Positions 1 to 64,000 of a DNA stretch of 64,000 nucleotides are shown here, one piece after another; the stretch's first letter is position 1, and each line of letters begins with the position of its first letter. A program made the translations under genes and the position numbers. The stretch comes from a bacterium (lineage in GTDB: Bacteria; Zhuqueibacterota; QNDG01; JAGLOF01), in the NCBI GenBank assembly GCA_023139105.1, contig JAGLOF010000058.1:1-64000 (forward strand), read 5' to 3'. The notes under the pieces were generated by a model. It saw only the letters and a program-made list of their open reading frames with translations. It made no database searches and was not told where the DNA came from.

Positions 1-1
1 T

Positions 2-334
2 CTGGGTGGTGTAATTGCACTGGGCTTAATGGGTGCATCTGAAGAGCTGCATAGAATCTCAGCCAAATTGCCACGAGTTGCCCTGGATTTTCCAGCTGCT
101 GTAGTTGGGCAGACCACAGAGACCAGTATGCAGTCCGGTATCTTATGGGGCGCACTGGAGATGGTCGACGGTATGGTGCGTAGAATAAAAGACGAAATGA
201 ATGCGCCGGATATGCCCGTTATTGCAACAGGTGGAATAGCTGGCATATTTCTTGATAAATCGACACAAATAGAATATATTGAACCCTTCTTAACCCTGGA
301 AGGGATGAAAATAATTTATTATCGTAATAGTTGA
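2..334 (+). CDS. coaX: Type III pantothenate kinase, C-terminal part (truncated by window start)
   Basis: Open frame from window edge; GVIALGLMGASEELHRISAKLPRV...TTETSMQSGILWGALEMVDGMV...ATGGIA resembles the CoaX C-terminus. Confidence 0.75.
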   Translation: MGGVIALGLMGASEELHRISAKLPRVALDFPAAVVGQTTETSMQSGILWGALEMVDGMVRRIKDEMNAPDMPVIATGGIAGIFLDKSTQIEYIEPFLTLEGMKIIYYRNS

Positions 335-354
335 GGCATGAAAGGATTTGGGTT

Positions 355-846
355 ATGAAAGAATTAAATGAAAAAGTATATAAGATTATTGGTGCTTGTT
401 TGGAAGTGCATCGAGTCTTGGGGCCCGGACTGCCCGTTGAATTTTATAAAAAAAGTCTGGAAGTCGAGTTAGAAAATAAAAAACTTGCCTTTGAAAGTGA
501 AAAATCAATAGAAGTGAAGTATAAGGAACTGACTGTTGGCAATTTAACACTTGACTTCGTTATTGAGGGGGAAGTTATCCTGGCAATTCGTTCACAAGAT
601 CAATTGCTGGACACTGAAGTACAACAGATTTTGCGCTGCCTCTCATTTATGAATACGCCAATGGGTGTACTTGTAAATATGGGCCAGGGCAAGATTCAGT
701 ATAAACGTATTTTACCAAGCCGGCAACAGTCATCATCCGGGCTTTCACATCAGAATCAAGGTCGTGAAATACGCAAAGACTCACATTATCGTTCTCAACC
801 TATGAGATTTACAGGCAGGACGCGTGAGTCTAATCCGATCCGTTAA
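355..846 (+). CDS. GxxExxY family protein
   Basis: MKELNEKVYKIIGACLEVHRVLGPGLPVEFYKKSLEVEL motif typical of GxxExxY proteins; internal ATG at 355 preferred over 331. Confidence 0.75.
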   Translation: MKELNEKVYKIIGACLEVHRVLGPGLPVEFYKKSLEVELENKKLAFESEKSIEVKYKELTVGNLTLDFVIEGEVILAIRSQDQLLDTEVQQILRCLSFMNTPMGVLVNMGQGKIQYKRILPSRQQSSSGLSHQNQGREIRKDSHYRSQPMRFTGRTRESNPIR

Positions 847-956
847 TATTTGAATTTTTCGCCTCACTTTTTTGATGATTGATCCGGGTGTGAAATATTC
901 TAAGTATACGCTTATTTTAAACATCGATAGAATTAGTGATGAGTATTTTCCTTTAA

Positions 957-1739
957 ATGAATAATGAGAATTATATGAAATTAATGCAAAAATTGATCGT
1001 AGCCGTAATTATCTGTGCCGCTGTGGCAGTGCAGGCACAGATACCTCGTCATTCCGGTTGGGTGACTGATGAGGCTCAATTGATTTCCAGACAGGATGAG
1101 AGGCGCATTGAAGCACTTGCACAAGAATTAAAAGCAAAAACAGGTGCCGAGCTTGCTATTGTTACTGTTAAGGGAATGAATGGTGATGCCATTGAACCCT
1201 TTGCTGCAAGGCTCATGGAGACATGGGGAATAGGTCAAAAGGATCAACATAATGGAATCTTGTTGATCCTTGCAGCCCAGGAAAGACGCTTCCGCATTGA
1301 AGTTGGATACGGTATTGAAGGAATACTACCTGACGGTCTTGCCGGTGAAATAAGAGATCGTTATATGTTATCCGATTTCAGAGCTGGACGATATGGTGCA
1401 GGTTTTTATAACGGTGCAAGAGCGATAGCCGCTGTTATTGCTAAAGATGCAGGAGTCAAGTTAACTGGAAGCACTGCACAACCCAGACCTGTAAGATCTC
1501 AATCACGCCGGTCAAGGCGTCGCTCAGGTGGAGGGATCGGGCTAATTATCATGATAATTTTAATGATAGTAACACGTGGACGAATTTTACCATGGCTCTT
1601 GCTTAGCGGCATGATGGGTGGTGGTCATCGCAGTAGCGGCTATGGAGGCGGTGGATTCAGCGGTGGTGGATTCGGTGGAGGATTTGGTGGATTCGGTGGC
1701 GGCATGAGTGGCGGCGGCGGTGCATCCGGTAGTTTTTAG
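957..1739 (+). CDS. TPM-domain (YgcG-like) membrane protein with Gly-rich C-terminus
   Basis: Signal peptide, TPM-like core (GWVTDEAQLISRQDERRIEALAQELKAKTGAELAIVTV), GGGxSGGG tail. Confidence 0.82.
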   Translation: MNNENYMKLMQKLIVAVIICAAVAVQAQIPRHSGWVTDEAQLISRQDERRIEALAQELKAKTGAELAIVTVKGMNGDAIEPFAARLMETWGIGQKDQHNGILLILAAQERRFRIEVGYGIEGILPDGLAGEIRDRYMLSDFRAGRYGAGFYNGARAIAAVIAKDAGVKLTGSTAQPRPVRSQSRRSRRRSGGGIGLIIMIILMIVTRGRILPWLLLSGMMGGGHRSSGYGGGGFSGGGFGGGFGGFGGGMSGGGGASGSF

Positions 1740-1811
1740 TGTAGATGAGTACTGATAGTATTCATGACCTATGTTATAAGATAATGTATAGTGATTGAAA
1801 GGAATTGAAAC

Positions 1812-2540
1812 ATGGCTAAAACTTCATTAGATGTAATTTGTAAACTCTTTCGTGATAATATACAGGAGTGTCTTGGAGATTCACTTGAATCAATAACTCT
1901 GTTTGGTAGTGCTACCGGGCCTGATTATATTTCCGGTGTATCAGACCATAATTTTCTTGTGATCATCAATGAAAGTGCTGTTAATGATCTGCATCTTGTT
2001 CGGAAATTAGTTAATGGTTGGAAGAAAAAGAAAATTGCAACACCTTTATTTATGACACGAAGCTACATTGAATCGTCACTTGACAGTTTCCCGATTGAAT
2101 TTTTAAACATGCAATTGAGCCACAGAGTAATACATGGTGATGATGTACTCGCAGAGTTGAATATTAATGCTGAAGATTTACGTTTACAGGCAGAGCGTGA
2201 AGTAAAAGGATATCTCCTGAAATTAAGACAGGGAAGCATTCTTACTCAAGGCAAGCCTTCTGAAATAAGACGTCTGATTGTAGAATCTCTTGCTGCATTT
2301 ACCTCTCTCTTTAAAGCTTTGCTTTATCTAAAGAAAACAGAAATTCCGGATACAATAAATGCAGTCCGTGATACTGCTTGTGAAGCATTGTCTCTGGATG
2401 CCCAATTATTTAAAAAGCTTTTTAATTTACGTATTAAAAGTGAAAAGACTGACAAAGGGCAGATAGATTCATTATTACAACAATATATGGTTGAAGTTGA
2501 AAAATTAGCCTCCATAGTTGATCAGTTTGAAGTGAAATAA
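1812..2540 (+). CDS. Nucleotidyltransferase-like protein
   Basis: ESITLFGSATGPDYISGVSDHNFLVII resembles the minimal NTase GS motif. Confidence 0.5.
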   Translation: MAKTSLDVICKLFRDNIQECLGDSLESITLFGSATGPDYISGVSDHNFLVIINESAVNDLHLVRKLVNGWKKKKIATPLFMTRSYIESSLDSFPIEFLNMQLSHRVIHGDDVLAELNINAEDLRLQAEREVKGYLLKLRQGSILTQGKPSEIRRLIVESLAAFTSLFKALLYLKKTEIPDTINAVRDTACEALSLDAQLFKKLFNLRIKSEKTDKGQIDSLLQQYMVEVEKLASIVDQFEVK

Positions 2541-2562
2541 TCAGAAATTGAGGAGTATAAAA

Positions 2563-3168
2563 ATGGGTAAGGCCGGAAAAATTGGTTGCGGTATTGGCAT
2601 TGGCCTGGCAGTAATTGCAATCATCATTGTAGTCAATATAATAGGTGCATACAATGGCCTTGTTAAACTGGATGAATCGGTAAATCAGTCATGGGCACAA
2701 GTGCAGAATGTTTATCAACGCCGTTCGGATCTTATTCCTAACCTGGTTGAAACTGTAAAGGGATATGCCGCTCATGAAAAAGAGACATTTACTGCGGTGA
2801 CGCAGGCCCGTGCAAGAATGGGTGGTGTGACACAACTTAAAGCAGGAGACCTGACTAAAGAGAATCTGGCAAAATTCCAACAAGCCCAGGCTGGTCTTGG
2901 TGCAGCACTCCAACGGCTCATGGTAGTATCGGAAAGATATCCTGAACTGAAAGCCAATCAGAATTTTACTCGCCTACAAGATGAGCTTGCTGGTACAGAG
3001 AACCGTATTACCGTAGAGAGACGCAGGTTTAATGAGGCAGTTCAAGGTTATAATCAAACTATAAGAACGGCAAAGAATGTCCTTATTGCAAGGGTGCTCG
3101 GTTTCGAACGTAAAGAGTACTTTGAAGCAGAAGCCAGTGCACAGAAAGTGCCTGAAGTCAAGTTTTAA
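2563..3168 (+). CDS. LemA family protein
   Basis: YNGLVKLDESVNQSWAQVQNVYQRRSDLIPNLVETVKGYAAHEKETF signature. Confidence 0.92.
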   Translation: MGKAGKIGCGIGIGLAVIAIIIVVNIIGAYNGLVKLDESVNQSWAQVQNVYQRRSDLIPNLVETVKGYAAHEKETFTAVTQARARMGGVTQLKAGDLTKENLAKFQQAQAGLGAALQRLMVVSERYPELKANQNFTRLQDELAGTENRITVERRRFNEAVQGYNQTIRTAKNVLIARVLGFERKEYFEAEASAQKVPEVKF

Positions 3169-3193
3169 TCAGCTCATGCATTAATATATAGTT

Positions 3194-3237
3194 ACCACAG
3201 AGGACAGCGAATTTGGCTGTGCTCTGTGGTTTTTTTG
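3194..3237 (+). terminator. Rho-independent terminator
   Basis: accacagag...ctctgtggt stem followed by T7. Confidence 0.75.
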
Positions 3238-3357
3238 CTTAAAGGAATGGCAGTCTTATAGATGTTTATTGCATTTATCCTGTTAGTCAAGACCATACTT
3301 TCATTTCGTCAATAATAGTGATTATCCTTTTAATTTAATAAAGAACCAGGAGGCTCC

Positions 3358-4803
3358 ATGGCTACTACAACATTACTCATTGTTATGATTGCGTATCTTG
3401 GCGGAGTGATTGCTTGGGGGATATATCAGGGCAGGGGAGTAAAAGACCATTCTGATTATGCTATTGCCGGACGGGGTTTACCGGGTTGGGTCGCTGCATT
3501 ATCCGAGCGGGCCACAGGTGAATCGTCATGGGCATTGCTTGGTCTGCCAGGCTTTGCATATGCCTCCGGTTTGACCAGTATCTGGACGGCCGTAGGCTGT
3601 GTAGCCGGTATTATTACTGCGTGGTGGGCATTGTCATGGCGGTTGAGGGATGAATCCGAACGTTATCAAATTACAACTTTTACACAATATATTGCAGAAA
3701 AGCATCCGGAAACAGGATTGAAACTTCGCAGAACGGCCAGTCTTGTACTTGTTTTCTTTTTCTTTTTCTATGTAGGAGCACAATTTCTCGGTGGTGGCAA
3801 GACACTGCATTCAATGTTTAATCTTGATCCACGAATCGGCATGGCCTTAACAGCTCTCATAATAGTTCCATATACTGTTTATGGTGGATTCAGATCTGTA
3901 GTATATACAGATGTGGTACAGGCAATTGTCATGATCACCGCACTGGTTATTGGCCCCATTGTTGGCATAATAACCATTGCCGGAAGTCCGGATGTCTTTG
4001 CCCATTCAATTGGTGATGCCCTAACTCTTGCAGGCGGTAATTACGGCTCATTGACAGGAGGCGCATCCGGTTTTATGTTCGGTACTGTCATTGCCGGTTT
4101 TTCATGGTTTTTTGGTTACCTGGGAGGGCAGCCACAATTATCCATGCGCTTCATGGCTATTAAAGATTATAAACAGGCAAAACAAGCCAGAAATATTGGC
4201 ATTGCATGGACAGTATTGGCGTATATCGGTGCTTTAATGCTGGGCTGGATAGGCATTGCCTTGTTTGGTCCCACAGGCCTGGAAGACCCGGAGTATGTCA
4301 TGCCTCAAGTAATGCTGCGTATATTCCCGCCAGCTATTGCAGCTATTCTTATTACCGGTGCTATTGCTGCCATGATTTCAACGGCAGATTCTTTGTTGAT
4401 TTTATCAGCCACTGAATTTTCAGAAAATTTAATGAAAAAACCATCATCTGGTAAATCAACATTGAAGCAATGCCGCATTGTAACCGCTTGCCTGGCTGTA
4501 ATCGCTTTGGGCGCGGCATATTTATCACCATCAACATTGATCTATACTCTGGTTGGATATGTTTGGGCCGGAGTTGGTGGTACATTTTCTGTAGTTATTT
4601 TATTGAGTCTTTTCTGGAAACGTTATCATGGAAGAGCCGCATTGCTCACTATCATTGTTGGTATTACATTTACAATTTTATGGATCTCTACCGGAATGGA
4701 TGCACGTATAACTGCACGCATTATGACTTTTGTAGTAGCCTTAATAACGGCAATTCTTGCAAGTTATTTTATTCCTAAAGATGTGCGGCCTGTAAATATT
4801 TGA
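3358..4803 (+). CDS. Sodium:solute symporter (SSF, PutP-like)
   Basis: Multi-TM, GRGLPGWVAALSERATGESSWALLGLPG, SSF signature. Confidence 0.88.
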   Translation: MATTTLLIVMIAYLGGVIAWGIYQGRGVKDHSDYAIAGRGLPGWVAALSERATGESSWALLGLPGFAYASGLTSIWTAVGCVAGIITAWWALSWRLRDESERYQITTFTQYIAEKHPETGLKLRRTASLVLVFFFFFYVGAQFLGGGKTLHSMFNLDPRIGMALTALIIVPYTVYGGFRSVVYTDVVQAIVMITALVIGPIVGIITIAGSPDVFAHSIGDALTLAGGNYGSLTGGASGFMFGTVIAGFSWFFGYLGGQPQLSMRFMAIKDYKQAKQARNIGIAWTVLAYIGALMLGWIGIALFGPTGLEDPEYVMPQVMLRIFPPAIAAILITGAIAAMISTADSLLILSATEFSENLMKKPSSGKSTLKQCRIVTACLAVIALGAAYLSPSTLIYTLVGYVWAGVGGTFSVVILLSLFWKRYHGRAALLTIIVGITFTILWISTGMDARITARIMTFVVALITAILASYFIPKDVRPVNI

Positions 4804-4878
4804 AAAAGTTACAATTAAATTTTGTAAAATGTTATGTATAATTTGTAATTAGATAGAATCAATGGAGGACGCCGGGTC

Positions 4879-6048
4879 TTGCCACATCGCCGCACATTTT
4901 TTGTCTTATCCTTTGCCTTATTTACGGCAATGCTGGGTGCTGGAGTTATTGCTCCTACCATGCCGCTTTATGCTAGAACATTAGGAGCAGGCGGTATTGG
5001 TCTTGCATTAGTTTTCTCAGCTTTTTCAATATCACGCGCTATTATAATGCCATTTACCGGAAAGCTTTCTGACAGACGTGGCAGAAAAATGTTCATTGTA
5101 ACCGGCCTTTGTATATACACCATGGCCTCAATGGGTTATCTCTGGAGTGACTCTGTTGCTGAATTGACATGGGTCAGGGCCATGCACGGTATCGGAGCTG
5201 CTATGATTGTACCTATTGCTGCCGCCATTATTGGTGATCTCTCTCCCAAGGGTAAAGAAGGCACATGGATGGGGAACTTTAATATTGCGCTCTTTCTGGG
5301 ATATGGCGCAGGACCGCTTTTAGGTGGTGTTGTCATGCAGGAATGGGGAGCCTCGGCAGCTTTTATGGTGATGGGTGGCTTAAGCTTTCTGGCATTAATC
5401 CTTGTTTCATTTTTGCTGCCTAATAGCCCGCAAGTTTTGACAAGCCAGACCAGAAAAATTTCTAAATTAGCAGTACTCTTAAAAGAACAACGCTTTCGTG
5501 GTTTGATTGTCTTCAGATTTACTAATGCTATCTGTCGCGCCTCAATTCTGGCTTTTCTGCCAATCTACATAAAACGGCTTGATGTCTCTGATGCTCAGGT
5601 TGGCTTTTTGGTAGCGTTGAATATTTTACTGGCCGGTGTTGTTCAGTACGGCTTTGGACGCCTGGCTGACCGTATGAGCCGGCGCCTGCTGCTTTCAGTG
5701 GGTAACATTCTGACAGCTGTATCGCTTCTGGCTATACCCATGGCAAATTCTGTCAACGATCTTATCTTGCTGGGCATCATAATGGGCCTTGGCAGCGGTG
5801 TGGCATTCCCGGCTGCGGGCGCACTGGTTACAGAACTGGGTAGATCCCACGGCATGGGTAATCTTATGGGCTATTTCAATCTGGCAATGAGCCTGGGTAT
5901 GATATTCGGCCCCTTGGCGTCCGGTGGTATAATGGACTTATTTGGACAAAATTGGGCATTTGTCTTTTCAGGCATAGTTGGACTCATAGGTAGCGGCCTT
6001 GCATATATCTGGATTGGGTCACAACGTCAATTGCCACAGCATGCTTGA
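4879..6048 (+). CDS. MFS transporter
   Basis: 12-TM pattern with GKLSDRRGRKMF motif; TTG start likely. Confidence 0.88.
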   Translation: MPHRRTFFVLSFALFTAMLGAGVIAPTMPLYARTLGAGGIGLALVFSAFSISRAIIMPFTGKLSDRRGRKMFIVTGLCIYTMASMGYLWSDSVAELTWVRAMHGIGAAMIVPIAAAIIGDLSPKGKEGTWMGNFNIALFLGYGAGPLLGGVVMQEWGASAAFMVMGGLSFLALILVSFLLPNSPQVLTSQTRKISKLAVLLKEQRFRGLIVFRFTNAICRASILAFLPIYIKRLDVSDAQVGFLVALNILLAGVVQYGFGRLADRMSRRLLLSVGNILTAVSLLAIPMANSVNDLILLGIIMGLGSGVAFPAAGALVTELGRSHGMGNLMGYFNLAMSLGMIFGPLASGGIMDLFGQNWAFVFSGIVGLIGSGLAYIWIGSQRQLPQHA

Positions 6049-8603
6049 ATTATTTAAGGATCATTAATAAAATGAAAAGACTCTTCATCTGGCTGCCGGT
6101 TCTGGCAGTGGTAATTTTCTGGCGCTTCGGTTTTGATCGCAGTGATACCTCTGTTGAAAGACGGGTGCTTTCTGACAATTGGAGTGTCCATGCAGCAGGT
6201 GATACTATTAATCATGCAGCATCAATTCCGGGTAACATTCATCTTGATCTTCTGGCTGTAGGCGTGATAGATGATCCCTTTATCGGCGAGAATGAGACGA
6301 CTGTTCAGTGGATATCTGAAAAAGACTGGATTTACGAATGCACCTTTGATATATCCGGTAAGGACAAGGCGCATGATCAGGTTAAGCTTCGTTTTGAAGG
6401 TTTGGATACATATGCACTTGTCACTCTTAATGATTTTTTGATTTTGCAGGCAGATAATATGTTCCGTACATGGAGTGCGGAGGTCAAGGAATTACTGCGA
6501 GTGGGACCAAATCATTTGCGTATTCATTTCCGCAGCTCGGAAAAAGAAGATTCAATCAGAGCGCACAGATATGCAGTTCGTCTGCCGGATGATCGTGCAT
6601 TCTCCAGAAAGGCTCCCTATCAATCGGGATGGGATTGGGGGCCGCGATTGATAACATGTGGCGTATGGCGGCCTGTAATTCTTGAGGCTTGGGATGGGCC
6701 AAAATTTGAGGAGATGCAGATAATACAGCAGTCTATATCTGAAGAGAAGGCAGAACTTAAGTTTAAATTTACATTGAATTCATCAATTTTAACTGAAGCT
6801 CAGATTTCACTGGCGATTGAAGATGGTGATGATCTCATGCAGAAGACACTCTCGCTTGCAAAAGGAGAGAATATTGTTGAATTTGATGTTAAGATAAATC
6901 AACCACGTTTGTGGTGGACTCATGATCAGGGACATCAGGATCTATACACTTTTTGTGCAGCACTCAAAACTGATAATGGTGTTAAAGATTGCATAGAAAA
7001 ACGCATTGGCCTGAGGAATGTTGAGATAGTGCAGACAGTTGATTCTACAGGTTCTTCATTTGAATTTCAGCTGAATGGAAGGCCTGTTTTTATGAAAGGG
7101 GCCAATTATATTCCGCAGGACAACTTTCTGCCGAGAGTATCTGCAGATCAATATCATCAATTAATTTCATCTGCCAGGGCTGCCAATATGAACATGTTGC
7201 GTGTATGGGGCGGTGGAGTATATGAGTCTGATCTCTTCTATGATTTGTGTGATGAGCAGGGTTTACTCATCTGGCAGGATTTCATGTTTGCGTGTACAAT
7301 GTATCCGGGAGATGATGCCTTCATTAGCAATGTGGAGCATGAAGCAATCGATAATATCAAACGACTAAGGCATCATCCGTGCGTAGCTCTGTGGTGTGGT
7401 AATAATGAAGTTGATGAGGCCTTTCATAACTGGGGCTGGCAGAATTCACTCAAATGGTCAAAGAAGCATATTGCTGAAGTATGGAGTGCATATGATACAC
7501 TTTTCCATAGCGTTCTGCCTGGGGCAGTAGAAGACCTTCATCCCGGAGCCTTTTATTGGCCCAGCTCTCCAAAGATCGGCTGGGGGCATACACAAGCATT
7601 TCTGGAAGGTGATGCGCATTATTGGGGCGTCTGGTGGGGGCGTATGCCTTTTGAGATGTATGATGATAAAGTAGGCCGCTTCATGACAGAGTATGGCTTT
7701 CAGGGAATGCCATCTATTCAAACTATCCTGGCATTTGCCACATCTGAAGAGCAAAAGCTTGGTTCACCGGTAATGAGGGCTCATCAAAAACATCCGTTTG
7801 GTGATGAAAATATCTCCGAATATATGGCCAGAGACTTTAGAGTCCCTGCAAAATTTGAGGATTATGTCTATGTGAGCCAATGCCTTCAGGCATATGGCAT
7901 GGGCCGCGCCCTGGAAGCACACCGCCGGAATAAACCTTATTGCATGGGCACTCTATATTGGCAGCTCAATGATTGCTGGCCGGTAACATCATGGTCAAGT
8001 CTGGATTATTATGGCCGATGGAAAGCACTTCATTATGAAGCAAGGCGGCAATTTACCCCAATTGCCATACTGCATTATCTGCATAATGATCAACTATCCA
8101 TTTATATTAATAATGATTCTCCTGAAGATTGTGATGGTATATTATCCCTGGAATTGAAAAAATTTGGTGGTGAAAGTATTTATCTTCAGAAAATACCGGT
8201 ACATATTCAAGGTGGTGGCAATATCTGTGTGTATACGATCACACTATCGGAAAGTATGTCCGGTCATTCCGTTAATTCATCATATCTGAATGCTGTACTG
8301 AATATTGACTCCGGTCAGAGAATCAATAGAATCATCCATTTAGCACGTCCAAAGGATCAAAAACTCCATGGGCCAGAATATCAATGGAGCTTGAAAAAAG
8401 AAGAAAATGATATAATCATATCAATATCATCAAATACCCTGGCAAGATATGTATATTTCTCTGCCGGAGATGCACACTTTGAAGACAATTTTATTGATCT
8501 GGGAGCCAATGAGATGCGGCGTATCAAGATTATCACTGGCCAGTCAATTGAAGAAATTGCAGAAAAAATCAATATTATCAGCCTGGCTGAGACATATCAA
8601 TAA
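6045..8603 (+). CDS. Glycoside hydrolase family 2, beta-mannosidase-like
   Basis: MNMLRVWGGGVYESDLFYDLCDEQGLLIWQDFMFACTMYP, WCGNNEVDEAF; GH2 mannosidase architecture. Confidence 0.9.
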   Translation: MNYLRIINKMKRLFIWLPVLAVVIFWRFGFDRSDTSVERRVLSDNWSVHAAGDTINHAASIPGNIHLDLLAVGVIDDPFIGENETTVQWISEKDWIYECTFDISGKDKAHDQVKLRFEGLDTYALVTLNDFLILQADNMFRTWSAEVKELLRVGPNHLRIHFRSSEKEDSIRAHRYAVRLPDDRAFSRKAPYQSGWDWGPRLITCGVWRPVILEAWDGPKFEEMQIIQQSISEEKAELKFKFTLNSSILTEAQISLAIEDGDDLMQKTLSLAKGENIVEFDVKINQPRLWWTHDQGHQDLYTFCAALKTDNGVKDCIEKRIGLRNVEIVQTVDSTGSSFEFQLNGRPVFMKGANYIPQDNFLPRVSADQYHQLISSARAANMNMLRVWGGGVYESDLFYDLCDEQGLLIWQDFMFACTMYPGDDAFISNVEHEAIDNIKRLRHHPCVALWCGNNEVDEAFHNWGWQNSLKWSKKHIAEVWSAYDTLFHSVLPGAVEDLHPGAFYWPSSPKIGWGHTQAFLEGDAHYWGVWWGRMPFEMYDDKVGRFMTEYGFQGMPSIQTILAFATSEEQKLGSPVMRAHQKHPFGDENISEYMARDFRVPAKFEDYVYVSQCLQAYGMGRALEAHRRNKPYCMGTLYWQLNDCWPVTSWSSLDYYGRWKALHYEARRQFTPIAILHYLHNDQLSIYINNDSPEDCDGILSLELKKFGGESIYLQKIPVHIQGGGNICVYTITLSESMSGHSVNSSYLNAVLNIDSGQRINRIIHLARPKDQKLHGPEYQWSLKKEENDIIISISSNTLARYVYFSAGDAHFEDNFIDLGANEMRRIKIITGQSIEEIAEKINIISLAETYQ

Positions 8604-8622
8604 TTTCATTGGGAGAATTAGT

Positions 8623-11550
8623 ATGCGCAAGCAAATAATTATGATCGTATTAAGTTTTGCATTTACAGGCGCAACTGCACAGAATAGATTGTGCCAATGG
8701 GTTTCACCATTCATAGGTACTGCTGGACACGGGCATACATTTCCCGGAGCTACAATGCCCTTTGGAATGGTTCAATTATCCCCTGATACGCGCCTCGAAG
8801 GATGGGACGGTTGTTCCGGATATCATTATTCGGACTCTTATATCTATGGATTCAGTCATACGCATCTCTCCGGAACAGGCTGCTCGGATTACGGTGATAT
8901 ACTTCTAATGCCCAGAAAGGGAAAACTTACTTTTTACAATGGTTCTGATACTACTCATGACAAGGGTTACAGGTCTCCATTTTTGCACCGGAAAGAGACA
9001 GCTTCACCGGGTTATTATGCAGTGCATCTTGATGACACCGGAATAATTGCCGAGCTTACAGCCACGCACCGCACCGGTCTTCACAGGTATACTTTTCCTG
9101 CCAGTTCAGAGAGTCATATACTTATAGATCTGGCTCATCGTGACCTTGTACTTGAATCTTCGCTGGAAATTGTCAGTTCAACCGAGGTTGAGGGATTTCG
9201 CCGTTCGAGAGCATGGGCGCAAGATCAGCATATCTATTTTGTAGCACAGTTTTCCAAATCATTTGTCTCATGGAAGATAAAGAATGATGATGTAATCTCA
9301 TCAATCCGCTCTGCAAAGGGGAATGAGCTGGCTGTCTCTCTGCACTTCAATACAGCTCAAGGTGAGATGATATTAGTCAAAGTCGGTATCAGCGCAGTAT
9401 CTATTGAAGGTGCACGCCGCAATCTTGAGGCTGAGCAAGACGGTTTTGATTTCAATAGCGTGAAGGCAGCGGCAGAATCTGCCTGGGAGGCGGCTCTTGG
9501 CAAAATTATTGTTGAAGGTGGAAGGGATTCAGACAAAACTGTTTTTTATACATCACTCTATCATAGTCTCATAGCTCCCAATCTCTACCAGGATGTTGAT
9601 GGGTGCTACCGTGGTCGTGATATGCAAATCCATGAAAGTCAGGAATTCAATTACTATACGGTCTTCTCTCTATGGGATACATTCAGGGCAGCCCATCCGC
9701 TTTTCACTATAATTGATCAGAAGCGCACTGTGGATTTTATTAAAACCATGCTCGCTCAATACGTTCAAGGTGGTCGCTTGCCTGTCTGGGAACTTGCTGC
9801 CAATGAAACCGACTGCATGATAGGTTACCATAGTGTTCCCGTTATTGCCGATGCATGGGTGAAGGGGATACGTGGTTTTGATGCTGATCTTGCTCTGGAA
9901 GCAATGCGTGCCAGTGCAGAGGCAGATAGAGATGGCATTAAAGAATATTGTACTTACGGTTATATACCGGGTGATCTGGAACCCGAGTCTGTATCAAAGA
10001 CCCTTGAATATTCATATGATGATTGGTGTATTGCACAACTGGCCGCTAGTCTCAATGAAGATGAAACCTGCAAAGAATATCTATATCGCGCTCAATTCTA
10101 TAAAAATATCTACAATCCGGAAACAGGTTTCATGCAGGCCAAGCTGAACGGAATGTGGCAGACTCCCTTTGATCCGGCAGAGGTTAACTTCCATTTTACC
10201 GAGGCAAATAGCTGGCAATATTCATTCTTTGTTCCCCATGACATTAGCGGAATGATTGATCTGATGGGAGGGAAGGCTGCCTTATCTTCCAAGCTTGATG
10301 TCTTATTTACTGCTTCTACTGAGACATCGGGGAGAAAGCAGGCAGATATTACCGGACTTATCGGGCAGTATGCCCATGGTAATGAACCAAGCCATCATAT
10401 GGCATATCTCTACAATTATGCGGATCAGCCGTGGAAAACGCAGAAACGAGTCAGTGAAATTCTGAACCTGCTCTATTCCGATCAGTCCGATGGACTCTGT
10501 GGCAACGAGGATTGCGGACAGATGTCAGCATGGTATGTACTTTCTGCAATGGGTTTTTATTCAATCACGCCGGGAGATGATATCTATGCTATTGGTTCGC
10601 CGCTTTTCAATAAAGTGACCATAAATTTGGAAAATGGAAATTGCTTTGTAATTGAAGCAGATAATCCCGGTGTGGATAATCCCTATATTAAATCAGCTAC
10701 TCTAAATGGGTATACATTTGATCAGACATATCTGAAACATGAGACCATTATGAACGGCGGGCATTTAAAATTTAGCATGGATAATACGCCAGATAAAAAG
10801 TGGGGACTACAAGCACGCCCAACTGCAATTACGCAGAACCTTCTGGTAGCATCTCCGGTTGTAAAAGGCGCAACCACTTTCTATGATACACAGGAAATTA
10901 GTATAACGACCGCCGGCAGTAATGAAATTTTTTATACAGTAGACGGAAGCAGGCCTACATGTCGCTCTACAAGTTATGTAGATCCAGTTTTTATTGATAA
11001 GAGCACTGTATTATCCGCTATTTCAATGGATGATAGAGAGAATTATAGTCATGTCATGAAGGCAGAATTTCATAAAATCCCCATGCACAGGTCAATTAGT
11101 TATACTACGCCATATTCTCCACAATACACAGCAGGTGGTACCAGGGCTTTAATTGATTTTATACGCGGAGGAAATGATTTCAGAACCGGGAAATGGCAGG
11201 GTTTCCGGAGTGGCGATGTTGAGGCCACTGTAGACCTGGGGGAAGTTCAGGAAATCAGTCAGATATCTGTAGGATTTTTGCAAAATGTCTATTCATGGAT
11301 ATGGATGCCGGAGAGTGTGGAGTTTATGGCATCTGTTGATGGTAAAAAATTCAACACAATCAAAACTGTTATTATTGATACTGATGAAACTGAATATGGT
11401 GCAATTATAAAGGAGGTAGAGCTCTCAGTTGATTCGCTGCCATTGCGTTTTTTACGAATCAAAGCCACGGGCAGAGGGCCAATTCCCCGATGGCATCCTG
11501 GAAAAGGTTCAAAACGGTGGATATTTATTGATGAAATAATGGTGAAATAA
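8623..11550 (+). CDS. GH92 alpha-mannosidase family protein with C-terminal chitobiase/F5-8-like domain
   Basis: PFIGTAGHGHTFPGATMPFGMVQLSPDTR, SLWDTFRAAHPLFT, GNEPSHHMAYLYN, NEDCGQMSAWYV; start moved to ATG 8623. Confidence 0.9.
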   Translation: MRKQIIMIVLSFAFTGATAQNRLCQWVSPFIGTAGHGHTFPGATMPFGMVQLSPDTRLEGWDGCSGYHYSDSYIYGFSHTHLSGTGCSDYGDILLMPRKGKLTFYNGSDTTHDKGYRSPFLHRKETASPGYYAVHLDDTGIIAELTATHRTGLHRYTFPASSESHILIDLAHRDLVLESSLEIVSSTEVEGFRRSRAWAQDQHIYFVAQFSKSFVSWKIKNDDVISSIRSAKGNELAVSLHFNTAQGEMILVKVGISAVSIEGARRNLEAEQDGFDFNSVKAAAESAWEAALGKIIVEGGRDSDKTVFYTSLYHSLIAPNLYQDVDGCYRGRDMQIHESQEFNYYTVFSLWDTFRAAHPLFTIIDQKRTVDFIKTMLAQYVQGGRLPVWELAANETDCMIGYHSVPVIADAWVKGIRGFDADLALEAMRASAEADRDGIKEYCTYGYIPGDLEPESVSKTLEYSYDDWCIAQLAASLNEDETCKEYLYRAQFYKNIYNPETGFMQAKLNGMWQTPFDPAEVNFHFTEANSWQYSFFVPHDISGMIDLMGGKAALSSKLDVLFTASTETSGRKQADITGLIGQYAHGNEPSHHMAYLYNYADQPWKTQKRVSEILNLLYSDQSDGLCGNEDCGQMSAWYVLSAMGFYSITPGDDIYAIGSPLFNKVTINLENGNCFVIEADNPGVDNPYIKSATLNGYTFDQTYLKHETIMNGGHLKFSMDNTPDKKWGLQARPTAITQNLLVASPVVKGATTFYDTQEISITTAGSNEIFYTVDGSRPTCRSTSYVDPVFIDKSTVLSAISMDDRENYSHVMKAEFHKIPMHRSISYTTPYSPQYTAGGTRALIDFIRGGNDFRTGKWQGFRSGDVEATVDLGEVQEISQISVGFLQNVYSWIWMPESVEFMASVDGKKFNTIKTVIIDTDETEYGAIIKEVELSVDSLPLRFLRIKATGRGPIPRWHPGKGSKRWIFIDEIMVK

Positions 11551-11574
11551 AGAGCAGAAGTTAAGTAATTAAAG

Positions 11575-11700
11575 GATAGTTCCTGCTAAGCCTTGAGGGG
11601 ACTGCCGCAGTCGTCCTGAAGGAGCGGACTCCATCGCAGTGACAGGCGTTTAGTAAAGAGCAGAAGCATTGCCGTTGAAGTACACGCTCCCACTCTGCCA
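11575..11700. repeat. Dispersed repeat family A, copy 1
   Basis: ttcctgctaagccttgagg...gccgcagtcgtcctgaaggagcggactc matches the reverse complement of about 19910-20060. Confidence 0.7.
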
Positions 11701-11739
11701 TGCCTGAAGGATATTGAATTCCGGTGATTTTTAAGTGAA

Positions 11740-11812
11740 ATTTACCAGAGCGAATATTGAACAGCAACTTATCGAATGTCGAATTTCCAAGGAGTTCTTA
11801 CTTCGACATTGG
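11740..11812 (-). repeat. Dispersed palindromic repeat family B, copy 1
   Basis: agagcgaatattgaacagca..tatcgaatgtcgaat.tccaaggagttcttacttcgacatt; reverse complement of the 18.43-18.51 kb copy. Confidence 0.75.
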
Positions 11813-11951
11813 CTATTCACCATGTACAAGGACCTAAGGAGTGACATGGGTGAAAAGGCTGTCTAAATAACATGACACTTGCATTTTCATACTATTTATA
11901 GTAGGTTGTTTAATCTATACATTTCAAACTTTATTATTGTGAGAATGGTAC

Positions 11952-14420
11952 TTGAATATAGACAAACAACGTATGCAATGGATAGGCCTGGGCATAGTTG
12001 CTATTCTGGGAATAGCAGCTTTTTTTCAGCTGCTTGACAGGTTTTATCCTGCGAAAGCGGCTAATATACAACTGAGTCGCAAGCAGGCAATAACCATTGC
12101 TGAGGAATTCTTAACAGACCAATTTTTATCAGTCGATGATTATCAATGTTCTGTTAATCTTCAATATAATAATGAAGCATTTCTTTACCTGCAAAAAGCC
12201 TATGGTCTTGCTGCTGCTCAAGATTGGATGAGATATCGCCGTCACTCCGGCGTTGAATTTTCCTGGTTTATAAATTATTATCAGGATCTGCCGCGGAGCG
12301 CAGAGCAACATCGACTCTTTGTGGGCATATCGGGTAGTGGCTATCTCTCCGGTTTTATTCATGTTTTACCGGTCGATATGTCATGGCCACGACCGGAAAG
12401 TGCCAGATTATCACAGGAAGAAGCTTTTAGAATAGCTCTTGACTTTATAAGTGCCCGTGAAGTAGACCTTGTAGATTTTATGGATGTCCAATATTCAGCA
12501 AATACACTTAAATCACGTGTTGATCATAATTTTTCATGGAACTATGATGCGGGGCCGACCGGTTGCACTGTAAATTTGCGTATAAGAATCAGCGGAGATA
12601 TTGTTACACTCTACCAGTTTGATTTTGAAATCCCCCGTGATGCATCCATAACTATAAAACGCCAGAGCGGTAATGAGTATTTTCTGGATACAGTTGTCTC
12701 CATTTTTGTTCTGTTTTTAACAGGCTTGCTGACTCTTTTCATATTTCTTAAGAAGTATCATGAAGGAGAGGTGGAAGTCAGATCAGGTGGCATTGTCTTT
12801 ATGGTTATCTGGTGCAGCTTTATCATTCAGGCTCTGCTAAGATTTCAGATAAACGCTACCGGCACTAATCTTGGTGAACTCTCGCAAAATGGTGTGGCCC
12901 TGTTTATCTTTATTCTGTTTGTCCTCATTATCCGGCCTCTTTTATCTCTATTTGGTTTTACAGCATGGAGTGTCGGTGAAGCTTTGGGTAGAGAACGTTT
13001 TGCTGATAAATTCAGATCATTGGATGCGTTACTCAACAAGCGTGTATTTACTTTGAATTTTGCAATTTCTACACTACAAGGTTATCTTGGTGGTGCTATT
13101 CTCATAGGTCTGTTGGCTGTTTTGTATACGCTGTCTATTGAAAAATTTGGTGCAGTTATTTCCATATCTGGTTTTCAAACACTTTTACCTTCACCTTTAC
13201 CTTCATTACTGCCAGTATTAATTGCTTTATGGGCTGCATTGATGGGTGAGATGATTTACAGGCTTTTTGCTAATTTGTGGATTTTCCAGCGTTGGGGCAG
13301 AAAGAGCATTTCCATAATTGTATCTGCGGTTTTCTGGTCATTCTACGTTCCTGGTTTCTGGGATTTGCATGTCGGATTGTATCCTTTGATCAATCAATTG
13401 CTCATTGCTTTTATAGTAGGAGCCTTTCTGTCGATATTTTTCTGGCGGTTTGACCTGTTGACAGTAATATTCTGCAACTTTATTACAATTGGCGTCTTTC
13501 ATACGCTGCCGCTGTTAACTGCTGAATCGTCTCAATTAAAGATGGGTGGATGGATGTCTCTGGCTCTGCTCATGTCCCCGTTAATTATCATGATCATGGG
13601 GTTTATTCGTAAAGAACGTTTTGTGCTGAAAGTGGATCGTATGCCTGCACACATCCGTAGAATAACTGATCGTGTACGTATGAGCAAGGAGTTGGAAATT
13701 GCCCGTCAGGTTCAAATGCGCCTGCTCCCCAAAGAGAGTCCTGATATTGCCGGATTTGAGATAAAAGGTGGCTGTGTACCAGCACAGGAAGTTGGTGGCG
13801 ATTATTTTGATTTTATTGAACTTGGTGCAGATAAGCTGGGAATTGTTATTGGAGATGTTTCAGGCAAAGGTGTTCCCGCAGCTATATATATGACTTTGAC
13901 AAAGGGTATTGTGCAATCCCATCAAGATGGTCTGTCGCCAAAAGAGGTTATGATCCGGGTTAATAATATGTTATATAAAGCCATGGACAGAGAGACATTT
14001 GTCAGTCTTTTTTATGCAATTTTGAATACAAAAAAACGTATATTAACATATGCACGTGCCGGACATAATCCTCTTATTTATTATAATTCCAAAGAGAGGG
14101 TGTGTCAGATGCTGGAGCCAGATGGCATTGCTTTGGGGCTTGAGGCCGGTGAACGATTTAATAGAGTAATAGAAGAGAAACATCTAAAACTAAGAGATGA
14201 CGATGTATTGGCTTTTTATACAGATGGTTTCACAGAAGCCATGAATTTACAACGTGACGAGTATGGTGAAGATCGATTAGCAGAATTGATAGCGACACAT
14301 CATGATAAAGATGTAAGGTCTCTATATACTTTAGTTTTGAAAGATGTACGTCAATTTGTTGGTAATGCACCGCAACATGATGATATGACCCTGATTTTTG
14401 TCAAAGGTAAATCTAAGTAG
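11952..14420 (+). CDS. Membrane-anchored SpoIIE/PP2C-type serine phosphatase
   Basis: LEIARQVQMRLLPKESP...GGDYFDFIELGADKLGIVIGDVSGKGVPAAIYMT...HDDMTLIFVK. Confidence 0.88.
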   Translation: MNIDKQRMQWIGLGIVAILGIAAFFQLLDRFYPAKAANIQLSRKQAITIAEEFLTDQFLSVDDYQCSVNLQYNNEAFLYLQKAYGLAAAQDWMRYRRHSGVEFSWFINYYQDLPRSAEQHRLFVGISGSGYLSGFIHVLPVDMSWPRPESARLSQEEAFRIALDFISAREVDLVDFMDVQYSANTLKSRVDHNFSWNYDAGPTGCTVNLRIRISGDIVTLYQFDFEIPRDASITIKRQSGNEYFLDTVVSIFVLFLTGLLTLFIFLKKYHEGEVEVRSGGIVFMVIWCSFIIQALLRFQINATGTNLGELSQNGVALFIFILFVLIIRPLLSLFGFTAWSVGEALGRERFADKFRSLDALLNKRVFTLNFAISTLQGYLGGAILIGLLAVLYTLSIEKFGAVISISGFQTLLPSPLPSLLPVLIALWAALMGEMIYRLFANLWIFQRWGRKSISIIVSAVFWSFYVPGFWDLHVGLYPLINQLLIAFIVGAFLSIFFWRFDLLTVIFCNFITIGVFHTLPLLTAESSQLKMGGWMSLALLMSPLIIMIMGFIRKERFVLKVDRMPAHIRRITDRVRMSKELEIARQVQMRLLPKESPDIAGFEIKGGCVPAQEVGGDYFDFIELGADKLGIVIGDVSGKGVPAAIYMTLTKGIVQSHQDGLSPKEVMIRVNNMLYKAMDRETFVSLFYAILNTKKRILTYARAGHNPLIYYNSKERVCQMLEPDGIALGLEAGERFNRVIEEKHLKLRDDDVLAFYTDGFTEAMNLQRDEYGEDRLAELIATHHDKDVRSLYTLVLKDVRQFVGNAPQHDDMTLIFVKGKSK

Positions 14421-14459
14421 AATAAATTGTAAGTCTATTTTAATTAGGAGGAATGAACT

Positions 14460-15248
14460 ATGAAATCTCATGAAGTTGATTATAGTATAATTGGTGGTGA
14501 TATGCAAATGGTTGAGATAGAACTTGACCCTCAGGAGACTGTAATTGCTGAAGCCGGTGCAATGACGTATATGGAAGAAGGTATTCAATATGAAGCGAGG
14601 ATGGGAGATGGTTCAGAGATGAATCAGGGGCTAATGGGTAAGCTCATGGGAGCAGGGAAACGTATGCTTACAGGCGAATCACTTTTTATCACACATTTTA
14701 CAAATATGGGTAGAGGGAAAAGCAAAGTAGCTTTTTCAGCTCCATATCCGGGTAAGATAATTCCGATAGACCTGGCAAAGGTAGGTGGTGAACTGCTCTG
14801 CCAGAAAGATGCTTTTCTATGCGCGGCCAAGGGTACAAAAATTGGTATTGCTCTGACCAAGCGTATAGGTTCGGGATTTTTTGGCGGTGAAGGTTTTATT
14901 CTGCAAAGGCTGCAGGGCGATGGCCTGGCTTTTGTACAGGCCGGTGGTACAATAATTGAGAAAGAGCTGAACGGCGAGACATTACGTGTTGATACAGGTT
15001 GTATTGTTGCTTTTTCGCCTTCAATTGACTACAATATTGAGAGAGCGGGTAATTTTAAATCTATGATATTCGGTGGAGAGGGATTGTTTCTTGCCACTTT
15101 AAGGGGAACTGGCACAGTACTATTACAGAGCCTCCCTTTTTCACGGTTAGCCGATCGAATTATCAAGCACGCACCATCTGCCGGTGGCAGCAGAAAAGGA
15201 GAGGGGTCTGTATTAGGAGCCCTTGGTAACCTCATAGATGGTGATTGA
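14460..15248 (+). CDS. AIM24/TIGR00266 family protein
   Basis: [44 protein letters not shown]-like core. Confidence 0.88.
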
Positions 15249-15312
15249 TTTTCCTCCAGCCAGTTTAAAATTTTTGCAATATCATGATTTTTAAAGGAGC
15301 AAAAGAAGTATA

Positions 15313-15684
15313 ATGGCCCATATTTTGATAATAGAAGACGAACGTATTGTGCGTACTGTTATAAAACGTTTTTTGGAAAAGGCAGGCCATACTATTATTG
15401 AGGCTGAAGACGGCAAAATTGGCTTAAGGGTTTTTAAAGAGAATAATTTTGATCTCATAATTACCGATATCATCATGCCAAATTCTGAGGGTATCGAGAC
15501 CATTGCCAATCTTAGAAAAGAAGATCCTCAAATGCCTATCATTGCCATGAGTGGTGGAGGAACTGTCGGCCCAATAGATTATCTTGACCTTGCCAGAAGA
15601 TTTGGTGCAGCAGGTACATATCAAAAATCGGCAAATTGGGATGAACTTGTAGAGTTGGTTGAGCGCTTGCTGGATGAGCGTTAA
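15313..15684 (+). CDS. Response regulator receiver protein
   Basis: MAHILIIEDERIVRTVI...DLIITDIIMPNSEGIE...AGTYQKSANW. Confidence 0.9.
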   Translation: MAHILIIEDERIVRTVIKRFLEKAGHTIIEAEDGKIGLRVFKENNFDLIITDIIMPNSEGIETIANLRKEDPQMPIIAMSGGGTVGPIDYLDLARRFGAAGTYQKSANWDELVELVERLLDER

Positions 15685-15819
15685 TTTTATGGCAGATACA
15701 TCAGCTCCGCATCTTCGCTGTATTGTCGTGTTGGGTGCAAGTGCTTTTCCAGATCATTATAGCAATATGCTTGTCTGCGCATTGAACATGCTGCAATCAA
15801 AGCGGTTTTAGGGGCGGAA

Positions 15820-16794
15820 ATGGATATCTATTTCTATGAGGCTTTTGAAGAGGAGGTCGTAGCTCTTAAGGAACAAATGGGTTCTGAGATCACTGCTGAA
15901 TTTACCGGGAAAACTATTCAGGAGGCAGATCATAAATCTCCGCCCGCTCAGCTGATTAGTGTTCGTACACAATCAATAATACCGCTTGAATGGGCAGGTC
16001 AAATTTCAGGAATACTGTCACGCAGTACAGGGTATGATCATCTGGCGCGTTATCTGGCCCATGCAGACACTCTGCTGCCTTGTGCCCATCTACCTCTGTA
16101 CTGTCATAGATCAGTGGCTGAACAGGCTTTGCTTCTGTGGATGGCACTGTTGCGCCGCCTGCCGCGTCAGATGGCGCAGCTAAAGGACTTTAACAGAGAC
16201 GGACTCACCGGTTTGGAGTGTCAGGGAAAGAACCTGCTTGTTGTGGGAGTCGGTCAGATAGGATCTGAGATAGTCAAAATCGGGCAAGGTATGGGAATGC
16301 ATGTCACAGGGCATGATATAATAGAAAAATATGATTTTGTCGAATATGTAGATCTGCGAACAGGCTTGGAGCATGCTGATATAGTAGTCTGTGCAATGAA
16401 CCTGACTAATGATAATTACGGTTATTTTAATGCTTCTACATTGCGTCAGGCCATGCCAGGATTGCTCTTTGTTAATATTGCCAGAGGTGAAATTTCTCCA
16501 ACAGCTGACCTGCTTGAACTGCTTGACACCGGCCATCTGGGCGGAGTTGGACTGGACGTGTTTGAAAATGAAAGCCGTATTGCTGTGGCCTGGCGTGAAG
16601 ATGCAATCACCGCTGAATCCGAATTATTAAAGAAGCTGATCAATCATCCCTTGACAATTTGTACACCACATAATGCTTTTAATACATTAGAAGCTGTTAA
16701 TCGTAAATCTGAGCATTCTGCTATGCAGGTGCGGTATTTTTTGGAGAAAGGCCGCTGGTTGTGGCCAATTCCTCCGCAAACCGAGGATAAGTAA
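15820..16794 (+). CDS. D-isomer specific 2-hydroxyacid dehydrogenase-like protein
   Basis: LLVVGVGQIGSEIVKIGQGMGMHVTGHD; NIARGE; PHNAFNT. Confidence 0.82.
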   Translation: MDIYFYEAFEEEVVALKEQMGSEITAEFTGKTIQEADHKSPPAQLISVRTQSIIPLEWAGQISGILSRSTGYDHLARYLAHADTLLPCAHLPLYCHRSVAEQALLLWMALLRRLPRQMAQLKDFNRDGLTGLECQGKNLLVVGVGQIGSEIVKIGQGMGMHVTGHDIIEKYDFVEYVDLRTGLEHADIVVCAMNLTNDNYGYFNASTLRQAMPGLLFVNIARGEISPTADLLELLDTGHLGGVGLDVFENESRIAVAWREDAITAESELLKKLINHPLTICTPHNAFNTLEAVNRKSEHSAMQVRYFLEKGRWLWPIPPQTEDK

Positions 16795-16795
16795 T

Positions 16796-17107
16796 ATGAG
16801 TGAATTACAAGGATTTCAACGTAGATACCTGCGTTCCAAAGCACATCATCTTGAACCTGTTGTCATGATTGGAAAGAACGGTATGACTGCGCAAGTAGTT
16901 GATAAGGCAATAGAGGCTTTGACTGCCCATGAACTGATAAAAGTACGTTTTGTTGAATTTAAAGATCAAAAGAAGGTAATGGCACCGGAATTGGCAAAAG
17001 CTACAGAGAGTGAATTGGCTGGAATTCTGGGTCATGTGGCTATTCTTTACAAGCCCCATTCCGAACCTGAAAAACGAGAGATCCGCCTACCTGAGAGGAA
17101 AAAATAA
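16796..17107 (+). CDS. YhbY-family (CRM domain) RNA-binding protein
   Basis: GFQRRYLRSKAHHLEPVVMIGKNGMTAQVVDKAIEALTAHELIKVRF. Confidence 0.9.
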   Translation: MSELQGFQRRYLRSKAHHLEPVVMIGKNGMTAQVVDKAIEALTAHELIKVRFVEFKDQKKVMAPELAKATESELAGILGHVAILYKPHSEPEKREIRLPERKK

Positions 17108-17121
17108 ATTAAGGATTTTAT

Positions 17122-17658
17122 ATGTCTCTTCATCAAATAGATATTGATTCATTTGTTGCCAGACCCTTTGATTTATGGGCAAATCAATGGCTGCTCTTGA
17201 CGGCTGGAAATTTTAAAGAGAAAAAGTATAACACAATGACTGTTGCATGGGGCAGCCTTGGTATTATGTGGTCCAGGCCATTTGCTCAAGTTGTGGTAAG
17301 ACCGTGTAGATACACATATGAATTTATTAATAAGTATGATACTTACACTCTCTCAGCTTTTCCGGCCGGATATAAAAAGGCCCTGTCTTTACTCGGATCG
17401 ACTTCAGGTCGTGACAGTGATAAAATTGCCGAAGCCGGACTAACAGCCGTTGCTGCATCCACTGTTGCTGCACCAACTTTTGCACAAGCTGAATTGGTGA
17501 TAGAGTGCCGCAAAATGTATCAACATGATTTGACTGATGGAGAATTTCTGGATTCCACCATTCATGAATACTATCCGGAAAAATCTTATCATCGGGTCTA
17601 TTTTGGAGAGATTCTGGCTGTCAGTGCTGCGGATAGTTTTCTCAAGGAGAGTAAATAG
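17122..17658 (+). CDS. Flavin reductase-like domain protein
   Basis: WLLLTAGNFKEKKYNTMTVAWGSLGIMWSRPFAQVVVRPCRYTYEF. Confidence 0.75.
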   Translation: MSLHQIDIDSFVARPFDLWANQWLLLTAGNFKEKKYNTMTVAWGSLGIMWSRPFAQVVVRPCRYTYEFINKYDTYTLSAFPAGYKKALSLLGSTSGRDSDKIAEAGLTAVAASTVAAPTFAQAELVIECRKMYQHDLTDGEFLDSTIHEYYPEKSYHRVYFGEILAVSAADSFLKESK

Positions 17659-18401
17659 TGACACATTGGATATATGGTAAAAATTCAATAATGGAGTGGA
17701 TGGAAGCCGGCCTGTATATTAATGAAATATTGCTGACGCGAGATTCACGTCCTAAATCATATGGTTCTCTTGTGCAGTTGGCAGAGAAAAATCGAGTTAA
17801 AATACGCGCAATTGCGCGTACTGAATTAACAGAACTATTAGATAATGACAGGCATCAAGGTGTAGCGGCCCGCGTCTCTATGCCGAAATATGCCGAGGTT
17901 GAAGATCTCTTTAAAATTGCCAAAAAGAAGGGTGAAGCACCTCTCTTTGCATTACTGGACTCAGTTCAGGATCCGCACAATTTAGGTGCCATTATAAGAT
18001 CTGCTGATGGTGCGGGTATCCATGGTATTATAATTCCAAAGGATAAAGCTGTTGGCTTTACTCCTGTTGTAGTGAAGTCTTCTGCCGGAGCAGCCGCACA
18101 TGTACCTGTTGCGCAGGTCGTAAATCTTGTCAGAACTATCAATGAATTGAAAGAGGCTGGACTCTGGATTGCCGGTACTGACCACACAGGCACACAGATG
18201 TACAATGCTATTGATTACAAGGGCCCCATGGGTATTGTGATGGGTAGTGAGGGTAAGGGGCTCAGGAGGCTTGTACGGGAGTCGTGTGACTTTCTGGTGT
18301 CTATTCCCATGCAGGGACATGTTAATTCATTGAATGTGTCTGTAGCCTCTGCCTTGCTTTTCTTTGAGGCACGGCAACAACGTATAGCGAATAACAAATA
18401 G
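17658..18401 (+). CDS. rlmB: 23S rRNA (guanosine-2'-O-)-methyltransferase, RlmB/SpoU family
   Basis: IYGKNSIMEWMEAG...LDSVQDPHNLGAIIRSADGAGIHGIIIPKDKA...GSEGKGL...IPMQGHVNSLNVSVASAL. Confidence 0.92.
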   Translation: MTHWIYGKNSIMEWMEAGLYINEILLTRDSRPKSYGSLVQLAEKNRVKIRAIARTELTELLDNDRHQGVAARVSMPKYAEVEDLFKIAKKKGEAPLFALLDSVQDPHNLGAIIRSADGAGIHGIIIPKDKAVGFTPVVVKSSAGAAAHVPVAQVVNLVRTINELKEAGLWIAGTDHTGTQMYNAIDYKGPMGIVMGSEGKGLRRLVRESCDFLVSIPMQGHVNSLNVSVASALLFFEARQQRIANNK

Positions 18402-18425
18402 CAAATTACAAATAACAAATAACAA

Positions 18426-18508
18426 ATATCGAATGTCGAATGTCGAAGTAAGAATTCCTTGGACATTCGACATTCGATATTCTGCTGTTCAATATTCGCT
18501 CTATTAAA
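18426..18508 (+). repeat. Dispersed palindromic repeat family B, copy 2
   Basis: Perfect 18-bp arms ATATCGAATGTCGAATGT / ACATTCGACATTCGATAT; followed by the gttcaatattcgctct tail shared with copy 1. Confidence 0.8.
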
Positions 18509-18694
18509 TTTCAATTAACAGCTCTCCTGAAAAATTCCTGATCGCCCAGGATATCCATCCTGGGGGTATAATGGGGAGGGATATGTATCCCGATGGGTGG
18601 TGTGGAGTCAAAAAATCAGCCTTATTATTATCGGCAGCTTAAATCACTGTCGCAACAATAAGGTGTTATTTTTGTATAGATTAACAATCATGCT

Positions 18695-18714
18695 CAATCA
18701 TATGCATATGATTG
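18695..18714. promoter_or_regulatory. Perfect 20-bp palindrome CAATCATATGCATATGATTG (operator-like)
   Basis: Perfect palindrome read directly; outer TTAACAATCAT...ATGATTGTTTAA nested symmetry. Confidence 0.45.
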
Positions 18715-18876
18715 TTTAACAAAGGATGAAATCATTTCAATTGATAACGAGCAGCTCTTCGATATTAGCAGTTATTCAACATAATAGGATGATATGATCA
18801 AAAACAGGACAATATTGACGTAAGTCCGACAGACTGCTAAACTAAGGTTAACTGTCTGAGATTCTTTAGAAATATA

Positions 18877-19191
18877 TTAAATGTCAGGTGGGAATTCGGA
18901 TTTACGAAGGTGGGTAATGATTTTATCAGCATCCTTTTTAGAAATGATTCTTAAAATAAAGATGGTTTCTTTTTCAATGCCATAAAAGAGGCGGTATGAA
19001 TCATTTGAAGTGTCGATTCTTAATCTGTAACATGGGAATTTGAATCCCTTAATACGCTTGATTTTGTTTTTAGACTGAAATGGTTCTGTTTCTAAAATCA
19101 GGGTTTCTTCAAGAATCTGTTTTTGAGTTTGTATTGGAAGATGTTTAAGTTCTTTGATAGCTCGTTTTGTGAATTCAATTTTGAAATTCAT
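18877..19191 (-). CDS. RelE/ParE-type toxin
   Basis: MNFKIEFTKRAIKELKHLPIQTQKQILEE...YRLRIDTSNDSYRLFYGIEKETIFILRIISKKDA. Confidence 0.85.
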   Translation of the reverse strand: MNFKIEFTKRAIKELKHLPIQTQKQILEETLILETEPFQSKNKIKRIKGFKFPCYRLRIDTSNDSYRLFYGIEKETIFILRIISKKDADKIITHLRKSEFPPDI

Positions 19192-19469
19192 GAATCATTA
19201 CTTTCGTTTAAATCATTAAGTAAATCATGAATATTGATAGTGCTTCCGGAATCAGTTTCTGATTTAGCTGTTTCAAAGTCAGAATTTAGATCCAGGTGTT
19301 TGGCAAGAACAAAATCTTCAAGATCATCTTCTTGAAATTTTATAAGTATTGCGCAAGGATGGCCATTTTTTGTAATAATAACATCATCCTTTTCGTTGGC
19401 AATCTTTACATATTTTGAAGGAGAGCGAGTTAATTCTCTCATATTCACAAAGTGCATGTTAGGCTCCAA
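19188..19469 (-). CDS. Phd/YefM-type antitoxin
   Basis: MHFVNMRELTRSPSKYVKIANEKDDVIITKNGHPCAILIKF; 4-nt overlap with the toxin. Confidence 0.85.
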   Translation of the reverse strand: MEPNMHFVNMRELTRSPSKYVKIANEKDDVIITKNGHPCAILIKFQEDDLEDFVLAKHLDLNSDFETAKSETDSGSTINIHDLLNDLNESNDS

Positions 19470-19604
19470 TTAAATTGTTTGTACAATTGTTAAAGCAATA
19501 TAGAGAGTAAAATATTCCAAATCAAGTGTTTTGTTGTGCAAAAAACACAAAAAGTGAAAGCACACTGGAAAAGTAAGAAATATATTTAAAGGGCGTGTAG
19601 CTTC

Positions 19605-19672
19605 ACAGTTAACGAATAAGATTTTCGACCTACGGCCTTGTGGCAAATCGGGACGTGGACGAGGCCGGGGGC
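19605..19672 (+). other. attC-like site (detached cassette end)
   Basis: ACAGTTAACGAATAAGATTTTCGACCTACGGCCTTGTGGCAAATCGGGACGTGGACGAGGCCGG; ACAGTTAAC complements GTTAACTGT at 18847-18855. Confidence 0.75.
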
Positions 19673-19904
19673 AATCTATTCTGCGAGAATCTGTGTCATC
19701 TGCGGAATTGTTTTTATAGAGTTATAAATCCGCAGATAACGCAGATGAGCGCAGATGAACACATCATGTTGATGTGATGTTGTTGATCCATAAAATATCC
19801 GGAAGAGCCAAAAAGAAAAAGCATTTCTTCACGGAATACACAGAATACACGGAGCCTCCCAGCCCTGCCCTACACATATAAAAAAAGAGCTCTTGCAGGT
19901 GATA

Positions 19905-20065
19905 TGTTGTAGATCCTTTAAAATTTGCTCCCGGTGTGCCAGTGCTGCTCTTTCACTGCAATGCTCCTGCTCTTTACTCAACTCCACCAGTCACTGTGAG
20001 TCCGCTCCTTCAGGACGACTGCGGCAAATCTCCTCAAAGCTCAGCAGGAATTGCTTTCAGTGGAT
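19905..20065. repeat. Dispersed repeat family A, copy 2 (inverted)
   Basis: gagtccgctccttcaggacgactgcggcaa... is the reverse complement of copy 1. Confidence 0.7.
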
Positions 20066-20127
20066 GGGGACGTAAAAATTATTAATCATAATTTGCAGTT
20101 CCCGGTTCAAACACAGGTATTATAAAT

Positions 20128-20439
20128 TTAATCTATACAATACCCGGAAGAACCAAAAAAATTAGCAAATATTATTAAGCTCCATTTTGTTGAGTTATAG
20201 AGGGTCACAGTGATAACGCTGATGAGTTGGCCCCAGTACCATAGCCTGCCGAAGCGTATTCCCTTGCTGTCGCATATCTTTCTAAAGTATTCCTCGTAAA
20301 TACCCAATAGATCCCGTTGTTCTGTCTGAGCGAAGAGTCGGCTGAGAAGGAACGGGGCAATTTTTGCAATCATTGTCTGTCTTCCTTCAAATGCTGAAAC
20401 CAGGAAAGCTTCTTCTTTCAGTGCCCAAATGGCCAGCAT
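20128..20439 (-). pseudogene. Remnant of FtsX-type permease N-terminal prefix domain
   Basis: PFLLSRLFAQTEQRDLLGIYEEYFRKICDSKGIRFGRLWYWGQLI resembles the permease prefix domain; no downstream permease body. Confidence 0.45.
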
Positions 20440-20516
20440 GACGTGCTCTTCACGTTGTGACAGGATTTTTATGGGATACTTTTAAAAAATTATATGATAT
20501 AATGAGAACAATGAAA

Positions 20517-20568
20517 CATTTCTATGTAAATTGCATATACTACAATATATGTAATTTACATAGAAATG
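20517..20568. promoter_or_regulatory. 52-bp near-perfect palindrome, candidate PadR operator
   Basis: CATTTCTATGTAAATT...AATTTACATAGAAATG perfect 16-bp arms; contains ATGTAATTTACAT; immediately upstream of the padR gene. Confidence 0.75.
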
Positions 20569-20573
20569 ACATG

Positions 20574-20918
20574 ATGAGGGACAAGATGATTGAATTAACC
20601 AAGTATGAAGAGATCCTTTTGATATCTATTTTGCATCTCAAGGAAAATGCTTATGGCGTTCATATCAATAAGCGTATTCTGGAAACCACAGGGAAGCAGT
20701 GGAATTACGGCACACTGTATCGCATGTTAGACCAACTAGTGAGAAAAGATTTGGTTGAAAGGAAAGAGGGAGAGCCCATGAAAGAGAAAGGGGGACGGCG
20801 TAAAACGTACTACTCCATCACTGATACTGGTTATCAGGCATTGCAAGAATCATGGGCCCTTCAGAAGACATTGTGGAATCAGCATACACAGATTGCGCTT
20901 GAAAAGGGGCGGTCGTAA
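20574..20918 (+). CDS. PadR-family transcriptional regulator
   Basis: LTKYEEILLISILHLKENAYGVHINKRILETTGKQWNYGTLYRMLDQLVRKDLVERKE...RRKTYYSITDTG. Confidence 0.88.
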   Translation: MRDKMIELTKYEEILLISILHLKENAYGVHINKRILETTGKQWNYGTLYRMLDQLVRKDLVERKEGEPMKEKGGRRKTYYSITDTGYQALQESWALQKTLWNQHTQIALEKGRS

Positions 20919-23527
20919 TGGCAGAATTGAACAATCCGCCAAGATGGGCAACCTGGCTTTTCAATCATTTAGTAAGCCGCCCTGATTTTCATTCTTTGAT
21001 AGATGATCTGGAAATTGAATATGCAGATCGGGCATCTGATAAAGGTTGTTTTATTGCCTCTATGTGGTATTTTAGACAGGGGCTCTGTGCACTGTTTGAT
21101 TCATGTCTCATCTCCCTTCAACTCAAAGCCGCCCTTTTCTTTTATTATTTCCAAACAGCATTTCGCCATTTAAAGAGGCAAAAGGGCTTTTCATTTATTA
21201 ATATTTTTGGTCTCACCATGGGGCTGGCCGCATGCATTTTTATTCTTTTATTCCTTCGTTATGAACTCAGCTATGATTCACATCATCAGGATACAGACCG
21301 CATTTATCGCATTGTTCAATCAACGGTTGCACCCACTTTTAATAATACCTATAGTGGCATATCTCCTCCATCTGCTGGATTGATTAAAGATGTGTTCCCG
21401 CAAATTGAGCAGATTACCTGGACCTGGTCCCACAATATCGATTCACAGGTAGAAGTTGGAAATCATATCTTTAAAGAAGAATCCAGGCATGTGATGTATG
21501 CTGATGATGACTTTTTAAAGATATTTTCAGTGAATTTTAGATTTGGGAATCCGGAAACCGCCCTTATTGAACCCAATAGCGTCATCATCACAACAGAGAT
21601 TGCCCGTAAATATTTTGGAAATGAGAATGCGTTAAATCAAAGCATCAAGATTGACAGTGTTGCCTGTTGTGTGACCGGTGTAATAGACGCCCCCCCAGGC
21701 AATTCAATTTTTCAACATAGGATCATTCAATCTTGGAGAATTATTGAAGACCCAACACCCAGCAGGCAATCAGGTGGCTTCGGTGGATTCTATCAGACCT
21801 TTGTTAAAATTCATCCCGGCATCAATAAGACAGCATTTGAACAACAGATCAAAAATATTGTTGTCGAACAGAACCATGATTATTTAGAGCAAATCCATGC
21901 AGATGTGGTTGTCACTCTTCAGCCATTACGCGATATCCATTTTTCCCCTGATCTACAGTTTGACCTTCCAGCGCAGGGTAGCATGATGTATCTCTATTTA
22001 TTTGCAGGTATTGCGCTTTTGATTTTGATCATCACCTCAATTAATTTTGTAAATTTGTCAACTGCCCGTGCGACAAACCGTGCCGCTGAGGTGGGTATAC
22101 GGAAAACAGTTGGGGCGCGGCGCAGGCAGTTGATAGGTCAGTTTATGGGAGAATCTTTTTTAACTGTGACCATTTCCTTTCTCCTTGCACTTACTCTGGT
22201 GAACTGTCTGATTCCTCAGTTTAATGCTATTACATCACTACAAGTCGCGTATGGTTCTCTTTTTAAAATTGATGTTCTATTGGCATTGGTCATGCTTTTT
22301 TTAGTCGAAGGATTCATTGCAGGTATTTATCCGGCCTTTTTGCTCTCTTCTTACAAACCTGCATCAGTTTTAAAAGGACAGATGAAATCGGGGACAAAAA
22401 GTAAGAATTTACGCAGTATGCTTATTTTTGTCCAGTTTTCAATATCAATTGTTTTAATTGTCGTCTCTATTATATTCAACATGCAGCTTCATTACATGAA
22501 GACTCAGCCCCTGGGATTTGATATTGAGCAGATGTTGATTGTTGATTTTCAGCGGCAAAATTATCAATATGATCCACTTCTAGTGAAAAATGAATTTTTG
22601 AAACATCACACGGTGATGGGCGCGTCGTTTTCCTCTACGGTTCCGGGAAGGTGGCTCTATCCATGGAGCATCTGGCCTTCCGGTCAACGTGATACCAATT
22701 CACGCCCCATTCATGTTATGGGGGCAGATTCTGATTTCATGAGTCTATATCAGATTGATGCCCTTGCTGGTATGACGTTTACTATCAATTCAGGGAAAAG
22801 TGAAAGATCCCGGTCTTGGATTTTTAATGAAAAGGCTGCCCAGATATTTGGTTGGGATACCCCGGAAGAGGCCCTCAATCAATTCTTTATGGATGATGAC
22901 ATGTGGCAGGTCATTGGTGTCATGAAGGATTTCCATTTTACCGGTCTCCAGACCTTGATTGGTCCGGTGGGTATCTTTCATACGTCTAAAGGGGCTTATT
23001 TGAGTTTAAAGATCAAGACAGAAAATGTCAGTGAGACCCTTGCCTTTATCGCTCAAACCTATCAATCTTTATTCCCTGATAAGTACTTTGAGTATTTCTT
23101 TCTTGATGATGATTTTAACCGGCATTACCTTAAAGAAGAGCAGATGAAGAGGATATTTAATATATTTACTATTCTCGGTATTATCATTGCCTGCCTTGGC
23201 CTTTTGGGATTGTCTGCATTTATTACCCAACAGAGAACCAAGGAGATTGGTGTGCGAAAAATTCTGGGGGCGTCTGTGATAACCATCGTGACCTTGCTAA
23301 CCGGCCAATTCGTCAAATGGGTGGCCCTCTCAAATATGATTGCCTGGCCAGTCGCATATTTTCTTATTCAAAATATCCTCAGCCATTTTGCCTATCGGGT
23401 AAAGTTGGGGATTTTTCCTTTTTTAATAACTGGAATTGTCACAATTGTTGTAGCTATTTTAACAGTGGGCTATCAAGCTTTTACGGCAGCGACAACACAG
23501 CCCATAAAATCGGTGAAATGTGATTGA
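20918..23527 (+). CDS. ABC transporter permease, FtsX/MacB-like with N-terminal prefix domain
   Basis: PPRWATWLFNHL...YFQTAFRHLKRQKGFSFINIFGLTMGLAACIFILLFLRYELSYD; two FtsX regions. Confidence 0.88.
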   Translation: MAELNNPPRWATWLFNHLVSRPDFHSLIDDLEIEYADRASDKGCFIASMWYFRQGLCALFDSCLISLQLKAALFFYYFQTAFRHLKRQKGFSFINIFGLTMGLAACIFILLFLRYELSYDSHHQDTDRIYRIVQSTVAPTFNNTYSGISPPSAGLIKDVFPQIEQITWTWSHNIDSQVEVGNHIFKEESRHVMYADDDFLKIFSVNFRFGNPETALIEPNSVIITTEIARKYFGNENALNQSIKIDSVACCVTGVIDAPPGNSIFQHRIIQSWRIIEDPTPSRQSGGFGGFYQTFVKIHPGINKTAFEQQIKNIVVEQNHDYLEQIHADVVVTLQPLRDIHFSPDLQFDLPAQGSMMYLYLFAGIALLILIITSINFVNLSTARATNRAAEVGIRKTVGARRRQLIGQFMGESFLTVTISFLLALTLVNCLIPQFNAITSLQVAYGSLFKIDVLLALVMLFLVEGFIAGIYPAFLLSSYKPASVLKGQMKSGTKSKNLRSMLIFVQFSISIVLIVVSIIFNMQLHYMKTQPLGFDIEQMLIVDFQRQNYQYDPLLVKNEFLKHHTVMGASFSSTVPGRWLYPWSIWPSGQRDTNSRPIHVMGADSDFMSLYQIDALAGMTFTINSGKSERSRSWIFNEKAAQIFGWDTPEEALNQFFMDDDMWQVIGVMKDFHFTGLQTLIGPVGIFHTSKGAYLSLKIKTENVSETLAFIAQTYQSLFPDKYFEYFFLDDDFNRHYLKEEQMKRIFNIFTILGIIIACLGLLGLSAFITQQRTKEIGVRKILGASVITIVTLLTGQFVKWVALSNMIAWPVAYFLIQNILSHFAYRVKLGIFPFLITGIVTIVVAILTVGYQAFTAATTQPIKSVKCD

Positions 23528-23565
23528 AGGGGGAGGTGTGAATGAAGTAAATGCTGTTTTATCCT

Positions 23566-23632
23566 TGTTCCTATGGTCTACCCAAAGGGCATTACTTCCG
23601 TGGGAACACAGTCCAGGATGCTCTGCGTCTTT
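23566..23632 (-). repeat. Dispersed repeat family C, copy 1
   Basis: ttgttcctatggtctacccaaagggcattacttccgtgggaac is the reverse complement of the 42.3 kb copy. Confidence 0.7.
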
Positions 23633-24258
23633 GATAGTTTTCGCCAATTATCAGGCAAGTAGTTCTTGACTTTATCTATGATGTATATTATCTTGGTAAA
23701 TGTACTTTACAATATACTTTTTTAATCTACCGATACGTTGCTGAATTCTCTCAATACGTTGATTGATCTATGTGTAGCTTTCAATAATTTAAGTGCACTA
23801 TCTATATCAGTAGCACGTTTTTATTTATACTTTTTCTACATTTTCTGTAATTAAACACTGGTGCGCTCTTTGGGGAAGGGGACGTGCCCGTGTCTGGATG
23901 ATTTTTTTCATTCCGGCATGTCATGTGTTTGACCGGCATCTGATGTTGTGATGGGGATGTTGGGGTATTCCCTTTTGTTGTTTGTGGGGGGGAGCAAGTG
24001 TTTGATTTGATTTATGTTCAAAAAGGGATAGTGTTGAATCTCCAGTGGTTTAGTGATGCTCGTTTACCATATAATAAAATTTCTGTATATGGGCATTATG
24101 GAATGGGCAGGGGTGGAAAGTTTTTTATTACAAATGTCTGGAATAGCTAATTCGTTTGTATATGTACTAATTAATTGTTTTTTGTTTTTTGGCTGCTGGA
24201 CTAAGGTTATTGTGCTAATAAAGTTACACGGCTGTCTCATTATTTGAAGGGAGGTTTT

Positions 24259-24393
24259 ATGTCTACTACCGGAGAAAAACCTGGTGTTGGTTTATATACC
24301 TGCACAAAATGTGGTGAAACTGTTTATTTAGACGATAGTACTGATAGATTGCCACCTTGTCCAAAGTGCCATAATACTGAATATACTCCATAA
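24259..24393 (+). CDS. 44-aa zinc-ribbon protein
   Basis: MSTTGEKPGVGLYTCTKCGETVYLDDSTDRLPPCPKCHNTEYTP; RBS ggaggt; below ORF-track cutoff. Confidence 0.75.
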   Translation: MSTTGEKPGVGLYTCTKCGETVYLDDSTDRLPPCPKCHNTEYTP

Positions 24394-24440
24394 ATGTTTT
24401 AAAATGAGACAGCCGTGAATAAAAAAATGATGAGAGAATA

Positions 24441-24989
24441 ATGGACCATAAGACAGAAGAAGAAAAGAAGGCAGCTTTTTATTCATCACTCATGAGTGGT
24501 TGGCTTGAGACTAAATTGGAAAAAGATAAAAGTATATTGATGTTATCTGCAGGAGGAATAGGATTATTAATAACTCTCCTTACTGCTATTGGAATACCAA
24601 GTGTATTAATATTGTTACTTTATGGGTTTGCTTTAATTGCATTCATATTAACATTATTCCTAATAATCAAGATTTTTGATAAAAATGGGGATTATCTAAA
24701 AAGTTGTGCAGTAAAAGAGGAAGATCTTGATAAACCAAATCTATCAAAATTAGATAAATGGGTGATGATTTTTTTTATTACTGGTATTTGTTTTTCATTT
24801 TTTATAGGAGTTACAACAGGTATTAGTAGCCTTTCAAGGACAAAGGGGAATAAAATGGCTTTTAATGAAAATGAAGAAACTACAGTTCCGAATGAAGAGA
24901 AAAGCTTTAATGGATTTGAGGATTTTAATCCAGATACCGAAAGTGATAGTTCAGAAACAGATGAATCTAGTTCAGAAACAGATGAATAA
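24441..24989 (+). CDS. Hypothetical membrane protein with acidic Ser/Glu-rich tail
   Basis: Hydrophobic TM segments; SDSSETDESSSETDE C-terminus. Confidence 0.55.
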   Translation: MDHKTEEEKKAAFYSSLMSGWLETKLEKDKSILMLSAGGIGLLITLLTAIGIPSVLILLLYGFALIAFILTLFLIIKIFDKNGDYLKSCAVKEEDLDKPNLSKLDKWVMIFFITGICFSFFIGVTTGISSLSRTKGNKMAFNENEETTVPNEEKSFNGFEDFNPDTESDSSETDESSSETDE

Positions 24990-24997
24990 ATAAAATA

Positions 24998-25187
24998 CAC
25001 AATAACCCGTGTTTGCTGGCGGACACGTCCGGCCCGGCTGTGCGGTGTGGGCCGGTTCAGTTCGCGACGGGTTCCGCCGTCAATGACGCAGAGGTTCTGG
25101 GTTAATTGCCGGCGTTGTAATACATTTTCATTGTGGCAATCCGATTAAATTCGGTTGGGCGCACCGCAGAAACATAGAACGTTAGAT
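24998..25187 (+). other. attC site, type II right half
   Basis: CACAATAAC...GCGCACCGCAGAAACATAGAACGTTAGATGC; same family as 41268 and 43883 sites. Confidence 0.72.
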
Positions 25188-25207
25188 GCAAGAATGAGGG
25201 TTTAGCT

Positions 25208-26665
25208 ATGGATAATCAATCTCAGAATTGTAAAGTCCACAAAGATAATCCTTCTGTGGTATTTTGTAAAAGATGTAATTCATTTATATGTCGTTCATGT
25301 ATCATTGAATTGGCAGGGAAAAAACTATGTAAACTGTGTTATGATCAATCTATTATTAAAAAATATATTAAAAAAAATCAAATAAAGAAATTTGAGTGGA
25401 AAAATTGTTTCAAATCTATATCACTTGATAGTAACTACTGTGAATTTTGTGGAAAGCTAAATGTAAAAAAAAATAGAAAGGCTGTTCGACTAAAGAAAGA
25501 TAATTCGGAAGATTCAAAAATCATTAAAGTAAATAAGCAATATGATAGAGATTTATTTTTCGATTTTATTAAATTTATATTGCTATTCGGTATTATTCTA
25601 TTCCTTCTATTCACTGTTTTAGTCCAAAAAATTTCATCAATAACAGATTATTCTGCAATTGCTCAAATATTATTTTGTATTCTAGCAGGAGTATTAACTT
25701 TAGGATTATGTATATTAATGATTCGTATTAAAATTAGGATGAAGGTTGCACTGATAGCATTTATAATTGCTTTGCCATTTACGTATTCAGTTGCTTCATA
25801 TTTTGAGTCATCCCGCATAAAATCAATAGATAAGGAATTTCATTTAGGACTCAGTCACTTTAAAAACGGAAATTGGATAATTGCCAAGGCGAATTTTGAG
25901 ACTATTGTTAAAAAAACTAATAATTATAAATTTGCCAAGTCAATGTTAGATTCTACGAATACAATTATTGCACAAATAAAATCCGATTCTTTAATGCAAA
26001 TTTCAGAACAAGCTATGAAAAATCAAGAATATTTTTCTGCACTTGATAATGCTTATTCAGCAAGTGAGATCACACCTTACAATAACAAAATATATGATCT
26101 CTACTATCAAGCGTGCACAAGAATTATGCCTCTTGCACAACAAGATTATTGGAAAAAAGATTATGACAGTTCAATGAAATTAGCTAATAAAAGCCTTGAA
26201 TTTTTAAATAAAATTAAAAATAAAAATTATCCAAATCTTTCCCAAAAAATTCGACAAGCAGAAAAAATTGCCATTAGTAGTAAGAGTAAAAAACAAGAAA
26301 TAGAAAAAAGTGAAATGGAGAAACGTCAGCGACGTTTGACAAGGGCTAAAGCACAGGAATATGCAAACGAACTTGCGAGTATTAACGAAGGCAAAGATAT
26401 GGCTGTTGCTTTTAATCTAATCACTGCTCAAGGGAAAAGGGAAAAGATTGGATGGATGCTTCAAATGGACTTGAAAAGTATATTAGAACAATTCAAATAT
26501 TATGGGTATCATATTCGGGGTGGGACAAAGGTTGAACTATATGATAAAATTTTGTATCAAGTTGATTGTTTTAAAGATGACAACAAAAATTACTTCGCAT
26601 ATATAAAGAGTAATTTAGCTTGTGACAGATGGTTAGTTACGGGAGTTTATTATAGAGGTAGATAA
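25208..26665 (+). CDS. Hypothetical protein with N-terminal B-box/zinc-binding Cys motifs and TM segments
   Basis: CKVHKDNPSVVFCKRCNSFICRSCI...CKLCYD, then two hydrophobic segments. Confidence 0.55.
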   Translation: MDNQSQNCKVHKDNPSVVFCKRCNSFICRSCIIELAGKKLCKLCYDQSIIKKYIKKNQIKKFEWKNCFKSISLDSNYCEFCGKLNVKKNRKAVRLKKDNSEDSKIIKVNKQYDRDLFFDFIKFILLFGIILFLLFTVLVQKISSITDYSAIAQILFCILAGVLTLGLCILMIRIKIRMKVALIAFIIALPFTYSVASYFESSRIKSIDKEFHLGLSHFKNGNWIIAKANFETIVKKTNNYKFAKSMLDSTNTIIAQIKSDSLMQISEQAMKNQEYFSALDNAYSASEITPYNNKIYDLYYQACTRIMPLAQQDYWKKDYDSSMKLANKSLEFLNKIKNKNYPNLSQKIRQAEKIAISSKSKKQEIEKSEMEKRQRRLTRAKAQEYANELASINEGKDMAVAFNLITAQGKREKIGWMLQMDLKSILEQFKYYGYHIRGGTKVELYDKILYQVDCFKDDNKNYFAYIKSNLACDRWLVTGVYYRGR

Positions 26666-26670
26666 TATTG

Positions 26671-26961
26671 TATATAACGAATAAGATTCACCCTCGACCA
26701 GCGGCCCTGCGGCAAATCGGGACGTGTACGAGGACGGAGGCGGGGTTGGGACTATTTGCATTTTCCATAAAATGAGTGTCTGGCCGGAAGAGGCACCATT
26801 AACATTGGTTCGGTACTGCTGTCTTCGGCAAACGACGGGAGTACGCCGTCAGCGACGCGAGACTGCGGGGCTGGTTAGAATTTTTGTTGATTATTAGAAG
26901 AACACTGCCGCCCGTTTGGGGACGGCCCCGGCGCGCCGCAGAAGCATATAACGTTAATGCA
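26671..26961 (+). other. attC site (left-half consensus; long composite right half)
   Basis: TATAACGAATAAGATTCACCCTCGACCAGCGGCCCTGCGGCAAATCGGGACGTG ... GCGCCGCAGAAGCATATAACGTTAATGC. Confidence 0.72.
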
Positions 26962-27085
26962 TAATGTTCTTGCCATTGAATAATGTGTTATTGGTATTTT
27001 TGGATAATTTATATTTTTTGTTAAAATGGACTATCAATAATGCAACTTAGAATGCCATTTATGGCTAACCAGATCGAGGGATGAT

Positions 27086-29218
27086 ATGGAAAACCAACTT
27101 CTAAATAAACCTGTGTATGAATTAGGTTCAGTGGAAGCACTTCAATATTATGTCCATCGTAATTTTCATAAGTGGTCTTCTTGGGATAAAGTTAATGATA
27201 TCATACATGAATGCCAAACTAGCGGGAATTCACACTTTGTTTTTTTGGATGGAGGAGCAGGCTCTGGGCGGAAGTATTTTAGCCGTGGAATTGCGGAATA
27301 CCAATATCAAATACAAAGGAGTGGGGCGAAGCACTATTTTATTGATCTGGTAACAGATATAAAGGATCCAAAAAAAATATTGAGATCCATTCAAGGCGAG
27401 AATAAACATGATTTATTGAAAAGACTTAGACAGTATTTAGGGATAGAGCAGTTTCCTCTCGGTTTGGAGGGCCGTCTTATTTTGGAGGTTGTAAAATTTT
27501 GTGTTCTTTTCTTAAAAGATAACAATTTGAAAGATAGTCCTGTTACGCTTTATGATGCTATTCATGATTTTTTATTAAAGTCTTCTTATAAAGGGTTGGT
27601 TATACTACATGTCGATAATTTTAGTCAAGCTGGAGTTGGTTTTCCGGAATTTTTGCTAGATCTATGTATAGATAATAGCAAACTAGGTAATCCAATCATA
27701 GTTTTCCTTTCCGGTCAAGAAGGTGAGTGGATGAGAAGTAATCCTGCGATGGACCTTTTTTTTTATAGGCTTGAACAATATAAATTAATTTCAAAAATTA
27801 GTTTTGAACCTCTTTCAGAAAAGGAAATCAAAGAAATATTTTCAAAGCGATTGGATGTCAAAAATATTGAGAGGAAGATAGTCAAAGATAGTACTTATTA
27901 TTCTAGGGGGCAGGCACCAATCCTGGCACAACTTGTACAAAATTGGATTACCATGGGCGTTTTGATTTGTAATGAATCTGGGTGGTCATTTGTCGATAGC
28001 ACCCAATCAGAAAGCTATATGCAGTCATATAAATCAATAAAAGAGATCCATCGTTATAACGACTTAGTTTATTCAGTCTCATCTGTGCATAGACAATTTT
28101 TATTGGATTTTATAGAGTATTCTGCTCTGTGTGGGATGCAAATTCCAGTGCAACTCATTTTTCAAGCGATGAACATTTTGCCTTTACAATGGGTGGAAAA
28201 ATATCATGAAATTTCTGGATGGATACTAACACATAGCGGGTCAGATGCATCGGTAGAACCTTGTTTATTTAATCAGAGTGGCCATGAATCAGCTCAAAGT
28301 TTCATGGTAAATGGTGAAAAGGCTGATCTTCTTTGTTTTACTCAATCTTGGATGCCTCAATATTTTTTACCAAGAAAAATAAGTGAAAGGACAAGAAAAG
28401 CTAAAAAATTGTTACTAGCAAATAATATGTGTAATGTCAATTTTTATCCCCATGCCAAGCTCATATTAAAAATAGCTCGCTATGCCCAAGATAAAGTGAC
28501 TGAAACCGAACTTGAGAGTTATTTGTTCTGGGCAAGCAAATCTTACCAATATGAAGTTCTCCAAAAGTATTTTGTAAATGAAAAAACAAAGCAGATTATC
28601 AAACCTCAGTATCTTTTAGAAAGTTTTTGTAAATTTTCAAGTCACCTGCCAAGTAAGCAGATGGAACCACTAGGGGATTTTTTATGGGAAATAACATTTA
28701 AAAACTTTGAAAATCAAAGTGGATACTTTTCTATGTCAGAATTGTGCAGTTTGAGCCATAAATGGGTGGAAATTAAATTTGCCCTAAAAAAGTACGAAGA
28801 GGTAATTGTTGGTTGTGTGGCATTATTGCAATGGAGGCAATGTTGGTATCCCTTTTATTATAAAGGCTTCGCTCATCTTACCCTTGATGAACTACCTGAA
28901 GCAATGGAAATGTTTGCTGAAATTATTGAAAGGTGGGGTGGTGGAGGAACTGATGAATGTATAACTCATAATGGATTATGTTATGCTTATTTTGGAATGG
29001 GAACTGTTCATTCTGAACGAAAACAATATGATGATGCATGTTCTTTTTTTAAACATGCAATAGGCTCCATTTCAATTAAAAATGATATGGATAAACAATC
29101 ATTAGCAACTATATATTCCACTCTTGACGAATTGCTGAGAAAACAAGGGAATTTTGAAGAAGCTGAGATATATATAAACAAAGCAAATTCGATTTTGGAT
29201 GAATTGGATGCTAAATGA
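27086..29218 (+). CDS. P-loop ATPase with C-terminal TPR-like repeats
   Basis: FVFLDGGAGSGRKYFSRG Walker A, GLVILHVDNF Walker B-like; YKGFAHLTLDELPEAMEMFAEIIE TPR. Confidence 0.55.
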   Translation: MENQLLNKPVYELGSVEALQYYVHRNFHKWSSWDKVNDIIHECQTSGNSHFVFLDGGAGSGRKYFSRGIAEYQYQIQRSGAKHYFIDLVTDIKDPKKILRSIQGENKHDLLKRLRQYLGIEQFPLGLEGRLILEVVKFCVLFLKDNNLKDSPVTLYDAIHDFLLKSSYKGLVILHVDNFSQAGVGFPEFLLDLCIDNSKLGNPIIVFLSGQEGEWMRSNPAMDLFFYRLEQYKLISKISFEPLSEKEIKEIFSKRLDVKNIERKIVKDSTYYSRGQAPILAQLVQNWITMGVLICNESGWSFVDSTQSESYMQSYKSIKEIHRYNDLVYSVSSVHRQFLLDFIEYSALCGMQIPVQLIFQAMNILPLQWVEKYHEISGWILTHSGSDASVEPCLFNQSGHESAQSFMVNGEKADLLCFTQSWMPQYFLPRKISERTRKAKKLLLANNMCNVNFYPHAKLILKIARYAQDKVTETELESYLFWASKSYQYEVLQKYFVNEKTKQIIKPQYLLESFCKFSSHLPSKQMEPLGDFLWEITFKNFENQSGYFSMSELCSLSHKWVEIKFALKKYEEVIVGCVALLQWRQCWYPFYYKGFAHLTLDELPEAMEMFAEIIERWGGGGTDECITHNGLCYAYFGMGTVHSERKQYDDACSFFKHAIGSISIKNDMDKQSLATIYSTLDELLRKQGNFEEAEIYINKANSILDELDAK

Positions 29219-29355
29219 GTATATTTATATTTATATTTATATTTGAGATTGAGTTGTTAATGTAATGGCTTGATTTATACATAACAATGTTGAAGTATAT
29301 AGATGGTTTTTCAGGAATGTGTCATGAGATTATTATATTGTCTTATAGATAATTT

Positions 29356-29500
29356 GCGTTAACAATTAACTGCACAGGATGCAAACGCTGCCTGTCATCG
29401 GTGGCTATTGTTCGTCAGCCGATGGAAATGAGCGTCATTAACAGCTTTACAAGTCCGACGCTGTCGCGTCGGTTCGACGGGTTGCTGCATCATTAGCGAT
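29356..29500 (+). other. attC-like site, divergent type
   Basis: GCGTTAAC...(cassette start GTTAATGC at 26953)...CATCATTAGCG. Confidence 0.45.
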
Positions 29501-29554
29501 GGTAGCTTTTGTTTGCACTTGTGAGCATTGTCATACCACTAAAGAGGATTATCT

Positions 29555-30352
29555 ATGTCCACTAGTAGAAAAACAATACTCATGCTCATAGGTGTGTTGG
29601 TTCTCTGGGCACTGAATATACTCGTCTTATCTCAATTTTTTGATGCTCCTGAGAGTGTAAGTAGTTTTGGGGATTCTTTTGGATGTGTAAGTGCTCTTTT
29701 TTCTGGACTTGCGTTTGTAGGGCTGATCGTGGCAATTCTTCTTCAAATGGAAGAATTAAAATTACAAAGAAAAGAATTGTCACTTACACGTGATGAGCTT
29801 GAGGGACAAAAAAAGCAATTAAGTTTACAGAATGATACATTGAAAACACAGGCATTTGAAAATATGTTTTTCCAACTATTACAGTTTCAAATAAATTTAA
29901 CTGAGTCAATTGATTCTGTAAAACCCAATAACCGCGGATTTGTTGTCACGTATAAAGGAAAAGATTGTTTTGTGGAGTTTATTAATAAAGTTCGTAGTGA
30001 GTATAGTCTTAACGCATTGAAAAATTTGGATACAAAGAAACGTTTAAAGACCGCTGTAATAAAATTTAAAGATATGTTTGATAAAGAGTTAAGCCATTAT
30101 TTAAAAAGTTTGTATCAAATATTTAAGTTTTTGGATGAGGCTAATATTCAAAAACAACAACAATATATTGATTTATTAAAAGCAATGCTTTCAAATCAAG
30201 AAATAATAATACTGCTATATCTCCATGTGTCAGATATCATTTCAGATGAGCTTAAGATGATGCTGGTGAAATATCAAGTATATGATGATATAATCCCTGG
30301 AAGCTCAATTGATAACAATCATGAGAAATTGTTGAAAGATATCGCAGTATAA
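29555..30352 (+). CDS. Putative phage abortive infection protein (pAbiC-like)
   Basis: Two TM segments, coiled coil, then ENMFFQLLQFQINLTESI...GKDCFVEFINKVRSEY as in putative abortive infection proteins. Confidence 0.7.
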   Translation: MSTSRKTILMLIGVLVLWALNILVLSQFFDAPESVSSFGDSFGCVSALFSGLAFVGLIVAILLQMEELKLQRKELSLTRDELEGQKKQLSLQNDTLKTQAFENMFFQLLQFQINLTESIDSVKPNNRGFVVTYKGKDCFVEFINKVRSEYSLNALKNLDTKKRLKTAVIKFKDMFDKELSHYLKSLYQIFKFLDEANIQKQQQYIDLLKAMLSNQEIIILLYLHVSDIISDELKMMLVKYQVYDDIIPGSSIDNNHEKLLKDIAV

Positions 30353-30715
30353 CGAATAAAATTTACACTCAACCTACGGCCCTGCGGTAAATCGGGACGT
30401 GTACGAGGCCGGTGGTGGGGCCGGGACTATTTGCATTTTCCATAAAATGAGTATTTGGCCGGAAGAGACCAAAAAAGAGAATTATATATTCATACAGCTC
30501 ACAAAACGCAGATTCAAAGTATCATATCAGGAAGGTTTGTTACCTGATGATTTTGATATGCCATTTTTAAGTAATTAAAGCTGTATAAATATTCAAAGCA
30601 CATTTAATGTGACAGCTGAATTGATGAGTTTGCACTGCCTAAAGGCACGTGCCACACGAGTGATTGTTCATTATCATGGTCACCCGTCGGCTATACTAAG
30701 GTTCTACGCGTAATA
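30347..30715 (+). other. attC-type composite site
   Basis: TATAACGAATAAAATTTACACTCAACCTACGGCCCTGCGGTAAATCGGGACGTGTACGAGGCCGG ... cacgagtgattgttcattatcatggtcacccgtcg shared with the 45.2 kb site. Confidence 0.6.
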
Positions 30716-30769
30716 ATCACTTGGTTCATTTGTACTACCCACACCACATGGGATGAGGGGAAAAAATAA

Positions 30770-31321
30770 ATGAATGATAAACTAAAACAGATGGAACTTG
30801 ACCAAGCAGTAAAATATTCAAAAGATTATGAATCTTATCGTTCTTCCTTTTGGACGTCCATAGTCAATGTAAATGCTATATTAATTGGTGCATTTTCTGT
30901 AATTGTTTCAATAAATCCCAATATCTCTAAAATTCATTTTGCTATTTTTTATATAATTTCATTTATTCCAATTGGATCTATATGCCTAAGTCTTTACTTA
31001 AAAACAGACCAGTCGAAAAACAACATGCTTAAAAAAATTAGAGCAGCACTTGGCATTATAAAACCCAAAGAATCTATTCCTGATGGTGAAAAAAAATATC
31101 TTAACAAACTACAGACAATATCAATTGTATTCACAATATTGACAGCAATCTATTTTATCATATTAATCTCAACAACACCTCAAATAAGCCAAAACGCAAA
31201 AAACGCCACCATGAAAATCCACGCCCCAATAATAAAATATCCGACAAATCCTATTGGTCGTGATTCAATAATAAACCCTAATGATTCAGCCTCGTCTGGT
31301 GTTAAATTGGATATTAAATAA
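30770..31321 (+). CDS. Hypothetical membrane protein (SMODS/SLATT-like topology not established)
   Basis: About 3 hydrophobic segments; no clear family match by eye. Confidence 0.5.
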   Translation: MNDKLKQMELDQAVKYSKDYESYRSSFWTSIVNVNAILIGAFSVIVSINPNISKIHFAIFYIISFIPIGSICLSLYLKTDQSKNNMLKKIRAALGIIKPKESIPDGEKKYLNKLQTISIVFTILTAIYFIILISTTPQISQNAKNATMKIHAPIIKYPTNPIGRDSIINPNDSASSGVKLDIK

Positions 31322-31387
31322 TGAAGTTCAACTGGAATATTATTGCCATGTTTTTCATTAGTCATTATATGCGTACTTCTTGTAGTG

Positions 31388-31568
31388 TATAATTATTAAA
31401 AGATTGGTTAAAGGCTGTAGGCTCCACCCCACACGTTGAAGCCTGTAATCTTTTCGTTCAGCGCAAATTTGCGTAGAACCAGCGTTTGCAAAAGACGCGG
31501 CGGTCCACGTCCGGGGCTTGCGACAGTGCCTGTCGCCGCGCATTTGAAACGTATGACGTTATGCGTAA
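31388..31568 (+). other. attC-like site
   Basis: Ends GACGTTATGCG; next cassette starts GTTATGCGTAA. Confidence 0.55.
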
Positions 31569-31573
31569 AAAAA

Positions 31574-32692
31574 ATGAATGAGGATAAAATGAATAAAACT
31601 GAATTTCTAAAAAGTTTTAATGTTTCAGAAACTGATTTTAGAAGAGCTGGATATTCATGGAAATTTCTTCAAGCAATAAAGAATGATTATTTAACCTATA
31701 GGCAACCTTTAGAACAAACGTGTAAAGATATTTCTGAACGTCTTGTTACTCATAGTAATGTGCATTCAATAAAACGAAGACTAAAGGATCCATATCATTT
31801 AATAGAGAAAATAATTCGGAAAAAAAATAAAAATAATGAATTTGATATTAGTATTGATAATTATAAAAGCTTGATAACTGATTTGTCAGGAGTTCGTGTC
31901 CTTCATCTTTATAAAGAAGATTGGTTAGCGATCCATAATTTCATTAGTACTACTTGGAAATTAAAAGAAAAACCAATAGCAAACATTCGTAATGGGGACT
32001 CACTAGAATATATAAATGAATTTGAAAAATATGGTTGTGATATTAATGAGCATGAACATGGATATCGGTCAATTCATTATTTGGTTGAATCACAACCTAC
32101 CGTTGAAAAGCATATAACTGAAATTCAGGTGAGAACTATATTTGAGGAAGGATGGGCCGAAGTCGATCATGATATCAGGTATCCATATGATACGGACCAT
32201 GTCATCATTAATCAATTTATCCATATGTTTAATCGATTAGCTGGTAGTGCCGATGAAATGAGCTCTTTTATTAAATATTTGAAGAGAGAACTGATCACTA
32301 TCAATGATGACTTTCAAACCGAACTAAATAAAAAAGCTAGAATTATTGAGGAACTAAAAATAACGATTGAATCTTTGAAAGTTGATCGATCTGCAAAAAA
32401 ATCATTAAATGATTCTCTTAACACTCTTTCAAATTTAAAATTTATGACAGGAAATACTATTGCTGCAATGCTCAATACAAGTGATATCAATTCAGGCGCT
32501 ATTCATGTGGCTATTAGTTCAGCATTGATGGCGACAAATGCGCGGAATATGATATTGGACAGTCATATATATGATCCTCATCCTTCTTTTTATGATGGTA
32601 CTAGTTCAACTGAGGCTAACTTAAGTGAAGAGCCTGACATTAATGATAAAAAAGATGATAATGATATGCAACCTGAAGTATCAGATGACTAG
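31574..32692 (+). CDS. RelA/SpoT-domain putative small alarmone synthetase
   Basis: LITDLSGVRVLHLYKEDW...HEHGYRSIHYLVES...TEIQVRTIFEEGWAEVDHDIRYPY; start moved to ATG 31574 just inside the cassette. Confidence 0.82.
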   Translation: MNEDKMNKTEFLKSFNVSETDFRRAGYSWKFLQAIKNDYLTYRQPLEQTCKDISERLVTHSNVHSIKRRLKDPYHLIEKIIRKKNKNNEFDISIDNYKSLITDLSGVRVLHLYKEDWLAIHNFISTTWKLKEKPIANIRNGDSLEYINEFEKYGCDINEHEHGYRSIHYLVESQPTVEKHITEIQVRTIFEEGWAEVDHDIRYPYDTDHVIINQFIHMFNRLAGSADEMSSFIKYLKRELITINDDFQTELNKKARIIEELKITIESLKVDRSAKKSLNDSLNTLSNLKFMTGNTIAAMLNTSDINSGAIHVAISSALMATNARNMILDSHIYDPHPSFYDGTSSTEANLSEEPDINDKKDDNDMQPEVSDD

Positions 32693-32700
32693 TTAATATA

Positions 32701-32758
32701 TTACGCATAACGAATAAGATTTACCCTCGACCAACGGTCGAGCGGCAAATCGGGACGT
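32701..32758 (+). other. attC left half
   Basis: TTACGCATAACGAATAAGATTTACCCTCGACCAACGGTCGAGCGGCAAATCGGGACGTGG; complements cassette start at 31558. Confidence 0.8.
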
Positions 32759-32946
32759 GGAGTGTGGCTGGAAAGGTTTTAATGAGATGCTGAAGTATCA
32801 ACTCCATCCCACAACCCAAATAATCGGATATTTGGCTTAAGGAATGATCTTGTATGAAGTGAGCAATACTGAGGAGCCTTGTGCGGGAACGTTGCACGGG
32901 GAGCTGCGAGAGGGCGGCTGGGTGCGTTGGCCGTTCTACCTTGATT
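32759..32946 (+). mobile_element. Group II (IIC-like) intron 3'-terminal remnant, copy 1
   Basis: gaggagccttgtgcgggaacgttgcac...gggtgcgttggccgttctaccttgat: domain V-like AGC, GNRA-like loop, then domain VI-like hairpin. Confidence 0.5.
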
Positions 32947-32966
32947 GTGGTTAAACATGAGGAGGC

Positions 32967-33791
32967 ATGGTGAATTTTCCAACTTTTGGGCGTCCTGGAA
33001 CGATACTATCAACACTGATTCCAGGAAGTTTTGTTTTGTTAAATTTAATTGTAGCTGTTTGTTATTTGGCAAATTGGGAAGTAATGGGGGGGATTTTCAA
33101 TGATAATAAATATTTTGTGATATTATTATTTTTTTGTTTTGCCTATTTAATCGGCATCATACTTAAACTGCTTAAAGTTCAAAAAGCCGACCGGAAGTCA
33201 GCTGAATTTTTAGTTAAAAGAAGATTGAAAAAATGGAAGAAGAAAATTAAAAAAATTAAGAAAAAGCGAACCGATGAGAGTGTAATTCAAAAGAAAATAG
33301 ACAAAATAAAGAATAGGAAATTGCCATCCTATTTAACAGATGAATTCCCTTTTATCAAATGGATTGGGGTTGTCGCTGATAAAAAATTACCAAGTGGCGC
33401 CAAAATATTCTATGCAGAGTTTTGGAAGCCGTATATCAGAAATAGAAAGGAAAGTAATCGTGACTTTTTTAATCTCTGTAAAACTTTAATTTTGGAGCAC
33501 AGTACACAGTTTGCCCAGTCAATTTTTAATATGGAATCTGAAGTAAGGTATGTCGCAAGTATGTATTATAGCATGAGAATTCTAATTTATTTAGCTCCTG
33601 TTGTAATATTGGTGAGTCTATTATGTAAAGATTGGATTGTAAGTGTAATTGCATTTTCATTACTAGTTTTATACATCATTGCAATAAAAGAACTATTAAA
33701 ATCATTACGCTTGTTGAGAATTAAAGAGGTAACCGAAATATTTATGATGACTTATGCTTTGAAGGAGGAGTTGGCTCCTTTCTTAAAATAG
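32967..33791 (+). CDS. Hypothetical membrane protein
   Basis: TM segments at both ends, Lys-rich middle. Confidence 0.5.
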   Translation: MVNFPTFGRPGTILSTLIPGSFVLLNLIVAVCYLANWEVMGGIFNDNKYFVILLFFCFAYLIGIILKLLKVQKADRKSAEFLVKRRLKKWKKKIKKIKKKRTDESVIQKKIDKIKNRKLPSYLTDEFPFIKWIGVVADKKLPSGAKIFYAEFWKPYIRNRKESNRDFFNLCKTLILEHSTQFAQSIFNMESEVRYVASMYYSMRILIYLAPVVILVSLLCKDWIVSVIAFSLLVLYIIAIKELLKSLRLLRIKEVTEIFMMTYALKEELAPFLK

Positions 33792-33794
33792 TAC

Positions 33795-33913
33795 CACATA
33801 ACGAATAAGCTTCACCCTCGACCAACGGCCCTGCGGCAAATCGGGACGTGTACGAGGCCGGAGGTGTGGATAGTATCGTTTTGGCGCACCGCAGAAATAA
33901 CCGCTATACAGAT
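33795..33913 (+). other. attC site (compact, both halves)
   Basis: CACATAACGAATAAGCTTCACCCTCGACCAACGGCCCTGCGGCAAATCGGGACGTGTACGAGGCCGG...GGCGCACCGCAGAAATAACCGCTATACAGAT. Confidence 0.75.
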
Positions 33914-33929
33914 GAGAAAATTAAGTGCT

Positions 33930-34835
33930 ATGAATAAATCGAAAGTATTCTTATTATTGATTTTATTGTTCTTGGTGGCTTGTCATTCTTCAAATCCCAG
34001 TAAACCTGATGAGTATCACTATCCATTAAGTCAACATCCAATATTGAGAATAAGTGATCTTCAGTATCAAAATATCGATAGTCTTTTTAAAGAATTTGCT
34101 CGACCATGTGAATGGGACTCAATTTACTGTGCCTATAAAAATTCATATAGTGATACACTCCGACTTGCAATCAATGAAGATTTATTAAATCAAGCAGATG
34201 CTTTTGGACTTGATCTTCATTCTTTTGCAGAATGTATTCGGATTGTATCGAATTATAATGGGCAAAATAATAAGTTATTATGTTTAGCTAACAGAATTTA
34301 TTATGAGAATGAGAGAGGCTGGGTTTTTGTATTCTTAACAAAACTAGATGGTGCCCTGGAATACAATGGAATTGAAAGTATCTTTATTAAAGAGTCTGAT
34401 AAATTATATTTATTTATTACAGACTATTTACCTTTAGAGACAGAAATTAGATATACATCGCTAAATTATGATAGTTCATCAATTGTAACTAATTTTATCC
34501 AGCCTCCAATATTTACTAGCTTTAGAGCTATTTATAATTATAGATGTAGTTTTAATTTGAGAAGAAATATAGTAGCCAATATCAAGAAACGTTCTCTTGA
34601 ATACGGTACGTATAGAAATCAAATTGATAGAGTTCTTGAATTGCTTCACTTAAATGAAGATTCAGTTAATATTCCATGCCTGATTGAAAGAGCGAAATAT
34701 GAATCAGAAGATGTATGGATTATTACTCAAATTTGGGGTACTTGGCTTTCAGTGGCTAGTGATTTGAGTCATTACCGTGTTGATGTCATTAGTGAATCTA
34801 CATATGAAACATTATTATGGTACCAATGCCAATAA
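33930..34835 (+). CDS. Predicted lipoprotein
   Basis: MNKSKVFLLLILLFLVACHSS lipobox. Confidence 0.6.
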   Translation: MNKSKVFLLLILLFLVACHSSNPSKPDEYHYPLSQHPILRISDLQYQNIDSLFKEFARPCEWDSIYCAYKNSYSDTLRLAINEDLLNQADAFGLDLHSFAECIRIVSNYNGQNNKLLCLANRIYYENERGWVFVFLTKLDGALEYNGIESIFIKESDKLYLFITDYLPLETEIRYTSLNYDSSSIVTNFIQPPIFTSFRAIYNYRCSFNLRRNIVANIKKRSLEYGTYRNQIDRVLELLHLNEDSVNIPCLIERAKYESEDVWIITQIWGTWLSVASDLSHYRVDVISESTYETLLWYQCQ

Positions 34836-34839
34836 AGAA

Positions 34840-34900
34840 ATCTGTATAAAACGAATAAGATTTGCACTCGGCCTAGGGCCCTGCGGTAAATCGGGACGTG
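34840..34900 (+). other. attC left half
   Basis: ATCTGTATAAAACGAATAAGATTTGCACTCGGCCTAGGGCCCTGCGGTAAATCGGGACGTG; complements GCTATACAGAT at 33903. Confidence 0.75.
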
Positions 34901-35066
34901 AATAGGATGCTGTAGTATCAACTCCATCCCGTAACCCAAAATAATCGGATATTGGGTTTAAGGGATGTTCTTGTACGAAGCGAGTAATATATTAACCTTG
35001 TGTGGGAACGTCGCACGCAGGTGCCTGGGAGGGGGCTGCCGGGTACGTTGGCCGTTCTACTTTGAT
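34901..35066 (+). mobile_element. Group II (IIC-like) intron 3'-terminal remnant, copy 2
   Basis: gatgctgtagtatcaactcc...ccttgtgtgggaacgtcgcacgcagg...gggtacgttggccgttctactttgat. Confidence 0.5.
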
Positions 35067-35104
35067 CATGCAAAAAATATGATTTTTACAAAACGAGGTA
35101 TAAA

Positions 35105-35839
35105 ATGGTAACTCTTATAGTAGGTGCAAGTGGAGCGACTGGCCGGTTGCTTGTAGCGCAACTATTAAATTGTGGTGAGCAGGTCAAATTAATTGTCAGA
35201 GCAGAGAGTAATTGGTCTGAAACACTTACTAATCATAAAAATTTGACTATAATTCATGCGAGTGTACTTGAACTTAGTGATGCAGAGATGACTCAATTAG
35301 TCAACGGATGCAATTCAATTGCTTCTTGCCTGGGCCATAATATAAGTTTCAAGGGGATGTATGGCCATCCTCGTAAACTTGTAACAGATGCAACTAGTCG
35401 ATTGTGCAAAGCTATCAAGGCCAATAAGCCAGAAATGCCAGTAAAATTTGTACTCATGAACACTGCCGGTAATAGTAATCGCGATCTGTCAGAACACATT
35501 TCATTTGCTCAAAAATGTCTAATTTGGCTAATGCGAGTATTGTTGCCGCCACTAATAGATAATGAGAAAGCTGTAGATTTTCTACGTACTCAGATTGGAC
35601 AAGATGATAGTGAAATTGAGTGGGCTGCAGTTCGCCCGGATAATTTGAAAAATGAAAGTTATGTAACCGAGTATGAGGTATATCCTTCACCGATTCGGAG
35701 CGCGATATTTGATGCTGGCAATACGAGTCGAATTAATGTTGCACACTTCATGGCTGAATTAATTACAAACAATGAAAAATGGGAAAAGTGGAAAGGGCAA
35801 ATGCCAGTGATCTACAATAAATTATCAGAACAGTCTTAG
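35105..35839 (+). CDS. NAD(P)-binding (NmrA/SDR-like) oxidoreductase
   Basis: MVTLIVGASGATGRLLVAQLLNCGEQVKLIVR Rossmann motif. Confidence 0.85.
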   Translation: MVTLIVGASGATGRLLVAQLLNCGEQVKLIVRAESNWSETLTNHKNLTIIHASVLELSDAEMTQLVNGCNSIASCLGHNISFKGMYGHPRKLVTDATSRLCKAIKANKPEMPVKFVLMNTAGNSNRDLSEHISFAQKCLIWLMRVLLPPLIDNEKAVDFLRTQIGQDDSEIEWAAVRPDNLKNESYVTEYEVYPSPIRSAIFDAGNTSRINVAHFMAELITNNEKWEKWKGQMPVIYNKLSEQS

Positions 35840-35857
35840 GTATATAACCCTTTCCAA

Positions 35858-36979
35858 ATGGAGAATGTCATGAAAACCGTTACCCTTCTACTTATGTTGC
35901 TTGTAGCTGGATGTACCTCACAGAAATCAGATGGCCTTCAAATATCCATCATCAATGGTCTTGAAATACGAATGAATACAACAGAACCCGGGGAAGGACG
36001 ATTCGACGCCAATCTTAAAGTGGAACTCTCTATAGGTGACAACGCCACTAAAGAAAATTATATATTGGACTCCCCTAAAAATCTCCTGGTCGATGACAGC
36101 GGCAATATGTATTATCTGGAGTGGAAGAGTGCCCGGATCAAAAGTTACAGCCCGGGAGGACGATTCCTGCGCCAGGTGGCTGCAAAAGGCCAGGGCCCCG
36201 GTGAGCTGGATACACCCGCTTATCTGGCCTGGACTCCTGATGGCCATATTGCCATCCTTGATGGACGCAATCTGCGCATCACAATCATTGACACTTTAGG
36301 GAAATACATTTGCGACCATCGTGTTCAAGGATATAAGGAGAATTTACAGATAGATCCTCTGGGCGGCTTCTGGTACGCTTGCGACAAGATTCCGGCAGAT
36401 TATGAGATGACGGGCAATTTTACCATTGTCACGTACGATCGTTTTATCGCCAGAAAAAACAAATTGGGTGAAGACCCCACAATTTTTGGCCCCTTTATCG
36501 GTTCCCGCCACATGATGAAAGCTTCCCCTGGTGGAGGCATAATTACCATGGGCGCAAGAAACTGGCCCACAACCACCTGGTTAATTGGAGCACAGGGACA
36601 ATTCATCAGTGGATACAATGCCGATTACATGTTGACCGTCCATGACAGTACAGGCATTCCCTTATACGCTTTTGGAAGACACTATTTACAGACTTCCAAC
36701 CCCAACAGTGATAAAATGGGACAGACCGAGTGGCTGCCGGCTTTTTATGACAAAATGATATTTGATAAAGATGGGCATTTATGGCTGAGAATCTATACCG
36801 ATGATGAAACGACGTATGTATATGATGTCTTCTCATTAAAAGGGCATTACCTCAGGCAGGTATTTGCCAATGAACCCATACATTTGTTTCACAACGGCAG
36901 TGTCTATGGTATCACACGCAATAACGAAGATGAGCCTATCATCCGTCGCTATAAAATGAGCATGCTCCCCAGGGAATAA
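35858..36979 (+). CDS. 6-bladed beta-propeller lipoprotein
   Basis: Lipobox LVAGCTS; SPKNLLVDDSGNMYYLEWKSARIKSYSPGGRFLRQVAAKGQGPGELDTP. Confidence 0.8.
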   Translation: MENVMKTVTLLLMLLVAGCTSQKSDGLQISIINGLEIRMNTTEPGEGRFDANLKVELSIGDNATKENYILDSPKNLLVDDSGNMYYLEWKSARIKSYSPGGRFLRQVAAKGQGPGELDTPAYLAWTPDGHIAILDGRNLRITIIDTLGKYICDHRVQGYKENLQIDPLGGFWYACDKIPADYEMTGNFTIVTYDRFIARKNKLGEDPTIFGPFIGSRHMMKASPGGGIITMGARNWPTTTWLIGAQGQFISGYNADYMLTVHDSTGIPLYAFGRHYLQTSNPNSDKMGQTEWLPAFYDKMIFDKDGHLWLRIYTDDETTYVYDVFSLKGHYLRQVFANEPIHLFHNGSVYGITRNNEDEPIIRRYKMSMLPRE

Positions 36980-37027
36980 CGAATAAGGTTTGCACTCGAC
37001 CTACGGCCCTGCGGCAAATCGGGACGT
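36975..37027 (+). other. attC left half
   Basis: AATAACGAATAAGGTTTGCACTCGACCTACGGCCCTGCGGCAAATCGGGACGTG. Confidence 0.75.
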
Positions 37028-37195
37028 GAGTAGGATGCTGAAATATCATACATTCCGCAACCTGAAATAATCGGATATTGGGCATAAGGAATATTCTTGT
37101 ACGAAGCGAGCAATAATGAGGAGCCTTGTGCGGGAACGTTGCACTCAGGGATCTGGGAGGGGACGGTCGGGTACGTTGGCCGTTCTACCTTGATT
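37028..37195 (+). mobile_element. Group II (IIC-like) intron 3'-terminal remnant, copy 3
   Basis: gatgctgaaatatcat...gaggagccttgtgcgggaacgttgcactcagg...gggtacgttggccgttctaccttgattg. Confidence 0.5.
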
Positions 37196-37307
37196 GTGGT
37201 TAGAAATAAATAATGTTGTGTGTATTGAAAAAATGTTTAATTTAAAGGTGACAGCATATCATGAGTACATTTAAAATTTGAATTAAGATTGATGCAAGGA
37301 TAAATAA

Positions 37308-38333
37308 ATGTCTAAAATAAGAAAATATGCAAAATCAGATTTTTTTGACAAAGTAGCTGAAACTTTAAAAAATGCTCGAATCAGTGTTGTTCAAACCGTT
37401 AATAAAACAATGGTTTATACATATTTTGAAATTGGTAGAATAATTGTAGAGGAACAGCAAGATGGTAAAGAACGAGCAGCATACGGTAAGAATATTATTC
37501 ATGAACTTTCGAAACGCCTTACTTCAGAGTTTGGCAAGGGCTTTTCGGTTGATAATTTAGAGAACATGCGGAAATTTTATCTTGCGTATTCAATTTCCGA
37601 GACAGGGTCTCGGAAATTGGGTGGCAATGAATTTCAGCTTAGTTGGTCACATTATATAAAACTCATTAGAATTGCGGACCTTAAGGAAAGAAAATTTTAT
37701 GAAATTGAAGCAATCCAAAATAATTGGAGTTTGCGGGAGCTTAGAAGACAATATGACAGTGCATTGTATCAAAGATTGGTCCTCAGTAGAGATAAGAAAG
37801 GGATTAAGGAATTATCCGAAAAAGGGCAATTGATAGAAAAACCAAAGGATTCATTGAAAGATCCATACATATTGGAATTTATAGGACTGCCTGAAAAAAG
37901 GAAATATTCAGAATCCCAATTTGAACAAAGACTTATTGATAAACTTGAACATTTTTTATTGGAATTGGGTAAAGGATTTACTTTTGTTGCACGGCAGAAA
38001 CGGATAACTATCGATGATAAACATTTCAGAATTGATTTAGTATTTTACAACAGAATTCTTAAATCGTTTGTGATTATTGATCTGAAAATTGGAGAATTAA
38101 AGCATCAGGATATTGGGCAAATACAAATGTATGTGAACTATTATGATAGATTTGTAAAGTTGGATGATGAAAATAAAACGATAGGAATAATTCTTTGCCA
38201 AGATAAAAGCGAAACATTGGTAGAAATTACTTTGCCTGAAGAGAATGAACAAATTTTTGCCAGTAAATACCAGACTGTTTTGCCAAGTAAACAGGAATTG
38301 AAGCGATTAATTGAAAATAAGGAATATGAATGA
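37308..38333 (+). CDS. YhcG-family (DUF1016) PD-(D/E)XK nuclease domain protein
   Basis: ARISVVQTVNKTMVYTYFEIGRIIVEEQQDG...GKGFSVDNLENMRKFYLAY...ELGKGFTFVARQKRITIDDKHFRIDLVFYNRILKSFVIIDLKIGELKHQDIGQMQMY-like. Confidence 0.92.
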   Translation: MSKIRKYAKSDFFDKVAETLKNARISVVQTVNKTMVYTYFEIGRIIVEEQQDGKERAAYGKNIIHELSKRLTSEFGKGFSVDNLENMRKFYLAYSISETGSRKLGGNEFQLSWSHYIKLIRIADLKERKFYEIEAIQNNWSLRELRRQYDSALYQRLVLSRDKKGIKELSEKGQLIEKPKDSLKDPYILEFIGLPEKRKYSESQFEQRLIDKLEHFLLELGKGFTFVARQKRITIDDKHFRIDLVFYNRILKSFVIIDLKIGELKHQDIGQIQMYVNYYDRFVKLDDENKTIGIILCQDKSETLVEITLPEENEQIFASKYQTVLPSKQELKRLIENKEYE

Positions 38334-38365
38334 TTTATGACTATATTTTAATTCTAAAAGTGATT

Positions 38366-38424
38366 TACACATAACTAATAAGATTCACCCTCACAACCTA
38401 CGGCCTTGCGGCAAATCAGGACGT
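38366..38424 (+). other. attC left half
   Basis: TACACATAACTAATAAGATTCACCCTCACAACCTACGGCCTTGCGGCAAATCAGGACGTGG. Confidence 0.72.
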
Positions 38425-38598
38425 GGAGTGTGGACGGAAAGGTTTTAATGAGATGCTGAAGTATCAACTCCATCCCGCAACCCAGAATAATCGGATATTG
38501 GGTTTAAGGAATGATCTTGTACGAAGTGAGCAATGCTGAGGAGCCTTGTGCGGGAACATCCCACGCAGTGATCTGCGAGTGGTAGTCCTACCTTGATT
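38425..38598 (+). mobile_element. Group II (IIC-like) intron 3'-terminal remnant, copy 4 (domain VI shortened)
   Basis: agtgtggacggaaaggttttaatgagatgctgaagtatcaactccatcc...gaggagccttgtgcgggaacatcccacgcag...gtagtcctaccttgat. Confidence 0.48.
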
Positions 38599-38623
38599 AA
38601 GGCATAAATTATAGGGGTAATAT

Positions 38624-39493
38624 GTGAAGCAATCATTTTTGTTGATTTGTGCCTGTTTATGCCTTGCTGCATTGGGATGCGATATATGTAATATGTCAAA
38701 CAATAATGATGAAGTGATTTCGTATGTAGATATTCCAATTCGCATGCTAAATAATGGTGTGATTTCCAAGATAACAGGTTTTAACTATGTTTATTCTTTA
38801 GATGATACTGTTTCTGGCCAAATGTTATTGATTAATAAAAATGATACAGCTGGTTTCCATTTATATGTAGGTAATAGTCCGCCAATATACTTTTGGAATG
38901 TATTCAATACTTTAGGAGAAAGATGTTATTCTTCTTGCGGTGACGTGGGGTGTTCTGTTTATAATAAAACATTGTTACCCGGAGATTCTTTAGAACGCTC
39001 AATCGTTTGGAATCAAAATCATATGCAAGGATTTAAAGTTTTTTCAGGTATTTACAAAATTGAAGGAAATTATATTGGTAATACTGCTTTTTGGTATACG
39101 GATTTAGTGAAATGGATAAAAATAAACGAATTGGGCAATCCATTGAGTACTGGTACAAATAGAGATTATGAGGCAGTTGATTCATTGAAAGTTGATTTTT
39201 TAATACGAAATCGAATATCTAATAATTATACATTGAATTTTTCTGAGAATAGTTTTTTTTACTGTATGTTTGTTTCCGGAACGGATACTCTCGTTTATAA
39301 AAAAATAAATATGTTTTCAATGTTTGGAACAGATTTGGAAATTAAAGCAAAGTCAGATATGCTATTTTTTTCTTTGGCAATACCCAATGAAGCTAGAGAA
39401 TTAAAGGATTTTCAGAAGCGTTTTAATGTTTTGTTTTTACTGAATTGTGTTGGTAAACAAATTAAGGAATCAAGATCTTGTTATTTAAGGTAG
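38624..39493 (+). CDS. Predicted lipoprotein
   Basis: GTG start; KQSFLLICACLCLAALGCDIC lipobox. Confidence 0.6.
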   Translation: MKQSFLLICACLCLAALGCDICNMSNNNDEVISYVDIPIRMLNNGVISKITGFNYVYSLDDTVSGQMLLINKNDTAGFHLYVGNSPPIYFWNVFNTLGERCYSSCGDVGCSVYNKTLLPGDSLERSIVWNQNHMQGFKVFSGIYKIEGNYIGNTAFWYTDLVKWIKINELGNPLSTGTNRDYEAVDSLKVDFLIRNRISNNYTLNFSENSFFYCMFVSGTDTLVYKKINMFSMFGTDLEIKAKSDMLFFSLAIPNEARELKDFQKRFNVLFLLNCVGKQIKESRSCYLR

Positions 39494-39502
39494 TTAAAAA
39501 GC

Positions 39503-39575
39503 TTTTAACAAATAAGATTCACCCTCAACCAACGGCCCTGCGGCAAATCGGGACGTGGAGCATGGCCGATTGTTT
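39503..39575 (+). other. attC site
   Basis: TTTTAACAAATAAGATTCACCCTCAACCAACGGCCCTGCGGCAAATCGGGACGTGGAGCATGGCCG. Confidence 0.7.
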
Positions 39576-39772
39576 ATTTGGGAAAATATGAGTGAAAGAT
39601 TAAATGTCCATACCGAAAGGGCGGTTTCGTTAACCGAATTTTATCTGTCATTGAGCTTTTAGAAACGTCTGGTATCAACATTTAAGAATGATTTTTGGCA
39701 GTATGTTAATAATCATGTGGCTTAATTGGCTCAACGAAAGATAAAATCCTTAAAGTTATACAGTAAAGGAGG

Positions 39773-39994
39773 TTACTGTTTCCAAGAAATTGTGGGCTTC
39801 AAATGATGTTCAGCACAATCTCTAAGAAACATATTAATTAATTTTTGATATGGAATGTCGGTTTCTAATGCCAATGCTTTGAAATAATTAATTGTTTCAT
39901 TTTCGATGCGAATAGTAATTTGTTTTTTTAATTTTTTAGCATAGGGATTTTGGATTGATTTTGAAAAATCATATTCGTTTCTCATTTTGATCAC
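39773..39994 (-). CDS. BrnA-like / CopG-type antitoxin
   Basis: KKQITIRIENETINYFKALALETDIPYQKLINMFLRDCAEHHLKP. Confidence 0.82.
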   Translation of the reverse strand: MIKMRNEYDFSKSIQNPYAKKLKKQITIRIENETINYFKALALETDIPYQKLINMFLRDCAEHHLKPTISWKQ

Positions 39995-40326
39995 CTTGAA
40001 AAGTAATACTTAGATTCATTTTTAGTTGCTTTACGAGCTGATATAATGCGAATAATATGATCATCATCCCGATAAGCATGAACAACGACCAGTAATTTTA
40101 AATGACTACTGTGCCCTAATAAGATAAATCGGTCTTCCTGTTCTGAATGATCTGGATCGTGCATAAGTCTTGCCTTATCATCATAAAAAACAGTTTTGGC
40201 CTCTGCAAATGAAACATGATGTTTTTGTTGATTAGCTGTGTTCTTTTGCTGGTCCCATGTGAAAGATATGTTGCTCATATGGTCAATATAATTATATGAA
40301 CAATACAAAACAAGGGGATTGTACAT
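39991..40326 (-). CDS. BrnT-family toxin
   Basis: SFTWDQQKNTANQQKHHVSFAEAKTVFYDDKARLMHDPDHSEQEDRFILLGHSS...IRIISARKATKNE. Confidence 0.9.
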   Translation of the reverse strand: MYNPLVLYCSYNYIDHMSNISFTWDQQKNTANQQKHHVSFAEAKTVFYDDKARLMHDPDHSEQEDRFILLGHSSHLKLLVVVHAYRDDDHIIRIISARKATKNESKYYFSR

Positions 40327-40389
40327 AAAACTGAGAAAATATCAAATTATTGACTGATAGTAAATAGGAATTAGTTTTGTACGGTGTCA

Positions 40390-40569
40390 AAGTCATAACG
40401 AATAAGATTCACCCTCGACCTACGGCCCTGCGGCAAATCGGGACGTGGACCAGGCCAGTGAAGGAGCAGGGATTATATTGCATTTTCCATAAAATGAGTA
40501 TCTGGCCGGAAGAGATCAAAAAGAGAATTATATATTCATACAACTCACAAAACGCAGAACTCGTTATGT
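40390..40569 (+). other. attC site
   Basis: GTCATAACGAATAAGATTCACCCTCGACCTACGGCCCTGCGGCAAATCGGGACGTGGACCAGGCC ... CGCAGAACTCGTTATG. Confidence 0.75.
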
Positions 40570-40647
40570 TGCTAAAAAAAAGTTACTTGCATCTTTAGAT
40601 GTGCATGTTTACATTTAGAAGTGTAAACTGTGTATTGGAGGTGTATT

Positions 40648-40887
40648 ATGAAAGCAACAGCAAAGGATTTAAGATTTCATTCAAAGGAATTGTTGGATAC
40701 AGTTTCAAGAGGAGAAGAAGTAGTCATTACATTCCGTGGTAAACCCCAAGCAAAATTGATCCCTATTGAATATGAAAAAGATGAAGAAATACTATCTTCT
40801 AATTTATTTGGAATTTGGAAAGATAATACAGATATGGAAGACGTCCCCAATTATGTCAGAAAAATGAGGAAGGGGCGTTTTCAATGA
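40648..40887 (+). CDS. Phd/YefM-type antitoxin
   Basis: MKATAKDLRFHSKELLDTVSRGEEVVITFRGKPQAKLIPIE. Confidence 0.88.
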   Translation: MKATAKDLRFHSKELLDTVSRGEEVVITFRGKPQAKLIPIEYEKDEEILSSNLFGIWKDNTDMEDVPNYVRKMRKGRFQ

Positions 40888-41261
40888 TTATTGACACTGA
40901 TGTATTAATTTGGTACATGCGTGGTAATGAAAAAGCGTATGACATTATAGAAAGTATTCCATCATTCTATCTATCAGTTATTTCATACATGGAATTAGTC
41001 CAGGGTATGAGGAATAAAACAGAATTAAATGAGCTCAGAAAAGCATTGAGAATATGGAATGCAAAAATACTATACGTAACAGAAGATATTTCTTCCAAAG
41101 CCATGTTTTATATGGAAAGACACTATCTCAGTCACTCTCTTGAAATAGCTGATTCTTTGATTGCTGCAACATCAATCACAAATGCTCTTACTCTGCTAAC
41201 TGGAAATGATAAACATTACAAAGTAATTTCTGATCTTGATCTTCAAATATTCAGGCCATAA
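40884..41261 (+). CDS. VapC-like PIN-domain toxin
   Basis: MIIDTDVLIWYMRGNEKAYDII...SLEIADSLIAATSITNALTLLTGNDKHYKVI. Confidence 0.92.
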   Translation: MIIDTDVLIWYMRGNEKAYDIIESIPSFYLSVISYMELVQGMRNKTELNELRKALRIWNAKILYVTEDISSKAMFYMERHYLSHSLEIADSLIAATSITNALTLLTGNDKHYKVISDLDLQIFRP

Positions 41262-41267
41262 AAAAAA

Positions 41268-41465
41268 TAGCAGCATCATCCGCGTTTGTTGGCGGGTATG
41301 CCAGGCCCGGTTGTACGATGTGGGCCAGTTCGGCTTGCGACCGCTTCACCGTCAACGACGCATACGTTCGTGTCTAGTTAATTGCCGGCATTGTAAAACA
41401 TTTTCATTGTGGCCGTCCGATTAAAACCGACGTGGGCGCGCAGTAGAAGCGCAGAACTCGTTATT
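41268..41465 (+). other. attC site, type II right half
   Basis: TAGCAGCATCATCCGCGTTTGTTGGCGGG...GTGGGCGCGCAGTAGAAGCGCAGAACTCGTTATTC. Confidence 0.75.
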
Positions 41466-41545
41466 CAGCCAAAAAATACCTTGTGCTGGGCTTGATTTGT
41501 ACCTTAATTTAGGTTGTGATTAAAACCCAAAAAGGAGCTAATGAA

Positions 41546-41839
41546 ATGAAAAAATTCTGTGTAGCATCCGATATTATTCCAGTTGGAGAGTTTAAAACTG
41601 GAATTGCCAAGTATTTGAAAAATATTCAGGAAACTGACCATCCTGTAATTATAACACAAAATGGCCGTCCTGCAGGAGTACTACTTTCACCAAATGAATA
41701 TGATAATTTAATTCATAGTAAGATATTTGTTGATTCAGTCAATCGAGGATTATCAGATGTCGAATCTGGTAACACATTTTCTACAGAAGAAGTAAAATCC
41801 AAACTAAATATATTGAGAGCCTCGCGGAGGCAAAAATGA
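41546..41839 (+). CDS. Phd/YefM-type antitoxin
   Basis: IIPVGEFKTGIAKYLKNIQETDHPVIITQNGRPAGVLLSPNEYD. Confidence 0.9.
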   Translation: MKKFCVASDIIPVGEFKTGIAKYLKNIQETDHPVIITQNGRPAGVLLSPNEYDNLIHSKIFVDSVNRGLSDVESGNTFSTEEVKSKLNILRASRRQK

Positions 41840-42138
41840 AGTTAATTTGGACAGAAGAATCTCTGAACAAATTAATTGAGATAGAAGAATTTATTGCAGA
41901 AGATAATCCAATTATTGCTATCGAGTTTGTTGAATTTTTAATTGATTGTGCTGAAGAAATTGCAAACAATCCTAATAGAGGTCGCGCGATACCCGAATTC
42001 GGCAACCCAAAAATAAGAGAACTTATTCAAAAGAATTATCGAATTATTTATCAAGTAACTTCAGGTCAAATTGAGATCTTAACTGTATTTGAAGCACACC
42101 GGTTAATTCGGCGTAGTGAAATTATAAAAAATGGCTGA
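41836..42138 (+). CDS. ParE/RelE-type toxin
   Basis: MKLIWTEESLNKLIEIEEFIAEDNPIIAIEFVEFLI...RIIYQVTSGQIEILTVFEAHRLI. Confidence 0.9.
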   Translation: MKLIWTEESLNKLIEIEEFIAEDNPIIAIEFVEFLIDCAEEIANNPNRGRAIPEFGNPKIRELIQKNYRIIYQVTSGQIEILTVFEAHRLIRRSEIIKNG

Positions 42139-42180
42139 ATAACGAATAAGCTTCACCCTCGACCAACGTTGCAGTGCACG
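42133..42180 (+). other. attC left half (interrupted)
   Basis: GGCTGAATAACGAATAAGCTTCACCCTCGACCAACG; GGCTGAATAAC complements GTTATTCAGCC at 41460. Confidence 0.78.
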
Positions 42181-42284
42181 GAATTGGATAATTGATGATG
42201 ATAATATCATTCGTATTGACAAAGAGATGATAACGTAATTAGGGCATAGCTCCAGAGCGATTGAAGTTGGTAGGTAGTTGGACG

Positions 42285-42352
42285 TAGAGCGTCCTTAAAG
42301 AACATTCCCACGGATGTAATGCCCTTTGGGTAGGCCGTAGGAACGAGATAAA
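42285..42352 (+). repeat. Dispersed repeat family C, copy 2
   Basis: attcccacggatgtaatgccctttgggtaggccgtaggaacga. Confidence 0.7.
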
Positions 42353-42406
42353 TAAAGGGAAAATAAATATGTTGCCAAAAGGCACACAAAGTAGTACATT
42401 TATTAC

Positions 42407-42697
42407 ATGAAATATTTTGATTGGAATACTTTAAAGAATGATTCCCTAAAAGAATCAAGAGGTATATGTTTTGAAAATGTCGTATATGCAATTGAACATG
42501 GTTTTTTACTTGATACGATTGAACATCCAAATAAAGAAAAATATTCAAATCAATTTATATTTATAGTTGAAATTGATAATTATTCATATGTTGTTCCATT
42601 TGTGAAAAATGATGAAACGTTTTTTCTTAAAACAATTATACCAAGTAGAAAAATGACAAAAAAGTATTTAGGAGACATTAAGAATGAATCTAAATAA
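42407..42697 (+). CDS. BrnT-like putative toxin
   Basis: MKYFDWNTLKNDSLKESRGICFENVVYAIEHGFLLDTIEHPNKEKYSNQFIFIVEIDNYSYVVPFV...LKTIIPSRKMTKKY. Confidence 0.72.
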   Translation: MKYFDWNTLKNDSLKESRGICFENVVYAIEHGFLLDTIEHPNKEKYSNQFIFIVEIDNYSYVVPFVKNDETFFLKTIIPSRKMTKKYLGDIKNESK

Positions 42698-42965
42698 AGA
42701 GGAAAAAGAACTGCTCGATTCTGTAGAAAGGGGCGAGTGGAAAACAATACCTGATTTCGAACGGGAAAAAGAGCGATTTCAAGAAATTGCAAGAAATACC
42801 CATAAAAAAAATAAAAGAGTGAATATTCGAATTTCTGAGAAAGATCTGATAAATATACAAAGAAAGGCATTGGAAGAAGGGCTGCCATATCAAACATATA
42901 TGTCTAGTATATTGCATAAATTTATTGGTGGTAAATTAATTGAGAAACCAATCGGTATATCCTAA
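42684..42965 (+). CDS. CopG-type antitoxin
   Basis: RVNIRISEKDLINIQRKALEEGLPYQTYMSSILHKFI. Confidence 0.85.
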   Translation: MNLNKEEKELLDSVERGEWKTIPDFEREKERFQEIARNTHKKNKRVNIRISEKDLINIQRKALEEGLPYQTYMSSILHKFIGGKLIEKPIGIS

Positions 42966-42974
42966 GCAAAAACA

Positions 42975-43030
42975 CCACTAACGAATAAGTTTCACCCTCG
43001 ACCTACGGCCCTGCGGCAAATCGGGCCGTG
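42975..43030 (+). other. attC left half
   Basis: CCACTAACGAATAAGTTTCACCCTCGACCTACGGCCCTGCGGCAAATCGGGCCGTG. Confidence 0.75.
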
Positions 43031-43218
43031 GAGTGTGGCCGGAAAGGTTTTAATGAGATGCTGAAGTATCAACTCCATCCCGCAACCCAAAATAATCGGA
43101 TATTGGGATTAGAGAATGTTCTTGTACGATGCGAGCAATAATGAAGAGCCTTGTGCGGGAACGTCGCGCGCAGGGATCAGAGAGGGGGCTGCCGGGTACG
43201 TTGGCCGTTCTACCTCAA
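43031..43218 (+). mobile_element. Group II (IIC-like) intron 3'-terminal remnant, copy 5
   Basis: gagtgtggccggaaaggttttaatgagatgctgaagtatcaactccatcc...gaagagccttgtgcgggaacgtcgcgcgcagg...gagagggggctgccgggtacgttggccgttctacc. Confidence 0.52.
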
Positions 43219-43240
43219 TTACATTTAAGAAGGGTAATAT

Positions 43241-43878
43241 ATGAGACTGTTTAGTTACTTATCAATTTTAATTCTAATTCTGTCCTGCTCCAGTGAACAC
43301 AAGTCTTAGTCTTGGATGAAAAGTTTAAATCAAAAACATTAACGAATGAAGTTTTTTGTTTATGTCCTCACACAGGTGAGTATACAATATCCGAAACAGA
43401 AATTACTCACTATAGATTCCCAGCGGCGAATCAATTTATAAGTATTTTTTGTGATGAATTTTTGAAAGCCTACCCTGACAATTATTTAATAGTGCCAACT
43501 GACGTAGAGAGATTTTTTCCAGACATAGAAATAGAAATGCTTGATCATCGCGATTGTTTTAATAATATGACTCCAGAAGATTCTCTTTTTTTCCAGAAAA
43601 TCCGTACTACTATAAATGCAGATTATTTTATTTATTTTGAACGGCTAGGTTTTGGTGCATCTGATGGATCTATGCCAGGTAGTACGATTATGACTTCAAA
43701 ACAATCTCAAATGATAACCCAAATCTGGGATATAAATAATAAAAAGCTTGTTGCTCGTATTATTAGCAAAGGGGATGATGCTGATATTGCCGGACTACTA
43801 AAAGATCGGTCCACTCGTAATGCCGTAGCTCGAGCAGTAAAAAATTTATTAAAGCAATTCCCTCCAAAATCAAATTAA
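43241..43878 (+). pseudogene. Lipoprotein gene split by a frameshift (signal ORF 43241-43309, body ORF 43312-43878)
   Basis: MRLFSYLSILILILSCSSEHKS* followed out of frame by LDEKFKSKTLTNEVFCLCPHTGEYT... Confidence 0.6.
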
Positions 43879-43882
43879 AAGA

Positions 43883-44079
43883 AATGTATAGCCCGTGTTT
43901 GCTGGCGGACATGCCCGGCCCGGCGGTTCGGTGTGAGCCAGTTCGGCTTGCGACAGCTTCCACCGTCAACGACGCATACGATCGTGCCGGGTTAATTGCC
44001 GGTGTTGCAAAACATTTTCATTGTGGCCGTCTGATTAAAACCGACGTGGGCGCGCCACAGAAACACAAAATTGTTATGT
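43883..44079 (+). other. attC site, type II right half
   Basis: TGTATAGCCCGTGTTTGCTGGCGGACATGCCCGGCCCGG...GTGGGCGCGCCACAGAAACACAAAATTGTTATGTG. Confidence 0.75.
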
Positions 44080-44092
44080 GTCAGAGTGCCCC

Positions 44093-45046
44093 ATGAAAAG
44101 TTGGTACCATTTAGCTTATGTTAGGAATTTAATTTTGATAAATACCGTGCTCGGACCTATTACCAAAGAGAAACTGGGTAACACTAGAATTCATGAACAT
44201 ATTTTATGGGCCTGGACAGGCACTAGTCGGCAAACTTATGATAAAGCGGCACTTTTAACTGTGATGGTGCCTTATTTAAAAGAATTGAAATCATTAGGTT
44301 GTGATACACTTGTTGAAATGACTCCTTTGGGTGCAGGACGGGATGTTTCAGTTCTAAAAGAGCTGTCAGAAAAAACGGGACTCAATATCATTGCTAATTG
44401 TGGTGTTTGGGATGGATTAGACTATAATCAAGTTTTTGTTCCAACTGAATTACTTACAATGAAGTCAAATGATATTGCAAAACAATGGATCAACGAATAT
44501 AAAAATGGAATTGATGGTACTTTGATAAAACCTGGAGTAATAAAAATTGGACTTGGTGACAATGATCAACTATCATCTTTTCAATTGGAGTTTTTAAAAG
44601 CAGCTTTTTTGACTAGTGAAGAAACTTCTTTACCAATAGTAGCACATATATGTTCTTCCTATTCAGCTCGTCAAATAGTGCGTATAATGAAAGAATTAAA
44701 TTTCAATTTAAAGAAATTCATCTGGAGTCACGCTGACTTTTCTTTTGATATTGAAACAATTGTTAAACTGGTGAAAGATGGAATTAAAATTGAACTAAGC
44801 TGGCATGTAGGTACTGGTAAAAAAACGGATTGGTATAAAAATCTGTTTAAAGAATTATCTGAATTGAACCTACTTGACAATGTGTTCTTATCGCAAGATG
44901 CTGGTGGCTTTCATAATGGCAAAATTGTTAGTTATTCAGAGTTCTACTCTCATTTTTTGTTGGTTTGTTTTGACGATAATTTGGCTTCAACTGATATTAT
45001 TTCAAAACTAATGATTGATAATCCTGCAAAAGTATTAGATATTTAA
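44093..45046 (+). CDS. Phosphotriesterase-like metal-dependent hydrolase
   Basis: TRIHEHILWAW (HxH), GVIKIGLG (Lys), LPIVAHICSS (His), FIWSHADF (His), FLSQDAG (Asp) ligand motifs. Confidence 0.82.
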   Translation: MKSWYHLAYVRNLILINTVLGPITKEKLGNTRIHEHILWAWTGTSRQTYDKAALLTVMVPYLKELKSLGCDTLVEMTPLGAGRDVSVLKELSEKTGLNIIANCGVWDGLDYNQVFVPTELLTMKSNDIAKQWINEYKNGIDGTLIKPGVIKIGLGDNDQLSSFQLEFLKAAFLTSEETSLPIVAHICSSYSARQIVRIMKELNFNLKKFIWSHADFSFDIETIVKLVKDGIKIELSWHVGTGKKTDWYKNLFKELSELNLLDNVFLSQDAGGFHNGKIVSYSEFYSHFLLVCFDDNLASTDIISKLMIDNPAKVLDI

Positions 45047-45061
45047 ATAAAAGAATACAAT

Positions 45062-45239
45062 ACACATAACAAATAAGATTCACACTCAACCAACGTTAGA
45101 GTGGCAAATCAGGACGTGGACGAGGCCGGCATCGGGTGTCCCGGACAGTGTGGCATAGAAAAATAAACATGTGTGGCACGTAACACACGAGTGATTGTTC
45201 ATTATCATGGTCACTCGTCGCAGAAATAAAATCGTTAGC
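45062..45239 (+). other. attC site
   Basis: ACACATAACAAATAAGATTCACACTCAACC...GTCGCAGAAATAAAATCGTTAGCC; ACACATAAC complements GTTATGTGT at 44073. Confidence 0.75.
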
Positions 45240-45389
45240 CTTAAGGGCTGCCGATATAAAAAGTTATCTTGAAGTTTACGATATTTTTCTTACATTAAAG
45301 AAAATATGGGAATTTGTAAGATGAATAAACAAAAAATATACATTAATCCAATAATTTGTACACCTGAAGAATTAATGGGAGAATAATAA

Positions 45390-45563
45390 ATGTGGACTGA
45401 TGCGATAGTTGAAGAAATCAGAAAATATAGAGATGAACATGCCTCAAAATTTAATTATGATATAAACAAAATATATAAAGATTTAAAAGAAAAAGAAAAG
45501 ATAAATACTAACAAAAAAATTACACTTAAACCTAAGATTTATTTGAAATCTACAGGTGCTTGA
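45390..45563 (+). CDS. 57-aa small protein (MWTDAIVEEIRKYRDEHASKFNYDINKIYKDLKEKE...)
   Basis: ATG after short ORF; resembles a widespread family of short MWxDxIVEEVRxxRxEHAxKFNYD proteins often found next to TA-like genes. Confidence 0.7.
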   Translation: MWTDAIVEEIRKYRDEHASKFNYDINKIYKDLKEKEKINTNKKITLKPKIYLKSTGA

Positions 45564-45631
45564 TGAACACTCCTTAATTTTTTTGTAAATTATTTTATGC
45601 AGTTTTGTGAAACGATGTCACCGACCAGAGA

Positions 45632-45660
45632 TAAGGCTAACGAATAAGATTCACCCTTAA
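45632..45660 (+). other. Truncated terminal attC
   Basis: TAAGGCTAACGAATAAGATTCACCCTTA; complements GTTAGCCTTA at 45234; consensus stops abruptly. Confidence 0.75.
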
Positions 45661-45975
45661 GATTCCGAAATTTTATTAATCCGGCAATAAAACTTAAGGT
45701 CAATTATGAAACGATTGATGTTATTATGCCTGTTGATAATTCCGCTAATTTTTTCATGTTCTATTGTCTGATGTTTCTTAATCCTTTATCATAAAGTGAA
45801 CGCTCTGCTGTGTGCCACGCACAGCTACTGCTGACTTGGGAGGAGTAAAAAACAAGATCCTGAAACAAGTTCAGGAAGACATATAAAATATTTCTTCATA
45901 ACATCGCTCGAAATGGCTGTTTCCTGAAGAAAAACATTGATTTGCGCCAATAATTTTCTTATTATTAACGTCAAT

Positions 45976-48837
45976 ATGAATATTCATTTGCCCTCTGCCG
46001 GCCCCCTGGAAGCAGACCTGGTGATCGCCTTTGATTTTGAGACCACTGGTTTGAATCCGCGCCGCGATGAAATTATCGAGGCGGGTGTGGTGCGACTGAA
46101 AGCGGGCATTCCTGTTCATACTTTTTCTCAACTTTATAATCCCACAATACCTGTTCCTGATATAGTCACGCAGCTCACCGGGCTGTCTGATAAAGACCTG
46201 CAAGGCCAACCTGCACTTGAAGCAAATTTCACAGAACTATTTGAGCAATTTAAAGGTAATTGGTTTGTTGCGCATTCAGCCTCATTTGATCGTGGTTTTT
46301 TAAAGAACGCCTGCAAACTCTACAAGATCCCTTTCAAAGGTATTGATCCGACATTGGTTGATACACTTGAACTCTCCCGTTTGCTTCTGCCCTGGCTTTC
46401 AAATCATCGTCTTGAAACAGTTGCTTCTCATTTTGATGTTAGTCTTACAAAGGCACATCGAGCCGTTCATGACGCAGAGGCTGCAGGGAGGATATTTTAT
46501 AATCTAAGCCTGCTGGCCTGTAAAATGAGTGACGCAGCTTTTGAAAGGGCATATAAATTAGCAGACGGAGCCAAAGATGGGCTCCGTTCGTATTTTGATT
46601 GCATACTGGCGTATCGCAAAACGCATACAATGATAAGTGCGCCCCCACCTGAAGGAAGGCCAATTTCAATTCTTGGCCATGAACCTGATGTGGATAGCAT
46701 GCCCGGACATGGTGATACTGATCCGGTCAACTATTTCGGTCCCGATGGCATAATGGCACACCAGTGGCCACAGTTTGAATTTAGAGCACCTCAGCTTGAT
46801 ATGGCTAATGCTGTTGAACAGGCTTTCAAGAGAGATGAGTTTCTTGTTGCCGAGGCCGGTACAGGAGTTGGCAAGACAGTTGCTTATCTTCTGCCGGCCC
46901 TTTTTTGGTCTATGGAAGAGAAAAAGCGTGTTGTTGTTGCAACTCATACAAAGACGTTGCAAGATCAAATTTTTGCTAAAGACTTACCCTTACTCAGAGA
47001 ATTACTGGGAGGAGGATTTCTGGCTGTACTGCTTAAAGGACGCCAGAATTATCTCTGCCAGAGACGTCTGGAGACGCTTATACAGAATTCACACTCCAGG
47101 CTTCGTCCTTATCAGCGTCGTTCATTATTACCACTTCTAATATGGGCTGAAGAGACTCTAACAGGTGATATTGAAGAGAATGGCGGTTTTGGCAAAGAAC
47201 GGAATCTCGATGTATGGAGCCAAATCCATTCTGACGGCAGGTACTGCTTAGGCCCACTTTGTGAATATTACTCTTCCTGCTATTATCAGAGGGTACGGAA
47301 AGCGGCCAAAAAGGCTCATATAGTCCTGATTAACCATGCTTTGTTATTTGCAGATATTATTACCGGGCATGGTGTTCTGGGAGATTATTCTTCATTGATC
47401 GTAGATGAGTCTCATCAATTGGAAAGAGCGGCTACAGACAGCCTTGCAGTATCATTATACGAATGGGTGTTTAAAGATTTAATTGAAAAGTTAAAGGGAA
47501 AAGGCAGTCGTCAAAAAGGATTGATAGATTGGATATTTAACTGGGCCGGCGCAAAGGGACTAGCGCAGACTCGCCGGATGGATTATGATAAACGTTGTTC
47601 TGATTTAGCAGAGATTAATGAGCAGCTGGAGGCGGCCGTTTCAATCTTGTTTACCAAGCTTGGCAGCCACAAAGCATTGTCCGTACTGGGGCCCATGCAA
47701 AAATACAGGATAAGAGATAGACAAAAGTTTTTTTCTTCACTAAATGTGGAAATTACAAATATAATCGAGACTTTGAATCGGCTCCATAGCACAGCAGTAG
47801 AATTGTCCAGCTGGCTTGATATGGATTCTGATCTGGCAGATCCGGATGGGATGGATGCAGCCCGTCAGATGGAAGCCGTTGTACAGGATTTGCTTTCAAT
47901 AAAAGAGCGCATGACTCTTATAATTGATGGTGCAGGTGAAGAAGATATATGCTGGGCGGAACATGGGCGGGGTAGAGAAGAGAATACAATTTTCCTGAAA
48001 GCTGTTCCACTGGACATAGCCAAATTACTCTCTGATCAACTATATCCAGGTATTGAACGTTGTGTAATGACATCTGCTACATTATCAATTCGTGGACGAT
48101 TTGACTATGCACTACAGCGTATGGGGCTTCAATTCATGGATTCGGATAGAATTACAACCAAGCTGTTCGGGTCGCCATTTGAATTTGAATCTCAAGTGAA
48201 GTTTTTTGTACCTTCATTTATGACATCTCCCAAATCTCCTCAGTTTAGCATGTCTGTGGCATCATTACTGATACAGGTATTTGAAAATATTCATTGCGGT
48301 TCTATGGTGCTGTTTACATCCTATAAAATGTTGAAAGAAGTATATGCAGCTGTGAAGCCAACACTTTCTGCTAAAGGCGTTTCACTCTTAGGGCAGTCGA
48401 TAGATGGCAGCCGCAGCCAGCTTTTAAGGCGTTTTCGTGAAGATCATTCATCAGTGCTTTTTGGGACAGCAAGTTTCTGGGAGGGTGTTGATGTGCCTGG
48501 TAAGGCACTTGAATTATTAGTGCTCACAAAAATTCCCTTTGATGTGCCCTCTGAACCGGTTGTAGAGGCAAGAACAGAAGCTGTACAAGAGAGTACCGGA
48601 AATGGTTTTATGAATTTTGCTGTACCTGAGGCAATTGTCAAGGTCAGGCAGGGCTTTGGCCGGCTCATACGTTCGGGTAATGATCATGGTGCTGTTCTTT
48701 TATTGGATCCAAGAGTGACACAGACACGCTACGGACGTTTTTTCCTTGAAGCACTGCCAGTTCGTGCGAGCAGTGTCCAATCACCGGAAGAGTTGATTCA
48801 AGGGATGCAAAATTGGTTTAATGAAAAAAAATTATAG
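45976..48837 (+). CDS. dinG: DnaQ-like exonuclease fused to DinG-type helicase
   Basis: LVIAFDFETTGLNPRRDEIIEAGVVRL exonuclease motif; EAGTGVGKTVAYLLPAL Walker A; LIVDESHQLE. Confidence 0.9.
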   Translation: MNIHLPSAGPLEADLVIAFDFETTGLNPRRDEIIEAGVVRLKAGIPVHTFSQLYNPTIPVPDIVTQLTGLSDKDLQGQPALEANFTELFEQFKGNWFVAHSASFDRGFLKNACKLYKIPFKGIDPTLVDTLELSRLLLPWLSNHRLETVASHFDVSLTKAHRAVHDAEAAGRIFYNLSLLACKMSDAAFERAYKLADGAKDGLRSYFDCILAYRKTHTMISAPPPEGRPISILGHEPDVDSMPGHGDTDPVNYFGPDGIMAHQWPQFEFRAPQLDMANAVEQAFKRDEFLVAEAGTGVGKTVAYLLPALFWSMEEKKRVVVATHTKTLQDQIFAKDLPLLRELLGGGFLAVLLKGRQNYLCQRRLETLIQNSHSRLRPYQRRSLLPLLIWAEETLTGDIEENGGFGKERNLDVWSQIHSDGRYCLGPLCEYYSSCYYQRVRKAAKKAHIVLINHALLFADIITGHGVLGDYSSLIVDESHQLERAATDSLAVSLYEWVFKDLIEKLKGKGSRQKGLIDWIFNWAGAKGLAQTRRMDYDKRCSDLAEINEQLEAAVSILFTKLGSHKALSVLGPMQKYRIRDRQKFFSSLNVEITNIIETLNRLHSTAVELSSWLDMDSDLADPDGMDAARQMEAVVQDLLSIKERMTLIIDGAGEEDICWAEHGRGREENTIFLKAVPLDIAKLLSDQLYPGIERCVMTSATLSIRGRFDYALQRMGLQFMDSDRITTKLFGSPFEFESQVKFFVPSFMTSPKSPQFSMSVASLLIQVFENIHCGSMVLFTSYKMLKEVYAAVKPTLSAKGVSLLGQSIDGSRSQLLRRFREDHSSVLFGTASFWEGVDVPGKALELLVLTKIPFDVPSEPVVEARTEAVQESTGNGFMNFAVPEAIVKVRQGFGRLIRSGNDHGAVLLLDPRVTQTRYGRFFLEALPVRASSVQSPEELIQGMQNWFNEKKL

Positions 48838-48855
48838 ATAAATCCGGAGGAATAG

Positions 48856-50316
<1,461 letters not shown>

Positions 50317-50321
50317 ACAGA

Positions 50322-50388
50322 AAAACCGCGATTATTCAATATGCATAACGTTATATATGCAATTTGAATGATCCCGGTTTTAGAGAGA
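50322..50388. terminator. Large imperfect inverted repeat between convergent guaB and rpsT (likely bidirectional terminator)
   Basis: aaaaccg.gattattcaatatgcat...atgcaatttgaatgatcccggtttt. Confidence 0.55.
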
Positions 50389-50405
50389 CAGTAATGCAGA
50401 GGAAC

Positions 50406-50660
50406 TTACGACATGGCGTTGACGCGAGTAGTTAGCTGGGATTTGAGATTTGCAGCCTTGTTGCGATGAATAAGTCCCTTAAGGGCCATGCGATCAAGTA
50501 TGCTTATGGTATTGGTCAACTCTTTTGTGGCTACATCTTTGTTCTCGGCACCAAGAATACGCTTGATGGCGGTTTTCATGCGTGACTGTTTTGCCATATT
50601 ACGGACGCGACGGCGTTCTGATTGGCGGACTCTTTTTACTGCTGATTTATGCTGTGGCAT
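50406..50660 (-). CDS. rpsT: 30S ribosomal protein S20
   Basis: MPQHKSAVKRVRQSERRRVRNMAKQSRMKTAIKRIL. Confidence 0.95.
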   Translation of the reverse strand: MPQHKSAVKRVRQSERRRVRNMAKQSRMKTAIKRILGAENKDVATKELTNTISILDRMALKGLIHRNKAANLKSQLTTRVNAMS

Positions 50661-50774
50661 TGAATTTCCTCTTCAAGTTACCTGTTTTTATGTTCTTATC
50701 GTGCATTTGCACGAGTTTGATCTATTAGAATAGAAATTAATATACAAAATTGCTCTTTTTTTGTCAAGGAGTTA

Positions 50775-51380
50775 ATGTATAAATTGTTATTAGCGTGTAT
50801 AATTGTTATTTTATTTTTTGTAGTCATTTTTTGGATACTTGTTGCTCAATTGCATTTACAATGGCAAATTGAAGTCTCAACTTCTCTGTGGCAATGGAGT
50901 GTGATCATTAATGGCACTGCCAATTGCTATAGTTATGAACTGGGAAACAATGTTAGTTTTAAGCAGCCTGTTATATATATATTAGGGAAACCGGTGAGTA
51001 TTGGTTCTTCAGTGAACACAAAAGCTACCGGGTCTAAGAAAAAGATTAGAAGAAAACGAAGTTTTTCCGGACAATGGATTGCTGCGGCATTGAAGGTACT
51101 GCCTCGCAGGCTGATAAAGCTTGTACAGCTGATTCAGTGGCAAGGTGGTTTTATCCAATTTTCCGGAGGCTTTGAAGATCCGGCTCTGACAGGATATTGT
51201 GCGGGTTTGGGACATATGTTTTCAGGTTATGGCAATTCTTTTAAAGTAAATATAGTACCGGATTTCAATGATACTACATGGAGAATCAGAAGCCGTGGAA
51301 GAATGTCAGTTCGGCCAATCCGGCTTATTTTCTGGAGTATCCGCTCATTATTTATGATGTGGATGACGATAGTCAAATGA
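50775..51380 (+). CDS. Hypothetical membrane-anchored protein (DUF2953-like)
   Basis: N-terminal TM; located upstream of the GerW-like gene. Confidence 0.5.
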   Translation: MYKLLLACIIVILFFVVIFWILVAQLHLQWQIEVSTSLWQWSVIINGTANCYSYELGNNVSFKQPVIYILGKPVSIGSSVNTKATGSKKKIRRKRSFSGQWIAAALKVLPRRLIKLVQLIQWQGGFIQFSGGFEDPALTGYCAGLGHMFSGYGNSFKVNIVPDFNDTTWRIRSRGRMSVRPIRLIFWSIRSLFMMWMTIVK

Positions 51381-51398
51381 TCATTTAAGGAGATTATC

Positions 51399-51776
51399 AT
51401 GGTGATAGAAGAACTGGTTAAAACGGTGTTGTCTGAGATGCGGCAGTTGGCCAAGACCGAGACAGTCATTGGAGACCCTGTTAAAATTGGTGATGTAACA
51501 TTGATTCCGGTTTCGCGCCTGTCAATTGGCTTTGGAGTGGGTGGAGGGCAGGCGGGAAAGGAAAAGAATGAGGCTGAAGCTACTGGTGGTGGTGCTACAG
51601 TAGAACCTCTGGCATTTTTTGTGATAAGAGGGGATGAAGTAGAGTTGGTCTCAATAAAGAAACAAGAGGCTCAATGGACAAAGCTTTTAAAGCTGGTCCC
51701 TGATTTATTTGACAAAGTAAAAGATATTTCATCTAAAGACAGTCCTACGCCTACAGAGAAAGGTGAGAAAGAATGA
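51399..51776 (+). CDS. GerW/YtfJ-family protein
   Basis: VIGDPVKIGDVTLIPVSRLSIGFGVGGGQ...GATVEPLAFFVIRGDEVELVSI. Confidence 0.9.
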   Translation: MVIEELVKTVLSEMRQLAKTETVIGDPVKIGDVTLIPVSRLSIGFGVGGGQAGKEKNEAEATGGGATVEPLAFFVIRGDEVELVSIKKQEAQWTKLLKLVPDLFDKVKDISSKDSPTPTEKGEKE

Positions 51777-51994
51777 GACGAAAACGGTCTGCCGGTCAGG
51801 GTGATTTATTCGCAGTAACTAATCAACAAGACACACAGAATCGTATAAGGGAACTGGATAAGTTAATTGCCTCAGCACTGAAAAAAAATGATTATCAGGC
51901 TGCAAAGAATTTGACACAGGAGCAGGAGATACTGATTCAAAAAATGGTGGAAAGCGGTGATGAATCCGGCGCAGATATAGGAGAGATTAGTTGA
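51773..51994 (+). CDS. Small hypothetical protein (UvrB/UvrC-motif-like helix)
   Basis: [29 protein letters not shown]; tightly overlapping neighbours. Confidence 0.5.
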
Positions 51995-52440
51995 TAGCTA
52001 CATTGAAAATTGCCATTGTGGTGGAGGCTGATGCCAGGGATCTGCCATTACCGGTCTATCAGACCCCGGGATCTGCCGGTATGGATTTATTGGCAGCAGT
52101 TGCAGAACAAATTGTATTAAAGCCTGGTGAATTTAAACTTATTCCCACTGGAATTCGCATTGCTGTTCCTGATGGGTATGAAGCTCAGGTAAGACCACGC
52201 AGCGGCCTGGCGTTTAAGTATGGTATAGGTGTCATGAATGGACCCGGTACTATTGATTCTGATTATCGGGGGCCGGTAGGAGTCATACTCTTTAACTTCG
52301 GCCCGGAGCCATTTGAGATTCGCCGTGGTGACCGCATTGCCCAAATGGTCATTGCCAGGCATGAGCGGGCAGAGTGGGTACTTGCTGATTCTCTGGATGA
52401 GAGCCAGCGCGGTAGTGGGGGGTTTGGGTCTACGGGATGA
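51991..52440 (+). CDS. dut: dUTP diphosphatase
   Basis: [58 protein letters not shown]. Confidence 0.97.
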
Positions 52441-52525
52441 AAATACTTGTATTCATCCATTTAATGCCCTAAGTTTTTTGAATACTCTCTTTGTGTTAAA
52501 TATAAACAATTTTCTGGAGGCACTG

Positions 52526-53407
52526 ATGAAAACACAGAATTTGATATTGCGTATGCTGACAGTGGCTGTATTTTTACTGTTTTCAGCTTCATTATTGGCA
52601 CAGGATAGTGGTGGTAAATGGGACAAATGGAAATGGGGAGTGGGAATCAGGCCTGCTTATAATTTGTACAGCCTTGGTGATTTTAAAGATGCTAAAGACA
52701 GCTTTATGGACAAGGCAAATGATAATATGGGGGATCCGTCAGTAAAATCTTTTGGCGGTTCAATGACTGCCCAGGTTACAGCATTCGGCATCTATAAATT
52801 AAAAGAGAATCTTGATGTTGGATTCAGCCTTGGTTATTGGCATCTGGGTGGTGGTACTTATCAGTTTAAAAGAAATTTCTCAGAAGTTGGCAAGGCCATC
52901 TACGCTTCAAGTATATCGACATATAGTTACGGCCTCTCGGCATTTGCCATACCGTTTGAACTATTTGCAATGACGCCTGTTTCATTTATGGGTACTACCT
53001 TAATGGCTCGTTTTGCCCTGGGATTGATGTATGTCTCCGGTAGTATTGATTATAAGAATAGTTACCAATACGATAGTAGTGACTATACAAGTCATGGAAC
53101 GTTAAAGGATTCACAACTTGGCAGTAATTTCAGTGCGGGACTTGAATACCAATGCACGGATTGCCTTTTTTTGAAATTCATTATGGGTTTCATGTGTGCC
53201 AAACTGGATGGTTTTGAGGGGGATGTAGTAAATGATAGTGGTTCCAAACAACGCCAGAGTTTAGCGGTATGGGATGATGATTATGGTTTCTCTGTAGGCA
53301 CAACGGATGCTGATGATCCCTGTACTGGCAGCCGTCCAGCAGTAGTTGCTCTCTCCGGAATGTATTTCATGTTGGGGGCTCAGTGGTATTTTGATTGTTG
53401 TTTTTAG
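52526..53407 (+). CDS. Outer-membrane beta-barrel-like protein
   Basis: Signal peptide, alternating beta pattern; ATG at 52526. Confidence 0.55.
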   Translation: MKTQNLILRMLTVAVFLLFSASLLAQDSGGKWDKWKWGVGIRPAYNLYSLGDFKDAKDSFMDKANDNMGDPSVKSFGGSMTAQVTAFGIYKLKENLDVGFSLGYWHLGGGTYQFKRNFSEVGKAIYASSISTYSYGLSAFAIPFELFAMTPVSFMGTTLMARFALGLMYVSGSIDYKNSYQYDSSDYTSHGTLKDSQLGSNFSAGLEYQCTDCLFLKFIMGFMCAKLDGFEGDVVNDSGSKQRQSLAVWDDDYGFSVGTTDADDPCTGSRPAVVALSGMYFMLGAQWYFDCCF

Positions 53408-53513
53408 AAATTATGTCACTCCATGGATATAGATGCAGGAACTATTGCCTACGAAAAAGAGCGGAAGAGAGAAAGAGTACACAACATCAAAAGAGCTACA
53501 ATCTGTTAATAAA

Positions 53514-53543
53514 AAAAGCCCCGACCGATTGGTCGGGGCTTTT
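53514..53543. terminator. Bidirectional rho-independent terminator
   Basis: aaaagccccgaccgattggtcggggctttt. Confidence 0.9.
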
Positions 53544-53568
53544 GATATAGTAATAAAATTTCCAGTGC

Positions 53569-54786
53569 TTAGTCCAATGTAGTCAGGATTTTTTCAATTT
53601 TTTCAAATGCCCAATCAATATCTTCTTTTTTAGCAACCAGGGGCGGAGCAAACCTGATGGTGTTCTCATGTGTCTCTTTGCAGAGCATGCCTTCATCCAT
53701 CAGAGCTTCACAGAAACGGCGGGCACCGCCGGCAGTTGCATGCAGTTCCACACCAATGAGCAAACCGCGACCACGGACTTCTTTGATATGTTTTGAGTCT
53801 ATTGTGCGCAATCTGTCCATGAAGTAATTACCAAGTTCATAGCTGTTTTCGATGAGTTTCTCGTCAACTAATATTTTCAAAGCTTCACGGGCAACGGCAC
53901 ATGCAAGTGGGTTGCCGGCAAATGTTGAACCGTGCTCGCCGGGTGTGAAGACGCTCATGATGTCACGCTTGGTTACAACGGCAGATACAGGGTAGACGCC
54001 GCCGGAGATTGCCTTGCCCAGGATGTAGATATCCGGTTTAGCATTTTCGTAATCACATGCAAAACGTTTACCTGTACGGCCAAGACCTGTCTGGATCTCA
54101 TCGGCAACCATTAATACGTTATGTTTTGTACATATCTCACGAACTTTCTTCAGATAGCCTGTAGGTGGAATAAGTACTCCGGCTTCCGCCTGGATTGGTT
54201 CAAACATAAATGCTACAGTCTTATCTGTGATGGCCGCTTCCAGAGCTTCTGCATCGCCAAAGGGTACAGATTTGAAACCGGCTGGATATGGTCCGAAGTA
54301 CTTTTTATACAGTTCCTCAGTGGAAAAACCTACAATTGTAGTTGTACGGCCATGGAAGTTCTCGGCACAAGTGATGATCTCAGCCTGGTCCAGCGGCACA
54401 TTTTTGTGTGTGTAACCCCATTTACGAACTGTCTTGATTGCGGTCTCAACAGCTTCGGCACCGGAGTTCATGGGCAGCAACATCTCCATGCCTGTGAATT
54501 CACAGACTTCTTTACAGAAATGAGCAAGCTGGTCATTACGGAAAGCACGGGAGGTGATTGTCAGCTTTTCGGCTTGTGCTTTCATGGCATCGATGATGCG
54601 GGGATGACAGTGGCCCTGATTTACTGATGAGTAAGCAGCAAGAAAGTCAAGATATTTATTGCCATCTACATCCCATACCCAAACGCCTTCACCTTTGGTG
54701 AGGATTACATCCAGAGGATGGTAATTGTGTGCACCGTATTTATCTTCAATTTTGATGAGTTCTTCAGCTTTCATCTTGTTCTCCAT
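53569..54786 (-). CDS. rocD: Ornithine--oxo-acid transaminase
   Basis: YGAHNYHPLDVILTKGEGVWVWDVDGNKYLDFLAAYSSVNQGHCHPRI; NFHGRTTTIVGFSTEELYKKYFGPYPAGF. Confidence 0.93.
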   Translation of the reverse strand: MENKMKAEELIKIEDKYGAHNYHPLDVILTKGEGVWVWDVDGNKYLDFLAAYSSVNQGHCHPRIIDAMKAQAEKLTITSRAFRNDQLAHFCKEVCEFTGMEMLLPMNSGAEAVETAIKTVRKWGYTHKNVPLDQAEIITCAENFHGRTTTIVGFSTEELYKKYFGPYPAGFKSVPFGDAEALEAAITDKTVAFMFEPIQAEAGVLIPPTGYLKKVREICTKHNVLMVADEIQTGLGRTGKRFACDYENAKPDIYILGKAISGGVYPVSAVVTKRDIMSVFTPGEHGSTFAGNPLACAVAREALKILVDEKLIENSYELGNYFMDRLRTIDSKHIKEVRGRGLLIGVELHATAGGARRFCEALMDEGMLCKETHENTIRFAPPLVAKKEDIDWAFEKIEKILTTLD

Positions 54787-55070
54787 CTATTTAAAAGTAA
54801 TTTTTTATTATTAGTGAAAAGGATAATTTTGCTTTTCCTGCTCCGTTCACCGGATCAGGTACCTAGGATAGATCACCTTTTTTTGCAATAAGAAATAAGT
54901 GCATGCTGGCAGCTCATGTTTATTAATGTGATGTTGTCGATATGATACTGAAAAAAGGATTGAAATGCAAGTTGAAAAGAGTGTAGTACAGGCCAATTTC
55001 AAGGAATTTGTTCTTGACTTAGGCCTGGCTTTTGATTATTTTATGTTTCCTTAATTGGAAACGAAGAAAT

Positions 55071-55145
55071 CGGGGCGTAGCGCAGCTCGGTTAGCGCGCT
55101 TGACTGGGGGTCAAGAGGTCCGGAGTTCAAATCTCCGCGCCCCGA
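55071..55145 (+). tRNA. tRNA-Pro (GGG)
   Basis: CGGGGCG acceptor / CGCCCCG; anticodon arm CTTGA-CTGGGGG-TCAAG; TTCAAAT T-loop. Confidence 0.95.
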
Positions 55146-55150
55146 CTTTA

Positions 55151-55185
55151 AAGCCTGAATCTGAAAAGATTCAGGCTTTTTTTAT
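55151..55185 (+). terminator. Rho-independent terminator
   Basis: aagcctgaatctgaaaagattcaggcttttttt. Confidence 0.9.
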
Positions 55186-55399
55186 TATAATACTCCTCCC
55201 TGGGTGTATCTTACAGGCTTCTATTATTTTTCTTGCATTAATCATTTTCCTTTGTTAGATTGAAAATATTCTTTTACTACATTTTTGTTTTTCATTTTTT
55301 TAATATATGCTTGGTTGGCAGGCACTAAATATGCCTATTTATAAAAGTTAAATTTGTTATTTGCATTATTTTTGTGAAGGCTAAAAGCGGAGGTTACAA

Positions 55400-56884
55400 T
55401 TGCCTGGTATGAGAGAACAGGATTATTATGTTGATTTAGTGTGTGAATTTTGTAAACTGCCTAATGAGACTGAGTGGGTTGAGTTCAAGGTCAACCAGTA
55501 TGCACCAGATTTAATTGGTGAATATATCTCGGCTCTTTCTAACTCGGCAGCAATAAACAGAAAAGCCAATGCATACTTGATCTGGGGCATTGAAGATAGT
55601 TCCCATGAAATTATTGGTACTGATTTTCAACCTTTTTCTACCAAAAAGGGGAATCAACCTCTAGAAACCTGGCTACTCCAAATGGTGAAACCAAAGATTC
55701 ATTTCCGGTTTCATGAATTAACCGTAAATGGAAATAGCATTGTACTACTTGAGATTGAATGTGCCTATCGCAGTCCGGTTAGGTTTGGTAGTGAGGCGTA
55801 TATTCGAGTTGGTGAAGTCAAAGCACTTCTAAAAAGTAATGCTGAGCGTGAAAGAGAATTGTGGCGTATATTGGATCACACACCCTTTGATGCACTGATT
55901 GCAGCTGAACGGTTATCAACTGAAGATGTGCTCGCTATATTGAATTACCCAGTATTTTTTGATCTGCTTAAACAACCTCTCCCAACAAATCGTTCTGTAC
56001 TAATGCAGGCTTTGGAAAATGATGCCTTGATCAAAGAGAATCTAGCAGGTGGTTGGGATGTAACAAATTTAGGAGCAATTTTATTTGCAAAAAGATTGGA
56101 TGATTTTCCCGGGTTAAGCCGAAAGGCCGTCCGTGTTATACAATATGATGGTGACAATCGTATAAGAACAATAAAAGAGCAGATAGGCAGTAAAGGTTAT
56201 GCAAGTGGTTTTGAAGGATTGTTGGACTTCATCAGTGGAATGATTCCTGAAAATGAAGTCATTGGTAGGGCCTTAAGAGATACCGCCCCTATGTTTCCTT
56301 CTCTTGCAGTAAGAGAGTTGGTTGCTAATGCCCTCATTCATCAAGATTTGTTTATCTCTGGTTCTGGTCCAATGGTGGAGATTTTTATTGATCGGATTGA
56401 AATAACAAATCCCGGATCTCCTTTGGTTGACCCACAGCGTTTTATTGATTCTCCTCCAAAATCAAGAAATGAAAAATTAGCTTCACTTATGAGACGTTTC
56501 GGTGTTTGTGAGGAGAGAGGAAGTGGAATTGACAAAGTTGTCTTTCAAGTGGAATTTTATCAATTACCTGCTCCAATATTTGAGGCACCAGGTGATTTTA
56601 CGAGAGTTGTTTTGTTTGCCCATCGTCCCCTTAAGGAGATGAATAAAGTGGATCGCATTCGAGCTTGCTATTTACATGCATGCTTACGTCTAGTTACTCG
56701 CAAATCTATGACGAATACTTCTTTACGGGATAGATTTGGAATTGACAGCAAGAATGCATCTATGGTTTCAAGAATGTTAAAAGAGGCCTTAAGTGCTGGG
56801 AAGATTGTACTTGAGGACCCGGATGCCGGAAGCAAAAAACGGAGTTACTTGCCGTTTTGGGCAGCACCAGATCAATCAAATTAA
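55400..56884 (+). CDS. AlbA_2 (Schlafen-like) ATP-binding / wHTH regulator
   Basis: ETEWVEFKVNQYAPDLIGEYISALSNSAAINRKANAYLIWGIED; AVRELVANALIHQD; EITNPGSPL. Confidence 0.85.
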   Translation: MPGMREQDYYVDLVCEFCKLPNETEWVEFKVNQYAPDLIGEYISALSNSAAINRKANAYLIWGIEDSSHEIIGTDFQPFSTKKGNQPLETWLLQMVKPKIHFRFHELTVNGNSIVLLEIECAYRSPVRFGSEAYIRVGEVKALLKSNAERERELWRILDHTPFDALIAAERLSTEDVLAILNYPVFFDLLKQPLPTNRSVLMQALENDALIKENLAGGWDVTNLGAILFAKRLDDFPGLSRKAVRVIQYDGDNRIRTIKEQIGSKGYASGFEGLLDFISGMIPENEVIGRALRDTAPMFPSLAVRELVANALIHQDLFISGSGPMVEIFIDRIEITNPGSPLVDPQRFIDSPPKSRNEKLASLMRRFGVCEERGSGIDKVVFQVEFYQLPAPIFEAPGDFTRVVLFAHRPLKEMNKVDRIRACYLHACLRLVTRKSMTNTSLRDRFGIDSKNASMVSRMLKEALSAGKIVLEDPDAGSKKRSYLPFWAAPDQSN

Positions 56885-57384
56885 TTCTTATCCATTTTAA
56901 TAGAGTGTTATAAAAAAGTTTTTCCAAGATATTTATCTAATAAGATAAATCTAAATAAAAAAATTGTTTGACTAGTGTTTGATTACTATAAAACAAAGTA
57001 TTGTAAATTGATCATGATTTTGTGATTGTATAGAATAATGCTACCAGATGTAGTAGTTTGGATAGCCTGTATTTGTTTGACTGTTCTTTGATTAGAAGGA
57101 AAGAATTAAATATTGATACTTCTGAACGTTGCTGTGAAAGATTGATCTGTAAATTTCTTACGGAGTATCCTTGTTATCTTGTGCACCAATAATTGCTTCA
57201 AGTTGAAAATGCTCGGCAGGTACAATCTAGTAGCACTCAATACAGGATGGATGTCCGCAATTTAAAAAAGGACAAATAGTTGACATTTCCGTCCAATTAG
57301 TAGGGTGACTGAAAGTTGGACGGAAAAAAATTAGCTTAGTGGTTTGAACAAGAATTGAATATTCTTTAAATAATAGGATTTGCA

Positions 57385-57960
57385 ATGCTATCTGATATTC
57401 AACGAGGAATGCAGCCAATACGAATCATTAGTGATAATGTTGAAAACAGAGATAATCTGGCCTTTGGTTTTGACGCCTATGCATTGGCGATTGCAGAACT
57501 CATTGCAACAAAGAGTAATAAAACTCCTTTTACACTGGGGATTTCCGGAAAATGGGGCTCAGGTAAAACTACTTTAATGAAAGAGATTGACCGGCAACTT
57601 GCTTCAATCCCCGTCAGAAGTACTGATAGTACCGGGAATGATGATTTCCGCCGCATAAAATGTGTCTGGTTTGAAGCCTGGAAATATAAAGATGAAGATG
57701 AGACTCTGGCGGCATTAATTGATGTTATCATACAGGCTATAAAGGAAGAAAACGGCAATTTTGCTAATGCAAAAAATGAGAAAAAAGAAATTGTTAATGA
57801 AGTTGCAGATGATCTGAAAACCAAGGTTGAGAAATTAAGTAAAAGCATTAAGTACCGTAAAATCTTCTCCTTGTTATCAAAAGCAGCCGTGAATGTAGAT
57901 ATAACTGAATTCTTTAATGATCCTGATAAAGAGAATAATCTCACCTATAAAGATTTTTAA
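57385..57960 (+). CDS. KAP-family P-loop NTPase, N-terminal fragment
   Basis: FGFDAYALAIAELI...FTLGISGKWGSGKTTLMKEIDRQL...VWFEAWKYKDEDETLAALI. Confidence 0.85.
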   Translation: MLSDIQRGMQPIRIISDNVENRDNLAFGFDAYALAIAELIATKSNKTPFTLGISGKWGSGKTTLMKEIDRQLASIPVRSTDSTGNDDFRRIKCVWFEAWKYKDEDETLAALIDVIIQAIKEENGNFANAKNEKKEIVNEVADDLKTKVEKLSKSIKYRKIFSLLSKAAVNVDITEFFNDPDKENNLTYKDF

Positions 57961-57971
57961 GTTTTTATGAT

Positions 57972-59519
57972 GTGTTTAAGAACTCATTTGATGAGGTTCT
58001 TTGGGAGTATCTCGAAGTAAAAGACAATGAGAAGGATAAAGATACTCAAGCAGCATTAGTCATTTTTATTGATGATCTTGACCGGTGTCCTCTGCCTAAA
58101 ATTGTAAATATTCTTGAAACTATAAAATTGTTCATGGATAAAAAGGGTTGTATTTTTGTGCTGGGCGCCGCAAAAGAAATAATTGAAAAGGCGATGCAGA
58201 ATGATTCACGATATGATGCAAAGGATGCTGATGAGTTTCTTGAAAAGATTATTCAAATAAACTTTCCACTGCCTAAAAAGATCAAAGAGAATTCCGGAGA
58301 TTTTATTAAAGAATTAGTTGCCCGATTGGGCCTTGAAATTGTTCTTGATGATAAGATACTGAATGTAATACTGCCGATCATGGAATTCAATCCGAGACGG
58401 ATTATTGCACTGTTTAATGATGTCAGTTTACAGCTTGCCATTGTGAATCACAATGAAAATGGTATAGCATACAAGAAATTATTATTATGGAAGACGCTGG
58501 AAAAATATGAAAAGGGACTTTTTAATACGGTTATCAAAGAGAGAAAGTATTTTATACAATTTTTAGAGGATCTAAAAATATATGAAGAAAGTACAGCCGG
58601 GGCGGAATATGATGAAGTGGAAATCAAGAAACAATTAAAAAATCCCGATTGGATAGTATATTTTAATGATACTGATATTCGTTTGCTGCTGAGTGAACTT
58701 GATTTTAATATGGAGCATATTGGTGATTATGATATCTTGGTGCATCATACTGCTACCCTTGAGCCGGAAGTTTCCGAAGAAGAGGAGTTGGAAGTTTTTC
58801 TAAAATATATAAAAAAGATTGAAAGATCAATAAAAGACGCTCCTGGTGATTATAAAGAGTTTATATCTGTTGCCGATGGTAAATATGATCTTGAAGAACT
58901 TGGCGAAGCGAAAATTAGACCATTTGCTCTTGGTAAGTATTCGGTTACAAATAAATGGTTCAGGGAATTCATGAACGAGGGTGGATATACTAAAGATAAA
59001 TTGTGGTCACCAGATGGAATAAAATGGCTCAGAAAAATGAGAATAACTGAACCTGCTTATTGGCAAGATAAACAGTTTTATCATCCTGGTAAACCGGTGA
59101 TTGGTGTTAGCTGGTGGGAAGCAGAAGCATTTATTAACTGGATTAACAGTAAAAAAAGTAATTTTATTACATCAGTTCGACTGCCAACAGAGGAAGAGTG
59201 GCTGGCAGCAGCAGGGAAGGAGAAAAGAACATATTCCTGGGGTAATGAATGGAATCCTGCACATTGTAATAATAGTGAGCTTGATATGGGCAGCACTAGT
59301 ATTGTGGGTATTTTTGGAAATGATAATACACCTGATGGTATTTCTGATATGACTGGTAATGTATGGGAATGGACAAGTACCAAGGATTACGGGGCTTGTG
59401 TTATTTGTGGCGGCAGTTGGGGCAGTGATGCTGAGCTTTGCCGGGTCTCTGGTCGTGGCAGTTATCACCCCGGCGATCGCGGCAATGGTATAGGCTTCCG
59501 CCTTGCCCATGGTTTGTAG
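57972..59519 (+). CDS. KAP NTPase C-terminal part fused to formylglycine-generating-enzyme (FGE-sulfatase / C-type-lectin fold) domain
   Basis: LVIFIDDLDRCPLPKIVNILETIKLFM (KAP Walker B); VTNKWFREFMNEGGY...VRLPTEEEWLAAAGKEKRTYSWG...DMTGNVWEWTS...GGSW...IGFRLAHGL. Confidence 0.87.
   Translation: MFKNSFDEVLWEYLEVKDNEKDKDTQAALVIFIDDLDRCPLPKIVNILETIKLFMDKKGCIFVLGAAKEIIEKAMQNDSRYDAKDADEFLEKIIQINFPLPKKIKENSGDFIKELVARLGLEIVLDDKILNVILPIMEFNPRRIIALFNDVSLQLAIVNHNENGIAYKKLLLWKTLEKYEKGLFNTVIKERKYFIQFLEDLKIYEESTAGAEYDEVEIKKQLKNPDWIVYFNDTDIRLLLSELDFNMEHIGDYDILVHHTATLEPEVSEEEELEVFLKYIKKIERSIKDAPGDYKEFISVADGKYDLEELGEAKIRPFALGKYSVTNKWFREFMNEGGYTKDKLWSPDGIKWLRKMRITEPAYWQDKQFYHPGKPVIGVSWWEAEAFINWINSKKSNFITSVRLPTEEEWLAAAGKEKRTYSWGNEWNPAHCNNSELDMGSTSIVGIFGNDNTPDGISDMTGNVWEWTSTKDYGACVICGGSWGSDAELCRVSGRGSYHPGDRGNGIGFRLAHGL
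59409..59510 (+). other. Candidate DGR variable region (VR)
   Basis: GGSWGSDAELCRVSGRGSYHPGDRGNGIGFRLA; nearly all putative variable codons end in C or T, as expected from AAC/AAT template codons. Confidence 0.6.
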
Positions 59520-59930
59520 CGGTGCATTTTTTCGGTATTGAGCAATAGAACTTGCTTTGATTTTTTTAAACGGGAGCGTTGCGGAGCAGCGACCGCGGAA
59601 AAAATGGAAGCATGTTCTGTAGGATGACATTTGACGGAGGACGTTGTTGCCGTTTTGGTAATGTTGTTTTTGTTCTCTATCTATAATCTGAATATACTCC
59701 TGATAAGTTTTTACCTGAACATTTAAATTCCATTTTTATTAGCATTGTTTCCCCTTGCATTTTTCCGGTTGCCGGTTTAAATTTCATTTTGCTGTCCGAA
59801 GGACAAATATGTGGCTTCAATCCCTCCGGAAGTCGCCGGTTGTGAGTAACTTCCACCGCCTCTGCCTGTGCATCGTTTAATTTAATTATTGATCAGGCGA
59901 TTGTAGAGTTTCATATATAAGGGAGAAAGC

Positions 59931-61898
59931 ATGGAAAAGATGTTTTTCAGCCTTGTTAGCCCGCCACCGCCTGGGTTTGAGCAAAGACTTCCCTCCCGAT
60001 ATGAACTTCTTGAATGTCAGCTGGCCCTGTTTGCGGATAATGTGGAAGGTGTGTTCGCATTATTAGATGATTTTACAGAGCGTGTCAGTGGTCTGGTGAT
60101 TACAGTAGATGAGGCTTTTATCCACAGATCCATAGGGCAGCAGCTTTGGCATTTGACTGTTCCTGATACAGTATTGCCATATCTTCATGGGATTGCCGCA
60201 TGCTTTCTGGATATCATGACCGGCCAGAATGTTTCTTTAACTAATTCAGAAGAACTCTACAGTAGAATGAAAGACCTTGAGACCAAGTTGGCCCGGCAGC
60301 AACATACAGAATCTGCATTACAAGTCAGTAAAGCGCGGTTTCGGGATGTATTGGAAAATTCACATGATATGGCGTATAAGCTTAATTTGATCACAGGAAC
60401 TTATGAGTATTTAAGCCCTACGTCTGAAAAATTGATGGGCTTTACACCGGATGAGATCATCGGAATGGGTTTTAAAGAAGTGGAGAAACGATTCCATCCT
60501 GAGGATCGGGAACGTTACAACAATCACTTCAACAAAGTATTGAATAAATCCTTTCTTGATGCAAAAGATATTGTCAACACCATTGAATATCGTTGGAAAA
60601 GAGGAGACGGAGAATATCGTTGGTATAGTGATAATAGAAATTTGATTTATGAAAACAGCGATTCGCCTGTCGCCATTGTCGGTAGCGTACGTGATATCAC
60701 TGACCTGAAACAGGTGGAGGAACATCTGCATCATCTCCGTAATTTTTTATCTAATATTATCAACTCTATGCCTTCTATGCTCATTGGTGTAGATATTGAT
60801 GGTCATGTGACGCAGTGGAACCGGGAGGCTGAGCTCTCTACCGGATTGTCTTTCAATGAAGTTGTCGGACAGCAGCTTGGTCTCGCTATTCCTCGTCTGG
60901 CCAATGAGATGGGTCGGATCAGGGAAGCCATTTCAAGTCGTGTTGAACAGACTGATTCGAAACGGATGTGGCTGAAAGACGGGGAGACATATTATGAAGA
61001 TGTGACCGTTTATCCGCTCGTTGCCAACGGTGTTGAAGGCGCAGTCATTCGTGTGGATGATGCCACAGAACGGGTTCGCATGGAAGAAATGATGATTCAG
61101 AGCGAGAAAATGTTATCGGTTGGTGGATTGGCAGCTGGTATGGCTCATGAGATTAATAATCCGCTGGCAGGGATGATTCAAACAGCGGAAGTTTTGAAAA
61201 ATCGATTGCTGGGGGAACTGTCAGCCAATGATAGGACGGCGGAAAATGTGGGGACGACGATGGAAGTCATCCGTCAATTCATGATTGCACGTGATGTTCC
61301 GAATATGTTAACAACAATTCATGAGTCAGGACTCCGTACATCGAAAATTGTGGATGATATGCTGAGTTTTTCCCGGAAAAGTGATTCTTTACTGACATCA
61401 TGCCATATTTCCGAAATCATAGATAAAGCCGTTGAACTGGCCAGTAAAGATTATAGTCTGAAGAAGAAATATGACTTTCGGCAGATAGAGGTCGTCCGGG
61501 AATTTGAAGCCCGTTTACCCAAAGTCTCTTGTGAGGAGAGTAAGATTCAACAAGTGATATTGAATCTATTGCGCAATGGTGCCGAGGCCATGCAAAAAGA
61601 AAAGCTTGATGGTAGAAGGCCATGTTTTGTGCTTCGTCTAACCCATGAAATAGATGAGGATATGATCTGTATTGAAGTTGAAGACAATGGTGAAGGTATG
61701 GATGATGCCACGCGTAAACGGATATTTGAGCCGTTTTTTACAACGAAACAGGCTGGAGTGGGCACAGGGCTCGGACTGAGTGTCTCATACTTTATTATTA
61801 CTGATAATCATGATGGAGAGATGAGCGTTGACTCTGTCCCGGGCCAGGGAAGCATATTCAAAATCCGCATTCCTGTTAAGCCCCTAAAAAAACATTAA
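59931..61898 (+). CDS. PAS-domain sensor histidine kinase
   Basis: PAS repeats; GGLAAGMAHEINNPLAGMIQ H-box; VEDNGEGMDDATRKRIFEPFFTTKQAGVGTGLGLS. Confidence 0.93.
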   Translation: MEKMFFSLVSPPPPGFEQRLPSRYELLECQLALFADNVEGVFALLDDFTERVSGLVITVDEAFIHRSIGQQLWHLTVPDTVLPYLHGIAACFLDIMTGQNVSLTNSEELYSRMKDLETKLARQQHTESALQVSKARFRDVLENSHDMAYKLNLITGTYEYLSPTSEKLMGFTPDEIIGMGFKEVEKRFHPEDRERYNNHFNKVLNKSFLDAKDIVNTIEYRWKRGDGEYRWYSDNRNLIYENSDSPVAIVGSVRDITDLKQVEEHLHHLRNFLSNIINSMPSMLIGVDIDGHVTQWNREAELSTGLSFNEVVGQQLGLAIPRLANEMGRIREAISSRVEQTDSKRMWLKDGETYYEDVTVYPLVANGVEGAVIRVDDATERVRMEEMMIQSEKMLSVGGLAAGMAHEINNPLAGMIQTAEVLKNRLLGELSANDRTAENVGTTMEVIRQFMIARDVPNMLTTIHESGLRTSKIVDDMLSFSRKSDSLLTSCHISEIIDKAVELASKDYSLKKKYDFRQIEVVREFEARLPKVSCEESKIQQVILNLLRNGAEAMQKEKLDGRRPCFVLRLTHEIDEDMICIEVEDNGEGMDDATRKRIFEPFFTTKQAGVGTGLGLSVSYFIITDNHDGEMSVDSVPGQGSIFKIRIPVKPLKKH

Positions 61899-61910
61899 GG
61901 GATGACATAG

Positions 61911-63833
61911 TTGAACGGGATACAAATTTCAATGAAATCACTAATTCATACTATCTTATCATTTTTATCATTACTGAATGTTTTGATTATCTTCATTCTC
62001 CCGGAATCAGGAGGATGTCAGTTTACTGGGGATTTTGTGCGCCGGCATGGAGATAGATTGGTTGCAGAAGCAGAGAGCGATGTTGTATGGTTGCGGGGCA
62101 TGGGAGTCAGTAACGGGTCCTTCTATGATGATCAGGATATAACACTGCTGTATGCCAATTTGACAGAGACGGACTATCGTTTAATTGCAGAATCGGGGAT
62201 GAATGTTTTCAGATTCAAAATGAATTACAAAACCTTTGAAGATGATAATCTCCCTTATGTGTATAAACAGGAAGGCTGGGACTGGCTTGACAGGAATATA
62301 GAGCTGGCCGGGAGTACCGGAATCTACCTGATACTGACAATGGCCTACCCCCCGGGCGGCTTTCAGCCAAATGGGTGCGGGCTGGATCTGTGGGAGCGTC
62401 CTGAAAATCAAGCCAGACTCCTTGCATTATGGAAAGCTATTGCTGGACGCTACAGCAATGAACCGATAATAGCAGGTTATGATTTACTGAATGAACCCAC
62501 AACATCACAGTCCTTTGAACAGTGGCAGGAGCTTGCTCAACAGCTGGCTGATACAATCCGTACAGTTGATAAAAATCATCTTCTGGTTGTTGAGTCACTG
62601 GCCGGTGTATGGGGAGAGTGGGAGGTGGATTACCAGAATCCTGAGAATGTATATTTTTTGATTAACGATGATAATGTCATGTATGATTTTCACTACTACT
62701 ACCCCCATGACTATACAGAGTGGTATCGTTACGGAGAAATTCAAAATTATCCTGATTCTGGTGTGATATATCTTCCCGATGATGCTGATTGGGATGATGC
62801 TATCTATAACAGTGCTGCTCTGTCAGCAGGGAATTCTGACTGGCACTACTATGAAGGTGAGTTGTTTCAGGTTACAGATACAACCCTGATAGCTGGCAGC
62901 CCTGCGCTAGTCAGTTTTTATAATACCGGAACAGTGTTCTTTGATGACGTTGTAGTAAAAGAATATAATGAAACGGGGCAATTTATCCGTGATCTTGTAA
63001 ATACGAACATTGCCTCAGATTCCATGTGGTACTACTGGGACACCGGCAGCAGTGCTGTTTTTGCGTTGAGTGATCAAGGGCATAATGATAATCATTCCCT
63101 GGCGATTTCCAGTTCAACAGATTATGCGGGCTGGCGTAGTCTGGATTTGAAGTTTCCTGTATCAGTAAATCATTTCTATTCAATAAACGGCTGGATGAAG
63201 GGTGTCAATGTCAGTGATAATGCCTCTTGCCGGATGAAGATAAAATTCATCAAAAGCCCTTCAGGTAAAGGTCTTATGTTTCGTGACAGAGCTTTCCTTG
63301 AGAGTAAGCTGCGCCTCTGGACTGAATTTGGCAGAGAGAATAATGTGCCGATCAATGTAGGTGAGTACGGTGTTGATCGTGATCTGTTTGATGGGCATGG
63401 CGGGCTGACATGGACGCAGGATATGCTTGAACTTTTTTCTCTGTACGGTGTTCATCATACTTATCATACACTTGAGATCATCAGGCACAATCAGGCAGTC
63501 ATGAATCTCTTTTCAGAGTACTTTAATACAACCGGCATTGAAATAGAATATAAAACAACTCAAAAATCTTATGTATTCCGCTTGAATCAGAATTTCCCCA
63601 ATCCTTTTAATCCGTCAACCGCCATAAACTATACGCTGCATGAGCCTGCTGAAGTGACATTGAGTATCTATAATTTGAATGGCCAGCTGATTGAATGTGT
63701 ACATAAGGGCTTTCTTCCGGCAGGCAGCTATACGCAAATCTGGCTTGCAGATGAATATGCCAGCGGTATTTATTTTTGCCAATTAGTAACTGATTCATCA
63801 TGCAGTACAATCAAACTGCTGCTTCAACGGTAA
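61911..63833 (+). CDS. GH5-family glycoside hydrolase with T9SS-type C-terminal sorting domain
   Basis: GYDLLNEPTTSQSFEQW; C-term NQNFPNPFNPSTAINYTLHEPAEVTLSIYNLNGQLIE...GIYFCQLV. Confidence 0.85.
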   Translation: MNGIQISMKSLIHTILSFLSLLNVLIIFILPESGGCQFTGDFVRRHGDRLVAEAESDVVWLRGMGVSNGSFYDDQDITLLYANLTETDYRLIAESGMNVFRFKMNYKTFEDDNLPYVYKQEGWDWLDRNIELAGSTGIYLILTMAYPPGGFQPNGCGLDLWERPENQARLLALWKAIAGRYSNEPIIAGYDLLNEPTTSQSFEQWQELAQQLADTIRTVDKNHLLVVESLAGVWGEWEVDYQNPENVYFLINDDNVMYDFHYYYPHDYTEWYRYGEIQNYPDSGVIYLPDDADWDDAIYNSAALSAGNSDWHYYEGELFQVTDTTLIAGSPALVSFYNTGTVFFDDVVVKEYNETGQFIRDLVNTNIASDSMWYYWDTGSSAVFALSDQGHNDNHSLAISSSTDYAGWRSLDLKFPVSVNHFYSINGWMKGVNVSDNASCRMKIKFIKSPSGKGLMFRDRAFLESKLRLWTEFGRENNVPINVGEYGVDRDLFDGHGGLTWTQDMLELFSLYGVHHTYHTLEIIRHNQAVMNLFSEYFNTTGIEIEYKTTQKSYVFRLNQNFPNPFNPSTAINYTLHEPAEVTLSIYNLNGQLIECVHKGFLPAGSYTQIWLADEYASGIYFCQLVTDSSCSTIKLLLQR

Positions 63834-64000
63834 AAAGACCTGTTCGATTCCGGTGTTATTTTCCATCCAGACTGTTTCGCAAAATCTCACGATATATGGT
63901 TGAGCGGTGAGTTCCAAGCCATTCAGCCATCTTAGATTTTGATATCCCTTAACTGTCGCATTTATTACTTGAACTCAGGTTTTTCTATTGTAGGTATTGC

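Follow-up and report, generated by a model that had tools for sequence, protein, structure and literature searches.

Integron gene cassettes that stand without an integrase raise the question of where such an array came from and whether it can still take up cassettes. A reading of sequence alone had described one such block, starting at position 24206 and containing about 15 attC-like repeats between short open reading frames (ORFs), and had proposed that it was either the distal part of a chromosomal integron or an immobile CALIN. We analyzed the window, i.e., the whole stretch of 64,000 nucleotides, which corresponds to contig C178 (66,834 bp) of a 5.29-Mb draft metagenome-assembled genome in 223 contigs (87% complete; reported contamination, 1.13%). 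The results indicated that the feature is a genuine array of integron gene cassettes, from which the integrase has been lost and in which the entry site has been retained. The window is likely to contain two integrase-less arrays that belong to a chromosomal integron system and are located at orphan attI-like platforms of a genome-wide family.

The window contains two cassette arrays without an integrase

The earlier description of a cassette array with attC sites and no integrase nearby proved to be right. All ten strings quoted for five cassettes were found at their coordinates, each pair being an exact reverse complement, and about 18 attC sites were counted in the window (15 of one family and 3 of a second). 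No IntI match was detected on C178. Since IntI is absent from the window, array B (24206-45690) qualifies as a CALIN under the usual definition of at least two attC sites with no intI in the neighborhood, yet it has its own attI-type entry site; neither array of the window has the intI adjoining attI and cassettes that makes up a complete integron. The proposed block start at 24206 held for array B, but a one-cassette array, array A, was already present upstream (Table 1).

The cassettes of array B number about 18. Type II toxin-antitoxin systems account for five pairs, including that of array A, and the other cargo of array B comprises YhcG-type nuclease, putative AbiC-like, RelA/SpoT-domain and phosphotriesterase-family proteins as well as unknowns. 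Chromosomal genes flank array B on the same contig, with PadR/MacB upstream and helicase/exonuclease and IMPDH downstream. A short dispersed sequence (CCCAAAGGGCATTACTTCCGTGGGAAC) was observed at 23540-23610 beside the leader of array B and, inverted, at 42305-42352 within the array and at C7:1883-1956.

Table 1. Positions of array features in the window
Feature	Position	Strand	Remarks
attI-like core of array A	18834..18850	+	CTGCTAAACTAAG|GTTA; no long leader
Array A, one cassette	18847..19671	+	R' GTTAACTGT; R'' ACAGTTAAC at 19605-19613; attC head to ~19671
ParE/Phd toxin-antitoxin of array A	18877-19191, 19188-19469	-	
Leader of array B	23640..24206	+	Common to C67, C157, C206
Promoter-like motif in leader of array B	TTGACT 23666-23671, TATCTT 23689-23694	+	17 bp between the two
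attI-like core of array B	24193..24209	+	GCTNNACTAAG|GTTA, also written CTGCTGGACTAAG|GTTA
Cassette 1	24206..25191	+	ORFs 24259-24393 (zinc ribbon) and 24441-24989; long-type attC 24998-25191
Cassette 2	25181..26740	+	ORF 25208-26665; attC head from 26668
Repeated-cassette remnant	26740..26960	+	attC tail at end; R' GTTAATGC at 26953
Cassettes with TPR protein (27086-29218) and putative AbiC-like protein (29555-30352, PF16872)	26953..30410	+	attC head at 30345
RelA/SpoT-domain cassette (31574-32692)	31558..32760	+	R' GTTATGCGTAA, R'' TTACGCATAAC; attC 32701-32760
Group II intron relic	32753..32945	+	In attC R'; homologous to RF00029 matches
Group II intron relic	34894..35066	+	
Group II intron relic	37022..37194	+	Domain V/VI match 37119-37194, E 0.0067, below Rfam gathering score
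YhcG/DUF1016 PDDEXK nuclease, cassette ORF	37308..38333	+	PADLOC PDC-S02
Group II intron relic, shortened domain VI	38419..38597	+	
BrnT/BrnA toxin-antitoxin cassette	39773..40326	-	
Phd/PIN toxin-antitoxin cassette (40648-41261)	40571..41279	+	Decayed R'' (GCAGCATCATC)
Phd/ParE toxin-antitoxin cassette (41546-42138)	41460..42143	+	Exact R'/R'' pair
BrnT-like/CopG-like toxin-antitoxin cassette	42407..42965	+	BrnT match under cut-off
Group II intron relic	43040..43219	+	Domain V/VI match 43144-43219, E 0.01, below gathering score
Phosphotriesterase-family cassette (44093-45046)	44073..45130	+	Exact R'/R'' pair
Last cassette, no clear ORF	45234..45690	+	Exact R'/R'' pair; terminal attC truncated

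Most cassette starts are complementary to their own R''

Complementarity between the start of a cassette (R') and its own R'', the property by which cassette arrays are recognized, was examined across the arrays of this genome by taking R'' from the next attC head, picked by motif and not by complementarity, with a threshold of at least 8 bases. The cassette start complemented its own R'' exactly, over 8 to 12 bases, in 12 of 18 cassettes. Mismatched pairings reached the threshold in 12 of 306 cases, and none of 20,000 permutations attained the observed total. This anchored test was used in place of a looser scan of 440-base regions for any complement, which did not discriminate. Further exact R'/R'' pairs were present on C67, C157, C206 and C89 and in array A (18847-19613).

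The first attC family has 15 heads in the window, which are AACGAATAAG-like and include those at 19611 and 45639. These short sites have the layout AAC-GAATAA-GATTTGC...GCAAATC-GGGAC-R' and form a strong L''/L' hairpin. In their minimum-energy fold, R'' and R' do not pair, and GTT is missing at R' in many of them. An insertion-sequence terminus was considered for the AACGAATAAG head and dropped: the same R''-spacer head occurs in a second genome of the phylum (G049), whose integron has it in its first attC, so the short repeat was assigned as attC. A 91-base short-attC probe had many matches in this genome and none in the 58 relatives among the 59 genomes searched, as expected of a sedentary chromosomal integron. 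An Rfam search gave no attC match.

The second, long family has three heads in the window (at about 25003, 41275 and 43889) and sites of about 190 bp (TAACCCGYGTTTGC...GGTTGGGCGCGCCGCAGAAACGCAGAACGTTA) in which L'' pairs with L' and single extrahelical bases lie on the L'' arm. These features were clearest in C157, where the bottom strand of one site folded into a stem whose L'' arm carries three unpaired bases, each of them single; another site had a full R box (z -4.2). The long attC sites of array B folded weakly (z -1.7 and -0.9), with values for others in the genome ranging from -0.6 to -4.2.

Arrays begin at attI-like sites behind a common leader

When up to one mismatch was allowed, a 17-base core, CTGCTNNACTAAGGTTA, was found five times in the 5.3 Mb of the genome, always at an array start; the reversed control had no occurrences. 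The core was preceded by a leader of ~570 bp in four of the five copies (C178, C67, C157 and C206), with 74 to 88% identity, and in these four loci similarity ended at G|TT, with divergence directly after. Conservation upstream and variability downstream of this point is the pattern that marks an attI boundary, and candidate attI sites were called by position and conservation. The 5' part of the leader (~350 bp), which opens with a promoter-like TTGACT-17 bp-TATCTT motif, also precedes iteron-type attI sites at C33 and C175, so that copies of leader or attI stand at cassette starts on C67, C157, C206, C33 and C175, the site at 18847 in the window having the core only. This 5' part was also found at a contig end (C102), and a further copy at C150:6619-6981 (-) had no recognizable attI or cassette behind it. 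The interpretation of the leader as a structured RNA or riboswitch was unsupported (covariation term, +0.37). Genes flanking the platforms varied by locus and encoded MacB permease, sulfatase, TonB plug/DUF4249, ABC-F, PdxA and S9 peptidase proteins.

In total, about ten attI-like entry sites were counted in the genome versus one intact integrase gene; as the draft comprises 223 contigs and most arrays end at contig ends, the copy numbers are minimal and a second intact intI may have been missed. The fragmented assembly, with most array contigs ending inside arrays, also allows for an artefact in which copies from different strains in one bin mimic a family of platforms. Such an artefact is very unlikely, given that the leaders are only 74 to 88% identical, that the flanking genes are unrelated, that two attI-like sites lie 5.3 kb apart on the single contig of the window and that the reported contamination is 1.13%.

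The common leader bears on the simplest reading of array B, namely, a plain CALIN whose cassettes were inserted at secondary (attG-like) sites without any attI. Insertions by IntI at non-attI sites are known (PMC12444791, PMC10127599), and array A, with a short core and no long leader, would fit such an origin. Against it are the ~570-bp sequence before array B, with its precise end at G|TT in all four loci that share it, and the remnants of an intI-ORF head in C65, C30, C33 and C206 described below. We regard an origin without attI as unlikely, and the plain-CALIN label is incomplete in that array B has an attI-like start of its own, preceded by a leader that several other integrase-less arrays also have.

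A single intact integrase is located on another contig

A search for IntI elsewhere in the genome, which the sequence-only reading had recommended as a check, detected one intact integrase, at C188:634-1629. This protein scored 427.5 bits against TIGR02249 (cut-off, 265) and 294 bits over its length against V. cholerae IntI4 (PDB 2a3v), with which its R, K, H-R, H and Y catalytic residues and the integron-specific additional domain aligned; it is thus an integron integrase by family score, domain and catalytic residues. IntI matches at an E value of 1e-30 or better were present in 32 of 59 genomes, this genome included, and a scan of genome contigs with IntI returned one relative, a Balneolales MAG at 53%, a match that gives the host no taxonomic placement. 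The IntI-like proteins of C157 and C206 were rejected as array integrases: they fell below the IntI cut-off and are part of an IS91-like transposase/tyrosine-recombinase pair inside an array.

On C188, intI is followed by a small ORF, palindromic iterons of ~20 bp, attI and the start of cassette 1, and the contig ends in the array. This head order, with intI read toward the array, is conserved in several relatives; the small ORF lies upstream of intI in G018, G028, G048 and G053. The small ORF (C188:276-632 [-], C65:22590-22946 [+] and 13 other genomes) is usually beside intI. Its product has a PGxPGT motif and no Pfam match, and may bind the adjoining iterons, which vary in sequence between platforms. 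Transcription of intI in the cassette direction is known from Treponema (PMC3607928), and C188 and its relatives resemble this type of sedentary chromosomal integron. They differ from it in the conserved small ORF and palindromic iterons beside intI (in C188, between intI and attI) and in the presence of several intI-less copies of the head within one genome.

The intact IntI on C188, with its array cut by the contig end, is what would be expected if array B were the distal end of a single long chromosomal integron, with the intI on a different contig. This half of the original proposal was rejected as highly improbable: array B is inside one contig with chromosomal genes on both sides, it starts at a conserved attI-like core and a leader that is repeated at other arrays, and the C188 integron has an attI and a first cassette of its own. 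The other half, a CALIN, stands by definition, and its supposed immobility applies in part.

Deletion scars record the loss of intI

Heads in which intI had been disrupted were found on other contigs. In C65, IntI residues 1 to 37 are joined through GGAAAAGGTGTTATAAGCCCGG to the intI 3' end, and downstream of this scar the small ORF is intact, the iterons differ in sequence and attI is present. The first intI junction of C30 (GGAAAAGGTGTTATAAGCC) is identical, but here a second deletion extends into the small ORF; iterons and attI come next, and then a cassette whose R' and R'' pair exactly. Remnants of the small ORF were detected at C33 (the last 13 residues) and, weakly, at C206, and a remnant of the intI head in the leader of array B was seen only through similarity to C206 (E 3e-4). 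In C178, C67 and C157, the leader/attI junction is common. A second genome from this order, G003, has on its contig C68 an orphan small ORF-iteron-attI platform and a cassette with a 10-base R'/R'' pair; no intI was found on that contig.

Because C65 and C30 have a common deletion junction and C178, C67 and C157 a common leader/attI junction, intI-less platforms appear to have been copied after the loss of intI. The ancestral head would have been that of C188, with intI, small ORF, palindromic iterons, attI and cassettes in a single reading direction. Copies of this head would have lost intI by internal deletion with attI being retained, and the intI-less heads would then have spread by duplication to further places in the chromosome, where several stand behind the common leader with its promoter-like motif. 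Each attI would have continued to collect cassettes, with the sole intact IntI, that of C188, probably acting on the orphan sites in trans.

The first cassette at C33 (C33:25385-26655; L171:7386-8655) encodes a radical-SAM protein followed by a short Cys-rich peptide (CHCECQCDCDQCVCQCDC), which resemble a modified-peptide pair.

Two attI sites have the same first cassette

Downstream of the crossover, the first cassettes of C188 and C65 were identical at 130 of 132 bases (98.5%), compared to about 60 to 65% of aligned columns upstream, the jump in identity being located exactly at the crossover. Such a pattern would result if one cassette had been inserted at two attI sites, and the high identity indicates recent movement or copying there. 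Gene conversion might also have produced it, and the insertion could be older than the intI deletion. The C188 IntI probably serves the orphan platforms in trans, a proposal that the shared cassette makes directly testable. The chances seem evenly balanced that the genome contains a distributed integron with one trans-acting integrase and some ten attI platforms scattered over the genome, duplicated after intI loss and in several cases equipped with a cassette promoter. In such a system, many chromosomal loci could capture and express cassettes, and arrays could exchange them.

Relation to known integrase-less arrays

CALINs, loss of intI, multiple CALIN loci and secondary-site insertions are already known; in Xanthomonas, CALINs are found at several loci beside one intI locus, and arrays left after intI loss also occur (PMC12444791). 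The arrays described here are like CALINs in combining cassettes and at least two attC sites with the lack of a neighboring intI, but begin at attI-like sites with a common leader and preserve intI deletion scars, one of which, by being common to two platforms, indicates that an intI-less platform can itself still be copied. They share with attG insertions a location remote from intI, but the site lies within a long repeated leader and not in a short degenerate consensus. The open papers searched contained no description of a family of orphan integron platforms that is spread through a genome with a single integrase.

The origin and continued activity of CALINs are an open question, which this one genome addresses with a series of stages: the head is complete on C188, has an internal intI deletion on C65, lacks intI and most of the small ORF on C30, is reduced to the ORF tail on C33 and C206, and is represented by leader and attI alone in the window, C67 and C157. 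The genome thus illustrates the rise and multiplication of integrase-less arrays within one chromosome; annotation by attC sites without a nearby intI hides arrays with a retained entry site.

Array B looks decayed in large part

Most short attC sites of array B have GTG at R' instead of the needed GTT, and two or three R'' sequences are mutated or decayed. In addition, ORF-less group II intron relics of 173 to 196 nt occupy at least five attC sites. The relics lie in cassette orientation, most beginning near GTGTG and all having a CTACCTTGAT-like end, and in the clearest copies the 3' end meets the variable R' bases of the next cassette. Similar relics were present in attC R' sites on C94 and C194. 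The two domain V/VI matches (E about 0.01) aligned end to end, and the copies are called relics only, because these matches scored 32 and 31 bits, below the gathering score of 40. Group II intron ends are known to sit in attC sites and CALINs (PMC7923331); the relics share this location with group IIC-attC introns but differ from them in lying in the cassette direction (PMC7923331).

The GTG at R', the mutated R'' sequences and the intron relics suggest that much of array B is probably frozen, with perfect ends kept in five cassettes. Immobility, as originally proposed, therefore fits the many attC sites without a GTT core or with intron relics but not those five cassettes. The same signs of decay would be expected if arrays and attI sites were inert fossils on which IntI no longer acts. 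We consider this possible but doubtful, given the perfect R''/R' pairs of the five cassettes and the near-identical first cassette at the C188 and C65 attI sites; the reading of the window as two arrays at orphan attI-like platforms allows for decay of this extent in array B.

The IS91-like transposase (Y2_Tnp, Zn_Tnp_IS91) and tyrosine recombinase genes at C157:17284-19689 (L019:7285-9690) and C206:17369-18650 are apparently carried as a cassette (GTTGTACTAGG at the start versus CTTAGTTCAAC at the terminus). Shortened remnants of this cassette were observed after many short attC sites.
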